DNA from: Halichondria panicea | Lineage: Eukaryota; Porifera; Demospongiae; Suberitida; Halichondriidae | Reading direction: 5' to 3' | NCBI RefSeq assembly: GCF_963675165.1 | Contig: NC_087383.1 | Coordinates: 4,494,979 to 4,558,978 of the forward strand | DNA: 64,000 bases | The notes under the pieces: generated by a model | Seen by the model: only the letters and a program-made list of their open reading frames with translations | What the model was told of the DNA's origin: nothing | Database searches by the model: none | Translations under genes and position numbers: made by a program | Part shown: positions 1 to 64,000 of the stretch, piece by piece | Layout: every line of letters starts with the position of its first letter | How positions within the stretch are numbered: the first letter of the stretch is position 1

Positions 1-111
1 GAACCAGATAAACACGTCCCTTCCCTCAAACAGGAGCTTGAGAGCCTGGGCCTGTTCTGCCATGAGAGTGAGGCCATCTTGCTTCAAACAAGACAACGCG
101 TTGCATGCCAT
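1..111 (-). pseudogene. RecQ-like helicase N-terminal fragment (37 codons visible)
   Basis: Reads from an ATG at 111-109 towards the window edge, ending in EGRDVFIWF, the segment just before the Walker A loop of RecQ-like helicases. The same reading is found at 50971-51081 on the plus strand, where it continues into a Walker A motif and is then frameshifted. Here only the undamaged start is visible. Because it lies inside a short TIR element it is probably a captured gene fragment rather than a working helicase. Confidence 0.6.
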
Positions 112-342
112 AGCTAGCTAACTATAAATTGAGAACATGACACGGAGCTAAATTACTGTAACTTTTACGGGAGTAAAATGCCTCTACGTACACCTTTAGT
201 ATTACAGAAAAAAAGCAGGAAACAAAATGTAAAGAATCACTGCTTTTGTTTCCGGTTCCTGCCACGCCCAGATACAATCAATACCAGGCCGTATTTTTCA
301 ACTTCGTTCTATTAAAAAAAAATCGGCCTGGGACCGAGGCTA
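1..342 (-). mobile_element. Partial TAGCCTCG-type TIR element carrying a RecQ fragment, cut by window edge
   Basis: The terminus TCGGCCTGGGACCGAGGCTA ends at 342. The sequence inward is the reverse complement of 50740-51081, including the A/T run, the stretch near 230-290 and the helicase start codon region. It is therefore a second, inverted copy of the element at 50740-51540. The other terminus lies outside the window, so its target duplication cannot be checked. Confidence 0.75.
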
Positions 343-947
343 CTATAGCAAGTGAAACTGAGCTAAACCACGCCCATTTACAAATTCTATACTAGCTGTT
401 AAACATAAGCGCCACCATAATTTAGGCGCCAGCTTGGGCTAAACGCAATTTTTTGTGTTCTAAAGATGCGCCACTCAGAAGTGGAATTAATTTTTTCTGC
501 CTCTGTAATTACATCAATTACAGTATTTGAAATCAATGTGTAATCTGGTAAACACACTGAATTGTGTATAGCCTCCTATACAATTATACACCAACAACGG
601 CAGACTGAGAACCAAAAAGATTGTTTTTGTGGTTAAAATTATATAAACTACATGCAGCTAACCACAGTAATACATTTGACGTGCAGTGTGTTTTTTGATG
701 TACTAGATCTAGTATCATTGTTACAGTACCCTCAACAGTATCTTTCCCGAATTGATAGTGCAAGATTCCCATATTGAGCGTGATTGAGAGCGTCAGCAAT
801 ACTCCACCAGGTAATTCCATGCTTCTTGTTGTTTTTAGCGATAATTATAGCTAAATATAGCCATTTTTTACCATCAGTATATCGTATGTGTCAGGGAATT
901 TTCCATTACACTTGAAGATTTCTGGTTTGCTTTTTCATGCATTATTA
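343..947. other. No recognisable gene
   Basis: AT-rich sequence. A 78-codon open frame on the minus strand (584-820) has no recognised motif, no convincing splice context and no copy elsewhere in the window, so it is not called. Confidence 0.5.
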
Positions 948-1440
948 TGCCTCGGTGCCCATGCGCAAGCGAGGTATACGGTAGTGTGTTTGTGTGTCTG
1001 TGTGTCTGTGTGTGTGTGTGTGTGTGTGGACTGTTTCAGCTGCTCAAGGATCAATAAAGTGCAAGTAAGAGTTTCTATAGACTTCTAGTCATGTTTTCTT
1101 GGCTTGGTATTTGTGGATTTGCAAAATAAAGCTTCGTTCTCGAGTTATGCCTAGTTTTGCTTACTTGGAATGCCATTGCAGCCTTTTCAGAAGAGTCCGT
1201 AGCAAAACTTGTTCACCGAGTGTTGCTATACTCTACTTAGTAGTTAGCTCTGCACTAAAACGCTATATATAGCTGCAAGAGTGAGAAGAGAGCTGCAAAG
1301 CTCTGCTGACTTGCAGCCATTAATTTTAAACTTGAACTTTGGCATCGATTGTTTTTAACAACGATCATGGTCGATCATTACCCACTCTTTGAGTTTCCCT
1401 GTGATTCTGGATTCTGCATGCAGCAAAATTAAAAATGTTC
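948..1440 (+). repeat. Dispersed repeat R1 with TG microsatellite, long copy
   Basis: Begins with the hairpin-forming CCTCGGTGCCCATGCGCAAG / GCGAGG, then a (TG)n run (about 1003-1028), then about 400 bp of single-copy-like sequence. Related copies occur at 53146-53622 (long), 28231-28427 (5' part) and 31330-31361 plus 32326-32458 (3' part, split by an insertion). The leading 40 bases also recur near 19226, 48946 and 63128. No coding capacity was seen; it is probably a non-autonomous mobile repeat of unknown class. Confidence 0.75.
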
Positions 1441-2728
1441 ATCATGATAATTATAATCAATGTTTGTACATGTATAAAAGCTAGTTATTAGTAGTTTTAT
1501 GTTATGTAACTTTGGCACCTCCACCGAGGCATCAGCACCTGCGTTGCTTTCATTACAATCAGTATACGTAATTATATATATAGGCCTATAGGTTAGGATC
1601 GGTTGTATGTATAGGTTATTACCCTGCATGTGCGTGCACAGCGCGCAGCAGGGGTAGAGTGATATGTGTGTGCATGTCGGTTTGTGTGTGTGTGTGTGTG
1701 TGGTGGACACAAAAATGAGCTGTTTGAGTGAACTAGACACTTTCATTGACTAACTTTAGACAGTAGTAGGCTATAGTTGAAACTTGTAGGCGATCTTCGA
1801 GGGCGACAAAAAACACTGTTTTCTATATATAGATTCACGATCATTCCCATAATGATAATAAGGTCATTATTATATATGCAGTAAATGTTTTGTATCCGTC
1901 GTCTTGCTGCTGTGCGTGTGCAATGAAGCTCAACGCACAAGGTGAATGCTCTGTGAACATCTTGTTACTCATGCAAAAGGGTTGTATCAGCAGTACAACA
2001 CGAGGGCATTGCGTAACAACCTGATTTTGTTAATGATCATTGATCATTACCTGATATGGACCAATCAGATTGCCCGACTCGACTGCATTGACATTTGCCA
2101 GGTATTAATGCACTCCATGCAAAAGCAATTAATACAAGCTAATAGGGTGGTACATGGGTAGTGCTTTAGTTGAATCGGTCTCCATCCTGGGAATATCGAT
2201 ACAAGAGCAGATGTCTTACAATACTATCGTCTATACCACATTTCCTTGTTTGTAGGCACGCGTTATAGTTATGGCATGATTTGTACATAGCTAGACGATA
2301 CAGAATCCCCGTAGTAAGACGCTCCATCCCCTTATGTGCTCCTGATCAATATCATCCAGGTACCGTATATTGGGTTACTTTCGTATAGTTCGTATTGCAG
2401 AGCATCATACGAAAATTAAAACTACGAAATTGTTATTCTACCGCAATAGGTTCAACGTCACTATCCTGAGCTGTACAAATATTAAGATACTATGGGATTG
2501 ATATTGCCATAAAATAATGCAGGCATGTATATACTGTATTTAGTACAATGACCATTTATTTATGACTGCATGCATTTGCAATTAAGGTTTTCACCAGCAA
2601 AATATTCTAGAAATACGGTATAAGTTTATACCATGCAGTGTACTATAGTTGGTACGTATGCAAGTTACGGTATGCATGGGATTAATTATCTAGCTCTAAA
2701 ATTCTGCCTGTTCAATGCACATATATTT
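1441..2728. other. No recognisable gene; short TG run
   Basis: AT-rich sequence with a TG microsatellite at about 1684-1701 and short open frames without recognisable motifs or matching copies. It lies downstream of the collagen pseudogene, which is on the minus strand. Confidence 0.5.
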
Positions 2729-4285
2729 CTAAAATTTCAAATGGTGAGTCATCGCATATATTGGTTGACTGTTTTCACAAAGCCTAAACTCAATGTCATC
2801 TGTTGTCGGCTAAGGTAGTTGCTTGCAGAACTACGGTGGGTTGTTGAAGTCACAGCAAGTACTGGTACTCCCACATCCTTGACCGTCCCAGAGTGGATCG
2901 TCAGCATACCACACACCTTCAGTAACTCTGTTACTTCTAACAGCTGTGTCACAAAAGTAGTCCTGCCCAATGAATGAAGGTACAGCCACAGAGCCACCAT
3001 TACAGGGACATCTCTCTGATAAATCATCATGGGTTTCGCCAGATCCGCTCGAAAAAGACCAAATATGCTGTCTACGAGACTCCCCGTGGGTGAGAATAAT
3101 GCCATTGATGGGATTATTAGTCGTAATAGAATTAAGTGCGCTAGGTGAGCCAAATTGATATGCAACAATTCTCCCACACACACACGAGAGTATTGAACTC
3201 CATTCACAGGATATGTAGTTGACACACATCCCTGCAGCAACCTGTCAGGTCGACCACACGTACGCAGTGGTGCTGTTGTCCTGCTATTCAGTTTGAATCC
3301 GTTCAGACACTGCTGGTTAGAGTCAGTCATGTCAACATCAGCCACCTTCATCCAGCCTCTTGCTCCATTACTGCAACACAATCTCTCCATATCGCAGTAC
3401 ATAATCACAGGCTTCTGATTATTAGCTCCAGTCATCCAATAGTAGTCGGACTGATAATTAATTGCTAGCGTATAGTGCACCGCATGATATTGCTGGATTG
3501 CTTAAGATCCAATCTTTATTAATTCACTAGTAGTAGAGGTAGTATTGCCTTTTGGTCCAGGGGGACCTTGCAATCCAGTCATTCCTTTCTTCCCCTTGTT
3601 TCCAGTATTACCAGGTTGTCCCGTAGCTCCCATTTCGTCCAACTGGCCCCAATGGACCGACACTACCGTTGATTCCTTGAGCACCAAATTTTCCTTTCAC
3701 ACCGGGTTGGCCTCGTCCTCCCATTTCTCCGGGAGTTCCTTGCGGTCCAATTGAACCCATGTCTCCTTTAAGTCCTGCTCCAGTGTTTCCTTTAGGGCCT
3801 CTTCTGCCGTCACGACCCTGAGGCCCTATTTCTCCTTTGTATCCAGGGTAACCAAGCTACCCTTTAATGCCTGTCACACCAGGGTCTCCGTGGATCCCTC
3901 GAGGTCCTTCTTTGCCTTGTTCATCGGTGTTCCCCTTTTCACCCTTTGGTCCTGGTTTGAGTGTGCAGTCCGTCCCATTGTTCTCATTTCTGTTGCAATC
4001 TATAATAGAGTAGAGCTTCTTGTCGATAATCTCGGTCAGTGCATTAGCTAGAATATCTATAGAACTCTGGGAAGCATCTCTTCTGTTTCGATTGAGTGAT
4101 CCAATGATAGAGGAGATAGAATCTTCTTCTGTGTTGAGTTTCGACGTCTGAACCTCTTCACGCAAAGTTTGGATTTCTCACCCTTGATTCCAGACAGTGA
4201 AGGTCAAGCTGCCAAGAATGGTGAAAAGCACTGCAAAAGTGATGGCTTGAAGCACAAACAGCTTAGGGTTCGTGGTGTAAGCCAT
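2729..4285 (-). pseudogene. Decayed type II membrane collagen-like gene
   Basis: Read from the ATG at 4285-4283: a short N-terminus and a single hydrophobic anchor (about residues 9-30), an extracellular stalk with a furin-like RNRR site, a Gly-X-Y collagen stretch, then a cysteine-rich C-terminal domain with YCDM, CCSNGARGWM and NGVQYSRVC. This order resembles membrane collagens of sponges and cnidarians (family knowledge). The reading is broken by in-frame stops after VWNQG (TGA), in the collagen after GIKG (TAG), before AIQQYH (TAA), and twice near the end (NNPP-stop-FCKQLP-stop-PTTDDIEFRLC). There is also a 1-base frameshift in the collagen near 3633 and a 2-base one in the CA run at 3175-3185. 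All remnants stay in order with no inserted sequence, so decay looks recent. Confidence 0.8.
3175..3185. repeat. CA dinucleotide run causing a frameshift in the collagen pseudogene
   Basis: On the minus strand the run reads GTGTGTGTGTG. Removing one GT unit restores SRVC followed by GRIVAYQFGSP, so a slipped repeat unit explains the change of frame. Confidence 0.65.
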
Positions 4286-4914
4286 TGCAGCAATTAACGT
4301 TGCAAAATCAACTGCGTTATTTCACAATGAGTGTGGGCATGCAGTGCTAGAGATGTTGGACTGCCTACGTAGAGTTCTATGACTAGTAAAACTTTGCCTG
4401 GAAAGCTGGACATGGATCGACTTGGAACTGGAAGTGTTCAAGCACTAGCTAGCTAGCTATACCTTATTAGGGTTAGATAGATCTAGCTACTAGTCTAGAT
4501 ATCACAGTGTGTTTATTTAGATTCTATCAGACCACCTATCACCAGTATCACCACCTATCTTTCTTGTGTCTTTCTAAATGCTAATAGTAATAGCTTAGTC
4601 ATCATGAGCATGCAGGTAGCTACTGCCACTAGAGCTGGCCACGCTGGTTCCCTGATCTGACTTGCAAGCACAGCTTTTGCTTGGTGGTTGTCTCAGTACA
4701 GTCTTTTTATTAAACTCTGAATGTGTGGGAGAGTACCTTACGTCACGATTGTAGGCTACATATCGCCCACGCTTGTGTTTTATGTTGTTTATAATAATTA
4801 TTATAAATTATGTTTTTACAAGCATAATTTGTCGTTGTGGTCTTGGAATGTAATTGGTGTTGCAATAGTCAGGTCAAAGTCCAGTCCAGTAGTCCACGAG
4901 AACACATATTGAAC
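4286..4914. other. Upstream flank of collagen pseudogene; no gene seen
   Basis: Contains a short GCTA tandem near 4445-4460 and AT-rich DNA. Any promoter of the collagen gene would lie here, but no clear TATA box was identified. Confidence 0.45.
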
Positions 4915-5140
4915 TACCGTAAGCGCGAAATTTTCGAAGGGCTTTTTCGCTGTTTTCGGTTAGCAATCCTACAAGAAAATTAATTCCACGAAAATTGTTT
5001 TTTAAGTAGAATTATCTGCTACAACGTACAAAGATTGAAGACGTGGCCTGGGAGTGCCAGTAACCCACGAAATTCAACGAAATGTTTTAGAGGCTATTCC
5101 ACGAAATTTAAGTGACTCGAACGTTTCGCGCTATACAGTA
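4915..5140. mobile_element. MITE-1 (TACCGTATAGCGCG family), diverged copy
   Basis: Starts TACCGTAAGCGCGAAATTTT and ends in the inverted TTTCGCGCTATACAGTA, with long internal inverted repeats (CCACGAAATT / AATTTCGTGG type). About 226 bp. Better-preserved copies are at 8274, 12161, 44970 and 57206. No open frame; a non-autonomous hairpin element. Confidence 0.75.
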
Positions 5141-5479
5141 ATTTATGTTTTTGTGTTGTCATCATTATGAATCTCATTATAATAGTTTTTGGTAATGTCA
5201 TTGCGTATGAATACCATTAGAAACTTGAGGTATGTATTTCTTAAAACTTGGTGCCTTAGGGCAGCCATATTCATGCACCCATGGATATAAATAGTATCAC
5301 ACATTATATATATATAGCATCACCGCCATGCATGATATATATAGATTCTAGATGCACTTGCTATGGCTAGCAGATACTATTTATAGCATAAAACAATTTT
5401 GGCACAAGGGCGCTCCATAATAATTATATTAGGCAAACTAAACGATACACTCTTGTAGTCATCAATTGAAGGACTCACC

Positions 5480-7810
5480 ATGAATCTGTTTCTGGCTCTT
5501 CTCCCCCTTCTTCTGCTGACAGCTTGTGCCCTCAGTCAGACCATTGATAGAGACAACGTGAGATGCGATCTCCAGCAAAAAGTTTGCGAGTGTCGAGAAA
5601 ATGCTGATGAGTGTGAGTTTACCCTTGTGATAGAGAAGATACAAACTTTCACCAGTTACACAATCGAGGAAGTTGATAATGACCTTGTCGGTGTGATGAA
5701 TTTTCGTGGAGACGATGGAAGCTCATACTACTTCAACGGTACTGGGCACTTGAATCCACTAAATACCGATAGTGACCATGTCTGTGTGGCCGACAATGAA
5801 AACTTTGACTCCATCAAATGTACAGTGCCATACACAGCTGACGGAAAAACATATCGTCCCTTTATTGCTGTGAATGGAATTACTCCAGGTCCTACATTGA
5901 TAGTATATGAAGGACAAAGAATGATTGTCAACATTGTAAATCAACTTCTCAGCGAAAGCACATCAATCCATTGGCATGGGATGGACATGAGAAACACTCC
6001 ATGGATGGATGGTGTTGTTCTGGTAACACAGTGTCCAATTGACCCTTTTGAAACATTCCAATATTACTTTGAAGCGGCACCGACTGGCACATTCTGGTAC
6101 CATGCCCATCGGGTAGATCAAAGAGTAGACGGTCTGTTTGGTGGACTAATTGTCCGAGAATCTTCAGAGAGGCGTGCCATGCTAAATGGTGTACTTGGCA
6201 GCGATATAGTCGACAATCCCGGCACGCAGACAATGCACTTGCATGAGTGGGCTGAAGCCACAACATCGGATCAGTTCATTAAGATCAAAGGTGGTTTGGG
6301 ATTCTTTCCAGGAAAGCCTTACGGTGAAATTCCATTGCCTCTTGCCGAACAAAATGGTACCGCCTACACATCTTATGAAGCACTTTCGGGACCAGATGGC
6401 TTAGAAGTAGGTGACTTGCCATTTGTGTCTGGTCTTATCAATGGCAGAGGAAAACATATTGAGATTCCGTACATTAAAACACGTTTGGAAATTTTCAGTA
6501 TAAGTAATGATGGCCGACTGTATCGATTCCGGCTGATTGGAGTACAAAGTATCTATATGCTTAAGTTTTCCATTGATGAACATAATTTGACTGTGATCGC
6601 AACTGATGGCAACCTCATAGAACCAATTGAAACACAATTCATTATCCTACACACTGGAGAAAGGTATGACTTTGTCTTGAGAGGTGAAAAGCCGAGAAAT
6701 GACAAAAATGACTACTGGATCAGAGCTGAAACGCTTGAATTGGATTTGAACTCTGCTGGACCACCATACACACCTGTTGGAAATCTTGCTGAAGGAATAC
6801 TTCATTATCAATTGGACGGTGAACAACTTCCGCAATCTTCTGACTATGAAGCCATTAAGCAGAGCTCTATTCCCTTCAACACGGTTCAATGTGGTAAATT
6901 AGGTGGATGCACAGCAATTAACTGCCCGTTTCGAGAGTTTCACCCGTTGTACAATATTCATTGCATCCATGCACACGAGTTAAGAAGGCTTGAGCCGTTA
7001 CCACTAGCGGAGTTACCTGAAGCTGAAGTTGATCCTGACTGTGAGGATTGTGAGATCTTCTTCAATATAGGTTCAGACAATGACGCTCTAAATGGTCGAA
7101 ACATGAAGTTACCGCCTGCACCTCCACTCACACAAAGAGATGATCTACCATCCGATCAGTTTTGTAATGTTCAACAACCGTGCCCAAATAACGAGCCTTG
7201 TAGCTGCACACATTTGAGAAATATTACTTCTTTCAACAAGACAATTCGAATTGTTCTTAGCTCTGTAGGAAAGGATGTGCTAAATGGTGAATCTGTTAGC
7301 CATCCATTTCACTTGCATGGTCATCAATTTCAAGTGGTCTACATCGGATTCGGGTCCTACAATGAGAGCACAGGCTTTCTAAGTGCACCAAAAGATGGGA
7401 TTATCTGTGATGACACACTCTGTAGCAATCCATCTTGGGCCCCTGGAAGCAGACCATCTTTCGAAACATCTGACAAGACTGTTCTCAAAGACACAGTGAT
7501 CGTTCCTGGTGGGGGTTATGTGGTGATTCATTTTCGATCCAACAACCCAGGACTATGGCTCCTTCACTGCCACATTGTGCCTGATCTCTTAGAGGGAATG
7601 TCTGTTATGATTGATGAGGTGAGGAGTCAACAAAATCCTGCTCCAGATAATATCAACATTTGTGGCAACTTCAAAATATCACAGTCGCAGTTTTACGAAA
7701 AACTTGCTTTTAACCGTTCGAATAGTGCCACAGAAGACATTGGCCATCCACTTGTCATGTGGTCCATTCTCTGCCTAGATCTAGTTATGTTGCTATTTCA
7801 TGGAATCTAA
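5480..7810 (+). CDS. Secreted or surface-anchored three-domain multicopper oxidase (laccase-like), intronless
   Basis: 776 codons, uninterrupted. Residues 1-20 form a signal peptide (MNLFLALLPLLLLTACALS), then a short Cys-rich region (about 28-46), then cupredoxin domains. Copper motifs are HWH at 164-166 followed by WMDGV and TQCPI, WYHAH with His 208 and 210, HPFHLHGH from 608, and HCHI at 696-699 with axial Met 707. In this superfamily the residue five after the motif Cys (C697) is the second type-1 copper His; here it is Asp 702. The trinuclear-site ligands are all present. The hydrophobic C-terminus (about 755-776) suggests a GPI signal or a membrane tail. Animal laccase-like enzymes oxidise phenols or metal ions extracellularly; the substrate here cannot be told. 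Lack of introns in a gene this long is unusual beside neighbours with many short introns. Confidence 0.92.
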   Translation: MNLFLALLPLLLLTACALSQTIDRDNVRCDLQQKVCECRENADECEFTLVIEKIQTFTSYTIEEVDNDLVGVMNFRGDDGSSYYFNGTGHLNPLNTDSDHVCVADNENFDSIKCTVPYTADGKTYRPFIAVNGITPGPTLIVYEGQRMIVNIVNQLLSESTSIHWHGMDMRNTPWMDGVVLVTQCPIDPFETFQYYFEAAPTGTFWYHAHRVDQRVDGLFGGLIVRESSERRAMLNGVLGSDIVDNPGTQTMHLHEWAEATTSDQFIKIKGGLGFFPGKPYGEIPLPLAEQNGTAYTSYEALSGPDGLEVGDLPFVSGLINGRGKHIEIPYIKTRLEIFSISNDGRLYRFRLIGVQSIYMLKFSIDEHNLTVIATDGNLIEPIETQFIILHTGERYDFVLRGEKPRNDKNDYWIRAETLELDLNSAGPPYTPVGNLAEGILHYQLDGEQLPQSSDYEAIKQSSIPFNTVQCGKLGGCTAINCPFREFHPLYNIHCIHAHELRRLEPLPLAELPEAEVDPDCEDCEIFFNIGSDNDALNGRNMKLPPAPPLTQRDDLPSDQFCNVQQPCPNNEPCSCTHLRNITSFNKTIRIVLSSVGKDVLNGESVSHPFHLHGHQFQVVYIGFGSYNESTGFLSAPKDGIICDDTLCSNPSWAPGSRPSFETSDKTVLKDTVIVPGGGYVVIHFRSNNPGLWLLHCHIVPDLLEGMSVMIDEVRSQQNPAPDNINICGNFKISQSQFYEKLAFNRSNSATEDIGHPLVMWSILCLDLVMLLFHGI

Positions 7811-8011
7811 AAAACGAAAAGGGTACTCCTTAGGTGCTTATATATACATTACATGGTAGCGTATAGAACTAGAGGAGTCTAGTGTAGTTTCAGAACGAAA
7901 ATGTTATACTATGTTACAGAACTTATATTTTGCTGCTGAGATATTGTATTATGATCGAGTCAAACATGCTACGTACAGATCAGTATAGTGCATGAAAAAG
8001 GCATTGAGGTA

Positions 8012-8017
8012 AATAAA
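8012..8017 (+). terminator. Poly(A) signal AATAAA after the multicopper oxidase
   Basis: AATAAA about 200 bases after the stop codon at 7808-7810; the nearest canonical signal downstream of the gene. Confidence 0.45.
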
Positions 8018-8071
8018 AGTGACAGCTATCTATAGATCTGGTAGATCTATTTTAGACGTAATCATAGATAT

Positions 8072-8838
8072 ATCCGACTAGAAAAACATTTGCAATGTGA
8101 AAAATTGCTAGGATTGGCCAGGGGAACTACAAAAAAGCGTGGAAACAAGAAATCAAACGAGAGCATAACTCCAATCCGTTACAACGTCAATCAAATGTAC
8201 TGGTAGTTTTCCATGTTTTCCCGGCCAATATACCACGCAATTTTTACTGGTGGGGTGATGAGACCAATCCCTATACCGTATAGCGCGAAATTTTCGAGGC
8301 ACTTATATTTCGTGGATTGGCCTCTAAAAGCCATTTCGTTGCACAATGTTCATGGAATGACTGCTTACCGGAAGCCACGCCTTTAAATATTTGCATGATA
8401 GCAGGTAATTCTTATTAACGAACACTTTTCGTGGACTTAATTTTTGTGTAGAATTCCAACCCAAGAAATCCGCGAAAATTAAGCCCCTCGAAAATTTCGC
8501 GCTATACAGTATATTTTATTATACATCCATTTTGGAATGTGCGGGCATATAATCATGATGATTTGTGATGAATTGATGTTCCTAATACATGCAGTGTTGA
8601 GCACAGGTACACACAGTCCATCCATGAGTAGTAACATGCACGGACAATACTGCATGGAATGATGTGGTGGATGGAAGCTAGTAGATGGATCTGGAACACA
8701 CTATGTATTGTACATGTTCATGACGTTGTAACGGATTGGAGTTATGCTCTCGTCTGATTTCTTGTTTCCACGCTTTTTTGTGGTTCCCCTGGCCAATCCT
8801 AGCAATTTTTCACATTGCAAATGTTTTTCTAGTCGGAT
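8072..8838. mobile_element. TIR element with arms of about 110 bp, carrying a nested MITE-1
   Basis: The left arm from ATCCGACTAGAAAAACATTT (8072 to about 8190) is matched in reverse by about 8727-8838, ending AAATGTTTTTCTAGTCGGAT. The interior holds MITE-1 and no open frame of interest. A target duplication was not clear by eye. Probably non-autonomous. Confidence 0.75.
8274..8511. mobile_element. MITE-1 copy nested in the 8072-8838 element
   Basis: TACCGTATAGCGCGAAATTT at the left, inverted AAATTTCGCGCTATACAGTA at the right, with the internal 'accggaagccacgcctttaa' core shared with the other copies. About 238 bp. Confidence 0.85.
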
Positions 8839-9680
8839 TCCCTTTCTTTTTCAGTACAGAAGTATAAATTTACATATCATGACATGCATATAAGTGGAAC
8901 GTCAAGAGGCAGTACAGAAGTTCAAGAAGAGAAGACAGGACTAATCAGATATCTTCTCGAATATATCTGAATTATATAAATGAGTAATAATTGCTTGATA
9001 TGTTGAATTTGTGTTAAATGACAGCCATTTTAAGAGCATGATATCTAGCCAGTGCATATAGCATGCCTGTCAGAGAAAGGGAACTAGAGCTAAACAGTGT
9101 GAAGAAAAGCAACACCTCAGGCTCTGGAAAAGCACACACTTGATCGTTTTAGGCGCACAGTTTCTTAGCCACGCCTATCCATTATTTGGCCACAACGTAA
9201 TTGCTGAGTCATTAAAGATGGCGGAATTGTCTAGGTAAGAGAAATATATACTGAGAGGTCATCTGCCTCGTGGAAGCAATCGCATATCTGAAGAAGCGCT
9301 TTGTAATCCAGGTTGTAGTCCTTTGGAAACCCTGTGCAGAATGTCCTGGAGATGGCTGTACTTGGAGCAAATGCTGGGCAAGAAACTTACTTGCTAGTCT
9401 ACTTACTTACTACTTAGTCAAGTTACTTACTACTTACTACTTACTACTTAGTCAGTCAGACAAAGAGCGGTGAAACATCGAAATAGTACAATTTTTAAAA
9501 TGACAATATTCATTCATTAAAATGTTAGAGAAAAGGCTAAATAAAGTATCTGTCTAGCCAGTTTCTTGATGTGGCCTTTCCCTGCAGAGATAGAACAGTT
9601 TGAACATGAGTCAAAATAATTGAAATATTGCTAAACACGGGCAAACCCACTGCCAATCCTATGTAAAACCTACTGGTTTT
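8839..9680. other. No recognisable gene
   Basis: AT-rich sequence. An open frame of 67 codons at 9270-9473 runs into a tetranucleotide repeat and is not considered coding. Confidence 0.5.
9386..9452 (+). repeat. ACTT/ACT-rich simple repeat
   Basis: Irregular tandem of acttacttactactta-type units over about 65 bp. Confidence 0.7.
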
Positions 9681-10450
9681 ACCAGAGATACAAAAGAAAG
9701 GGGATTGGAAACGAAATTTTTACGAAATTTTTGCGTGAAGCATTCCGCGTTATAGGGCGTGGCTAAAACTACAAAGGATTATATTTATAGTCAGCATGCT
9801 CATTACCAGTCTTGACTGCTCTACAATGTGCTGTACATAGAAACAGTGAAATTGATCATTTTTAATGTTGATTTTTCTAAAAAGTAAAGAGAATTTAGCT
9901 CTAAAAAGTCGACTAAGCCATGCAGCCACTATTACTAGACAAATAAATGCTATGCAAGAAGAAATAGCCTTTACTATGAAGTCGTAGGAGGGACAGGCCC
10001 GTGGCGTGTCTAAAAGTATACTAAAGCAGTTTGAAGGACTATACTGCAAACGTTTATGAACAGTACAGCTTATTTATAGCATGAAGCCATTCTATGTAGC
10101 ACTTAGATACATAATAACCAAGTCAAGCAATGTCCTTTGCTGTTTTGACTTCACAGGAGGGACAGAGAAAAGTTGACATAGAGTAATTCAAGCTAAACTC
10201 AAAAAAATTGGAAACAGAGTAAAGACAACGGACTTAGAGCTTGTCAGTGGTATAAGCTTACTTCTCTCAAGTATCTCCCAGGCCCTGAGTGATCTCTAGT
10301 GGATAGGAGAGCTAGAAACCAGGGATACAAAACTTTTCCATGTAATTATTTGCGAGCGCAATAATTACACGGAGTGCTTCACCGGATGTCAGTCCTTTTA
10401 CATAGGGCGTGGGCGGTCGTTTCCAATCCCCTTTCTTTTGTATCTCTGGT
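9681..10450. mobile_element. TIR element with 34-bp terminal repeats
   Basis: ACCAGAGATACAAAAGAAAG continuing through GGGGATTGGAAACGA at the left end is repeated in reverse at 10417-10450. The interior (about 700 bp) has an open frame of 65 codons (10312-10509) that crosses the end of the element and is not convincing. Non-autonomous DNA transposon. Confidence 0.75.
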
Positions 10451-11075
10451 TTTACTAATTGATGCATGAGATTAAGGTTACGGTAAACAGTTTGCTCATG
10501 AATATTCATGATTTTCTTGTAATGATTTTTGTGAAACTATAAATGCCATGAGAGAAGTTTGAAGCACATACACATGATAAATATATCAGTGTATCAATCT
10601 GTATGACAAGTAGACTATCAATCTTCAAAACATCTTTCAGTGGAAGCTCTGAGCGATCATCAAGTTACTAGAAACAACACAAACCAGTAGTCATATACTT
10701 ACTTCTAGCTCCGTGTTCTTGCTCTTATAGGATACTTTTTACCATTCTGGAGGGCTATACGAAGCGTTTTTTCGTTCCAGGCCAGGAAACTCTCACAAAA
10801 CAAAAATATGTAGATCTACTCTTAACTATAGGAGAATTGACTTTAAATAGCTGTCTTGAACAATAAAGAACACGCACGAATAACACACCTTACACACAAA
10901 ACTAAACTGTTTTAAATACAAAACAAAACAGTTCTAGAACAAATCAGAACAATACATAGAATAGTCCAGAATTGCTTAGTTTAAGAATACTCTAGAACAA
11001 CTAAGATATTTCTAGTCCATAACACAGCACGTAGTTCAACTTGACCACAGATTGAGTGTTTGTGATTAGTGGCTA
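10451..11075. other. No recognisable gene
   Basis: AT-rich DNA downstream of the 11.1-11.5 kb pseudogene (minus strand). No motif or repeat match elsewhere in the window was noticed. Confidence 0.45.
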
Positions 11076-11509
11076 CTAGGAGTACGCCACACCTGGTAAC
11101 AGTTTTCCTGTTCTGTTCCATCTTTCTTCACACATGAATCTGTTGATTATTGAAGGGTCAGATGGAATCACAAAGTACGCTTGTTCTTTGCTAGTGTCAT
11201 TATCACATCCTTCAATACACTTTCCTACTGTGATTTCCCTTGTCTGATTATCAAATGTCAACTGCATAAGTTGAAGGTTGTCACACTTTACTGAAAGCCT
11301 CTGGTCTGTTTATCGACATATACATGTATTGTTGTTACAAGCTGTCCATGGTAGACAATCAGTATCACTGGAGCAGGTTTCATCAGCAGTGCTTTTTAAG
11401 GCTTCAAAATGATGATTATTGACTTGCTTTTCAGTTCAGTACTTTGGATACAGATACACTGCATCACAGTAATAGTCACAATCGTGTACACTGTACTCAA
11501 CTTAGCCAT
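11076..11509 (-). pseudogene. Broken 5' part of a secreted cysteine-rich protein gene
   Basis: From the ATG at 11509-11507 the reading gives a hydrophobic leader (MAKLSTVYTIVTITVMQCIC). One frameshift later comes a Cys-rich EB/EGF-like module (CSSDTDCLPWTACNNNTCIC), then an in-frame TAA. After the stop the frame stays open through VGKCIEGCDNDTSKEQAYFV and MCEERWNRTGKL to 11076. The WNRTGKL-type motif with spaced Cys is familiar from large extracellular receptor-like proteins of sponges and molluscs (recollection, not a search). The frameshift near 11410, the TAA and the abrupt 3' end indicate a truncated pseudogene. Confidence 0.55.
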
Positions 11510-12160
11510 GATAGTTAGGCTTAATTGTGTCACTATACTAGTCTAACTACTGCAATATGCAGGTCTGTGTTCAACAATCCAACTCATATAAGCTATGTAT
11601 GTGCTTATTAGGGATTGTACGTCTAGATTCATTAGTCAATTTTAGTGGAATGCGTGGGAAGTTGCCAGTATACATGTATTTTATTGCCTTTTCCTTTGAG
11701 CTTGATATCCAGGGGATCATGCATATATATACCGCAGACATGTAACAATTACGTACTTTGAACTTTTGGCATCTTGTTTAGTAATAAGCATGGTCGACCA
11801 TTTCCCACTCTTTTCACCATTTTTCCTGCAGCATACACTGTACAAAACGATGTGTGGTTTTTATGCAAAGTGCGTGACTATAATTATTGTGGCAAATATC
11901 AAGTGATATATATATGACTCTCTCATGCATGAATTGCAGGCAGAGTAATCTGAGACCAATAATACACTATTTGAAATGAACGCCTATATAGATCTATATA
12001 TACATGCACTACCCTCATTATATGGAGGTTTAATTATATTCATGAATTATGACTTTGGTATAGCCCAGACAGTTTAAACAGAAGCGAGAAAGCTGCATGG
12101 CCCAGATGGGAAAGAAGTCAAGTCATACCTCTGTGGTATTAACAAGAACATGCATCCATA

Positions 12161-12390
12161 TACCGTATAGCGCGAAATTTTCGAGGCACTTATATTTCGT
12201 GGATTGGCCTCTAAAAGCCATTTCGTTGCACAATGTTCGCGGAATGACTGCTTACCGGAAGCCACGCCTTTAGATCTTGCACGTTATAGCAGGTAAAGAA
12301 CGATTTTCGTGGACTTAATTTTCGTGTAGGATTGCTAACCCACGAAATCCACGAAAATTAAGCCCCTCGAAAATTTCGCGCTATACGGTA
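12161..12390. mobile_element. MITE-1 copy
   Basis: TACCGTATAGCGCGAAATTT ... AAATTTCGCGCTATACGGTA, 230 bp, near-perfect terminal inverted repeats. It sits between sequences that are contiguous in block Q copies 2 and 3, which marks it as an insertion. Confidence 0.85.
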
Positions 12391-12849
12391 CATGCGTGGT
12401 GAACTTGCATCCATACGCATGCAGTGGTCAACTTGCATATCCTTGAGTCAATCACATCTATTCATTGAGCTAAACGGCTATAATAGGTTTTCCATATTCC
12501 AGGTACTGTGCATGCATGCTCTCATTTTGGGTATGTATGTCTGGTATAGTCTAGACCACAACAACAACATCTCTTGCCAGACTTCCAGGTAAACTAATCT
12601 GAGACCAATGATGCACATAATTATGAATCATGCCTATAACATGCATGCACAGAACGTGGTGTAACATGCAGAAGCAAATAGCAGAAAAATGCTGGGAAAG
12701 AGGTCTGCATGCCTGGCCTATCACATGGGTATATCACATGGGTGCATGGTAATCTGTGGTTGTCAATCAAAGATATTGCTGGGACCTGCAAGTGAAGTGG
12801 ATGTTTCAACTTGCACCGCTACTCATAGGAGGTGGACCCCTTAGTTCAT

Positions 12850-13059
12850 TACCATATAGCGGGTAATTTTCGTGGGGTAAAATATTCGTTATTTTCGTGG
12901 GCAGGCTGATCTCCACGAAATTTTAACGTAGGCGTGGCTTATCGAAACGTAGGAATGCCATGCAGCCACGAGACTAAACGAAGTTTTTACTCACAAAAAC
13001 CACCGTTTTCTCGAGTTGAACAAATTTTTTACCCCACAAAACTTAATTACCCGCTACAA
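12850..13059. mobile_element. MITE-2 (TACCATATAGCGGGTAATTT family) copy
   Basis: Inverted repeat element of about 210 bp starting 'taccatatagcgggtaattt' and ending 'aattacccgctac'. The internal GGCGTGGCTTATCG core is shared with copies at 45208-45418 and 56989-57196. The ends resemble MITE-1 for only a few bases. Confidence 0.8.
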
Positions 13060-13306
13060 CTTAAATAGCTTCTATTACAAAAAGTAAGATTTTTAGATGT
13101 TAAAGCTTCGTTGTCTAGTAAAAGCGAGCAAATAAAAAGCTTGAACTTGCAACGTGGTTATAATAGAGAAACACAGCTTTGATTCCTTGCTGACTCTGCT
13201 GTGATAGTCTCATGCAGTGCATGACCTATACGACGTACTGCAGATGCCGTTCTCAAAGCCTTACCACAGCTTTGGATAACGTTCACATGAACACCCCTCT
13301 ATACTA

Positions 13307-14216
13307 CCAGTAACACTACCAGGCATAATGAGAACAAAACTGTGCATGTGTGTTCATATATAATATAAATAGAGCTAAACAGGTTAATTTCCTTATCCCA
13401 GGTAGTACTGAGCTCACAGGACAGACTCCAACTTTGTTCTCATATTATGCTCGTCCTTTACTGCAAGCTCTTCTTGGATAAAATGTATCTAAACCACGCC
13501 CATGTATGGAGGTTTGTTGGAAAGCAGTTTCCGTGTTTCTGCCGTCGCTTTGGAGTCTTAGCACCGTTAAACATGGCTCTTTTCCCTTTGCTTACTTTCT
13601 TGAACAAATGAAAACACTTTGAAAACTGTGCATGCCTGGGGCTGTATGTTATTAACCTGAGGTGCGCTGCGGCACTACAGGCTATCAGTCAGTCTGTTCT
13701 ACTCAACTGAATGCGTATAGCACTATGTTTGTATCATGGATAGGCCTCAACACAACAAGGTAGTTGTTTAACTTTGACAGATTTTTGCTGTTAAAGCTTT
13801 GGTTTTGAATAAAAGCAAGCAAAGCTAAAAAGCTCAAACCTGCACAATTAAACGACTTTCTTCTGATGACTCAGTACGTACGTGTAGCAGATTGCATGAG
13901 CAAAATAATAATGATCAAAAGCTAAGGCCAATAATAAAGAGAGTCTTGTTTCTGGTCACCTCCCTACTCAAATTTCACTGCCTCATCAAAAAAACTCATT
14001 ATTATGACATCACTCCATTATTTTCATTAGCCACACCTACTTGTGGGTGTGTCACATGATAAATTACTGCATAGATTGAAGCGTAGATTAATTGAAGTAA
14101 GATTTTCTGTTGTCATGTTTGTGGTTTTATTGCATCCGTGTGGTTGTTTTAATTAACAGGAAATGAGATTTTACAGGAAGTGATGTCACAATAATGAATA
14201 ATGATAACCTCCCTCC
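13307..14216. other. No gene; diverged half copy of the hairpin element P
   Basis: About 13772-13920 contains one diverged arm of the palindromic element seen complete at 15954-16185 ('gttaaagctttggttttgaa', 'cgactttcttctgatgact'). No coding signal was noticed. Confidence 0.55.
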
Positions 14217-14225
14217 CTCAGTAGT

Positions 14226-14370
14226 CAGAGGAGGTCCGACAGGCGCGGTGCAGCTCAAGTAATTAGCCTTTGATTACTCTCAGCAAAAACATATACGACG
14301 TGGGCGGATAATTATTGCTCAATCAAAGGCTAATTGCCTGAGCTGCACCGCGCCTGTCGTACCTCCTCTG
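14226..14370. mobile_element. Palindromic MITE-4 with 9-bp target duplication
   Basis: CAGAGGAGGTCCGACAGGCG at the left and its inverse ending GTCGTACCTCCTCTG at the right; 145 bp. It is flanked by identical CTCAGTAGT at 14217-14225 and 14371-14379. Further copies: 58492-58638 (same target, duplicated with its block), 32171-32309 (left end truncated) and 28550-28645 (partial). The 9-bp duplication is typical of Mutator-like insertion. Confidence 0.88.
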
Positions 14371-15953
14371 CTCAGTAGTGGTAAGGTGATTCCCAAACCA
14401 GAAACAAGACATGATTAACATTGGCCTAAGTGCATGTGCATGTTGGGGTAGTGCCATAAAATATGCCTCAAAGGAATACAGTGTTACTCAACTATATAGA
14501 GTTACATAATTCAAACACTTTTAATAATAATTTATAGGTAAACCAGTTCGGACTATGTTTGAGCCCTTTCTCGGTATAGACAAATAGTTAGCTAAGTGAT
14601 ACTAGACAGGCTAGATCTAAATAGAAACAGGTTCTATTCCGCTATATGCAATTGAAATACTGTAGCTTGAAACTATTGCAAGCATTCATGCAAATTGACT
14701 TCACTATTGCTGTGCCAACAATTCTTAGATAGAGAGTAAAGTGACTACAAAATGGCTGCAGGAGCACAAAGTACAGTGATGGAGGCCCTGGGTGGGGCTC
14801 ACATGAACAAAGGGAGGAAATGTTTAACAATAGTGAGGCTAAATGCTAGAGTCCAAAAGTACAACTTGACAGCAGCAAATTATGGTTTAAATTGCAGTAA
14901 ATATTACGTAATAAGGTAGAACATGTATGCACCAACAGACTAGTTTGACAAACTCTGGTATATAATTGTTCTGATGCAAGACTAAGTGTCCCCATGGATA
15001 ACAGATCAGCATTAAATTAGTACAGTACATATAAATTATGGAACTACATGTATTAGCATAATTTTAAGCAAAATCAAGCAATAATCTGGATTGATGCCTG
15101 TATTGATGGGATTAAAAACTATTGACTCAATGAAATACGTAATGCTGTATCACAACAACATTAATTGTTCCAGTTTGTATTGGTGTTGGTGGGCTGAGGC
15201 TCCTCACTGTATCATGTATGCATCATGATTAGTGGAATTGTTGGTTCTGTTAAAACACATGCAAATGCCAGATGGGCCTCTCAGGTATAATTAATGGTGC
15301 ACTTATGAAATGACTGCCTACACAGAATGCCAGCTGCCTAATTAATGGTGCACCTATCAGTGAAATGACTGCCTACACAAAATGCCACAGGGCCTAATTG
15401 GTGCACTTATCAATGAAATGACTGCCAATATACAGAATGTCACATTAATAGTGCACTTAATGTACACAGAATATACTGGGAAAGAGAGTTTGACCTTATA
15501 CACATATCTATGGTAAACCCACCTTGTTAATCTAATTATGTGGTGTGTGCTCATTAAAGCTGAAGTGCAGGTTTTCACTGGTACTGCATGGTCTCACATT
15601 TCATTCCTAGGTATGCCTGGTATTCTAGTCTGGTAAGACTACAGCAATAACATCTTTTACTGAGGCTCTTATTGTTCTGGGATGGGTACACACTGTGAAA
15701 TAGGACCAAGAAACATTTGGTCTTAATATTTAGTTGCTGGATTGGCTGGGAGAAATATGCACCAAAAGGTTTTTTATATGCACAAGTGAGGGGGAAAGCT
15801 GAGCTAAGGTCTGTCTATAGTTGTTATGAAAAGTGAATACTAGTGCAAGTGCATGACAAATTTGTTCAGTCTGTCTACTCAACTGAATGCGATAGCACTG
15901 TGATAGGATATGTATATAGGCCTCAACACAACAAGGTATAGTAGTTTAACTTT

Positions 15954-16185
15954 GATGTTAAAGATTTGGTATCGAATAAAAGCGAGCAAAGCTAAAAGCT
16001 CGAACCAGTACGTTTAAAACGACTTTCTTCTGATGACTAGCAGATTGCATGCATGCACACTTAGCTTGATCATTATTTGCTCATGAATGCAATCTGCTAG
16101 TCATCAGAAGAAAGTCGTTTTAAACGTATACTGGTTCGAGCTTTTAGCTTTGCTCGCTTTTATTCGACACCAAAGCTTTAACATC
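15954..16185. mobile_element. Palindromic element P, copy in unit A
   Basis: Arms of about 100 bp: GATGTTAAAG...GACTAGCAGATTGCAT and its inverse, separated by a short AT-rich loop. Complete copies at 35154-35374 and 36834-37053, with single arms near 13772 and 59882. No coding capacity. Confidence 0.85.
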
Positions 16186-16660
16186 ATGGGATTAACTATT
16201 GGCTATATAAATGAAATACGTAATACTGTATCACAACAATAATTATAACATTAATTGTTCCAGTTTGTATTGGTGTTGCATGGTGGGCTGAGGCTTCTCA
16301 CTGTATCATGTATCATCATGATTAGTGGAATTGTTGGTTCTGTTAAAACACGTGCAAATGCCAGATGGTGCACTTATGAAATGACTGCCTACACAGAATA
16401 CCAGCCAGCCTAATTAATGGTGCACTTATCAGTGAAATGACTGCCTACACAAAATGGCCATGTCAGATGGCCTAATTGGTGCACTTATCAGTGAAATGAT
16501 TGCCTACACAAAATGAGCCAGTAAACACAAAGGGCGCCGCTAGGAGCAGACTGCCGGGCTAGAGCACAAAGCAATAAGATAGACCTATATACAAAAGAAG
16601 TGTTAACTAGTAATAAGAACTCATGTGCATGTACAGTAAACATTACAACACAGGAAATAT

Positions 16661-17079
16661 GTGACAGGCTCTGGGAAAACAGACCAATTGGCGCAAGCTA
16701 TAATTTTTGCGATCTATATACCAGATGATAGAGCAAAGAATTGCCTACGCATTGATATGCTTAGTTTGCACATACCTTGTTCCATGCCTGAGTTATGCGC
16801 GTTGGAAACTCGAAGTTGTAAAACAGCAGTATTGAGAAACGCCCACTCAAAGATTGCTAAATTGGGAAAAGTAAGGTAATGGTGGCTGCTTAGTCAAAGC
16901 GCTTTGGTGGAAAGAGTTGGATTCAGAGCATCAGATTTTACAGAGAGGTAGTAGAAAGACTGTAGATAACTATAAGCCAAGAAAAAAATTTATGAGATTA
17001 TACACTGTAGTCTATAAATCTGGCTATTGCTCAATACCAATATCTGCTCCAATTGGTCTGTTTTCCCAGAGCCTGTCAC
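16661..17079. mobile_element. 419-bp TIR element inserted only in unit A
   Basis: Terminal inverted repeats of 31 bp beginning GTGACAGGCTCTGGGAAAAC, flanked by ATAT at 16657-16660 and 17080-17083. The paralogous positions in units B, C and F read straight through 'ggaaatattatgaacagg', giving the empty site. No convincing open frame. Non-autonomous. Confidence 0.92.
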
Positions 17080-18018
17080 ATATTATGAACAGGAAATGAC
17101 TAAGTGAATAACTAGCTACCAAAGTCATTACAACACATATCTGTGGTAAATCTATGCTTGTTAATCTGGTGTGTGCTCATTAGAGCTGAAGTGCAGGTTT
17201 CACTGGTACACATGAGTAAAATCACTTTAATGGGCGCTTTCTAGGAGAATTCCATGAATGTACTCAATCGCATTGCTAAAGAAGGTGTGAAAATAATTAT
17301 GAATCGTGAAACACAGCTAGGATGCTTGACTTCAAGACAAGTTGTAGGCCTTGTGGCAACAACTGCATGGGGTGCTTAAGCACGTGTGTATAGCTTTAAA
17401 TTTATACGATGGTTGCGTGTCCACCAGCTTATAGAGGGAGTGAATCTAGCAAGTTTTACATAAATCAAATTGGACTCGCAACTATATATAGGTCTTGATA
17501 GATTTGCTAGCATATATGCTCAAAATAGGCATCTTATTTGTGTGAGAATTATGCTGGCATAATGGGCACCTTTATGATAATAGACGGCTTTAGAAAAACA
17601 ATCATAGGCCTTTTGCTATATTAAGACAGGAGTCAAAGAAACAAGGAAAGTGTAGCAACAAATGGAACTTTGTGACTAATCTTAGTTTCTGGCTTATTAC
17701 TTTGAGCATGACTATATGCTTTCTAGTATCACTGAGTATTGTTAGCATCATTTCCTATATACTAGTATAAAACCTATGATGGTTTGCAGCCTTTTGGCTT
17801 AGCTAGGATAGCTACTTTCTCTCAAGTTTCCACGGAATTGGAAGTTACAAGAAGATTAATTAACAATGTGATCAACCTCCTCTGGCTTCTTATAGTAACT
17901 GCTAAATGTTTTGCCATTGGGATGTGCTAATAGAATTAACTAGGTCAACACTCTATAATCTTTTCTTGGATACACAGATCACATTACATTCACTAAAAAT
18001 GGCAGTTAAAAGGATTCT

Positions 18019-18051
18019 GCCTGCATACTGTACCGAGGTCAGCATGCAGGC
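18019..18051 (+). promoter_or_regulatory. Inverted repeat directly upstream of the TATA box of gene A
   Basis: GCCTGCAT at 18019-18026 and ATGCAGGC at 18044-18051. Preserved in units B and C, with one mismatch in D and F. It abuts TATATAA. A possible protein-binding site or simply an inverted repeat; function is unproven. Confidence 0.35.
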
Positions 18052-18058
18052 TATATAA
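18052..18058 (+). promoter_or_regulatory. TATA box of secreted-protein gene A
   Basis: TATATAA whose last base lies 73 nt before the ATG. The same spacing holds in all six copies: 33689-33695 (-), 38514-38520, 47744-47750, 54968-54974 (-) and 61947-61955 (as TATATATAA). Confidence 0.6.
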
Positions 18059-18130
18059 TGAGCTGAAAACAGAGAGCGAGTATAAGCAACTCATAAGCAG
18101 CCAAGGACCCAATTTGTATCAGCAGCAAGA

Positions 18131-18847
18131 ATGAAGATATTCGCTTTCCTCCTGGTGTTAGTGGCTTTATGCTCACAACAGTTGGTGAATGGATCACTTG
18201 CGATAGATGTGCTGAAGGCAATTCAGATGAGCCAAAACAACAAAGAAGCCCTAACACAAGCATTGGTATTGCAAGCTTTAAAAGATTCGTCCAATGCAGT
18301 GAAAGAATCAAGAATTACCCATGAAGACAGGGGTAGAGCCCGCATTAGTCAAGCAGCGTCTTTCCTAACTATCCAGGACTGCGATACTGCTGGAAATATT
18401 GTAAATTCCATATTGCAGCCGGCACTAGGCTGGATTCCAGGCATTGCAAATGCTGTAAATGTTTTGGTCAACTGTGGAATATCGTCAGGCTGTACACAAG
18501 TGAGAGTCCAAGTACCAGCAGGAAATACCGTGGCTGATATTGATGTTTGCACTGTTAGCGGTAAATGAACCTTATATATTTAATGCATGCAGTAAATTAC
18601 AAGCAATAATTATAATAAGCTCTCCATAATTATAATCATTATGTTTATTCATACATATGCAGGCGGTGGTTTTTGTGTGGAGGTATATGGAGGTTCAGGT
18701 TCACCGTGTTCAGGTGGAATCCCATTCCCCATTCCCATCCCCATAGCTTCAACTGGAACAACTGCTCCAATCACACTGACGCTTAACATACTAGCCAATT
18801 GTGCGATGATTAACGTGGGAAATATCCAAACGTGTTCAAACAACTAA
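18131..18847 (+). CDS. Two-exon secreted 8-cysteine protein, copy A
   Basis: Exon 1 is 18131-18560, a 102-bp intron is bounded by GTAAAT and GCAG, and exon 2 is 18663-18847. The phase-1 junction falls inside a Gly codon. The product is 204 aa: signal peptide (residues 1 to about 21, ending QQLVNG), a helix-prone stretch (about 25-82), then Cys at 84, 115, 121, 140, 148, 159, 190 and 201, with a GGIPFPIPIPIAS segment at 161-173. No family was recognised. Eight mature cysteines and the leader suggest a disulfide-bonded secreted protein. Six near-identical copies lie in the window; A, B and C have identical exon 1 protein, and exon 2 protein is identical in all six. The short ATG-initiated frame usually read at exon 2 starts inside the intron and is not a separate gene. 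Confidence 0.85.
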
Positions 18848-19225
18848 AGAAGTAAAGAACATGCGTACTGCTGTAGAATATATATAGCTGTATTAAGTGA
18901 CTGGGAAATATAGTGTATATACCGAATACAACTATAGCTGAAGTATAGAATCTGTTTTGTAGTATATTGAATTCTTAAACATTATTTTGAGTTTACTATT
19001 AAAATATAGATCTACCATAGATATAATTAATATACTGCATGTATATATAATTACAGATATGTGTGCAAAATACCTTGGGACAGGCAGTATTCATATGATT
19101 GTACAAGATCGATGCATGAGCACAATTATATTGGCAAGCGATCTGATGCACATGCATAGCTGCTCTGAGTTAGATTATGCTTGATATAATTATTACTGAG
19201 TTAACAGCCTATTATTCAGTTATTA

Positions 19226-19262
19226 TGCCTAGGTGCGCATGCGCAAGCGAGGTATACGGTAG
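19226..19262 (+). repeat. R1 5'-end fragment
   Basis: 'gcctaggtgcgcatgcgcaa'-type start of repeat R1 up to GTGTGTTTGTG, then a switch to the TAGCCTCG-terminus sequence. The same junction is found near 48946 and 63128 and, inverted, near 53755-53790, so the junction predates the block duplications. Confidence 0.6.
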
Positions 19263-19341
19263 TGTGTTTGTGCTGTATTTTTCCTAGCCTCGATCCCATA
19301 GCTGCACTTTTATAACGATTAGGCGAACAACTAGTAGTCAA

Positions 19342-19370
19342 GAGCGCATAAAACCCTAACCCTAACCCCC
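19342..19370. repeat. Interstitial telomeric repeat at a truncated hairpin (copy A)
   Basis: GAGCGCATAAAA followed by CCCTAACCCTAACCC, then an abrupt switch to 'ccggccatgaccggacgg'. In copies D, E and F the telomeric motif is followed by the inverse stem TTTTATGCGCTC, so unit A carries a deletion here. Confidence 0.75.
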
Positions 19371-19372
19371 GG

Positions 19373-19520
19373 CCATGACCGGACGGTGTCATAGGCGCGA
19401 GTGACTCCCCCAAATAATGACTCCCGGTCACTCCTACCTAGTCACCAGTCACTCACGCCTATAGGAATAAATGACTCCCCCGGTCACTGGCTCCTAGTCA
19501 CGAATGACTCTCCACCCAAA
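19373..19520. repeat. GTCACTC-rich repeat
   Basis: Irregular tandem of 'gagtgactccc', 'ggtcactcc' and 'tagtcaccagtcactc' motifs. Related stretches lie at 49558-49680 and 63740-63860, with a diverged relative beside the G-run near 27940-28030. Confidence 0.6.
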
Positions 19521-20370
19521 TTTAACTTTGAGAGATTTCAGCGGAGGTCGAGGGCTACTAAGTAAGTACTTACATTCTCAAAAGACTGCACCATGCATGC
19601 AAGTGACTATACTACAATCAAGTTCAAAACTGATATATATCTGTGAGAGCCTGAGGCCTGTTACAAGTGATTATTTTTTTGTCTATAGCTGTTCCTTAAC
19701 TATCGTTACTTCACTTAGTCAAACACCGCTCTGTTAACATTTTCACATCCACTGTAAAGCATTATAACAACATCCATCACAATAATTATGAAAAACAAAA
19801 ACAATACAGTGCAAATAATTATTACAGTGCATGAAAAACAAAAACAGCAGTGCATGGAAGATAACGAAAGCCTAAAAATTCTATTTAGATCTACAACTAT
19901 AGCTATAGCTATTCTCCAAGTGGAGATACTTTAATGATACCATGAGTTGCAAGTATCACACTGTATCATTTCATCATAGGAGTCAGGGTGGAGACATGCA
20001 AGGGCAGTATAATATTATAGTATTATAATTATTATAATAAACTTTTCAGTGGTGCTGAACAAAAATTAAATATTGTGTAAACTGAGTATGTTTGTACAAA
20101 ATGTACACTTTAGTGAGAGTAAGTAGCCCACTGCCAGTCTTAGACTTCTTAAAAGTCAAGTGGTTAACTATTTAATAAAATGGGTGGATGAGACAGTTAG
20201 TGCAGGACATTTGACATGGTATGTACACAGTACCCTACCCTCGCGAAAATAAGCCCATCTTGAATAAACGCCCATCCCCTCTTTTGCTTCGGTTGTTTCT
20301 CCATGTAACCAATCCTAGATTACATCTCTATATACCTTCTTAATGACGTCATAATCATACTGCACTGCAC
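19521..20370. other. No recognisable gene
   Basis: AT-rich sequence leading into the minisatellite. Short open frames only, none with motifs or copies. Confidence 0.45.
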
Positions 20371-21369
20371 AGTACTGGTAGTATTAGCAGCAGTAGCGCT
20401 GGTAGCACTAGTAGCAGCAGTAGCATTGGTAGCGCTGGTAACAGCAGTAGCACTGGTAGCACTAGTAGCAGCAGTAGCACTGGTAGCACTAGTAGTAATA
20501 GTAGCACTGGTAGCACTAGTAGCAGCAGTAGCACTAGTAGCAGTAGCACTGGTAGCACTATATATAGTAGCAGCAGTAGCACTGGTAGCAGTAGTAGCAC
20601 TGGTAGCGCTGGTAGCATTAGTAGCACTGGTAGCAGCACTATAGCGCTAGTAGCAGCAGTAGAGCAGCAGTAGCACTGGTAGCACTGGTAGCAGCAGTAG
20701 CAACAGTAGCACTGGTAGCACTAGTAGCAGCAGTATAGGACTGGTAGCACTGGTAGCACTAGTAGAAATAGTAGCGCTGGTAGCACTAGTAGCAACAGTA
20801 GCACTGGTAGCACTAGTAGTAATAGTAGCACTGGTAGCACTATAGATCTAGTAGCAGCAGTAGCACTGGTAGCACTAGTAGCAGCAGTAGCACTAGTAGC
20901 AGCAGTAGCACTATAGTAGCACTAGTAGCAGCAGTAGCACTGGTAGCACTAGTAGCAGCAGTAGCACTGGTAGTACTGGTAGCACCAGTAGCACTGGTAG
21001 CAGCAGTATAGCACTGGCAGCACTGGTAGCACTAGTAGAAATAGTAGCACTGGTAGCAGCAGTATAGCGCTGGTAGCAGCAGTAGCACTGGTAGCACTAG
21101 TAGCAGCAGTAGCGCTGGTAGCAGCAGTAGCACTGGTAGCACTGGTAGCGCTGGTACCACTGGTAGCAGCAGTAGCACTGGTAGCACTAGTAGCAGCAGT
21201 AGCGCTGGTAGCACTGGTAGCAGCAGTAGCACTGGTAGCACTAGTAGCAACAGTAGCATTAGTAGCAGCAGTAGCACTGGTAGCATAAGTATAGCAGCAG
21301 TAGCACTGGTAGCATAAGTAGCAGCAGTAGCACTGGTAGCATTAGTAATACTGGTAGCGTTGGTAGCGC
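20371..21369. repeat. 1-kb minisatellite of 9-bp variants (27-bp higher-order unit)
   Basis: Built of ACTGGTAGC, ACTAGTAGC and AGCAGTAGC 9-mers, often in 27-bp cycles, with occasional breaks (TATAGATCTAG, TATATATAGTAG). Period-9 structure leaves long open frames on both strands that read as Val/Ala/Leu-rich or Leu/Pro-rich strings. They are a by-product of the repeat, not genes. A 30-bp inverted remnant of the same motif lies at 22446-22477. Confidence 0.93.
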
Positions 21370-22214
21370 TCATTGAAATAGCCTAGAACACACAAGTGGC
21401 TGTGCCATCTGCGTACCGGCTAACATGATCAGACACAGCATATTTTCATTCGGGAGTTCTTTATTCGAAAAGCTACACTGGAGACAAGCAACCTTGTATA
21501 GGAGGAACTGAAATCCTTATTTGTTTCCTTATTTGTTTCCTTTTAATTGAAGTTATGTAGCACCTCCTACAAAAAAGGTGAATTTACATCAACTTGAAGG
21601 CGCAAATACAACATGTACTGTAAATTATATAGTGCATAGTTAATTTTTAATATGAATAGCGGTGATTTTGTTTGATCCAGTACTTTGCTTCAGTAGTTGC
21701 ACTGCATTGCATGTGTTGCAGTGAACAACACTTAGGTTTTTTCGTAAGTAACATTTTTGCGAGCTCACAAAAAATAAAAGAATTTTACCCTATGCCCGCT
21801 ATATATACGACAATGCATATAGGATGATGGTAATCAGCACCTATACTCCAGACATGCATGATTATTTTCTGTTACAAACAGATACATTTAGCTGCTTTAT
21901 TGAATCACATAATACACCTTGACTAGGCTACATTTTGAGCAAAATAGGGACTTGAAAGCATTTGCTAGAAAATTGGGCTGTAAAATTTAGTAAAATAGGC
22001 TTAGATTATAGATGGACCTCTCCATTGTGCAGCAACAATACCACATGCATGCTGCTTGCATCTTGCACACTATAGCCTCGCCCCCAGGCCAATTAAAAAA
22101 AAAGTGGCTTGGGAACGAGCATGTTGAGTGTTTATTAAATGTTCACTTCCTGTTGTGAGACTGTGTTATCAAGAGTTTATGATAGAGAGAGAGTATCGAA
22201 CGTAGGCATACTGT
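21370..22214. other. No gene; one TAGCCTCG-type palindrome remnant
   Basis: At about 22072-22122, TAGCCTCGCCCCCAGGCCAA, an A-run and 'tggcttgggaacgag' form a diverged, nearly interior-less version of the TAGCCTCG element ends. Otherwise AT-rich with no coding signal. Confidence 0.5.
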
Positions 22215-22447
22215 GTATCAGATGTATGCGGAGAGTAACGTGACTTCCTGTATCTGTCACAAGCTTGGAATTTGCACACTGACCAATCCAAACGTGGGTG
22301 ATGTAATCTATCAACCCATCCAAGTGTGGGTGATGTAATCTACTTTCTTGATAGATGACATCCCCCACACTTGGATTGGTCAGTGTGCAAATTCCAAGCT
22401 TGTGACAGATACAGGAAGTCACGTTACTCTCCGCATACATCTGATAC
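22215..22447. mobile_element. Palindromic element, 233 bp
   Basis: GTATCAGATGTATGCGGAGA (left) is inverted at the right end (TCTCCGCATACATCTGATAC). Arms of about 85 bp surround a short loop containing a further direct repeat ('gtgggtgatgtaatcta' twice). No clear target duplication. The minisatellite remnant directly abuts its right end. Confidence 0.8.
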
Positions 22448-22477
22448 CAGCGCTACCAGTGCTACTGCTGCTACCGC
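22446..22477 (-). repeat. Remnant of the 20.4-21.4 kb minisatellite, inverted
   Basis: 'accagcgctaccagtgct' and 'actgctgctacc' are the reverse complement of the minisatellite 9-mers. Confidence 0.65.
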
Positions 22478-23457
22478 AGGGTACGGTACTGCCTTCCGTT
22501 ATGGACTTGATGGTAATGCTTGTAACGTTGACTATAATAATTATTACTACTAAAATAATTATATACAGTAGCTATAGGGTTGGTAGAGTATATGCCCGAG
22601 ATATTACCTATCATGCATGAGTATTCTTTTATGCTCAAGTTAACAGTCTATTATTCTTTTCAAATCACCAAATATTCCCACATTATCATGTGGTGTTGCA
22701 CTTAATTGAATTGTGTGTGTATATACAGGGTATAATTATTTAAATTTATGTGCACTTATAATTGTAATTGTATAGATATGATGATCAATCTTTCACCATT
22801 CTGTATTACACATCAGCATTTTTGTGATCAGTGTAACGACCAGCAACATGGAAATCAGTAAAAAGACTGATGTTCCACATTCATATATAATTGCACTGCA
22901 TTCGTTTCTAACTGTAGGTTGTCGATTTGTATACTTGCACAATTATGCGCATAATAGCATATTGGGCAAACTTTTTTGTGTGACTGCATGTGAGTATAAT
23001 GGCATGCAAATCTTTATGAGAACAAAAAGCAGCTGTAGAAATGCAGTACATGAGTGCTGTGTCGGCTGTATAGTAAGCTGTATATATAGTGGTATACATC
23101 TATAAGCATAATGAATCGGTTCATGGATAAAATTTTCCTTAGCATGATTCTAACCCTGAACTACATATATACACACACATACATGCGTACAGCCTTCTTC
23201 ACTGCTCGCTGCAACATATCCGAACAAAGACATTAAAGTTTGTGCATTCTGATGATTCATGGTGACCTGGAAACTTGATAAATGCATTTGTGGCAGCCCA
23301 CCTGTCCCCACCAAAAGACTTCTCTACTTAACGTTGGTTATAATTATCTTATTATTACTTAATTATTAATTATTATTATTACTTCTCATATTTTTCTCAA
23401 GTGGTGTGGCATCCAAACCTATATATAACCAAGGGTGTATAAAGAGATATTCATACG
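22478..23457. other. No recognisable gene
   Basis: AT-rich DNA with TTA/ATT simple sequence near 23340-23390. Open frames at 22824-23105 and 22908-23099 overlap on opposite strands and carry no motif. Confidence 0.45.
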
Positions 23458-23462
23458 TCTTT

Positions 23463-24345
23463 CAGGGGCGTAGGCAGGAATTTGAGGAAGGGGGGCTGAG
23501 CTGAAAGGGTACCGGGTATGAAGCACCTGGTTTCTTTTCGGCGACCGGAAACCACACCTCCTAATTAATGACTCATTTCCGAGAATAGTTGTTATACCAG
23601 GAGTGTCTGGTCGATCTTTGATGTTACAATAACTTGTTAATATGCATGAAACAATGCTAATATTTACAGTGCTAACTACATGTACAATGTATATGATAAT
23701 GTAGCTGATCAGTTACTTTGTTGGCTCTTCATCAGTACTCAGGCTGGCAGTACTAGAGGCTAGAGCTTGGCAAACTGGCACTAGAGCTTGGCAAGTTGGC
23801 ACTAGATCTTGGCCTTGACTCACGCTTGAGAAATAATGGTCCAGTTTCTGCGACATAGTTGCTGCTCTCAATCAACCTCTGTGGTAGATTATTGATCAGT
23901 TGCTGCACAGTGCATTGCGCATGTGCAAGAAATACACTGTAAAAAAAAAAGTGTGGTGAGCACACTAAAACCGTCGCATATAGCACACTTTTTCAAAAAA
24001 GCGTGCTATATGCGACGGTTTTAGTGTGTCCACCGCACTTTTTTTCAATCATTTTTTACAGTGTAGTTTATAGCCACACCTGCTTCAATTAAATGGTGCA
24101 TGCTAAATTAATTAATTAAAGAAGCTAGCCAGCTAGCTAACTAGCTTAGTTACACTGAAGAATCAAAGTTACTAGTATAGTATAGAGCTAGCTCTTGGAC
24201 ATGCTGTTTGTCTGCCACTAATCTATACCAGTAATTCCCAGGCTCAGTGAAGACAGTCATCAGAGAAGGTGGGGCTCTTAGTGTGGTTTTTGCAGAGGAA
24301 GGGGGGGCTCTAGCCCCCAAAGCCCTGCCCCTCCCTACGCCCCTG
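23463..24345. mobile_element. CAGGGGCG-type TIR element with 5-bp target duplication
   Basis: Left end CAGGGGCGTAGGCAGG, right end CCCTACGCCCCTG, flanked by TCTTT at 23458-23462 and 24346-24350. Just inside the right end is a G-run/C-run hairpin ('ggggggctctagccccc') also found in the element ending at 51714. It contains a nested MITE-3. No transposase was seen. Confidence 0.9.
23935..24063. mobile_element. MITE-3 (CACTGTAAAAA family) nested copy
   Basis: CACTGTAAAA at the left and TTTTTTACAGTG at the right, nearly a full hairpin (CTAAAACCGTCGCATATAGC and its inverse). Flanked by TA on both sides, as expected for Tc1/mariner-type insertion. The interior differs from the copies at 45654 and 47330. 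Confidence 0.85.
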
Positions 24346-24350
24346 TCTTT

Positions 24351-24496
24351 GCTACAACGCAGGACATATAACTCACCTCGAAAAAAACCCAACGTAAAGC
24401 CACCAAATATATACTACAAAACTGGGATATGAACTACAAAGATAGACTTATCATGTGCTCAAACTAAGTTGAATTACTATTGCAACAATGTTTCAT

Positions 24497-24543
<47 letters not shown>

Positions 24544-25383
24544 TGTTCCCTGTTAGCGGGTGAACAATCCGATACGTAATGTATACTGGCTCGAATTACA
24601 TGTTCTTTGTGATACACAACAGTCAGCTGACAACTTTGACATAACCAAGTACATCAAGTTTGTCACCAAGAATGCTTCAAGTAGAAAAACTCGTTCGATA
24701 ACTTAACAAACTTGTACACAATGTATCGCACTACAATACCAACCGTCACTTCTATTTTAACCATATAGTAAGGCTTTGGAATGCTCGATCTGCCCACTAC
24801 CTAGATCTACCTACTTCGTATCACCTAACTCGTCATGCACTTCACAGAAAACCATGCACTTCGGTCCTCAAATTCAGTCCCTGTAACAGATGTATCGCGA
24901 ACTGCATAAGAACTTACCAGAACTATAGCTAGTGTTGTCAATTTATCCATCTCGATCTTAATTTTGTCCCCATTAAGTATAGGCTCAGGGCATCATGTTA
25001 GTGATGCCTGCACGTCTGTCAGTCACAATTTTCCAAGCCATTTCTTTTATATCATTACCTCACACTGTGACTGTAAAGCTTGAATAATAATAATAAATGT
25101 TGCGTTCCGTCAGTGATGCAAATCGAAGTACTTGGGTTTAGCTACAGCACAAATGATCGAAATGACGGAGGAGCAGCTGAGGAAGCAGTGCATGCATGTA
25201 CATTGTATCCTGTTGGGTCTTGCAAACCTCTTATGAGCTCACTATTGTGTTTTGAAGATTGCAACCTATTGCCAAATTCAACAGGCTAGGTAAATACATG
25301 TCACAATCTGCACAAATTACCTCATCCCAGAGGTATATTTTGTATTTCTATAAATTAATGATCTCTCTAATAATAATAATATA
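24351..25383. other. No recognisable gene
   Basis: AT-rich, short open frames only, an AAT microsatellite near 25083-25098. No repeats shared with the rest of the window were noticed. Confidence 0.45.
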
Positions 25384-25392
25384 GGTTTACAC

Positions 25393-26453
25393 TAGCCTCG
25401 ATCCCAGGCCGAGTTTTTGCTTTTATAACGGTTAGGCGAACAACTAGGCCTGGTACTAGTTGTCTGCGCATACGTCAAATTTTCATTGTATTTGTGGTCG
25501 GCAAAAATATTTAATAAATCAATAATCGAAATTTGTACACAGAAAATACACAGAGTGAGTACACACAAAATATGCACATAGGGAGCTGCTTTACAAGGGC
25601 CTGGGGAGTTGCCAGTTGTGGTGCAGCACGATTACAGTGACCCAGGGCAACTTCAAGATGATTGAATGTCTTCAAATTACGTTTCAACGATTTAGCAGGC
25701 TGCTGGACTTCTCTGATTCTAGGCCCCAACTCGTAACTTGAGAAAACGTAGATTCTCTTGATGCCTCTGAGCTACCCAGCAACGCTCGAACGAGCAGGTC
25801 ATACTCCAGTCCTGTAAGTATAGGACAATATTAAAGAAACCAAACACGGTTAAACCCTTACCTTAAACTGTCCAGTCTCGTCCATTAGTATAGCCAAGAG
25901 GAGCACTGTTGGGATAGCTGGATATTAGCCATTGCTCCTGTACAGAGAAGTAGACATTCTAAATACGTGTAGATCTATATTAAATTTCTCGTATTTTAAA
26001 CAGGTTATAGTGTCATTGTCGACGAGCTGATGATGGCAGCACCAAGTTCTCTAGCTCACACTCTTCACTTGATCCACCATATTAATGATGAAACTATAGT
26101 CTACCTAGATCTTGCCAAACATGATGATAGCACAGGGCCCACACAAAAATGTCTGACCTTAACAAGCTTGACAAAGCTTTATACCTCTTCCCTTGTTGTT
26201 CAGTCTTCAGAATAATGTTTTCTAAGCTTCAGAGAAGAGAGAAGCTTCAGCTAAGAGCCATTCCAATAATGATAAAACGGGAACTGACTTCTAGTACACG
26301 ATAGTACACGAATATAAATGTCACAAAAGTGAACGAGAATATCCATTAGTCAGAATCTGACTAACGATTGACGCATGCGCAGACAACTAGTACCAGGCCT
26401 AGTTGTTCGCCTAACCGTTATAAAAGCGAAAACTCGGCCTGGGATCAAGGCTA
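25393..26453. mobile_element. TAGCCTCG-type TIR element with 9-bp target duplication
   Basis: Termini TAGCCTCGATCCCAGGCCGA and its inverse, with about 75-bp terminal repeats that include 'ttataacggttaggcgaaca'. Flanked by GGTTTACAC at 25384-25392 and 26454-26462. The roughly 900-bp interior has no recognisable transposase; an open frame of 61 codons (26030-26215) is unsupported. The 9-bp duplication suggests the Mutator-like superfamily. Confidence 0.92.
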
Positions 26454-26645
26454 GGTTTACACAAGCTCCAATACAGAGATGCAGTAGTGTCTTATGTTCG
26501 TGAAGATTGTGACCTGGGGCGGAATTACCATGCATATAATTATGTGTGTGACGTTCATGCATATTAATTAGTGCATGCATAATTATGTTTATATGTCTTC
26601 ATGACATAATTAAAACCTAATTGCATGCACAAAGCATTGAAGCAT

Positions 26646-27480
26646 GACTGGAGGGACTGTAAATTTAAAGGAGACTGCACAACGTCGTTTCAGGATTTGC
26701 GTTAACACAAATCCTGAAACTGCATCCACGGGGGAACAGCAACATATTGAGCCATAGTAAGCTGGTTCAGTCACTCTATACATACCCTGAAGCTATGGCT
26801 GGAAATAAAAGGACTGTAAATATAAAGGAGACTGCACAATGTAGTTTCAGGATTTGCGTTAACACAAATCCTGAAACTTTATCTGATAGTCTAAATTACA
26901 CTCTATACGGGATATGAAGAAAACATTGACTAATTTCAGGATTTATGTCAACACAAATCCTGAAACTTCATCCACGGGATAACAGCAACACATTGAGCCA
27001 CAGTAAGCTGGTTCAGTCACTCTGTACATACCCTGAAGAAGCTATGGCTGGATATAGAAGGACTGTAAATGTAAAGGAGACTGCACAATGTAGTTTCAGG
27101 ATTTGCGTTAATTAACACAAATCCTGAAACTTCATCCACGGGATAACAGCAACATATTCAGCCACAGTAAGCTGGTTCAGTTACTCTGTATATACCCTGA
27201 AGCTATAGCTAGAAATAGAAGGACTGTAAATATAAAGGAGACTGCACAATGTAGTTTCAGGATTTGCGTTAACACAAATCCTGAAACTTCATCCACGGGA
27301 TAACAGCAACATATTGAGCCACAGTAAGCTGGCTCAGTCACTCTATACATACCCTGAAGCTATAGCTGGAAAGAGACGGGCTGTAAATTTAACGGAGAGT
27401 GCACAGACTCGTTTCAGAATTTGCGTCAACCATGCATTCAGGCTAAACACAAATCCTGAACCTCTGATCTGTCTCACAGG
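26646..27480. repeat. Satellite of about 160 bp with a conserved hairpin
   Basis: Units can be phased on 'ggactgtaaat' at about 26652, 26811, 27060, 27221 and 27368. Each contains the perfect inverted repeat GTTTCAGGATTTG / CAAATCCTGAAAC around the loop CGTTAACA, followed by 'cacgggataacagcaacata' and 'cagtaagctggttcagt'. The region near 26890-27000 holds a partial unit. No open frame runs through the array. Confidence 0.9.
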
Positions 27481-28230
27481 ATAACAGCAACACACATTGA
27501 GCCACACTATACGGTTACCCACAGTAAGCTAACCCAGTCACTCTCTACACACTCTAAATATATAAAAAGTCTACCTGGGAAATAATAGAAAGCATATTGT
27601 GAATGTAACAAAGAGAGCAGTGGGTCTGCACAAACTCGATTGAAAATGACATGAAAAGGATGGATGGCCGGATACAGTGAGCCACAGTACCCTGCACAGT
27701 ACCTTAGCTAGACTAAAGATAATAAGCTTATCTATAGACTATTATACTCTGTTGTCAGTGGTATTGACTCATCTTCACTCAAGATTTATAGTTGTACTAC
27801 TACAGTTTGTGCAAGTGCACAATAATTTTCCTTTGCGCATTTTAACAATGGAATGTATGGCCACACCCATAATGCTCTTCATTTTCTATTTTTTAGGCAT
27901 TTCGGATTTTCAGATTTATGGCACAACACGCGCATATACTCATGATGATAGGGAGTCATTCACTCCTGGGGGAGTCCTCCACACCTTAGGCAGGAATGAC
28001 GGGGGGGGGGGGGGGGGGTCACTCCCACCCAAGATAGACTTTAATTTGGGCTGCCCACTTTTGATTTTACTGGCAGCTATAGCTAGCCTCAGCTACATAC
28101 AAGTCCTGGACTTCGCTTTAGAATCCATTTTTACTGATCACATGGTGGCAGATCTCTGCGCTCTGCGCATGCGAAGACTGGTTAAAAGTTCATGTTGCAA
28201 GAACTCTGCAAAACCCTGTAACACAAGTTA
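27481..28230. other. No convincing gene; contains an 18-base G run
   Basis: G18 at 28001-28018, set in diverged GTCACTC-type repeat. A long open frame (27677-28231) runs straight through the G run and the repeat, has no motif and is judged non-coding. Confidence 0.5.
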
Positions 28231-28427
28231 GTTATGCCTCCTCGGTGCGCATGCGAAAGCGAGGTATACAATAGTGTGTCTGTGTGTGTAGACTGCTACA
28301 GCTTCTCAAGGATCAATGAAGTGCAAGTAAGAGTTTCTATATAGGCTTTTAGTCATGTTTACTTGGATTTGAATTTGTGGATTTGCAAAATAATGCTTCG
28401 TTCTCGAGTTATGCGTAGTTTTGCTTA
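28231..28427 (+). repeat. R1 copy, 5' part only
   Basis: Matches 948-1165: 'cctcggtgcgcatgcgaaag', a short TG run and 'gatcaatgaagtgcaagtaa', then stops after 'gttatgcgtagttttgctta'. Confidence 0.7.
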
Positions 28428-28549
28428 CTGTGCAACTCACTCATATTTAAAGGTCTATATACCTATTTTAGCAGTTAGGCCAGGCAAAGTAGATTAGTAG
28501 TTTCTCATCACATGGTTTTTAAAAATTGATGAGGCCATGAGATCATTAT

Positions 28550-28645
28550 CAGAGGAGGTCCGACTGGCGCGGTGCAGCTCAAGTATAATTAGCCTTTGAT
28601 TACTCTCATGCGACGTGAGCGGGGCGTGGGCGGATAATTATTGCT
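28550..28645. mobile_element. MITE-4 partial copy
   Basis: Left end CAGAGGAGGTCCGACTGGCG and interior through 'ggataattattgctcatta'; the right arm is missing. It abuts the last exon of the transposase-like gene. Confidence 0.6.
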
Positions 28646-28647
28646 CA

Positions 28648-30199
28648 TTAAAGGTCCTCTACTGGCTCATCTGATTGCTCAGGTTGCACGTCCTCTACAA
28701 ACTCACTGCACATATATACATGTAGCAAAATTATAAATTATATGTAAAATAAATTATGTAGATTGCACATAAAATATATTATATGCAGTACCTGAGGTCA
28801 ACTTTTCTCTGCTGCTCGTAATTCTCCCATATTTCTCCGGCAAAGTTAAACGATTTTTCCACCAGCACTCTTATGCGAGTCCTACGATCCGGTCTTCTCA
28901 TGTCCTGAACCAGTCGTTCACTTGTACACTCTCTACGTACATTCTCGTTCTGAAGTAAACAAATGAATGAATGTACAGTCACACATACATTATTATCCAG
29001 CATAATGTACCCAGTCCATAATAGCAAGGTTCATTCTCATGTTGAATGTAGCTTCCCTGAAGTGTACACGTTTTGAGATGTATGTGAGCAGCTGGTGATT
29101 GAAAGACTCCACCCAGAATGTGTCTCGACACTGTAAAAACAACATCATAGGAATGTTAATAATAATTAGAAAAAAACCTCACTCGACAATATGATTCGGC
29201 ATTCTTGTAAATAAGGGTATCTTTTAGTGCTGACGTGAATGACTCGATTGCAAGAGGATCCTCTACAGAGTACAGACAACTTATTATCTATCATACACAC
29301 TCACCTGATAACCTGATAATGTTTAACGATATTCAGAATGTTCTTTCTTAGATTGTCTGCTGACTGCTCACAGTTCTTCATACAGTAGTACAAGTTAACT
29401 TTCATACTTTTACCTATTAACGAATATTTTTATGTTACTGAGCACTTTTATAATCAAAGCTTACGTTTGTCAGATAACTCTGGAAACCACGTCTTTCCTT
29501 GAGCCTTTTTAGTCCCAATTGCTACTTTCTTCATCTTCTTCGCTACATTCTTAGTGCCTGAAAATACGCGGACACGGTAATACTTGAGATTTGAGATTCT
29601 ACTTCTACACACTTACCATGCCATGTGTCGTACGAGTTTGTAAGGTTGAGATCATCAGTGACAAATCTCTTGACTACAGGCTGATTATCATGTGCTACTT
29701 CAACAATATTGAGACCTGAGACATAATATCCACAACAAATAAACACAACCTCATAATGTTGATGCTTGAACATACCTTTATCTATGACTTCCGGAAGAAC
29801 TATCTTAGTACACGCTACTTCTCGAGTCTGAGCACAGATGTGTTCTTTCCTGGAAACAGTCGAACACCCAACAATTCTTTTCGTACTAGAAAAAGATAAT
29901 TTTTATATGATAAACGACAGCAGCGCACTTGTAGATAATGAAAATAATTAGTTTACCTTCCCGAGAGGCAGGGAACAGTCGTGTTATAAGCATTTGCTGT
30001 TGAGTCGTGGCGAGCATCTGTTATTACCCACTATTGATAAAGTCATTAATGAAAAACAAAAACAAAACTAGCACATAAGAATTAATTACCTCACCGTCCT
30101 GCGAGTAACCAGGCAATGCCTTCACTTCGTCAATCGCTCTCAACATGGATGCCTTGGCACAAGCGTTCACGACGTCTAAGTATCCACCTTTCTTGTACA
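28648..30199 (-). CDS. DDE-transposase-like gene, ten 3' exons, 5' part missing
   Basis: Exons (minus): 30199-30090, 30030-29957, 29885-29776, 29715-29617, 29557-29465, 29413-29313, 29260-29183, 29130-29011, 28949-28792 and 28705-28648 (stop TAA). Each has GT-AG introns and phases that fit, giving about 333 open codons. Key segments in order: VITDARHDSTANAYNTTVP, VAHDNQPVVKRFV, NSYDTWHGTKNVAKKMKK, YYCMKNCEQSAD, FWVESFNHQLLTYISKR and MRRPDRRTRIRVLVEK. The spacing of D (ITDAR), D (SYDTWHG) and E (WVESFNH) resembles DDE catalytic triads in transposase-like families of sponges and cnidarians (recollection). No 5' exon or start was found upstream. The intact phases argue for recent activity or constraint. 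The sixth-exon donor is uncertain (29313 or 29305). Confidence 0.7.
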
Positions 30200-31361
30200 C
30201 TGTAACGTCACAGTAAGAGTACAGTTATAACATAGCATAAACTCAAAAAATCAATGCCTAACACATTTGCTACTAAAAATTTACAAAATTCTGTGTATCT
30301 CAGAACCTACTAACAATTAAGCCTGCACTTCCGCTGGAGCTCAAAAGTTGCACAAGATAATGAAGTACTTGCACAAGTCAACAAATTTCAGATCTTAACT
30401 CAAACATATAACACATATTCTAGCAGCCATTTTGGAATGATGATGTCATACGATGTAACAGGTGGTGGTCCACTGGAAGCGCCAATAGTTGAACTTTAGG
30501 TGCCTGCACTCAAATTGATCCGATCATATTTAGTTTAGAAGATATACACAAAAACGTAAAAAAACAAAAGTTCTACTCTCTTTGTCTATTACAGTAGTGT
30601 CTTTTAAAAGCTACGATAAAAGCTCGACAAGCTGCACTGCAGTGCAGACTATACTCGACAAGTAAATACAGAGTGCAAGAGAACCTCTGCAAAATATTTA
30701 CTGTCACATTGATGCCGCACCCACCGAAAATGACGTCAAAAGGGCGTAATCCAAAATTTTCTCGCGCTACTGCGCAAAAATTAATGCTCAGCACCTACCT
30801 ACCACTTTTTCTAGATCCGCCACTGGACTGGGTCAGCCTGGGTGTTAATTATAAACCACTCCCTAATATACAGTGGGTGTGGCTCAATAATTTAGGCCAC
30901 ACCTAAAAAATAATGAATAATGAATTTTTTGGGGGGAAGGCTAAAAGTGATGAGGAGGCTGATGATCGTACATGAGAAACTAGTTTGCCTGGCCTTATAA
31001 CCACCATGCACGCTTACACGTTTTAGCAATACAAGACTATAAATAGCTGTTCGCCTAAATTTTACTGGAATGTCCCTTTTTACTGGGTGTGGTCAGTCAT
31101 TAGCATGCAAGTACTACACGTGGCTCACAGACTGGGCGTTTTATGAACAAGATTATGTCTCGAGAAAACACAACTTTCTTATTTTGAGCAAGTTACCCAG
31201 CAAAATAGCCTCGTTTATAAGGCGTAACGCGGATAGTTTTCAAGGTTTTACTACAGATTCAATGTAAAAGGATCACGTGAACTGCTTCTGTTCCCTCTTA
31301 TTCTTCTATCTATGGATCTATCCATTAATTTTAGACTTGAACTTTTGGCATCAATCGTTTT
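30200..31361. other. No gene recognised; contains one transposon right end and an R1 fragment
   Basis: At about 30815-30836, 'ctagatccgccactg' resembles the right terminus of the CAGGGGCGGATCC elements, but no matching left end was found nearby. At about 31330-31361 lies the start of an R1 3' fragment interrupted by the next element. Confidence 0.45.
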
Positions 31362-32325
31362 CAGGGGCGGATCCAGGAATTTTTAAAAGGAGGAGCAGTT
31401 TGAAGAACATTTTTACTAAAAAAAGGTCAACAGTTTTTTTAAAGCTCAATCAATGTAGCTTTTCTGATCATGGATTGATTGATGACAGTATGACATACAT
31501 AGTAGCAAGAGATAGCAGAAATGGATGGAATCATCTTGCTCTTCAGCTTCAAAAGTCTACAACTTGAAACTCGTCTTACTATATTACTCTTGTCCTGGAC
31601 GGGGAAACAGAGTCGCCTTCCAGCGACTCCAATGGTCTGATGCTTAGCTAATGGTGGTCTTACTATATACGTGTGTGTGTGTGTGTGTGGAGAAACCCCT
31701 ACCCTACTAGTGTCTTTGGATATCTTTCTCGGAACTGAGTACTCGTTGGGCTGCCAGTGACACTTAACTTGTGAGAGGCCTGGGTGGAAGTGCCCTTCTC
31801 TTCTCATAGCTAGCCTTGGCTAAAACTATAAATGACTCTGCTGACAGAAAGTTTCTGTTGCAAAGCCTGCAAATATGGTAGGAGAGACCATCCTCTGGAG
31901 TTATTAGAATGTGTGATTCTACTGAGCCTCTCTGTAAGATCTGAGGAAGGGCATCCTTTGGGGAACACTGCAATGCAATGAAAAGACAAGAACCTGCAGG
32001 ATAAAGATTCAGCGGTAGCCATCTCTAGCTCTCTGTTGTTTTCCTACGAACCATGCGGTATAACGTATTCTCATTCTGTTTATTTTCCGTTTCAATAAAT
32101 TTAGTGCATGTGCACTAACACCCCTGCAATGAACACCAGGCCATATTTTAATCGGCGTGGATTCGAGGCTAGGCGCGGTGCAGCTCAAGTAATTAGCCTT
32201 TGATTGAGCAATAATTATCCACCCACGCCCCGCCCACATCGTATGTTTTTGCTGAAAGTAATCAGGGGCTAATTACTTGAGCTGCACCGCGCCTGTCGTA
32301 CCTCCTCTGACTGGATCCGCCACTG
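31362..32325. mobile_element. CAGGGGCGGATCC-type TIR element with 5-bp target duplication
   Basis: Left end CAGGGGCGGATCCAGGAATT, right end CTGGATCCGCCACTG, flanked by GTTTT at 31357-31361 and 32326-32330. It sits inside repeat R1: removing it joins 'ttggcatcaatc' to 'tttttaacaacaatcat' as in R1 at about 1340-1365. It includes a TG run and a left-truncated MITE-4 (32171-32309). Minus-strand open frames of 69-122 codons carry one CRLC motif but no recognised domain. Confidence 0.88.
32171..32309. mobile_element. MITE-4 copy, left end truncated
   Basis: AGGCGCGGTGCAGCTCAAGT at the left and its inverse ending CCTCCTCTG at the right. The left terminal 14 bases are replaced by a 'ttcgaggct' terminus of the TAGCCTCG type. 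Confidence 0.7.
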
Positions 32326-32458
32326 GTTTTTAACAACAATCATAGTCCATCATTACCCACCTTTGAGTTTCCCTATGACTCTGGATTCCGGATTTCAGCC
32401 TGCATGCAGCAAAATTCAAAATGTTCATCGTGATATAATGTGTGTATATGTGTATATT
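32326..32458 (+). repeat. R1 3' fragment
   Basis: 'tttttaacaacaatcatagt ... gcatgcagcaaaattcaaaa' corresponds to about 1350-1445; it continues the fragment at 31330-31361. Confidence 0.7.
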
Positions 32459-32899
32459 AAATTCATTATAGATAACACTCTAATACTTTTGAGCGAAAGC
32501 AAAAACATGGCGAGAGGCATTATTAGCACAGCGCCAGCTTGAACACTAGTTATTATATCAAGCATAATCTACCAACCCTATATATGTATCTAGCTCAGAG
32601 CAGCTATGTGCATCAGATTGCTTGCCAATATAATTGTGCTCATGCATCGATCCTGTACAATCATATGAATACTGCCTGTCCCAAGGTATTTTACACACAT
32701 ATCTATATACATGCAGTATAATTATAGTAATATCTATGGTAGATCTATACTTTAACTCAAAATAATGTTTAAGAATTCAATATACAACAAAACAGATTCT
32801 ATACTCCAGCTATAGTTGTATTCGGTATATACACTATATTTCCCAGTCACTTAATACAGCTATATATATTCTACAGCAGTACGCATGTTCTTTACTTCT

Positions 32900-33616
32900 T
32901 TAGTTGTTTGAACACGTTTGGATATTTCCCACGTTAATCATCGCACAATTGGCTAGTATGTTAAGCGTCAGTGTGATTGGAGCAGTTGTTCCAGTTGAAG
33001 CTATGGGGATGGGAATGGGGAATGGGATTCCACCTGAACACGGTGAACCTGAACCTCCATATACCTCCACACAAAAACCACCACCTGCATATGTATGAAT
33101 AAACATAATGATTATAATTATGGAGAGCTTATTATAATTATTGCTTGTAATTTACTGCATGCATTAAATATATAAGGTTCATTTACCGCTAACAGTGCAA
33201 ACATCAATATCAGCCACGGTATTTCCTGCTGGTACTTGGACTCTCACTTGTGTACAGCCTGACGATATTCCACAGTTGACCAAAACATTTACAGCATTTG
33301 CAATGCCTGGAATCCAACCTAGTGCCGGCTGCAATATGGAATTTACAATATTTCCAGCAGTATCACAGTCCTGGATAGTTAGGAAAGACGCTGCTTGACT
33401 AATGCGGGCTCTACCCCTGTCTTCATGGGTAATTCTTGATTCTTTCACTGCATTGGACGAATCTTTTAAAGCTTGCAATACCAATGCTTGTGTTAGGGCT
33501 TCTTTGTTGTTCTGGCTCATCTGAATTGCCTTCAGCACATCTATCGCAAGTGATCCATTCACCAACTGTTGTGAGCATAAAGCCACTAACACCAGGAGGA
33601 AAGCGAATATCTTCAT
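32900..33616 (-). CDS. Two-exon secreted 8-cysteine protein, copy B
   Basis: Exon 1 is 33616-33187, intron 33186-33085, exon 2 33084-32900. The predicted protein is the same as copies A and C (204 aa; Cys 84, 115, 121, 140, 148, 159, 190, 201). TATATAA on the minus strand at 33695-33689 ends 73 nt before the ATG. DNA differs slightly from A and C in flanks and silent sites, so it is not a copied sequence artefact at base level. See copy A for domain description. Confidence 0.85.
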
Positions 33617-34254
33617 TCTTGCTGCTGATACAAATTGGGTCCTTGGCTGCTTATGAGTTGCTTATACTTGCTCTCTGTTTTCAGCTCATTATATAGCCTG
33701 CATGCTGACCTCGGTACAGTATGCAGGCAGAATCCTTTTAACTGCCATTTTTAGTGAATGTAATGTGATCTGTGTATCCAAGAAAAGATTATAGAGTGTT
33801 GACCTAGTTAATTCTATTAGCACATCCCAATGGCAAAACATTTAGCAGTTACTATAAGAAGCCAGAGGAGGTTGATCACATTGTTAATTAATCTTCTTGT
33901 AACCTCCAATTCCGTGGAAACTTGAGAGAAAGTAGCTATCCTAGCTAAGCCAAAAGGCTGCAAACGATCATAGGCTTCTATACTAGTATATAGGAAATGA
34001 TGCTAACAATACTCAGTGATACTAGAAAGCATAGTCATGCTCAAAGTAATAAGCCAGAAACTAAGATTAGTCACAAAGTTCCATTTGTTGCTACACTTTC
34101 CTTGTTTCTTTGACTCCTGTCTTAATATAGCAAAAGGCCTATGATTGTTTTTCTAAAGCCGTCTATTATCATAAAGGTGCCCATTATGCCAGCATAATTC
34201 TCACACAAATAAGATGCCTATTTTGAGCATATATGCTAGCAAATCTATCAAGAC

Positions 34255-34500
34255 CTATATAGTTGCGAATCCAATTTGATTTATGTAAAACTTGCTAGAA
34301 TTCCCTCCCTCTATAAGCTGGTGGACACGCAACCATCGTATAAATTTAAAGCTATACACACGTGCTTGAGCACCCCATGCAGTTGTTGCCACAAGGCCTA
34401 CAACATGTCTTGAAGTCAAGCATCCTAGCTGTGTTTCACGATTCATAATTATTTTCACACCTTCTTTAGCAATGCGATTGAGTGTATTCTTTATGCTCAT
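34255..34500 (-). CDS. Hypothetical 81-codon frame upstream of gene B
   Basis: Open from MSIKNTLNRIAKEGVKIIMN to FYINQIGFATI, basic, no signal peptide, no recognised domain. Its mirror copy at 37707-37952 has the same predicted protein. In unit A the frame has a changed start and an in-frame stop (GGTGCTTAA). In D, E and F it is broken by small indels. It is therefore intact in only two of six units, which suggests it is not under constraint, or is a decayed exon. Confidence 0.25.
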   Translation of the reverse strand: MSIKNTLNRIAKEGVKIIMNRETQLGCLTSRHVVGLVATTAWGAQARVYSFKFIRWLRVHQLIEGGNSSKFYINQIGFATI

Positions 34501-35153
34501 GGAATTCTCCTAGAAAGCGCCCATTAAAGTGATTTTACTCATGTGTACCAGTGAAACCTGCACTTCAGCTCTAATGAGCACACACCAGATTAACAAGCAT
34601 AGATTTACCACAGATATGTGTTGTAATGACTTTGGTAGCTAGTTATTCACTTAGTCATTTCCTGTTCATAATATTTCCTGTGTTGTAATGTTTACTGTAC
34701 ATGCACATGAGTTCTTATTACTAGTTAACACTTCTTTTGTATATAGGTCTATCTTATTGCTTTGTGCTCTAGCCTGGCAGTCTGCTCCTAGCGGCGCCCT
34801 TTGTGTTTATCGGCTCATTCTGTGTAGGCAATCATTTCACTGATAAGTGCACCAATTAGGCCATCTGACATGGCCATTTTGTGTAGGCAGTCATTTCACT
34901 GATAAGTGCACCATTAATTAAGCTGGCTGGTATTCTGTGTAGGCAGTCATTTCATAAGTGCACCATCTGGCATTTGCACGTGTTTTAACAGAACCAACAA
35001 TTCCACTAGTCATGATGCATACATGATACATGATACAGTGAGAAGCCTCAGCCCACCATGCAACACCAATACAAACTGGAACAATTAATGTTATAATTAT
35101 TGTTGTGATACAGTATTACGTATTTCATTTATATAGCCAATAGTTAATCCCAT

Positions 35154-35374
35154 GATGTTAAAGCTTTGGTGTTGAATAAAAGCGAGCAAAGCTAAAAGCT
35201 CGAACCAGTACGTTTAAAACGACTTTCTTCTGATGACTAGCAGATTGCATTCATGAGCAAATAATGATCAAGCTAAGTGTGCATGCATGCAATCTGCTAG
35301 TCATTAGAAGAAAGTCGTTTTAAACGTACTGGTAGCTTTGCTCGCTTTTATTCGACACCAAAGCTTTAACATCA
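35154..35374. mobile_element. Palindromic element P, copy in unit B
   Basis: Same hairpin as 15954-16185. The right arm lacks 'tcgagctttt', a deletion shared with the mirror copy at 36834-37053. Confidence 0.82.
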
Positions 35375-35700
35375 AAATTTGTCAAAGTTAAACTACTATA
35401 CCTTGTTGTGTTGAGGCCTATCCATGGTACAAACACAGCGATATCGCATTCAGTTGAGTAGACAGACTGAACAAATTTGTCATGCACTTGCACTAGTATT
35501 CACTTTTCATAACAACTATAGACAGACCTTAGCTCAGCTTTCCCCCTCACTTGTGCATATAAAAAACCTTTTGGTGCATATTTCTCCCAGCCAATCCAGC
35601 AACTAAATATTAAGACCAAATGTTTCTTGGTCCTATTTCACAGTGTGTACCCATCCCAGAACAATAAGAGCCTCAGTAAAAGATGTTATAGAATACCAGG

Positions 35701-35900
35701 NNNNNNNNNNNNNNNNNNNNNNNNNNNNNNNNNNNNNNNNNNNNNNNNNNNNNNNNNNNNNNNNNNNNNNNNNNNNNNNNNNNNNNNNNNNNNNNNNNNN
35801 NNNNNNNNNNNNNNNNNNNNNNNNNNNNNNNNNNNNNNNNNNNNNNNNNNNNNNNNNNNNNNNNNNNNNNNNNNNNNNNNNNNNNNNNNNNNNNNNNNNN
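35701..35900. other. Assembly gap (200 N)
   Basis: Exactly 200 unknown bases, probably a placeholder of arbitrary size, lying in the spacer of palindrome 1. Sequence after it (35901 on) starts with 35 bases of unrelated DNA before matching unit A from about 15052. Confidence 0.95.
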
Positions 35901-36833
35901 CCACGCACTACTTCCGGTCTGACATCTCTACTATTAGCATAATTTTAAGCAAAATCAGGCAATAATCTGGATTGATGCATGTAGAAAGCACCATGGGATT
36001 AAAAAAACTATTGACTCAATGAAATACGTAATGCTGTATCACAACAATATTAATTGTTCCAGTTTGTATTGGTGTTGGTGGGCTGAGGCTCCTCACTGTA
36101 TCATGTATGCATCATGATTAGTGGAATTGTTGGTTCTGTTGAAACACATGCAAATGCCAGATGGGCCTCTCAGGTATAATTAATGGTGCACTTATGAAAT
36201 GACTGCCTACACAGAATGCCAGCCGCCTAATTAATGGTGCACCTATCAGTGAAATGACTGCCTACACAAAATGCCACAGGGCCTAATTGGTGCACTTATC
36301 AATGAAATGACTGCCAATATACAGAATGTCACATTAATAGTGCACTTAATGTACACAGAATATACTGGGAAAGAGAGTTTGACCTTATACATGCACATAT
36401 CTATGGTAAACCCACCTTGTTAATCTAATTATGTGGTGTGTGCTCATTAAAGCTGAAGTGCAGGTTTTCACTGGTACTGCATGGTCTCACATTTCATTCC
36501 TAGGTATGCCTGGTATTCTATAACATCTTTTACTGAGGCTCTTATTGTTCTGGGATGGGTACACACTGTGAAATAGGACCAAGAAACATTTGGTCTTAAT
36601 ATTTAGTTGCTGGATTGGCTGGGAGAAATATGCACCAAAAGGTTTTTTATATGCACAAGTGAGGGGGAAAGCTGAGCTAAGGTCTGTCTATAGTTGTTAT
36701 GAAAAGTGAATACTAGTGCAAGTGCATGACAAATTTGTTCAGTCTGTCTACTCAACTGAATGCGATATCGCTGTGTTTGTACCATGGATAGGCCTCAACA
36801 CAACAAGATAGTAGTTTAACTTTGACAAATTTT

Positions 36834-37053
36834 GATGTTAAAGCTTTGGTGTCGAATAAAAGCGAGCAAAGCTACCAGTACGTTTAAAACGACTTTCTTC
36901 TAATGACTAGCAGATTGCATGCATGCACACTTAGCTTGATCATTATTTGCTCATGAATGCAATCTGCTAGTCATCAGAAGAAAGTCGTTTTAAACGTACT
37001 GGTTCGAGCTTTTAGCTTTGCTCGCTTTTATTCAACACCAAAGCTTTAACATC
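36834..37053. mobile_element. Palindromic element P, copy in unit C
   Basis: Arms as in 15954-16185; the left arm lacks 'taaaagctcg', matching the deletion in unit B. Confidence 0.82.
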
Positions 37054-37706
37054 ATGGGATTAACTATTGGCTATATAAATGAAATACGTAATACTGTATC
37101 ACAACAATAATTATAACATTAATTGTTCCAGTTTGTATTGGTGTTGCATGGTGGGCTGAGGCTTCTCACTGTATCATGTATCATGTATGCATCATGACTA
37201 GTGGAATTGTTGGTTCTGTTAAAACACGTGCAAATGCCAGATGGTGCACTTATGAAATGACTGCCTACACAGAATACCAGCCAGCTTAATTAATGGTGCA
37301 CTTATCAGTGAAATGACTGCCTACACAAAATGGCCATGTCAGATGGCCTAATTGGTGCACTTATCAGTGAAATGATTGCCTACACAGAATGAGCCGGTAA
37401 ACACAAAGGGCGCCGCTAGGAGCAGACTGCCAGGCTAGAGCACAAAGCAATAAGATAGACCTATATACAAAAGAAGTGTTAACTAGTAATAAGAACTCAT
37501 GTGCATGTACAGTAAACATTACAACACAGGAAATATTATGAACAGGAAATGACTAAGTGAATAACTAGCTACCAAAGTCATTACAACACATATCTGTGGT
37601 AAATCTATGCTTGTTAATCTGGTGTGTGCTCATTAGAGCTGAAGTGCAGGTTTCACTGGTACACATGAGTAAAATCACTTTAATGGGCGCTTTCTAGGAG
37701 AATTCC

Positions 37707-37952
37707 ATGAGCATAAAGAATACACTCAATCGCATTGCTAAAGAAGGTGTGAAAATAATTATGAATCGTGAAACACAGCTAGGATGCTTGACTTCAAGAC
37801 ATGTTGTAGGCCTTGTGGCAACAACTGCATGGGGTGCTCAAGCACGTGTGTATAGCTTTAAATTTATACGATGGTTGCGTGTCCACCAGCTTATAGAGGG
37901 AGGGAATTCTAGCAAGTTTTACATAAATCAAATTGGATTCGCAACTATATAG
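37707..37952 (+). CDS. Hypothetical 81-codon frame upstream of gene C
   Basis: Same predicted protein as 34255-34500 (-). It starts at ATGAGCATAAAG 886 bases before the ATG of gene C. The internal repeat-free composition gives no hint of function. See the entry for copy B for the broken versions. Confidence 0.25.
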   Translation: MSIKNTLNRIAKEGVKIIMNRETQLGCLTSRHVVGLVATTAWGAQARVYSFKFIRWLRVHQLIEGGNSSKFYINQIGFATI

Positions 37953-38592
37953 GTCTTGATAGATTTGCTAGCATATATGCTCAAAATAGGCATCTTATTT
38001 GTGTGAGAATTATGCTGGCATAATGGGCACCTTTATGATAATAGACGGCTTTAGAAAAACAATCATAGGCCTTTTGCTATATTAAGACAGGAGTCAAAGA
38101 AACAAGGAAAGTGCAGCAACAAATGGAACTTTGTGACTAATCTTACTTTCTGGCTTATTACTTTAAGCATGACTATATGCTTTCTAGTATCACTGAGTAT
38201 TGTTAGCATCATTTCCTATATACTAGTATAAAAGCCTATGATAGTTTGCAGCCTTTTGGCTTAGCTAGGATAGCTACTTTCTCTCAAGTTTCCACGGAAT
38301 TGGAGGTTACAAGAAGATTAATTAACAATGTGATCAACCTCCTCTGGCTTCTTATAGTAACTGCTAAATGTTTTGCCATTGGGATGTGCTAATAGAATTA
38401 ACTAGGTCAACACTCTATAATCTTTTCTTGGATACACAGATCACATTACATTCACTAAAAATGGCAGTTAAAAGGATTCTGCCTGCATACTGTACCGAGG
38501 TCAGCATGCAGGCTATATAATGAGCTGAAAACAGAGAGCAAGTATAAGCAACTCATAAGCAGCCAAGGACCCAATTTGTATCAGCAGCAAGA

Positions 38593-39306
38593 ATGAAGAT
38601 ATTCGCTTTCCTCCTGGTGTTAGTGGCTTTATGCTCACAACAGTTGGTGAATGGATCACTTGCGATAGATGTGCTGAAGGCAATTCAGATGAGCCAAAAC
38701 AACAAAGAAGCCCTAACACAAGCATTGGTATTGCAAGCTTTAAAAGATTCGTCCAATGCAGTGAAAGAATCAAGAATTACCCATGAAGACAGGGGTAGAG
38801 CCCGCATTAGTCAAGCAGCGTCTTTCCTAACTATCCAGGACTGCGATACTGCTGGAAATATTGTAAATTCCATATTGCAGCCGGCACTAGGCTGGATTCC
38901 AGGCATTGCAAATGCTGTAAATGTTTTGGTCAACTGTGGAATATCGTCAGGCTGTACACAAGTGAGAGTCCAAGTACCAGCAGGAAATACCGTGGCTGAT
39001 ATTGATGTTTGCACTGTTAGCGGTAAATGAACCTTATATATGCCCATGCAGTAAATTACAAGCAATAATTATAATAAGCTCTCCATAATTATAATCATTA
39101 TGTTTATTCATACATATGCAGGTGGTGGTTTTTGTGTGGAGGTATATGGAGGTTCAGGTTCACCGTGTTCAGGTGGAATCCCATTCCCCATTCCCATCCC
39201 CATAGCTTCAACTGGAACAACTGCTCCAATCACACTGACGCTTAACATACTAGCCAATTGTGCGATGATTAACGTGGGAAATATCCAAACGTGTTCAAAC
39301 AACTAA
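38593..39306 (+). CDS. Two-exon secreted 8-cysteine protein, copy C
   Basis: Exon 1 is 38593-39022, intron 39023-39121 (99 bp), exon 2 39122-39306. Protein identical to copies A and B as read here. TATATAA at 38514-38520. The intron is slightly shortened near 'tatatgcccatgcag' relative to A, which distinguishes this copy. Confidence 0.85.
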
Positions 39307-39722
39307 AGAAGTAAAGAACATGCGTACTGCTGTAGAATATATATAGCTGTATTAAGTGACTGGGAAATATAGTGTATATACCGAATACAACTATAGAATC
39401 TGTTTTGTTGTATATTGAATTCTTAAACGTTAAAGTATAGATCTACCATAGATATTACTATAATTATACTGCATGTATATAGATATGTGTGTAAAATACC
39501 TTGGGACAGGCAGTATTCATATGATTGTACAGGATCGATGCATGAGCACAATTATATTGGCAAGCGATCTGATGCACATAGTTGCTCTGAGCTAGATACA
39601 TATAGGGGTTGGTAGATTATGCTTGATATAACTAGTGTTCAAGCTGGCGCTGTGCTAATGCCTCTCGCCATGTTTTTGCTTTCGCTCAAAAGTATTAGAG
39701 TGTTATCTATAATGAATTTTAT

Positions 39723-40425
39723 ATTAAAGTTAGCTATCTATATAAAGTCACTGAGAAGAAAAGACTTATTTACATGCATCTATTGTTGCTATTTATTGTA
39801 TTATGTGGCTTATTACCAGGACCTCAAGAAAGAAGAAAATTGATTCTTCCAGGATTTGTAGTTCAGTGTATATAATATCTAAGAAGAAAAGACCTGTGTA
39901 CATGCATATTGTTATCTATATTGTTATATGGTAGTGTTTTGAGGCTTACCAGGCCCTCAAGACAAAGATGATTCTGCCAGGAGGATCTGGATCTGGATCT
40001 TGGATATTATTTTCTCACACATGGAATGAGCGCGCATGCGCATTACATCCACAGGAATAATTAAAGGGTGTGTCCAAAGAGATCAATTTCACAAATGGCT
40101 ACTGCTAGCTAACTGTTTTAACAGATATTTTCTGAGTCTTGTAGCTAACAAAAAGCTAGCGCTTTAGTGCAAGGCTAACTCATATGTTGAATAGAAAGTT
40201 TGTGGGAACAGATGATGCTATAAAAGATTCTAAAGAGACTGCAACAGCCTTCAATGTGAGTCAAACTAGCCATAACTCGAGAAAGAAGCTTTAGTTTGCT
40301 AATCCACAAGTCAAAATCCAAGAGAACGTGGCTAGAAGCCTATAGAAGCTGTTAGTTTTCGTCACATTGCAACCGTTGAGCAGATACTGCGTAAGTGTTC
40401 AGCTAATAATACGGTCAACACATGT
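39723..40425. other. No gene; flank of the ZAD-like gene
   Basis: Contains two imperfect copies of an 'agaagaaaagac ... tacatgcat' motif (39753-39785 and 39881-39910). From 40260 on, 'aactcgagaaagaagcttta' and neighbours resemble inverted R1 sequence. No open frame of note. Confidence 0.4.
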
Positions 40426-40434
40426 GGTGAAAAC

Positions 40435-40477
40435 TAGCCTCGAACCAGGCCCAATTTTTGGGCCTGGTTCGAGGCTA
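40435..40477. mobile_element. 43-bp palindromic mini-element with 9-bp target duplication
   Basis: TAGCCTCGAACCAGGCCCAA, then TTTTT, then the inverse GGGCCTGGTTCGAGGCTA. Identical GGTGAAAAC lies on both sides (40426-40434 and 40478-40486). It consists of little more than the two ends of a TAGCCTCG-type element joined together. It lies 26 bases before the ATG at 40504. Confidence 0.9.
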
Positions 40478-40503
40478 GGTGAAAACTGGAGCTAGCTCAC
40501 AGA

Positions 40504-41752
40504 ATGGCTTCTGGCAGAAGTTCTACTTGTAGACTTTGTTCCTCAACTACATCTAGGAAGTATTTATTTGGTTTGTTTACTCCTTTAGGAGAGAAAGAGA
40601 AGTTGAGTGACCGCTTAAGCACTTTATTGCTGGTGCCAATCACCAAGAACGATACGTTGCCTCAGTACATTTGTAGGAAATGCAAGGAAGCCTTTCTTGT
40701 AGTGGAAAGAAAGTTGAAGTCCCTACGCATCCAAGCCAAAGAGAGTTTTGACAAGTTTCAACAAACAGTCCCTATGCACACACAAACACATTTCAATGCA
40801 CCTACATGTACACCAGAGTCCCGAAAGCGACCTAAACACACTAGTAGCTTAACGGGAGTGTCACCATTTACAGCTAGGTCTCGTCCGCCATCTAAAAATG
40901 CATCAAGAACATTGTTTGAAGGAAACCAGCTTTGTAAGTAGCATTACAAGTCTGTACACACACACACACATTAATTTATGACAACCATGCAAATTTAATG
41001 TGTTCTTGCTGTAATTTTCTTTTCTTTAGCTCCAGAGAGACCAATTCCACCTGCTCCTTGTTCGGCATTGAGCAGCAATTCATCTGTAATAGGTATGGAC
41101 AATGTCACGAGAGTACACCAGATTAACATACATGTTGCAATTTTCTTTTGTAGCTCCAGAGAGACCTCCTCCTTGTCCAAGTGAGAATCTCTCGCCCACA
41201 CATGGTATGCACAATGTCATGTACAAAGAACTTAATTATTATAATTATTATGACGCAATTAGATAAAAAACATGGGTTTAATCTTGCCTCGTATACATGC
41301 ATTAGGGGTAACTGTGTAACTAGCATGGCAAATCGATCTGTTACTGATGAAACGGTTTCGACATCTGTTAAGGTAAGAACACTTTCGAACCCTAACCCTT
41401 GTAGCTAAATATAATATTGCAGGTAACAGTTACCACCCCAAGTCACTCTGGTGGAATAATTAAGCAGCTAGATACCAAGTTGGAAAAAGTTGGAAGGGCA
41501 TTAGCAGGAGGTCACATTCCTACAATTGCAAAGGCCGTGTACGCCAATCCTGACCTTAAAAAGCAACTGAAAAGTAAATTCTTATCGGAAGTAAGTACTG
41601 AGTGTTCTACCATGTGCAGGATAGAATTACCAAATATTAACGCACCATCAATGTTCCGGAAGATACCAGTCGATGCCATATCAGCATTTTCTTGGAGAAA
41701 GTGCATCCGAGAGCTCGAGTTACATGCTCCAACCCTTCTTCAGATGCTCTTG
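40504..41752 (+). CDS. ZAD-like zinc-finger protein, 5' exons of a transposase-like family gene; 3' truncated
   Basis: Exon 1 is 40504-40933; exons 2 and 3 are 41030-41092 and 41154-41204 (both begin with a Ser/Ala-PERP-type repeat, so one is a duplicate of the other). An exon ending at 41373 has an unresolved start, and the last exon is 41423-41752, ending at a GT donor after APTLLQMLL. Residues 10-60 hold CRLC and CRKC pairs framing a globular segment, as in zinc-finger-associated (ZAD-like) domains. The last exon has VSTECSTMCR and FSWRKCIRELELHAPTLLQM. From memory, sponge and cnidarian transposase-like proteins combine such an N-terminus with a DDE core like that at 28.65-30.2 kb. No further 3' exon is seen; a helicase on the opposite strand begins 130 bp beyond. 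Confidence 0.6.
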
Positions 41753-41882
41753 GTAATTTCGACTCACACCGACCACAGAAACTCAAAAAAAAAAGACGAC
41801 TCTCACTTTAAATTTTCTATTAACAATTCAACACACCAACTGTTCACAATGTCTTCACCATTCAACATCAAATCCTACAGGG

Positions 41883-43218
41883 TCAATCTTGTGCTAGAAC
41901 TAGAATTAATTGCACACATACATCGCAACAGAGTAGCGGGTCTACAGATTTTGGGGTTGAGCTCATACCAAAGTAACCGACAAGTTGAGAACGCCTGCAT
42001 TCCTTGTCATTTTCGAGATAGGATCGAACAGCCAATGTCTCAACATGGCGAGGATTACTCAAGTCCTTTCTCGAAGGAGCATCTATTGGCTTCCAGTAGA
42101 TAACAGATGTAGCATGATCACCTGAACGTCCTGAGCGGCCACTTTCTTGAAAGTAATCGTCAATACTACTTGGTGCTCCATAGTGTACAATAATTTATGG
42201 TTCAAGTTTACAAAGTTCACTCCCATGCCTAAAGCAACAGTGGCAAATACAACTCGAACAGTACCACAAGCTTGCGACATACTTGATATTATATGAGCCT
42301 TGATGTGATCGGTAGTTTGAGCATGGAACATACCAAACAGTCGATTCATACTAATTTTGGGAGTCATCAGGGGGGTAATAACTATCGTCTCCAAGTGTTC
42401 TATGAAAATACTGGTATAAATCAGCACACACGTTCTTTGTACGGCAATATACAATAGTTCGAGTTGCTTTGATTTTGGTAGTTTTTAGTAATGAGACAAT
42501 GGAGGCAAAATCAGACTCAATAGTGTTGCGCCTTCTTACTTCATAATATATGTTATCACGATTTGGAGAAACTGACACTTCCTTGCATCCACCAAGTTCC
42601 AACTTTGCTATAACATCAGCCTTGACTGACCTAGTAGCAGTAGCAGTAAGGGCAACCATAGGGACACCAGGAGGGATTAAGGCTCTGATGTCATTGAGAC
42701 GAGCGTATGAAGGTTGAAATGTCGGACTCCTGTACAATAAACATTATTTTGGTAAAGATAATACCATCTGCATGGACAAACAACATTTATTACACCATGG
42801 TATGATACTGATACAAGTTGACAGCTTCAGGAGAAGTAAATACTATTTTATATTTATCAATGTCCTTCTCAGAGAAGAGGAAGCTCTTATCGACAACACT
42901 GCGGTCACTCATTATGGCACAACACACTCCTCTCTTTGCCAGACTCTTCGCTTGGTCCAACATTAGCGAAATCAGGGGAGAAACTACCAACACCACACTA
43001 TTAGAAACATTCTTTAGCCGGTCAAACACAAAGGGCAAGCTCTCATAAATAATCGATTTTCCAAAACCAGTAGGCAGCCACACAAACACATCATTACCTT
43101 CCACTACATACTTAATACTATCTAACTGTTGAGATCTTAACTTGAATGTAACTCTATCTAAGGACTCAAGGGCGTAAGTAACTAAATCTTCGAACGATGG
43201 TGGACTCGAAACTGCCAT
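41883..43218 (-). pseudogene. RecQ-like DNA helicase lacking the DEAH box
   Basis: From the ATG at 43218: Walker A (WLPTGFGKS, residues 47-55), motif Ia (VVSPLISLMLDQ, 79-90) and FTSPEA (127-132). Then, after a frame-changing junction (42790-42737), TFQPSYARL, LTATAT (motif III), FATVALGMGV (motif V) and, in another frame, HYGAPSSIDDYFQESGRSGR (motif VI), ending in a Cys pair (LLCCDVC) as in RecQ zinc-binding domains; stop at 41885-41883. Two faults: the segment between SPEA and PSYARL that should contain the DEAH box is absent, and a base is missing in an A run near 42198. RecQ enzymes unwind DNA 3'-5' with ATP; without motif II this one should be inactive. Helicases of this kind are numerous in sponge genomes (general knowledge). 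Confidence 0.75.
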
Positions 43219-43327
43219 TATATTTTTTGTCTACTAAGCACTTTTTATACGGACTTATAGTACATTTACAAACAGTATCCAAATTCCCAAGTTTTCTGGG
43301 AATTTTGACGCATGCGCATGCAATCCC

Positions 43328-43361
43328 TTCCAGGCCCAATTTTTGGGCCTGGTTCGAGGCT
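43328..43361. mobile_element. Truncated copy of the 43-bp mini-element
   Basis: 'ccaggcccaatttttgggcc' followed by TGGTTCGAGGCTA: the palindrome at 40435-40477 without its first 9 bases. No target duplication. It lies 110 bp beyond the start of the helicase pseudogene, so the ZAD/helicase pair is bracketed by two of these. Confidence 0.7.
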
Positions 43362-44235
43362 AGCTTTACCGGGCCGTATCCCTCCTGCGGCTACGCCTCG
43401 AGGCATAATACGGTTAGGGTATTGTGATCACTCATGAATATTCATGAGTTTAATTCTGTCAGCTTTTTCTCTCTTGCAGGTTCAAAGAAGGACCAGAAAG
43501 TGAGTGAACAAGAAGGGCTTTCCGCAAGCCCTGGAAGAGTCTAGCAAACAACAGCTGTTCCCAGGGGTAAAAAATAGCGTAGAATTTGATTTTTATAACA
43601 GTTTTTTATGATTTTAGCATTTGATGCTTGTTTTGTGTGTGATTTTTTTTATCAAAGGTGATCATCATTTTGGCAACCAAACTCGCATGACAAAAACACA
43701 AATGAGCATGTCTTTCATCTCTAACTCTCTCCAGATTATGCAAAAAGTTGCTACAATAAGCTTTTATTTCTTGCGGAATCACATATTGCATGGATAGATG
43801 GGTGGAGCTGAGAATAGAAATGCAGTAAAATCAAGCCAAGTGTATACCAATAGCTGTATTTATTTCTTAGAAGTTCTTAGAAGTTACTGAAAGTAATTAT
43901 TGAAGCAATCTGAAAGCCTCTGTTGAAAAGAAACAAGAAAGATTGGAGAGAATTCCAGGGACAACAATGTAATCTACCAAAACTATTAAATTGCAAGAAC
44001 TGATTCAATTTGCACACAAAAAAGACAAGAGTAATCTACTGTATTAATTAGAAGCTGTCAACAGAGTTGTATCATAGATTTATAGTTGTATGGCCTAAAA
44101 TCTACATCACACTAAAAACGAATTATTTAGACCAAATGAAATTGACAGAAAAGTTGCTTGTAAAGATCAAGAAACAGATACAAGCGTAAGGTGGACATTG
44201 ATGAGAGTTCTGAAACATGATACAATATACTGAAA
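43362..44235. other. No recognisable gene
   Basis: Holds the short palindrome 'tcatgaatattcatga' (43433-43448) and, at about 43478, 'ttgcaggttcaaagaaggac', which recurs near 50415. No open frame with motifs. Confidence 0.45.
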
Positions 44236-44969
44236 ATACTTTTCCCATGCTACACCAGCATGATGTCATTGTGTACGGACTTTTTGTTAATTACCACAGA
44301 GGCAGACCTTTTCCCATGCATGCTGTGCCATGCAGCATTATAATGTTATTCTGTTAAGGTTATAGAAAACAAAATTAAGTTCCATGTTGTATCCAGAGAA
44401 CAAAAAAGTTTTGAGTCCCATCAGGCATGCACTCATGCACATTAATTTTTTTACTCAACGACAGCATAAAAGGACAATACTGCAGCTGCATGGTCTAACA
44501 TGTATGATGTGAATTTTTCGGGTCAGTTTGTAGACAGGAGAATGCTCAGAAGCAGAGGTTTGAAGTATCCATGGCAATTAAGAATGCACCAGAGGGCCTG
44601 AAATAACTAGATCCTCCTGTTCCATGCATGCACTCGTATATACTAATGCATGACATTGTATGATTGAGGAATAAGCGACCATGCAGAAACTTAACAAGGC
44701 AATAACTATTGAACTAAAACTCAGTATAGAGGGGTGTTCATGTGCATGAACGTTATCCAAAGCTGTGGTAACTAGGCTTTGAGAACGGCATCTGCAGTAC
44801 GTCGTATATAGGTCATGCACTGCATGAGACTATCACAGCAGAGTCAGCAAGGAATCAAAACTGTGTTTCTCTATTATAACCACGTTGCAAGTTCAAACTT
44901 TTTATTTGCTCGCTTTTACTAGACAACGAAGCTTTAACATCTATAAATCTAACTTTTTGTAATAGAAGC

Positions 44970-45197
44970 TACCGTATATAGCGCGAATTTTCGAGGCACT
45001 TATATTTCGTGGATTAGCCTCTAAAAGCTATTTCATTGCACAATGTTCGCGGAATGACTGCTTACCGGAAGCCACGCCTTTAAATCTATGCATGTTATAG
45101 CAGGTAATTCAATTTTCGTGGACTTAATTTTCGTGTAGGATTCTAACCCACGAAATCCGCGAAAATTGAGCCCCTCTAAAATTTCGCGCTATACGGT
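44970..45197. mobile_element. MITE-1 copy in block Q copy 2
   Basis: TACCGTATATAGCGCGAATT ... TTTCGCGCTATACGGTA, 228 bp; mirror of 57206-57433. Confidence 0.85.
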
Positions 45198-45207
45198 ATT
45201 TATGTTG

Positions 45208-45418
45208 TACTGTATAGCAGGTAAGTTTCGTGGGGTAAAAAATTTGTTTAACTCGAGAAACGGTGGTTTTCGTGAGTAAAAATTTCGTTTAGCCTCGTGG
45301 CTGAACGGCATTCCTACGTTCCGATAAGCCACGCCTACGTTAAAATTTCGTGGAGGTCAGCCTGCCTACGAAAATAACGAATATTTTACCCCACGAAAAT
45401 TACCCGCTATATACGGTA
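45208..45418. mobile_element. MITE-2 copy in block Q copy 2
   Basis: TACTGTATAGCAGGTAAGTT ... AAATTACCCGCTATATACGGTA, 211 bp; mirror of 56989-57196. Separated from MITE-1 by 10 bp. Confidence 0.85.
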
Positions 45419-45653
45419 ATGTGATTAATGAACTAAGGGGTCCACCTCCTATGAGTATAGCGGTGCAAGTTGAAACATCTGCTCGGGTCCCAGCAATATC
45501 TTTGATTGACAACCACAGATTACCACCCATGTGATATACCCATGTGATAGGCATGCAGACCTCTTTCCCAGCATTTTCCTGCTATTTGCTTCTGCATGTT
45601 AAACAACGTTCTCTGCATGCATGTTATAGGCATGATTCTGTGCATGCATGTTA

Positions 45654-45781
45654 CACTGTAAAAAATGATGTGTGGTTTTGACGCAGAGTGCGTGGCTATT
45701 GTGGCAAACGTGCGTTTTTTCCTGATAGTTGCCACAATAGTCACGCACTTGCGTCAAAACCACACACCATTTTTTACAGTG
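45654..45781. mobile_element. MITE-3 copy with empty paralogous site
   Basis: CACTGTAAAAAATGATGTGT and its inverse ending TTTTTTACAGTG, 128 bp, TA on each side. The mirror position in the right arm (about 56775) and block Q copy 1 (about 12635) read through 'gcctataacat' without it. Confidence 0.9.
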
Positions 45782-47329
45782 TATAGGCATGATTCATAAT
45801 TATGTGCATCATTGGTCTCAGATTAGTTTACCTGGAAGTCTGGCAAGAGATGTTGTTGTTGTGGTCTAGACTACCAGACATACATACCCAAAATGAGAGC
45901 ACGCATGCACAGTATCTGGGATATGGAAAACCTATTATAGCTGTTTAGCTCCAAGAATAGATCTAATTTGATTGAATCAAGGATATGCAAGTTGACCACT
46001 GTGTGTATATGGATGCAAGTTCACCACGCATGTATATGGATGCATGCATGTTCTAGTTAATACCACAGAGGTATGATTTGACTTCTTTCCCATCTGGGCC
46101 ATGCAGCTTTCTCGCTTCTGTTTAGTCTAATCTAACTGTCTGCATGGGCTATACCAAAGTCATAATTCATGAATATAATTATAATGAGGGTAGTGCATGT
46201 ATATAGATCTATATAGGTGTTCATTTCGTATTATTGGTCTCAGATTACTCTGCCTGCAATTCATGCATGAGATATATATCACTTGATATTTGCCACAATA
46301 ATTATAGACACGCACTTTGCATAAAAACCACACATCATTTTGTACAGTGTATATGCATGCATGTGTTTCAGTTTGCAAAACCGACATGCACACATTAATA
46401 GCTATATTTTAGGCGGTAAGAAGTCCAATCGGTGATTAATGAACTATATTAAAGGTGTCAAGGTGGGTACATTATGCTGGTATATAATTATATAATGGGC
46501 ACACTTTGTTCAACAGCACTGCCAAACATGATTTTGAAATCTGATCTAGATTGACTTTTGAACTACGATTTTGGTTTCAAGTATTAATTTACTCATGAGT
46601 AAAATCACTTTAATGGGCACTTTCTAGAAGAATTCCATGAGCATAAAGAATTAAATGATGAATGTACTTGATTGCATTGCTAAAGAAGGTGTGAAAATAA
46701 TTATGAATCGTGAAACACAGCTAGGATGCTTGACTTCAAGACATGTTGTAGGCCTTGTAGGCCTTGTGGCAACAACTGCATGGGGTGCTCAAGCACGTGT
46801 GTATAGCTTTAAATTTGTATGATGGTTGCGTGTCCACCAGCATAGGAATTCTAGCAAGTTCTAATTGGACTCGCAACTATAAGTATATTGGTAGATTATA
46901 TGCTAGCATAATTATATGCTAGCATAATTATATGCTCAAAATAGGCATCTTATTTGTGTAAGAATTATGCTGGCATAATGGGCACCTTTATTTATGATAA
47001 TAGACGGCTTTGGAAAAACAATCGTAGGCCTTTTGCCGTAATAATTATATATGCATAATTTCTCATAATGCATGCATTGGTAGATATAGTTATCTCCTTA
47101 GCATGCATGGCATGATATTCTAGGTTAGATCTATAGTGTCATACATTGACCATTATAAAGTTTGTGATGTTACTCGGATGGTATCAATGGTGTGGTCTAC
47201 GTTAAGCTTGTGGTTTATAGAAGAAATTGAAAAGGAGAATTATAATTATAGGAAATGTCTTGAGCATAGACTGCATGCGGTTGCCCATGCAAGCGGTGTA
47301 TTGTATTCACTGCTCTGAAGTCAGCTATA

Positions 47330-47469
47330 CACTGTAAAAAATGATGTGTGGTTTTGACGCAGAGTGCGTGGCTATTGTGGCAAACGTGCGTTTTTTCTTG
47401 CGTTTTTTCCTGATAATTGCCACAATAGTCACACACTTGCGTCAAAACCACACACCATTTTTTACAGTG
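47330..47469. mobile_element. MITE-3 copy inserted only in unit D
   Basis: CACTGTAAAAAATGATGTGT ... CATTTTTTACAGTG, 140 bp, TA duplication at 47328-47329 and 47470-47471. Unit E at about 55250 shows the empty site 'cagctatatagtatgg' (as its reverse complement). Relative to 45654-45781 the loop repeats 'cttgcgtttttt'. Confidence 0.92.
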
Positions 47470-47822
47470 TATAGTATGGAATCTGGATGAGTATAATTAT
47501 ACATGTCTGCATGTATATAGCAGGTTTTGTGACACAATGGGCTCATTAATTGGTATACAATGTGTATTGTGATCGTGTGCATCTTAGTAACTGCTAAATG
47601 TTTTGCCATTGGAATGTGCTAATAGAATTAACTAGGTCAACCCTTCATAACCTTTTCTTGGATACACAGATCACATTACATTCACTAAAAATGGCAGTTA
47701 GAAGGATTCTGCCTACATACTGTACCGAGGTCAGCATGCAGGCTATATAATGAGCTGAAAACAGAGAGCGAGTATAAGCAACTCATAAGCAGCCAAGGAC
47801 CCAATTTGTATCAGCAGCAAGA

Positions 47823-48541
47823 ATGAAGATATTCGCTTTCCTCCTGGTGTCAGTGGCTTTATGCTCACAACAGTTGGTGAATGGATCACTTGCGATAGAT
47901 GTGCTGAAGGCAATTCAGATGAGCCAAAACAACAAAGAAGCCCTAACACAGGCATTGGTATTGCAAGCTTTAAAAGATTCGTCCAATGCAGTGAAAGAAT
48001 CAAGAATTACCTATGAAGACAGAGGTAGAGCCCGCATTAGTCAAGCAGCGTCTTTCCTAACTATCCAAGACTGTGATACTGCTGGAAATATTGTAAATTC
48101 CATATTGCAGCCGGCACTAGGCTGGATTCCAGGCATTGCAAATACTGTAAATGTTTTGGTCAACTGTGGAATATCGTCAGGCTGTACACAAGTGAGAGTC
48201 CAAGTACCAGCAGGAAATACCGTGGCTGATATTGATGTTTGCACCGTTAGCGGTAAATGAACCTTATACATTTAATGCATGCAGTAAATGTATAGTGCAA
48301 TAATTATAATAAGCTCTCCATAATTATAATCATTATATTTATTCATACATATGCAGGTGGTGGTTTTTGTGTGGAGGTATATGGAGGTTCAGGTTCACCG
48401 TGTTCAGGTGGAATCCCATTCCCCATTCCCATCCCCATAGCTTCAACTGGAACAACTGCTCCAATCACACTGACGCTTAACATACTAGCCAATTGTGCGA
48501 TGATTAACGTGGGAAATATCCAAACGTGTTCAAACAACTAA
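47823..48541 (+). CDS. Two-exon secreted 8-cysteine protein, copy D
   Basis: Exon 1 is 47823-48252, intron 48253-48356 (104 bp), exon 2 48357-48541. Differences from A: Val to Ser in the leader (LLVSVALC), His to Tyr (ITYEDRG) and Ala to Thr (IANTVNV). All eight mature cysteines are kept and exon 2 protein is unchanged. TATATAA at 47744-47750. The intronic ATG seen in other copies is ATA here without consequence, which supports the spliced model over a separate exon 2 gene. Confidence 0.85.
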
Positions 48542-49053
48542 AGAAGTAAAGAACATGCGTATACTGCTGTAGAATATATATAGCTGTATTAAGTGACTGG
48601 GAAATATAGTGTATATACCGAATACAACTATAGCTGGAGTATAGAATCTGTTTTGTAGTATATTGAATTCTTAAACATTATTTGAGTTTACTATTAAAAT
48701 ATAGATCTACCATAGATATAATTAATATACTGCATGTATATACAGATATGTGTGCAAAATACCTCGGGACAGGCAGTATTCATATGATTGTACAAGATCG
48801 ATGCATGAGCACAATTATATTGGCAAGCGATCTGATGCACATATAGCTGCTCTGAGTTAGATACATATACTATTAGAGGTTGGTAGATTATGCTTGATAT
48901 AATTATTACCGAGCTAACAGCCTATTATTCAGTTATTATGCCTAGGTGTGCATGCGCAAGCGAGGTATACGGTAGTGTGTTTGTGCTGTATTTTTCCTAG
49001 CCTCGATCCCAGGCCGCGCTTTTATAACGATTAGGCGAACAACTAGTAGTCAA

Positions 49054-49096
49054 GAGCACATAAAACCCTAACCCTAACCCTCTCTTTTATGCGCTC
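49054..49096. repeat. Telomeric repeat in the loop of a hairpin (copy D)
   Basis: Stem GAGCACATAAAA / TTTTATGCGCTC (one mismatch) around the loop CCCTAACCCTAACCCTCTC. Confidence 0.85.
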
Positions 49097-49913
49097 TGGC
49101 CTGGTACTAGTTGTCTGCGCATGCATGCGTCAGTCGTTCGTCAGATTCTGACGAATGTATATTCTCGTTCAGTGACATTTTTTATTGGTATACCATCGTG
49201 TATACTAGCCAGTATCCCGTTTATTAGAGGAATGGCTCTTAGCTGAAGCTTTTGTCTTTCCTGAAGCTTAGAAAACATTATTCTGAAGAATTCTTAAGAC
49301 AAAGTAAGTGAAGAGGCTGTAAAGCTTTATCAAGCTTGTCAAGGTCAGATCTTTTTGTGTGGTTCTATCAATTAAGTCATAGATTTTGTAGGATACCCTT
49401 GGATTAGTTTAAATATTTTCACTTGACTTTTCACTGATATACAAAGTACCATGTGCTATATACTATAGAACATATCACATGCCGAGCATAATACAACATG
49501 AACAAAAAACAACTTAGAATGGACATGACTATTATCGGCCATAGGCCTGAACATACCACCGGCCATGACCGGACGGTGTTATAGGAGCGAGTGACTCCCC
49601 AAATAATGTCTCCCGGTCACTCCTATACCTAGTCACCAGTGATCGACCCCAGGTCACTCACGCCTAGGAATAAAAAAACGTAAGGTGTTAGGTATAATTA
49701 TGCAGACTATAGCAGACCTCTTTCTCTGTGCTTCTGTGTACATAACACTCTGTACATGTAGGTCTTTACTTATAATTATGTGCATCACATTCAGGGGTGG
49801 ATCCAGGATTCTTGATAGGGGGAGCTAAAAATATTTTACTAAAAAAAAAAAAAAAAAAAGGTCATCTGTTTTCAAGCACAATGTGTTTCCTGCATGACTG
49901 ACTCATCAAGTTC

Positions 49914-50730
49914 TAGCCTCGATTCCAGGCCGCTATTTAGGCCTTGTGAAGGTAGACTCGCAAGCCACTCCCTTTTCTCTGATTGGACGGGGGCGGGAGA
50001 AAAGGGACTGGTGACTCTGGGACACATTTTGTGTCTCTACCAGAATTTGGGTAGAGATTATTCATTGATTTTTCCACGTGATCCAAAAATTGCGTGAGGT
50101 TAAGTAGAATTGCGTAGCCTGCAAAAGTGATCGCGGGCTTCTTAGCTACAGTTTAAGAATGGATGCTAGTGCTAGAAAAGAGAAGATGATGGAGTAATAA
50201 CATCATCAGGCATTCAGCTAGGATATAGTCATCTAAGACACCAGCAGAGATTAGCTTGTTTTAGTTTTACGTGATGAGAACTGGCAGCCGAAAGTCATTG
50301 GTTGCCTAAAGCTTTTAATAACCTGTACAATACAAGACAGATAATGGCAGAGGGCAGCAGTTGAATTGAGAGTAGTCAGACTTGTACAAGCTGTCTTAAA
50401 TCGCTGCCACTCCTCGGTTCAAAGAAGGACTGCCAAGATTTCTACGTTCATCAGCTGTTCCATGCTAATCCACAAGTTGTGGCACAACAGACACTGGTAC
50501 AAGGATCTATAAAATCAAAAGGCTGGCTAGATAGATCTGTATACTTGTCTTCTGTGTGTCTTTAGCTTTTGACGCATCAGAATAAATTGGATAATTTGCA
50601 CGTGACATTAATAGTTAATAGCATTCCTGATTTACACAAGCTGTAGCCCAGAGTCACCAGTCCCTTTTCTCCCGCCCCCGTCCAATCAGAGAAAAGGGAG
50701 TGGCTTGCGAGTCTATTGTGAAGGAGGCTA
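49914..50730. mobile_element. TAGCCTCG-type element, first of a tandem pair
   Basis: Starts TAGCCTCGATTCCAGGCCGC and ends 'gtgaaggaggcta', with a 75-bp inner inverted repeat (GACTCGCAAGCCACTCCCTT at about 49947 and its inverse near 50700). Flanked by ATCAAGTTC at 49905-49913 and 50731-50739. The interior has no recognised gene. Confidence 0.88.
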
Positions 50731-50739
50731 ATCAAGTTC

Positions 50740-51540
50740 CAGCCTCGGTCCCAGGCCGATTTTTCTTTAATAGAACGAAGTTGAAAAATACGGCCTGGTA
50801 TTGATTGTATCTGGGCGTGGCAGGAACCGGAAACAAAAGCAGAGATTCTTTACATTTTGTTTCCTGCTTTTTTTCTGTAATACTAAAGGTGTACGTAGAG
50901 GCATTTTACTCCCGTAAAAGTTACAGTAATGTAGCTCCGTGTTATGTTCTCAATTTATAGCTAGCTAGCTATGGCATGCAACGCGTTGTCTTGTTTGAAG
51001 CAAGATGGCCTCACTCTCATGGCAGAACAGGCCCAGGCTCTCAAGCTCCTGTTTGAGGGAAGGGACGTGTTTATCTGGTTCCCAACGGGGTATGGCAAGT
51101 CTCTCTGCTATATCAGTTGCTACCCTTTTTAATGGACTACAAGCTAGGTAGGACCAAGGCTCCTCCTGTTGACAAAAGTGTTGTTCTTGTTAATTGTCTC
51201 TCCCTTTGTATCTCTCATCATGAGACTCATGATTGACCAGGTCAGGAGTCTAAACAATAGCGGTGTTTCTGCTGCCATCCTCAGTAGCAATAAAGGAATC
51301 GACAAAGATTTGGTTGCCACTGCCAAAGAAGTGTCTTCTGGGAAGTATTTCCTGCTGTATACTGCCCCAGAGGTTGTTGTTGAAGACCACTGTTGGAGGA
51401 TTAATTTTTTGTTGTACCACAGAGTCAATTTGTTTTATATTAAAAAACCACGCCCAGATCACGCCCAAATACAATCAATACCAGGCCTAGTAGGCGACCT
51501 AGCGTTCAATTGGAGACGGATCGGCCTGGTGTCGAGGCTA
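50740..51540. mobile_element. TAGCCTCG-type element, second of a tandem pair, carrying a RecQ fragment
   Basis: Starts CAGCCTCGGTCCCAGGCCGA and ends TCGGCCTGGTGTCGAGGCTA, flanked by ATCAAGTTC at 50731-50739 (shared with the previous element) and 51541-51549. About 800 bp. An inverted copy of its first 340 bases forms 1-342. Confidence 0.88.
50971..51375 (+). pseudogene. RecQ-like helicase fragment inside a TIR element
   Basis: From ATG at 50971: LKQDGLTLMAEQAQALKLLF, then WFPTGYGKSLCY (Walker A). A 2-base TA insertion then shifts the frame away from LLPFLMDYKLG. One base too many near 51192 shifts it again before VSPFVSLIM. The motif Ia region reads SLIMRLMIDQVRSL, with LIM/LMI looking like a short duplication. 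After SSGKYFLLYTAPE the similarity fades. Motifs II-VI are absent. It is a captured and decayed helicase fragment; a related start is present at 1-111 (-). It is distinct in sequence from the 41.9-43.2 kb helicase. Confidence 0.75.
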
Positions 51541-51719
51541 ATCAAGTTCATGCTCAGAGTAATAAACTGGGTGTGGCCTAGCATCGAGGCTAGGTGTGGC
51601 CATGATAATGTAACCGCAGTGAGCCTTGATAGCTCTAGATTCTATTTTTCAGGCTTGTCATCAAGTCAAGGGGGGTGCTCAAGCCCCCAAAGCGCCCCAC
51701 TGGATCCGCCACTGACATT

Positions 51720-52358
51720 GACCTCTCAGATTACTTTACCTGCATAAAAGTCTGCTTGGTAAGAGATGTACAGTTATGTTCCAGTAAGACTACTGGGAAA
51801 ACCTGTTCAGCTCTATTATATAAGGACAGTTAAGAATTACATGCATAATGCCATTGTGTACACAGAGGCAGACCATTTCCCATGGGCCATGCAGCATTAC
51901 TCTGTTTAATAAGGTGGGAAAAACGCATGTTTATTACTGTATCCCTGAGAAACTTTTATGAGTCCCACATTTTATACTAGCAACACAGCATACAAAAGTA
52001 CATGGAAAATATACTGCAGCTGGTCTAACATGTATATCACATGTTAAAAACAAATTTTTGGGGTAAGTTTGTGGACAGGAAATAGCGGGTGAGTGTAATG
52101 CGGAATGGAATGGAATATGGAACGGAATATGGAATGACAAACTTAGTAATAAAAAGAGAGCTGCTGATGGTGCTCTGTATTTTTTTTAGTGTAGTATGAC
52201 ATAAATACTTGTAAAAAGTGTTACATTATAAACACACAGTTAATTTTAGAAGACTGTTAGATTCTAATTGAATTTCTGGGATATAACATACAAATTACAT
52301 GCATATACACATTGTACAGTGTCTAGCTTTAGCCAAGTATAATTATGCTGTGCCTAAA
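51720..52358. other. No gene; diverged relative of palindrome 2 outer sequence
   Basis: 51790-51960 ('cacagaggcagaccatttcc', 'gagtcccacattttat') resembles a diverged copy of 44290-44420. A pentanucleotide-like GGAATGGAATATGGAA stretch lies at 52102-52136. Confidence 0.5.
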
Positions 52359-53091
52359 TTAAACAAGTAAAGTGTTGAATATATACCTGCAAAGTTTTGG
52401 CCCTTGGTGAAACTTTAAACAATTTGTGCGTATTGAAGAGACAACACTGACCAAGCCTTTTGCCACAATTATTAGGTTGTAAAGTCTGATGATCTCAATT
52501 TTGTCTTGAGGAATGCCCAAATACACGGCAAATGATTGTGGATTTGTGAGAGTGCTCAGTTCCTTATATAAAAGAGGTAGTGTAAAATCTGGAATGGCTG
52601 TAGGAGAATACACCATCGAACAAGTCATTCAAGTAGTTTAACAGTAAAATCAAGCTGTGAATTTGCAGTGCACATATTTGCTTAGGCTAAGCTATGCGCT
52701 CAACTATACTATATAATTATACTCAAATCACTATAGTCATTTATATAGATCTATATATTATTATGTAAAACACCATCAGCAGGCACTTAGCTTATTGCTC
52801 TACACCTTCGTGTTGCTGACATTTTGAGGGTTGAAGTGTAGTTGCTACTCCATCGGTATTTCCGTGATGTAAGTCTTGTGTTTTCTTACCACTGTTGTTT
52901 GAAGTCAGTTCATCTTGTGAGCCATTATTGGAGTGATGTGATGAGTCAGCACTAGGGTTGTGTACGGCTTCATACTCATCTGAAAACAAATCGACATCCG
53001 AAGTGCCGCTTTCAATCTGTTCGTCAGACAGTTGTTGTTCCAATATACAATCTAGAAGCTCATCCCACATTTGAAGGAACTCAGCCAACAT
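52359..53091 (-). CDS. Tentative two-exon gene with possible Death-like segment
   Basis: First exon from the ATG at 53091-53089 (MLAEFLQMWDELLDCILEQQ, then an acidic, Ser/Asn-rich, probably disordered stretch to about 52800). A good acceptor (ttctcctacag) near 52590 opens a second exon, AIPDFTLPLLYKELSTLTNP followed by FAVYLGIPQDKIEIIRLYN, ending at a CAG/GTATAT donor near 52388. The 'LYKELS ... YLGIP..KIE.I' pattern recalls the first helices of Death-fold domains, which are very numerous in sponges; this is a weak likeness. Junction phase and 3' exons were not established. It lies in the spacer of palindrome 2. Confidence 0.3.
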
Positions 53092-53145
53092 CTATATACA
53101 TAATGGTGTGTAAAGAAATTCACTTAATAATTGTGACATGATTTT

Positions 53146-53622
53146 ATGTCTCGGTGCGCATGCACAAGCGTGGTATACAGTAGTGTGTTTGTGTGTGTAT
53201 CTGTGTGTGTGTCTGTGTGTGTGTGTGTGTGTGTGTAGACTGCTACAGCTGCTCAAGGATCAATGAAGTGCAAGTAAGAGTTTCTATATAGGCTTCTAGA
53301 AATTCGTGGCCATTTGCAAAATAATGCTTTGTTCTCGAGTTATGCCTTATACACTTGGAATACCATTGATTGCAGCCTTTTCAGAAGAGTGCGTAGAATA
53401 ACTTGTTCACCGAGTGTTGCTACTCTACTTGTAGTTAGCTCTGCACTAGAACGCTAGCTATTGGTAGCTGCAAGAGTTGAGAAGAGAGCTGCAAGGCTCT
53501 GCTGATGCGCAGCCATTCATTTAGACTTGGATTTTTGGCATCGATCATTTTTAATAATCATGGCCGATCCTTACCCGATTATCTTCGAGAGTTTTCTGGA
53601 TTCTGCCTTTGCATGCACAGCA
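53146..53622 (+). repeat. R1, long copy
   Basis: Matches 948-1430: 'ctcggtgcgcatgcacaagc', a TG run (about 53184-53236), then GAACGCTAGCTA and 'gagaagagagctgcaaggct', ending at 'gcatgcacagc'. Confidence 0.8.
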
Positions 53623-53629
53623 AGGCCAA

Positions 53630-53670
53630 GAGCGCATAAAAGAGAGGGTTAAGGTTAGGGTTTTATGCGA
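53630..53670. repeat. Telomeric repeat in the loop of a hairpin (copy E)
   Basis: GAGCGCATAAAA, GAGAGGGTTAAGGTTAGGG, TTTTATGCGA: inverse orientation of copy D, with one imperfect telomeric unit. Confidence 0.8.
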
Positions 53671-54179
53671 CTACTATAGTTGTTCGCCTAATCATTATAA
53701 AAGCGCGGCCTGGGATCGAGGCTAGGAAAAATACAGCACAAACATACTACCGTATACCTCGCTTGCGCATGCACACCTAGGCATAATAACTGAATAATAG
53801 GCTGTTAACTTGGTAATAATTATCTCAAGCATGCATAATCTACCAACCCCTATATGTATCTAGCTCAGAGCAGCTATGTGCATCAGATCGCTTGCCAATA
53901 TAATTGTGCTCATGCATCGATCCTGTACAATCATATGAGTACTGCCTGTCCCGAGGTATTTTGCACACATATCTATATACATGCAGTATAATTATAGTAA
54001 TATCTATGGTAGATCTATACTTTAACTCAAAATAATGTTTAAGAATTCAATATTATTACTACAAAACAGATTCTATATACTCCAGCTAGTTGTATTCCTT
54101 CTTATGGTATACACTATATTTCCCAGTCACTTAATACAGCTATATATATTCTACAGCAGTACGCATGTTCTTTACTTCT

Positions 54180-54895
54180 TTAGTTGTTTGAACACGTTTG
54201 GATATTTCCCACGTTAATCATCGCACAATTGGCTAGTATGTTAAGCGTCAGTGTGATTGGAGCAGTTGTTCCAGTTGAAGCTATGGGGATGGGAATGGGG
54301 AATGGGATTCCACCTGAACACGGTGAACCTGAACCTCCATATACCTCCACACAAAAACCACCACCTGCATATGTATGAATAAACATAATGATTATAATTA
54401 TGGAGAGCTTATTATAATTATTGCACTATACATTTACTGCATGCATTAAATATATAAGGTTCATTTACCGCTAACGGTGCAAACATCAATATCAGCCACG
54501 GTATTTCCTGCTGGTACTTGGACTCTCACTTGTGTACAGCCTGACGATATTCCACAGTTGACCAAAACATTTACAGCATTTGCAATGCCTGGAATCCAGC
54601 CTAGTGCCGGCTGCAATATGGAATTTACAATATTTCCAGCAGTATCACAGTCTTGGATAGTTAGGAAAGACGCTGCTTGACTAATGCGGGCTCTACCCCT
54701 GTCTTCATGGGTAATTCTTGATTCTTTCACTGCAGACGAATCTTTTAAAGCTTGCAATACCAATGCCTGTGTTAGGGCTTCTTTGTTGTTTTGGCTCATC
54801 TGAATTGCCTTCAGCACATCTATCGCAGGTGATCCATTCACCAACTGTTGTGAGCATAAAGCCACTGACACCAGGAGGAAAGCGAATATCTTCAT
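54180..54895 (-). CDS. Two-exon secreted 8-cysteine protein, copy E
   Basis: Exon 1 is 54895-54469, intron 54468-54365, exon 2 54364-54180; 203 aa. An in-frame 3-base deletion removes Asn (DSSAVKES). The leader has LLVSVALC and the mature start SPAID, as in copy F. All cysteines and the whole exon 2 protein are unchanged. TATATAA (minus) at 54974-54968. The only indel in exon 1 among six copies is a multiple of three, consistent with coding constraint but a sample of one. Confidence 0.85.
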
Positions 54896-56988
54896 TCTTG
54901 CTGCTGATACAAATTGGGTCCTTGGCTGCTTATGAGTTGCTTATACTCGCTCTCTGTTTTCAGCTCATTATATAGCCTGCATGCTGACCTCGGTACAGTA
55001 TATGCAGGCAGAATCCTTCTAACTGCCATTTTTAGTGAATGTAATGTGATCTGTGTATCCAAGAAAAGGTTATGAAGGGTTGACCTAGTTAATTCTATTA
55101 GCACATTCCAATGGCAAAACATTTAGCAGTTACTAAGATGCACACGATCACAATACACATTGCATACCAATTAATGAGCCCATTGTGTCACAAAACCTGC
55201 TATATACATGCAGACATGTATAATTATACTCATTCAGATTCCATACTATATAGCTGACTTCAGAGCAGTGAATACAATACACCGCTTGCATGGGCAACCG
55301 CATGCAGTCTATGCTCAAGACATTTCCTATAATTATAATTCTCCTTTTCAATTTCCTCTATAAACCACAAGCTTAACGTAGACCATACCATTGATACCAT
55401 CCGAGTAACATCACAAACTTTATAATGGTCAATGTATGACACTATAGATCTAACCTAGAATATCATGCCATGCATGCTAAGGAGATAACTATATCTACCA
55501 ATGCATGCATTATGAGAAATTATGCATATATAATTATTACGGCAAAAGGCCTACGATTGTTTTTCCAAAGCCGTCTATTATCATAAATAAAGGTGCCCAT
55601 TATGCCAGCATAATTCTTACACAAATAAGATGCCTATTTTGAGCATATAATTATGCTAGCATATAATCTACCAATATACCTATAGTTGCGAGTCCAATTA
55701 GAACTTGCTAGAATTCCTATGCTGGTGGACACGCAACCATCATACAAATTTAAAGCTATACACACGTGCTTGAGCACCCCATGCAGTTGTTGCCACAAGG
55801 CCTACAATATGTCTTAAAGTCAAGCATCCTGTGTTTCACGATTCATAATTATTTTCACACCTTCTTTAGCAATGCAATCAAGTACATTCATCATTTAATT
55901 CTTTATACTCATGGAATTCTTCTAGAAAGTGCCCGGGATTTTACTCATGAGTAAATTGATACCAAATGATATACTTGAAACCAAAATCGTAGTTCAAAAG
56001 TCAATCTAGATCAGATTTCAAAATCATGTTTGGCAGTGCTGTTGAACAAAGTGTGCCCATTATATAATTATATACCAGCATAATGTACCCACCTTGACAC
56101 CTTTAATATAGTTCATTAATCACCGATTGGACTTCTTGCCGCCTAAAATATAGCTATTATTATACATTAATGTGTGCATGTCGGTTTTGCAAGCTAAAAC
56201 ACATGCATGCATATACACTGTACAAAATGATGTGTGGTTTTTATGCAAAGTGCGTGACTATAATGATTGTGACAAATATCAAGTGATATAATTTTTTATA
56301 TCTCATGCATGAATTGCAGGCAGAGTAATCTGAGACCAATAATACGAAATGAACACCTATATAGATCTATATATGCATGCACTACCCTCATTATAATTAT
56401 ATTCATGAATTATGACTTTTGGTATAGCCCATGCAGACAGTTAGATTAGACTAAACAGAAGCGAGAAAGCTGCATGGCCCAGATCATACCTCTGTGGTAT
56501 TAACAAGAACATGCATGCATCCATATACATGCGTGGTGAACTTGCATCCATATACACATGCAGTGGTCAACTTGCATATCCTTGATTCAATCAAATTAGA
56601 CCTATTCTTGGAGCTAAACGGCTATAATAGGTTTTCCATATCCCAGATACTGTGCATGCATGCTCTCATTTTGGGTATGTATGTCTGGTAGTCTAGACCA
56701 CAACAACAACATCTCTTGCCAGACTTCCAGGTAAACTAATCTGAGACCATTGATGCACATAATTATGAATCATGCCTATAACATACATGCATGCACAGAA
56801 CGTTGTTTAACATGCAGAAGCAAATAGCAGGAAAATGCTGGGAAAGAGGTCTGCATGCCTATCACATGGGTATATCACATGGGTGGTAATCTGTGGTTGT
56901 CAATCAAAGATGTTGCTGGGACCCGAGCAGATGTTTCAACTTGCACCGCTACTCATAGGAGGTGGACCCCTTAGTTCATTAATCACAT

Positions 56989-57196
56989 TACCGTATAGCG
57001 GGTAATTTTCGTGGGGTAAAATATTCGTTATTTTCGTGGGCAGGCTGACTCCACGAAATTTTAACGTAGGCGTGGCTTATCGGAACGTAGGAATGCCGTG
57101 CAGCCACGAGACTAAACGAAATTTTTACTCACGAAAACCACCGTTTCTCGAGTTAAACAAATTTTTTACCCTACGAAACTTACCCGCTATACGGTA
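56989..57196. mobile_element. MITE-2 copy in block Q copy 3
   Basis: TACCGTATAGCGGGTAATTT ... CGAAACTTACCCGCTATACGGTA, 208 bp. Confidence 0.85.
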
Positions 57197-57205
57197 CAAC
57201 ATAAA

Positions 57206-57433
57206 TACCATATAGCGCGAAATTTTAGAGGGGCTTAATTTTCGCGGATTTCGTGGGTTAGAATCCTACACGAAAATTAAGTCCACAAAAATTGTATTAC
57301 CTGCTATAACATGCATAGATTTAAAGGCATGGCTTCCGGTAAGCAGTCATTCCGCGAACATTGTGCAATGAAATAGCTTTTAGAGGCTAATCCACGAAAT
57401 ATAAGTGCCTCGAAAATTTCGCGCTATACGGTA
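57206..57433. mobile_element. MITE-1 copy in block Q copy 3
   Basis: TACCATATAGCGCGAAATTT ... AAATTTCGCGCTATACGGTA, 228 bp, opposite orientation to the copy at 12161. Confidence 0.85.
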
Positions 57434-58491
57434 GCTTCTATTACAAAAAGTTAGATTTATAGATGTTAAAGCTTCGTTGTCTAGTAAAAGCGAGCAAATA
57501 AAAAGCTTGAACTTGCAACGTGGTTATAATAAAGAAACACAGTTTTGATTCCTTGCTGACTCTGCTGTGATAGTCTCATGCAGTGCATGACCTATACGAC
57601 GTACTGCAGATGCTGTTCTCAAAGCCTAGTTACTACAGCTTTGGATAACGTTCATGCACATGAACACCCCTCTATACTGAGTTTTAGCTCAATAGTTATT
57701 GCCTTGTTAAGTTTCTGCATGGTGGCTTATTCCTCAATCATACAATGTCATGCATTACTGATTTAAACACCATGGATATAACACTGCACTCATCATCAGT
57801 ATTCTTGGTTCAGTCTGCTCTATACTAGGTAGTCCACAGTATATGCTCTCAAGTCCTTAGCTCTTAATGGAGTATATACGAGTGCATGCATGGAACAGGA
57901 GGATGTAGTTATTTCAGGCCCTCTGGTGCATGGGTTGATACCTAATTGCCATGGATACTTCAAGCCTCTGCATCTGAGCAGTCTCCTGTCTACAAACTGA
58001 CCCGAAAAATTCACATCATACATGTTAGACCGTGCAGCTGCAGTATTGTCCTTTTATGCTATGTCGTTGAGTAAAAAAATTAATGTGCATGAGTGCATGC
58101 CTGATGGGACTCAAAACTTTCTTTGTTCTCTGGATACAACATGGAACTTAATTTTGTTTTTTATATCATTAACAGAATAACATTATAATGCTGCATGGCA
58201 CAGCATGCATGGGAAAAGGTCTGCCTCTGTGGTAATTAACAAAAAGTCCGTACACAATGACATCATGCTGGTGTAGCATGGGAAAAGTTCTGCCTCTGTG
58301 GTAATTAACAAGAAATCCACACAATGACATCATGCATAATTATACAGTACAAATATAACGCTCTGTGTACATCTTCATTCATAATTTATGTGCATCATAT
58401 TGGCCTCTTCATTATGAGAGTCTGGGAAGAGGTGTTATGTTGTAGTCTACCAGCATAATAATGATAATGATAACCTCCCTCCCTCAGTAGT

Positions 58492-58638
58492 CAGAGGAGG
58501 TCCGACAGGCGTGGTGCAGCTCAAGTATAATTAACCTTTGATTACTCTCAGCAAAAACATACGACGTGGGCGGATAATTATTGCTCAATCCAAGGCTAAT
58601 TGCCAGAGCTGCACCCCGCCTGTCCTATACCTCCTCTG
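58492..58638. mobile_element. MITE-4 copy with 9-bp target duplication
   Basis: CAGAGGAGGTCCGACAGGCG ... ACCTCCTCTG, flanked by CTCAGTAGT at 58483-58491 and 58639-58647. Same insertion as 14226-14370, carried along with the surrounding block. Confidence 0.88.
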
Positions 58639-60259
58639 CTCAGTAGTGGTAAGGTGATTCCCACAAACCAGAAACAAGACATTAATTAACATTGGCCTAA
58701 GTGTGCATGTTGGGGTAGTGCCATAAAATATGCCTCAAAGGATTACAGTGTTACTCAACTATATATTATAGAGTTACATAATTCAAACACTTTTAATAAT
58801 ATAGGTAAACCAGTTTGGACTAGTTTGACAAACTCTGGTATCTGATGCAAGACTAAGTGTGCCCATGGATCAGCATTAAATCAGTATAGCACATATAAAT
58901 TATGGAACTATTAGCATAATTTTAAGCAAAATCAAGCAATAATCTGGATTGATGCCTGTAGAAAGCACCATGGGATTAAAAAAACTATTGACTCAATGAA
59001 ATACGTAATGCTGTATCACAACAACATTAATTGTTCGTTCCAGTTTGTATTGGTGTTGGTGGGCTGAGGCTCCTCACTGTATCATGTATATGCATCATGA
59101 TTAGTGGAATTGTTGGTTCTGTTAAAACACATGCAAATGCCAGATGGGCCTCTCAGGTATAATTAATGGTGCACTTATAAAATGACTGCCTACACAGAAT
59201 GCCAGCCGCCTAATTAATGGTGCACCTATCAGTGAAATGACTGCCTATACACAAAATGCCACAGGGCCTAATTGGTGCACTAATTATCAATGAAATGACT
59301 GCCTATACACAGAATGTCACATTAATAGTGCATTTAATGTATACACAGAATATACTGGGAAAGAGAGTTTGACCTTATATACACATATCTATAAAAATAA
59401 TAATAATATGGTAAATCCACCTTGTTAATCTAATTATCGTGGTGTGTGCTCATTAAAGTGAAGTGCATGGTTTTCACTGGTACTGCATGGTCTCACATTT
59501 CATTCCTAGGTATGCCTGGTACTTGACTACAGCAATAACATCTTTTACTGAGGCTCTTATACTGCTCTGGGATGGGTACACACTAGCTGTGAAATTAATA
59601 ATTATTAGGACCAAGAAACATTTGGTCTTAATAATTTTAGTTGCTGGATTGGCTGGATTGGCCGGGGAAACATGCACCAAAAGGCATATATAAGTAATAG
59701 GGGGAAAGCTGAGCTGAGGTCTGTCTATAGTTGTTATGAAAAGTGAATACTAGATCTAGTGCAAGTGCATGACAAATTTGTTCAGTCTGTCTCACTCAAC
59801 TGAATGCGATATAGCACTGTGATAGGATATATATAGGCCTCAACACAACAAGGTATATAGTAGTTTAACGTTAACAGATTTTGATGTTAAAGCTTTGGTG
59901 TCGAATAAAAGCTAAAAGCTCGAACCAGTACGTTTAAAACGACTTTCTTCTGATGACTAGCAGATTGCATGAGCAAATAATGATCAGAAGATAGGTGTGC
60001 ATGCGTGCATGTTGGGGTAGTGCCATAAAATATGACTCAAAGCGTTTAAGGATTACAGTGTTACTCAACTATAGAGTTACATAATTCAAACAATTATAAT
60101 ATAGGTAAACCAGTTCAGACTAGTTTGACAAACTCTGGTATATATAATTATTCTGATGCAAGACTATAAGTGTGCCCATGGATAACAGATCAGCATTAAA
60201 TCAGTATAGCATGCACATATAAATTATGGAACTATTAATTCAGTGCATAATTTTAAGCC

Positions 60260-60292
60260 TATATATATATATATGTATATGTATATATATAT
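60260..60292. repeat. AT microsatellite
   Basis: (TA)n with two GTATAT interruptions, 33 bp. Confidence 0.8.
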
Positions 60293-62027
60293 CAAATAAT
60301 CTGGATTGATGCATGTATAGAAAGCACCATGGGATTAACTATTGGCTATATAAATGAAATACGTAATACTGTATCACAACAATAATTATAACATTAATTG
60401 TTCCAGTTTGTATTGGTGTTGCATGGTGGGCTGAGGCTCCTCACTGTATCATGTATCATGTATGCATCATGATTAGTGGAATTGTTGGTTCTGTTAAAAC
60501 ACATGCAAATGCCAGATGGTGCACTTATGAAATGACTGCCTACACAGAATGCCAGCCAGCCTAATTGGTGCACTTATCAATGAAATGACTGCCTATACAT
60601 ATATACACAGAATGTCACATTAATGGTGCACTTAATGATGCAGAATATACTGGGAAAAAGAGTTTGACCTTATACACATGTTGAGTTCGTGCACCGAGCA
60701 GCGTGTGGCATGCAGTTCAAGATTAAGATTAATAACATTCAACCATGCATAGATCAAATGACAGTATGCACAAAACATAGACAGTAAATATACTAAGACA
60801 ACAAAGACAGTGGAGCAGACGCTCCCATACACAAAGGGTGCCGCTAGGAGCAGACTGCCAGGCTAGAGCACAAAGCAATAAGATAGACCTATACAAAAGA
60901 AGTGTTAGCTAGTAATAAGAACTCATGCGCATGTACAGTAAACATTACAACACAGGAAATATTATGAACAGGAAATGACTAAGTGAATAACTAGCTAGCA
61001 AAGTCATTACAACACATATCTCTACGCTTGTTAATCTGGTATGTGCTCATTAGAGCTGAAGTGCAGGTTTCACTGGTACTCATGAGTAAAATCGCTTTAA
61101 TGGGCGCTTTCTAGGAGAATTCCATGAGCATAAAGAATAAATGATGAATGTACTCAATCGCATTGCTAAAGAAGGTGTGAAAATAATTATGAATCGTGAA
61201 ACACAGGATGCTTGACTTCAAGACATGTTGTAGGCCTTGTGGCAACAACTGCATGGGGTGCTCAAGCACGTGTGTATAACTTTAAATTTGTATGATGGTT
61301 GCGTGTCCACCAGCTTATAGAGGGAGTGAATTCTAGCAAGTTTTACATAAATCAAATTGGACTCGCAACTATATAGGTCTTGATAGATTATGCTAGCATA
61401 TATAATTATATGCTCAAAATAGGCATCTTATTTGTGTGAGAATTATGCTGGCATAATGGGCACCTTTATGATAATAGACGGCTTTAGAAAAACAATCATA
61501 GGCCTTTTGCTATATTAAGACAGGAGTCAAAGAAACAAGGAAAGTGCAGCAACAAATGGAACTTTGTGACTAATCTTAGTTTCTGGCTTATTACTTTGAG
61601 TATGACTATGCTTTCTAGTATCACTGCATGAGTATTGTTAGCATCATTTCCTACTAGTATAAAAGGCTATGATTGTTTGCAGCCTTTTGGCTTAGCTAGG
61701 ATAGCTACTTTCTCTCAAGTTTCCACGGAATTGGAGGTTACAAGAAGATTAATTAACAATCGTGACCAACCTCCTCTGGCTTCTTATAGTAACTGCTAAA
61801 TGTTTACCATTGGGATGTGCTAATAGAATTAACTATAGGTCAACACTCTATAACCTTTTCTTGGATACACAGATCACATTACATTCACTAAAAATGGCAG
61901 TTAAAAGGATTCTGTCTGCATACTGTACCGAGGTCAGCATGCAGGCTATATATAATGAGCTGAAAACAGAGAGCGAGTATAAGCAACTCATAAGCAGCCA
62001 AGGACCCAATTTGTATCAGCAGCAAGA

Positions 62028-62734
62028 ATGAAGATATTCGCTTTCCTCCTGGTGTCAGTGGCTTTATGCTCACAACAGTTGGTGAATGGATCACCTGCGA
62101 TAGATGTGCTGAAGGCAATTCAGATGAGCCAAAACAACAAAGAAGCCCTAACACAAGCATTGGTATTGCAAGCTTTAAAAGATTCGTCCAATGCAGTGAA
62201 AGAATCAAGAATTACCCATGAAGACAGGGGTAGAGCCCGGATTAGTCAAGCAGCATCTTTCCTAACTATCCAGGACTGTGATACTGCTGGAAATATTGTA
62301 AATTCCATATTGCAGCCGGCACTAGGCTGGATTCCAGGCATTGCAAATGCTGTAAATGTTTTGGTCAACTGTGGAATATCGTCAGGCTGTACACAAGTGA
62401 GAGTCCAAGTACCAGCAGGAAATACCGTGGCTGATATTGATGTTTGCACCGTTAGCGGTAAATGACATTATTTTAATGCATGCAGTAAATGTATAGTGCT
62501 AATAAGCTCTCCATAATTATAATCATTATGTTTATTCATACATATGCAGGCGGTGGTTTTTGTGTGGAGGTATATGGAGGTTCAGGTTCACCGTGTTCAG
62601 GTGGAATCCCATTCCCCATTCCCATCCCCATAGCTTCAACTGGAACAACTGCTCCAATCACACTGACGCTTAACATACTAGCCAATTGTGCGATGATTAA
62701 CGTGGGAAATATCCAAACGTGTTCAAACAACTAA
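62028..62734 (+). CDS. Two-exon secreted 8-cysteine protein, copy F
   Basis: Exon 1 is 62028-62457, intron 62458-62549 (92 bp, shortest of the six), exon 2 62550-62734; 204 aa. Leader LLVSVALC and mature start SPAID as in copy E, otherwise the protein of copy A. TATATATAA at 61947-61955 still ends 73 nt before the ATG. Cysteines are unchanged. Confidence 0.85.
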
Positions 62735-63245
62735 AGAAGTAAAGAACATGCGTACTGCTGTAGAATATATATAGCTGTATTAAGTGACTGGGAAATATAG
62801 TGTATATACCGAATACAACTATAGCTGGAGTATAGAATCTGTTTTGTAGTATATTGAATTCTTAAACATTATTTTGAGTTTACTATTAAAATATAGATCT
62901 ACCATAGATATAATTAATATACTGCATGTATATACAGATATGTGTGCAAAATACCTCGGGACAGGCAGTATTCATATGATTGTACAAGATCGATGCATGA
63001 GCACAATTATATTGGCAAGCGATCTGATGCACATATATAGCTGCTCTGAGTTAGATACATATATACTATTAGAGGTTGGTAGATTATGCTTGATCTATTA
63101 TCGAGTTAACAGCCTATTACTTAGTTATTATGCCTAGGTGCGCATGCGCAAGCGAGGTATACGGTAGTGTGTTTGTGCTGTATTTTTCCTAGCCTCGATC
63201 CCAGGCCGCGCTTTTATAACGATTAGGCGAACAACTAGTAGTCAA

Positions 63246-63288
63246 GAGCACATAAAACCCTAACCCTAACCCTCTCTTTTATGCGCTC
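63246..63288. repeat. Telomeric repeat in the loop of a hairpin (copy F)
   Basis: GAGCACATAAAA, CCCTAACCCTAACCCTCTC, TTTTATGCGCTC, same as copy D. Confidence 0.85.
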
Positions 63289-63940
63289 TGGCCTGGTACT
63301 AGTTGTCTGCGCATGCATGCGTCAGTCGTTCGTCAGATTCTGACGAATGTATATTCTCGTTCACTTTCGTGACATTTTTTATTGGTATACCATCGTGTAC
63401 TAGCCAGTATCCCGTTTATTAGAGGAATGGCTCTTAGCTGAAGCTTTTGTCTTTCCTGAAGCTTAGAAAACATTATTCTGAAGAATTCTTAAGACAAAGT
63501 AAGTGAAGAGGCTGTAAAGCTTTATCAAGCTTGTCAAGGTCAGATATTTTTGTGTGGTTCTAGTCATAGATTTTATAGGATACCCTTGGCAAATATTTTC
63601 ACTTAAATTTTTACTGATATACAAAGTACCATGTGCTATATACTATAGAACATATCACATGCCGAGCATAATACAACATGAACAAAAAACAACTTAGAAT
63701 GGACATGACCATTATTGGCCATAGTCCTGAACATACCACCGGCCATGACCGGACGGTGTTATAGGCGCGAGTGACTCCCCCAAATAATGACTCCCGGTCA
63801 CTCCTATACCTAGTCACCAGTGATCGACCCCAGGTCACTCACGCCTAGCGCCTAGGAATAAAAAAAACGTAAGGTGTTAGGTATAATTATGCAGACTAGC
63901 AGACCTCTTTCCCAGCATTTCTCTGTGCTTCTGCGTACAT

Positions 63941-64000
63941 CAGGGGCGATCCTAGGATTCAGTAAATGGGGGTGCTCATTGCGCGCGAAGCGCGCCGCAA
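63941..64000 (+). mobile_element. Left end of a CAGGGGCG-type element, cut by window edge
   Basis: CAGGGGCGATCCTAGGATTC followed by 'gggggtgctcatt' and a GCGCGC-rich hairpin. Resembles the left ends at 31362 and 49792. Confidence 0.55.

What the first reader, a model, noticed from the sequence alone, without database searches (positions are those of the whole stretch)
18131..62734. Six near-identical copies of an unrecognised two-exon secreted 8-cysteine gene
Copies at 18131 (+), 33616 (-), 38593 (+), 47823 (+), 54895 (-) and 62028 (+) share the splice junction, the TATA box at the same distance from the ATG and all eight mature cysteines. Exon 2 protein is identical in all six. Only four residues and one in-frame codon deletion vary in exon 1. 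The family is not one I recognise. Presence of multiple copies in a transposon-rich array suggests dosage amplification of a secreted product, or simply very recent duplication.
Basis: partly seen in the sequence, partly recalled or inferred. Interest (0 to 1): 0.8.

Follow-up and report, generated by a model that had tools for sequence, protein, structure and literature searches.

The report
Sponge-like orphan secreted-protein gene array
A small animal genome, probably a sponge's, carries six almost identical, apparently intact copies of a gene for a secreted-type, cysteine-rich protein that matches no family in the libraries searched, and the pattern of changes suggests that natural selection keeps the protein working while the copies exchange DNA.

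Summary
Six two-exon genes lie at the stated places; each encodes a 203-204 aa protein with a signal-like start and eight cysteines after it. Four residues and one codon deletion vary, all in exon 1. The family is larger: an older seventh copy 17 kb beyond the window, an intact paralogue on another chromosome, one frameshifted copy and one exon fragment. Pfam and NCBIfam give nothing at cut-off; PHROGs, PADLOC and PDB nothing at E <= 0.001; the prokaryote, viral, phage and plasmid searches nothing. No other animal genome could be searched. Among the six, 4 of 14 coding substitutions change the protein (75% expected; P = 2.9e-4), so they are not drifting freely. Site patterns conflict (94 of 253 pairs; at least five recombination events), so copies exchange sequence. 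Against the distant paralogue dN/dS is about 0.9-1.1, with eight cysteines kept. Best reading: a lineage-restricted secreted disulfide-rich protein, amplified by direct and inverted duplication and kept alike by recombination and purifying selection, probably for dosage. Its job is inferred only: a defence or microbe-facing effector is my first guess, a matrix protein the main rival. Ordinary as a gene array; the protein is an uncharacterised orphan.

The parts
18131..18847 (+). copy 1: exon 1 18131-18560, intron 18561-18662 (102 bp), exon 2 18663-18847 with stop; TATA-like box 18052-18058
32900..33616 (-). copy 2: exon 1 33616-33187, intron 33186-33085 (102 bp), exon 2 33084-32900; TATA-like box 33695-33689
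38593..39306 (+). copy 3: exon 1 38593-39022, intron 39023-39121 (99 bp), exon 2 39122-39306; TATA-like box 38514-38520
47823..48541 (+). copy 4: exon 1 47823-48252, intron 48253-48356 (104 bp), exon 2 48357-48541; TATA-like box 47744-47750
54180..54895 (-). copy 5: exon 1 54895-54469 (one codon shorter), intron 54468-54365 (104 bp), exon 2 54364-54180; TATA-like box 54974-54968
62028..62734 (+). copy 6: exon 1 62028-62457, intron 62458-62549 (92 bp), exon 2 62550-62734; TATA-like box begins 61947, two bases longer
32454..39724 (.). inverted repeat carrying copies 2 and 3: arms 32454-35700 and 36509-39724 (98.4% identical), assembly gap 35701-35900 near its centre
44238..58288 (.). second inverted duplication carrying copies 4 and 5: blocks within 44238-49102 pair with blocks within 53623-58288 (93.5-96.7% identical)
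17614..17880 (.). dispersed repeat just upstream of the promoter region of copy 1; also upstream of copies 2, 3 and 6, and in 34 listed matches outside the array (a lower bound: 40 of 265 candidates were scored)

Best explanation
A lineage-restricted gene for a small secreted, disulfide-rich protein (signal-like first 21 aa; about 62 aa without cysteine; about 120 aa with eight cysteines, four from each exon) was amplified into a local array by direct and inverted segmental duplication. The copies exchange sequence (gene conversion or unequal crossing-over) and are under purifying selection, so the array delivers one product at raised dosage from TATA-containing promoters. Shown: gene models, copy structure, excess of synonymous change, recombination between copies. 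Inferred: splicing, secretion, disulfides, expression, dosage. For the role I commit to a secreted defence or microbe-facing effector, because between old paralogues the protein changes almost as fast as silent sites while the cysteine count stays fixed, and the family has both intact and broken members; this last step is inference only.
For: Eight members (six window copies, seventh copy, C3 paralogue) have an open spliced frame and nine cysteines each; seven of the eight cysteines after the signal align in one column across the three-member alignment, the remaining one is offset by one or two residues. Intron lengths are 102, 102, 99, 104, 104, 92, 87 and 88 bp: in four of eight not a multiple of three, and in the six window copies exon 1 runs into a stop in the intron, so exon 2 is reached in frame only by splicing. 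Substitutions among the six: 4 non-synonymous, 10 synonymous; P = 2.9e-4 against 75% expected. Coding columns vary less than non-coding columns of the unit (14/612 against 36/573, P = 7e-4). Recombination: 94 of 253 informative site pairs fail the four-gamete test, minimum five events. Between the two flank groups the upstream block differs by 5.4-7.5% and core non-coding by 2.2-4.8% (nominal P < 0.05 in 4 of 8 pairs); within groups the core is the more different part in 7 of 7 pairs, as expected if cores but not flanks are exchanged. TATA-like boxes at -79 or -81 (six copies), -69 (seventh), -84 (C3).
Against: No transcript, protein or phenotype was seen; no signal-peptide predictor was run. 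The flank-versus-core contrast is nominally significant in only 4 of 8 between-group pairs and 1 of 7 within-group pairs, uncorrected. Polymorphism against divergence differs for C3 (P = 0.006) but not for the seventh copy (P = 0.077). dN/dS to C3 is 0.87 (bootstrap 0.60-1.25) or 1.09 by a second method, so relaxed constraint explains it as well as selection for change. The only structure model has mean pLDDT 35. Nothing ties the protein to defence by sequence.
Confidence: 0.5

Rival explanations
1. The array makes a structural or matrix protein in bulk (mesohyl, cuticle or skeleton), amplified for supply rather than for defence.
For: Near-identical copies and purifying selection suit bulk supply. 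An open frame with a weak collagen-repeat match (below Pfam's cut-off) and a multicopper oxidase gene lie upstream in the window.
Against: No repeated units: the two cysteine-bearing halves are no more alike than shuffles (311, 542 and 486 of 1000 reach the score in three proteins). Of 20 Cu-oxidase_3 matches none lies beside the other paralogues; the nearest to C3 is about 207 kb away. Old paralogues diverge fast at the protein level.
Confidence: 0.3
2. Passive, very recent duplication with no selected role for copy number: the copies are alike only because they are young and lie in a duplication-prone, repeat-rich region.
For: Direct and inverted duplications with dispersed repeats in the flanks. 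Low silent divergence among copies, dS up to 0.04. Exon 2 lacks even silent variation except one site.
Against: Free drift predicts about 10.6 of 14 substitutions non-synonymous; 4 were seen. The six copies are intact, whereas a broken copy and a fragment exist elsewhere.
Confidence: 0.15
3. Assembly artefact: part of the array is one locus written twice, for example two haplotypes joined in inverse orientation at the 200-N gap.
For: Copies 33616 and 38593 mirror each other across the only N run; arms are 98.4% identical and the two proteins are identical.
Against: Similarity stops at 32454 and 39724 although sequence continues on both sides with other copies, so two haplotypes of one locus would have to differ entirely just outside. 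It could remove one copy at most; the other four carry their own differences.
Confidence: 0.05

Closest known systems
Photoprotein gene clusters of the ctenophore Mnemiopsis leidyi (PMC3570280; passages seen, with part of the abstract)
   Different: A known family with a known job (light production). The gene here is an orphan with no known job. A comparison of how it evolves, not of kinship.
Chondrosin of the demosponge Chondrosia reniformis (PMC7459819; abstract and passages seen)
   Same: Secreted, 21-aa signal, no close BLAST match in that paper, similar length (199 aa) and acidic mature pI (5.11; here 5.17 for copy 1).
   Different: Signal cleavage reported between AEA and SK (here the signal-like stretch ends VNG); mature 178 aa and 19,611 (here 183 aa and 18,751 for copy 1). 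Its sequence is in a figure and could not be compared.
Ependymin-related proteins, 17 genes in Amphimedon queenslandica (PMC6280359; passages seen, with part of the abstract)
   Same: Secreted cysteine-bearing family with sponge expansions.
   Different: No Ependymin match among the Pfam rows of three members scanned; the paper gives a conserved cysteine at alignment position 23, here the first after the signal is residue 83-88.
Calcarins, galaxin-like proteins of the sponge Sycon ciliatum (PMC12419799; passages seen)
   Same: Secreted cysteine-rich family grown by gene duplication.
   Different: Contain 10-23 di-cysteines; the five proteins checked here have none.

Membership tests
Chondrosin | sequence identity to chondrosin | not testable with these tools
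   Sequence given in a figure of PMC7459819; not available here as text.
Chondrosin | signal cleavage AEA|SK, 199 aa, mature mass 19,611 | tested here: not met
   Here VNG|S by eye, 203-204 aa, mature mass 18,621-18,807 in three of the six window proteins; so not the same protein, kinship open.
Ependymin-related proteins | Ependymin profile match | tested here: not met
   Not among the rows for three members against Pfam with limit E = 10, though HMMER's filters drop most matches above 0.1.
Ependymin-related proteins | conserved cysteine near the start of the mature protein | tested here: not met
   First cysteine after the signal is residue 83-88 in five proteins; reference pattern.
Galaxin / calcarin | many di-cysteines | tested here: not met
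   No CC pair in five proteins checked.
Concertedly evolving gene array (a kind, not a homology family) | exchange of sequence between copies | tested here: met
   94 of 253 site pairs incompatible, minimum five events.
Concertedly evolving gene array (a kind, not a homology family) | purifying selection on the product | tested here: met
   4 N against 10 S, P = 2.9e-4.
Concertedly evolving gene array (a kind, not a homology family) | copies closer to each other than to orthologues in other species | not testable with these tools
   No related animal genome is held.
Transposon cargo | gene found at many dispersed places inside a repeat unit | tested here: not met
   Ten exon-1-side matches (nine loci) and eleven exon-2-side matches in the genome, seven of each in one cluster; the C3 paralogue shares only about -99 to +730 with the window unit.

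The most novel reading that the evidence does not exclude
A new fold family of secreted eight-cysteine effectors private to one sponge lineage, whose array is kept uniform by recombination between inverted copies while single-copy paralogues diversify at near-neutral protein rates: homogenised dosage in the array and diversification outside it.
Probability: 0.25. Interest if true: 0.6.

Novelty: new member of a known kind. Interest (0 to 1): 0.38.

Why it matters
If expressed and secreted, this is an amplified gene with no known relative in an early-branching animal, in an array small and varied enough to watch sequence exchange between direct and inverted copies. It also offers a contrast between a homogenised array and fast-changing single paralogues with the same number of cysteines.

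Tried and rejected
Chondrosin as identity: rejected on length, cleavage site and mass. Ependymin-related and galaxin-like families: rejected. Weak matches dismissed: Ribosomal_S28e, E 0.25, below cut-off, and E 0.18 at best, where two other families at E 0.12 matched one member each; phrog_28566 E 0.36; seven PDB rows up to E 10, the best an endoglucanase II chain at E 0.025 over residues 119-171, the others GH61 proteins, not recovered with the three-member profile (0 matches). Bacterial, viral or mobile origin: nothing in viral contigs, genome contigs, plasmids or phages; reach was limited, since searches used only peptides from the signal-like start and need an exact match to one motif. Internal duplication of the two cysteine halves: not above shuffles (311, 542 and 486 of 1000). 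Linkage to multicopper oxidase genes: none seen beyond this window. Structure prediction: one job, a single sequence with the intron read through, mean pLDDT 35, useless; no fold search was run. A codon-model run in iqtree2 printed no omega and was not used. Species: not found. Searches for assembly size and contig lengths gave no sponge assembly that fits; the 11 sponge assemblies whose sizes show in the listing have other sizes; a COX1 search gave one short nuclear stretch only. Paper searches that could have shown the family (lists capped at 20 of 33 and 20 of 27) showed none in titles or the abstract beginnings; of papers I saw listings, abstracts and passages, never a whole text, so absence from print is claimed only for those searches. 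An early impression, from gapped identities, that upstream flanks of the two subgroups differ by 14-20% was corrected to 5.4-7.5% with indels left out. Dropped before counts: 11 synonymous changes were counted and one, a by-product of the codon deletion, was dropped, leaving 10; columns at -1050 to -240 and +1000 to +1240 were left out of the coding/non-coding test because the copies are not all homologous there (162 of 511 and 114 of 207 columns vary); the six pairs with the seventh copy were not used, as that upstream alignment is doubtful (38.5-40.2% different).
Full report
Host. The window is C7:4494979-4558978 of an unnamed 131.5-Mb genome in 39 contigs. It is an animal by its 28 homeodomain matches, of which 14 control genomes have none; a weak collagen-repeat match in the window (below Pfam's cut-off) agrees. 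The small genome and few homeodomains fit a sponge; that is inference with recalled background, and the species was not identified.

Observation. Exon 1 is 430 bp (427 in 54895), the intron 92-104 bp, exon 2 185 bp with the stop; splice sites are the same in six of six. The product has a hydrophobic start ending VNG (signal inferred from sequence; no predictor was run), about 62 residues without cysteine, then cysteines at 84, 115, 121, 140 (exon 1) and 148, 159, 190, 201 (exon 2), numbered in copy 1. Exon 2 protein is the same in six of six. TATA-like boxes lie at -79 in five and -81 in one.

Wider family. Genome searches give ten matches for the exon-1 side (nine loci, E <= 0.001) and eleven for the exon-2 side (E <= 10). 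Beyond the six: a seventh copy at C7:4575804, 17 kb past the window (87% in exon 1); an intact paralogue on C3 (57-59% in exon 1); a copy at C7:3.11 Mb whose exon 1 frame is broken, whose exons lie about 1.6 kb apart and which shows no TATA-like box within 150 bp; an exon-2 fragment on C8 with an early stop. The eleventh exon-2 match, on C6 (E 1.27, two stops), I take as chance. The seventh copy and C3 keep the splice position and eight cysteines after the signal; in the alignment seven of these stand in one column and the sixth in order is offset by one or two residues.

Is it a working gene? Intron lengths over eight members are 102, 102, 99, 104, 104, 92, 87 and 88 bp; four are not multiples of three, and exon 1 of the six window copies runs into a stop just inside the intron. 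Yet the spliced frame is open in eight of eight. Among the six, coding columns vary at 14 of 612 and non-coding columns of the unit (-238 to -1, intron, +717 to +1000) at 36 of 573 (P = 7e-4). Of the 14 coding substitutions 4 change the protein; 75% would be expected from site counts (459.7 N, 149.3 S), P = 2.9e-4. So the copies have been under purifying selection for part or all of their separate lives. Exon 2 varies at 1 of 185 columns, against 13 of 427 in exon 1 (P = 0.075) and 36 of 573 non-coding (P = 6e-4).

How the array formed. Copies 2 and 3 lie in arms of one inverted repeat (32454-35700 and 36509-39724, 98.4%), copies 4 and 5 in a second inverted duplication (blocks within 44238-49102 and 53623-58288), copies 1 and 6 in direct orientation. 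By upstream flank there are two groups: 18131, 33616, 38593, 62028 share a dispersed repeat close to the promoter; 47823 and 54895 lack it. At 6 of 9 informative 3' sites (867-899 and 975) the grouping is different: 33616, 38593, 54895 against 18131, 47823, 62028. Such conflict needs exchange or repeated mutation: 94 of 253 pairs of informative sites (23 sites) show all four combinations; minimum five events. Repeated identical mutation could cause some of these but is unlikely for a run of sites that agree. Between the two flank groups (8 pairs) the shared upstream block differs by 5.4-7.5%, core non-coding by 2.2-4.8% and coding by 0.8-1.5%; flank exceeds core in 8 of 8, nominally significant in 4. 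Within groups (7 pairs) it is the other way round: core exceeds flank in 7 of 7, nominally significant in 1 (no correction for multiple tests, and pairs share copies). That reversal is what exchange of cores, but not flanks, between groups would leave.

Long-term pattern. dN/dS is 0.44 to the seventh copy (bootstrap 0.25-0.70) and 0.87 to C3 (0.60-1.25) by NG86; YN00 gives about 0.54 and 1.09 for copy 1. Change inside the array against divergence outside it differs for C3 (4:10 against 116:51, P = 0.006) and not clearly for the seventh copy (4:10 against 39:29, P = 0.077). Relaxed constraint or selection for change after duplication would each do; the data do not separate them.

What is it? 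No match at the curated cut-off in Pfam or NCBIfam and none at E <= 0.001 in PHROGs, PADLOC or PDB sequences, and nothing in prokaryote, viral, phage or plasmid DNA within the reach of the scans made. These collections are not of animals, so 'orphan' means orphan in what could be searched. The one structure model was useless. Closest in manner of evolution are the Mnemiopsis photoprotein clusters, reported to be under purifying selection and concerted evolution (passages). Chondrosin is alike in size, signal length and acidity but differs in cleavage site, length and mass.

Verdict. A real, intact, recombining array of an uncharacterised secreted-type gene under purifying selection. The kind of array is known; the protein is new to the libraries searched. 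Function is inferred, with a secreted defence or microbe-facing effector somewhat ahead of a matrix protein.

Noticed in passing
window 35701-35900: The only N run in the window, 200 N, lies near the centre of a 98.4% inverted repeat; a palindrome may have broken the assembly here.
   Followed up: partly
window 5480-7810 (+): Single-exon multicopper oxidase of 776 aa with three Cu-oxidase Pfam domains; the genome search gave 20 Cu-oxidase_3 matches, including one about 54 kb upstream of it with an internal TGA.
   Followed up: partly
window 2749-4165 (-): Open frame with a weak collagen-repeat match (22 bits, cut-off 27.2) followed downstream by a cysteine-bearing open frame with no Pfam or PDB match; perhaps a short-chain collagen with an unassigned tail domain.
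   Followed up: partly
window 42083-43218 (-): Nearby open frames match DEAD helicase and, below cut-off, helicase C-terminal domain; perhaps a split or decayed helicase gene.
   Followed up: no
window 40504-40941 (+): Open frame with a zf-AD match above the Pfam cut-off (31.7 against 28 bits); zf-AD is best known from insects (recalled).
   Followed up: no
window 20382-21381: About 1 kb of overlapping direct repeats at about 80% identity, with a low-complexity open frame on the minus strand.
   Followed up: no
window 17614-17880 and 16525-16660: Two dispersed repeats found at many places genome-wide; the first has a short inverted partial match near 12 of its hits, as in a small inverted-repeat element.
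   Followed up: partly
L015 (G000:C1:5280527-5280718): Short COX1-like stretch with two TGA codons on a chromosome; perhaps a nuclear copy of mitochondrial DNA.
   Followed up: no
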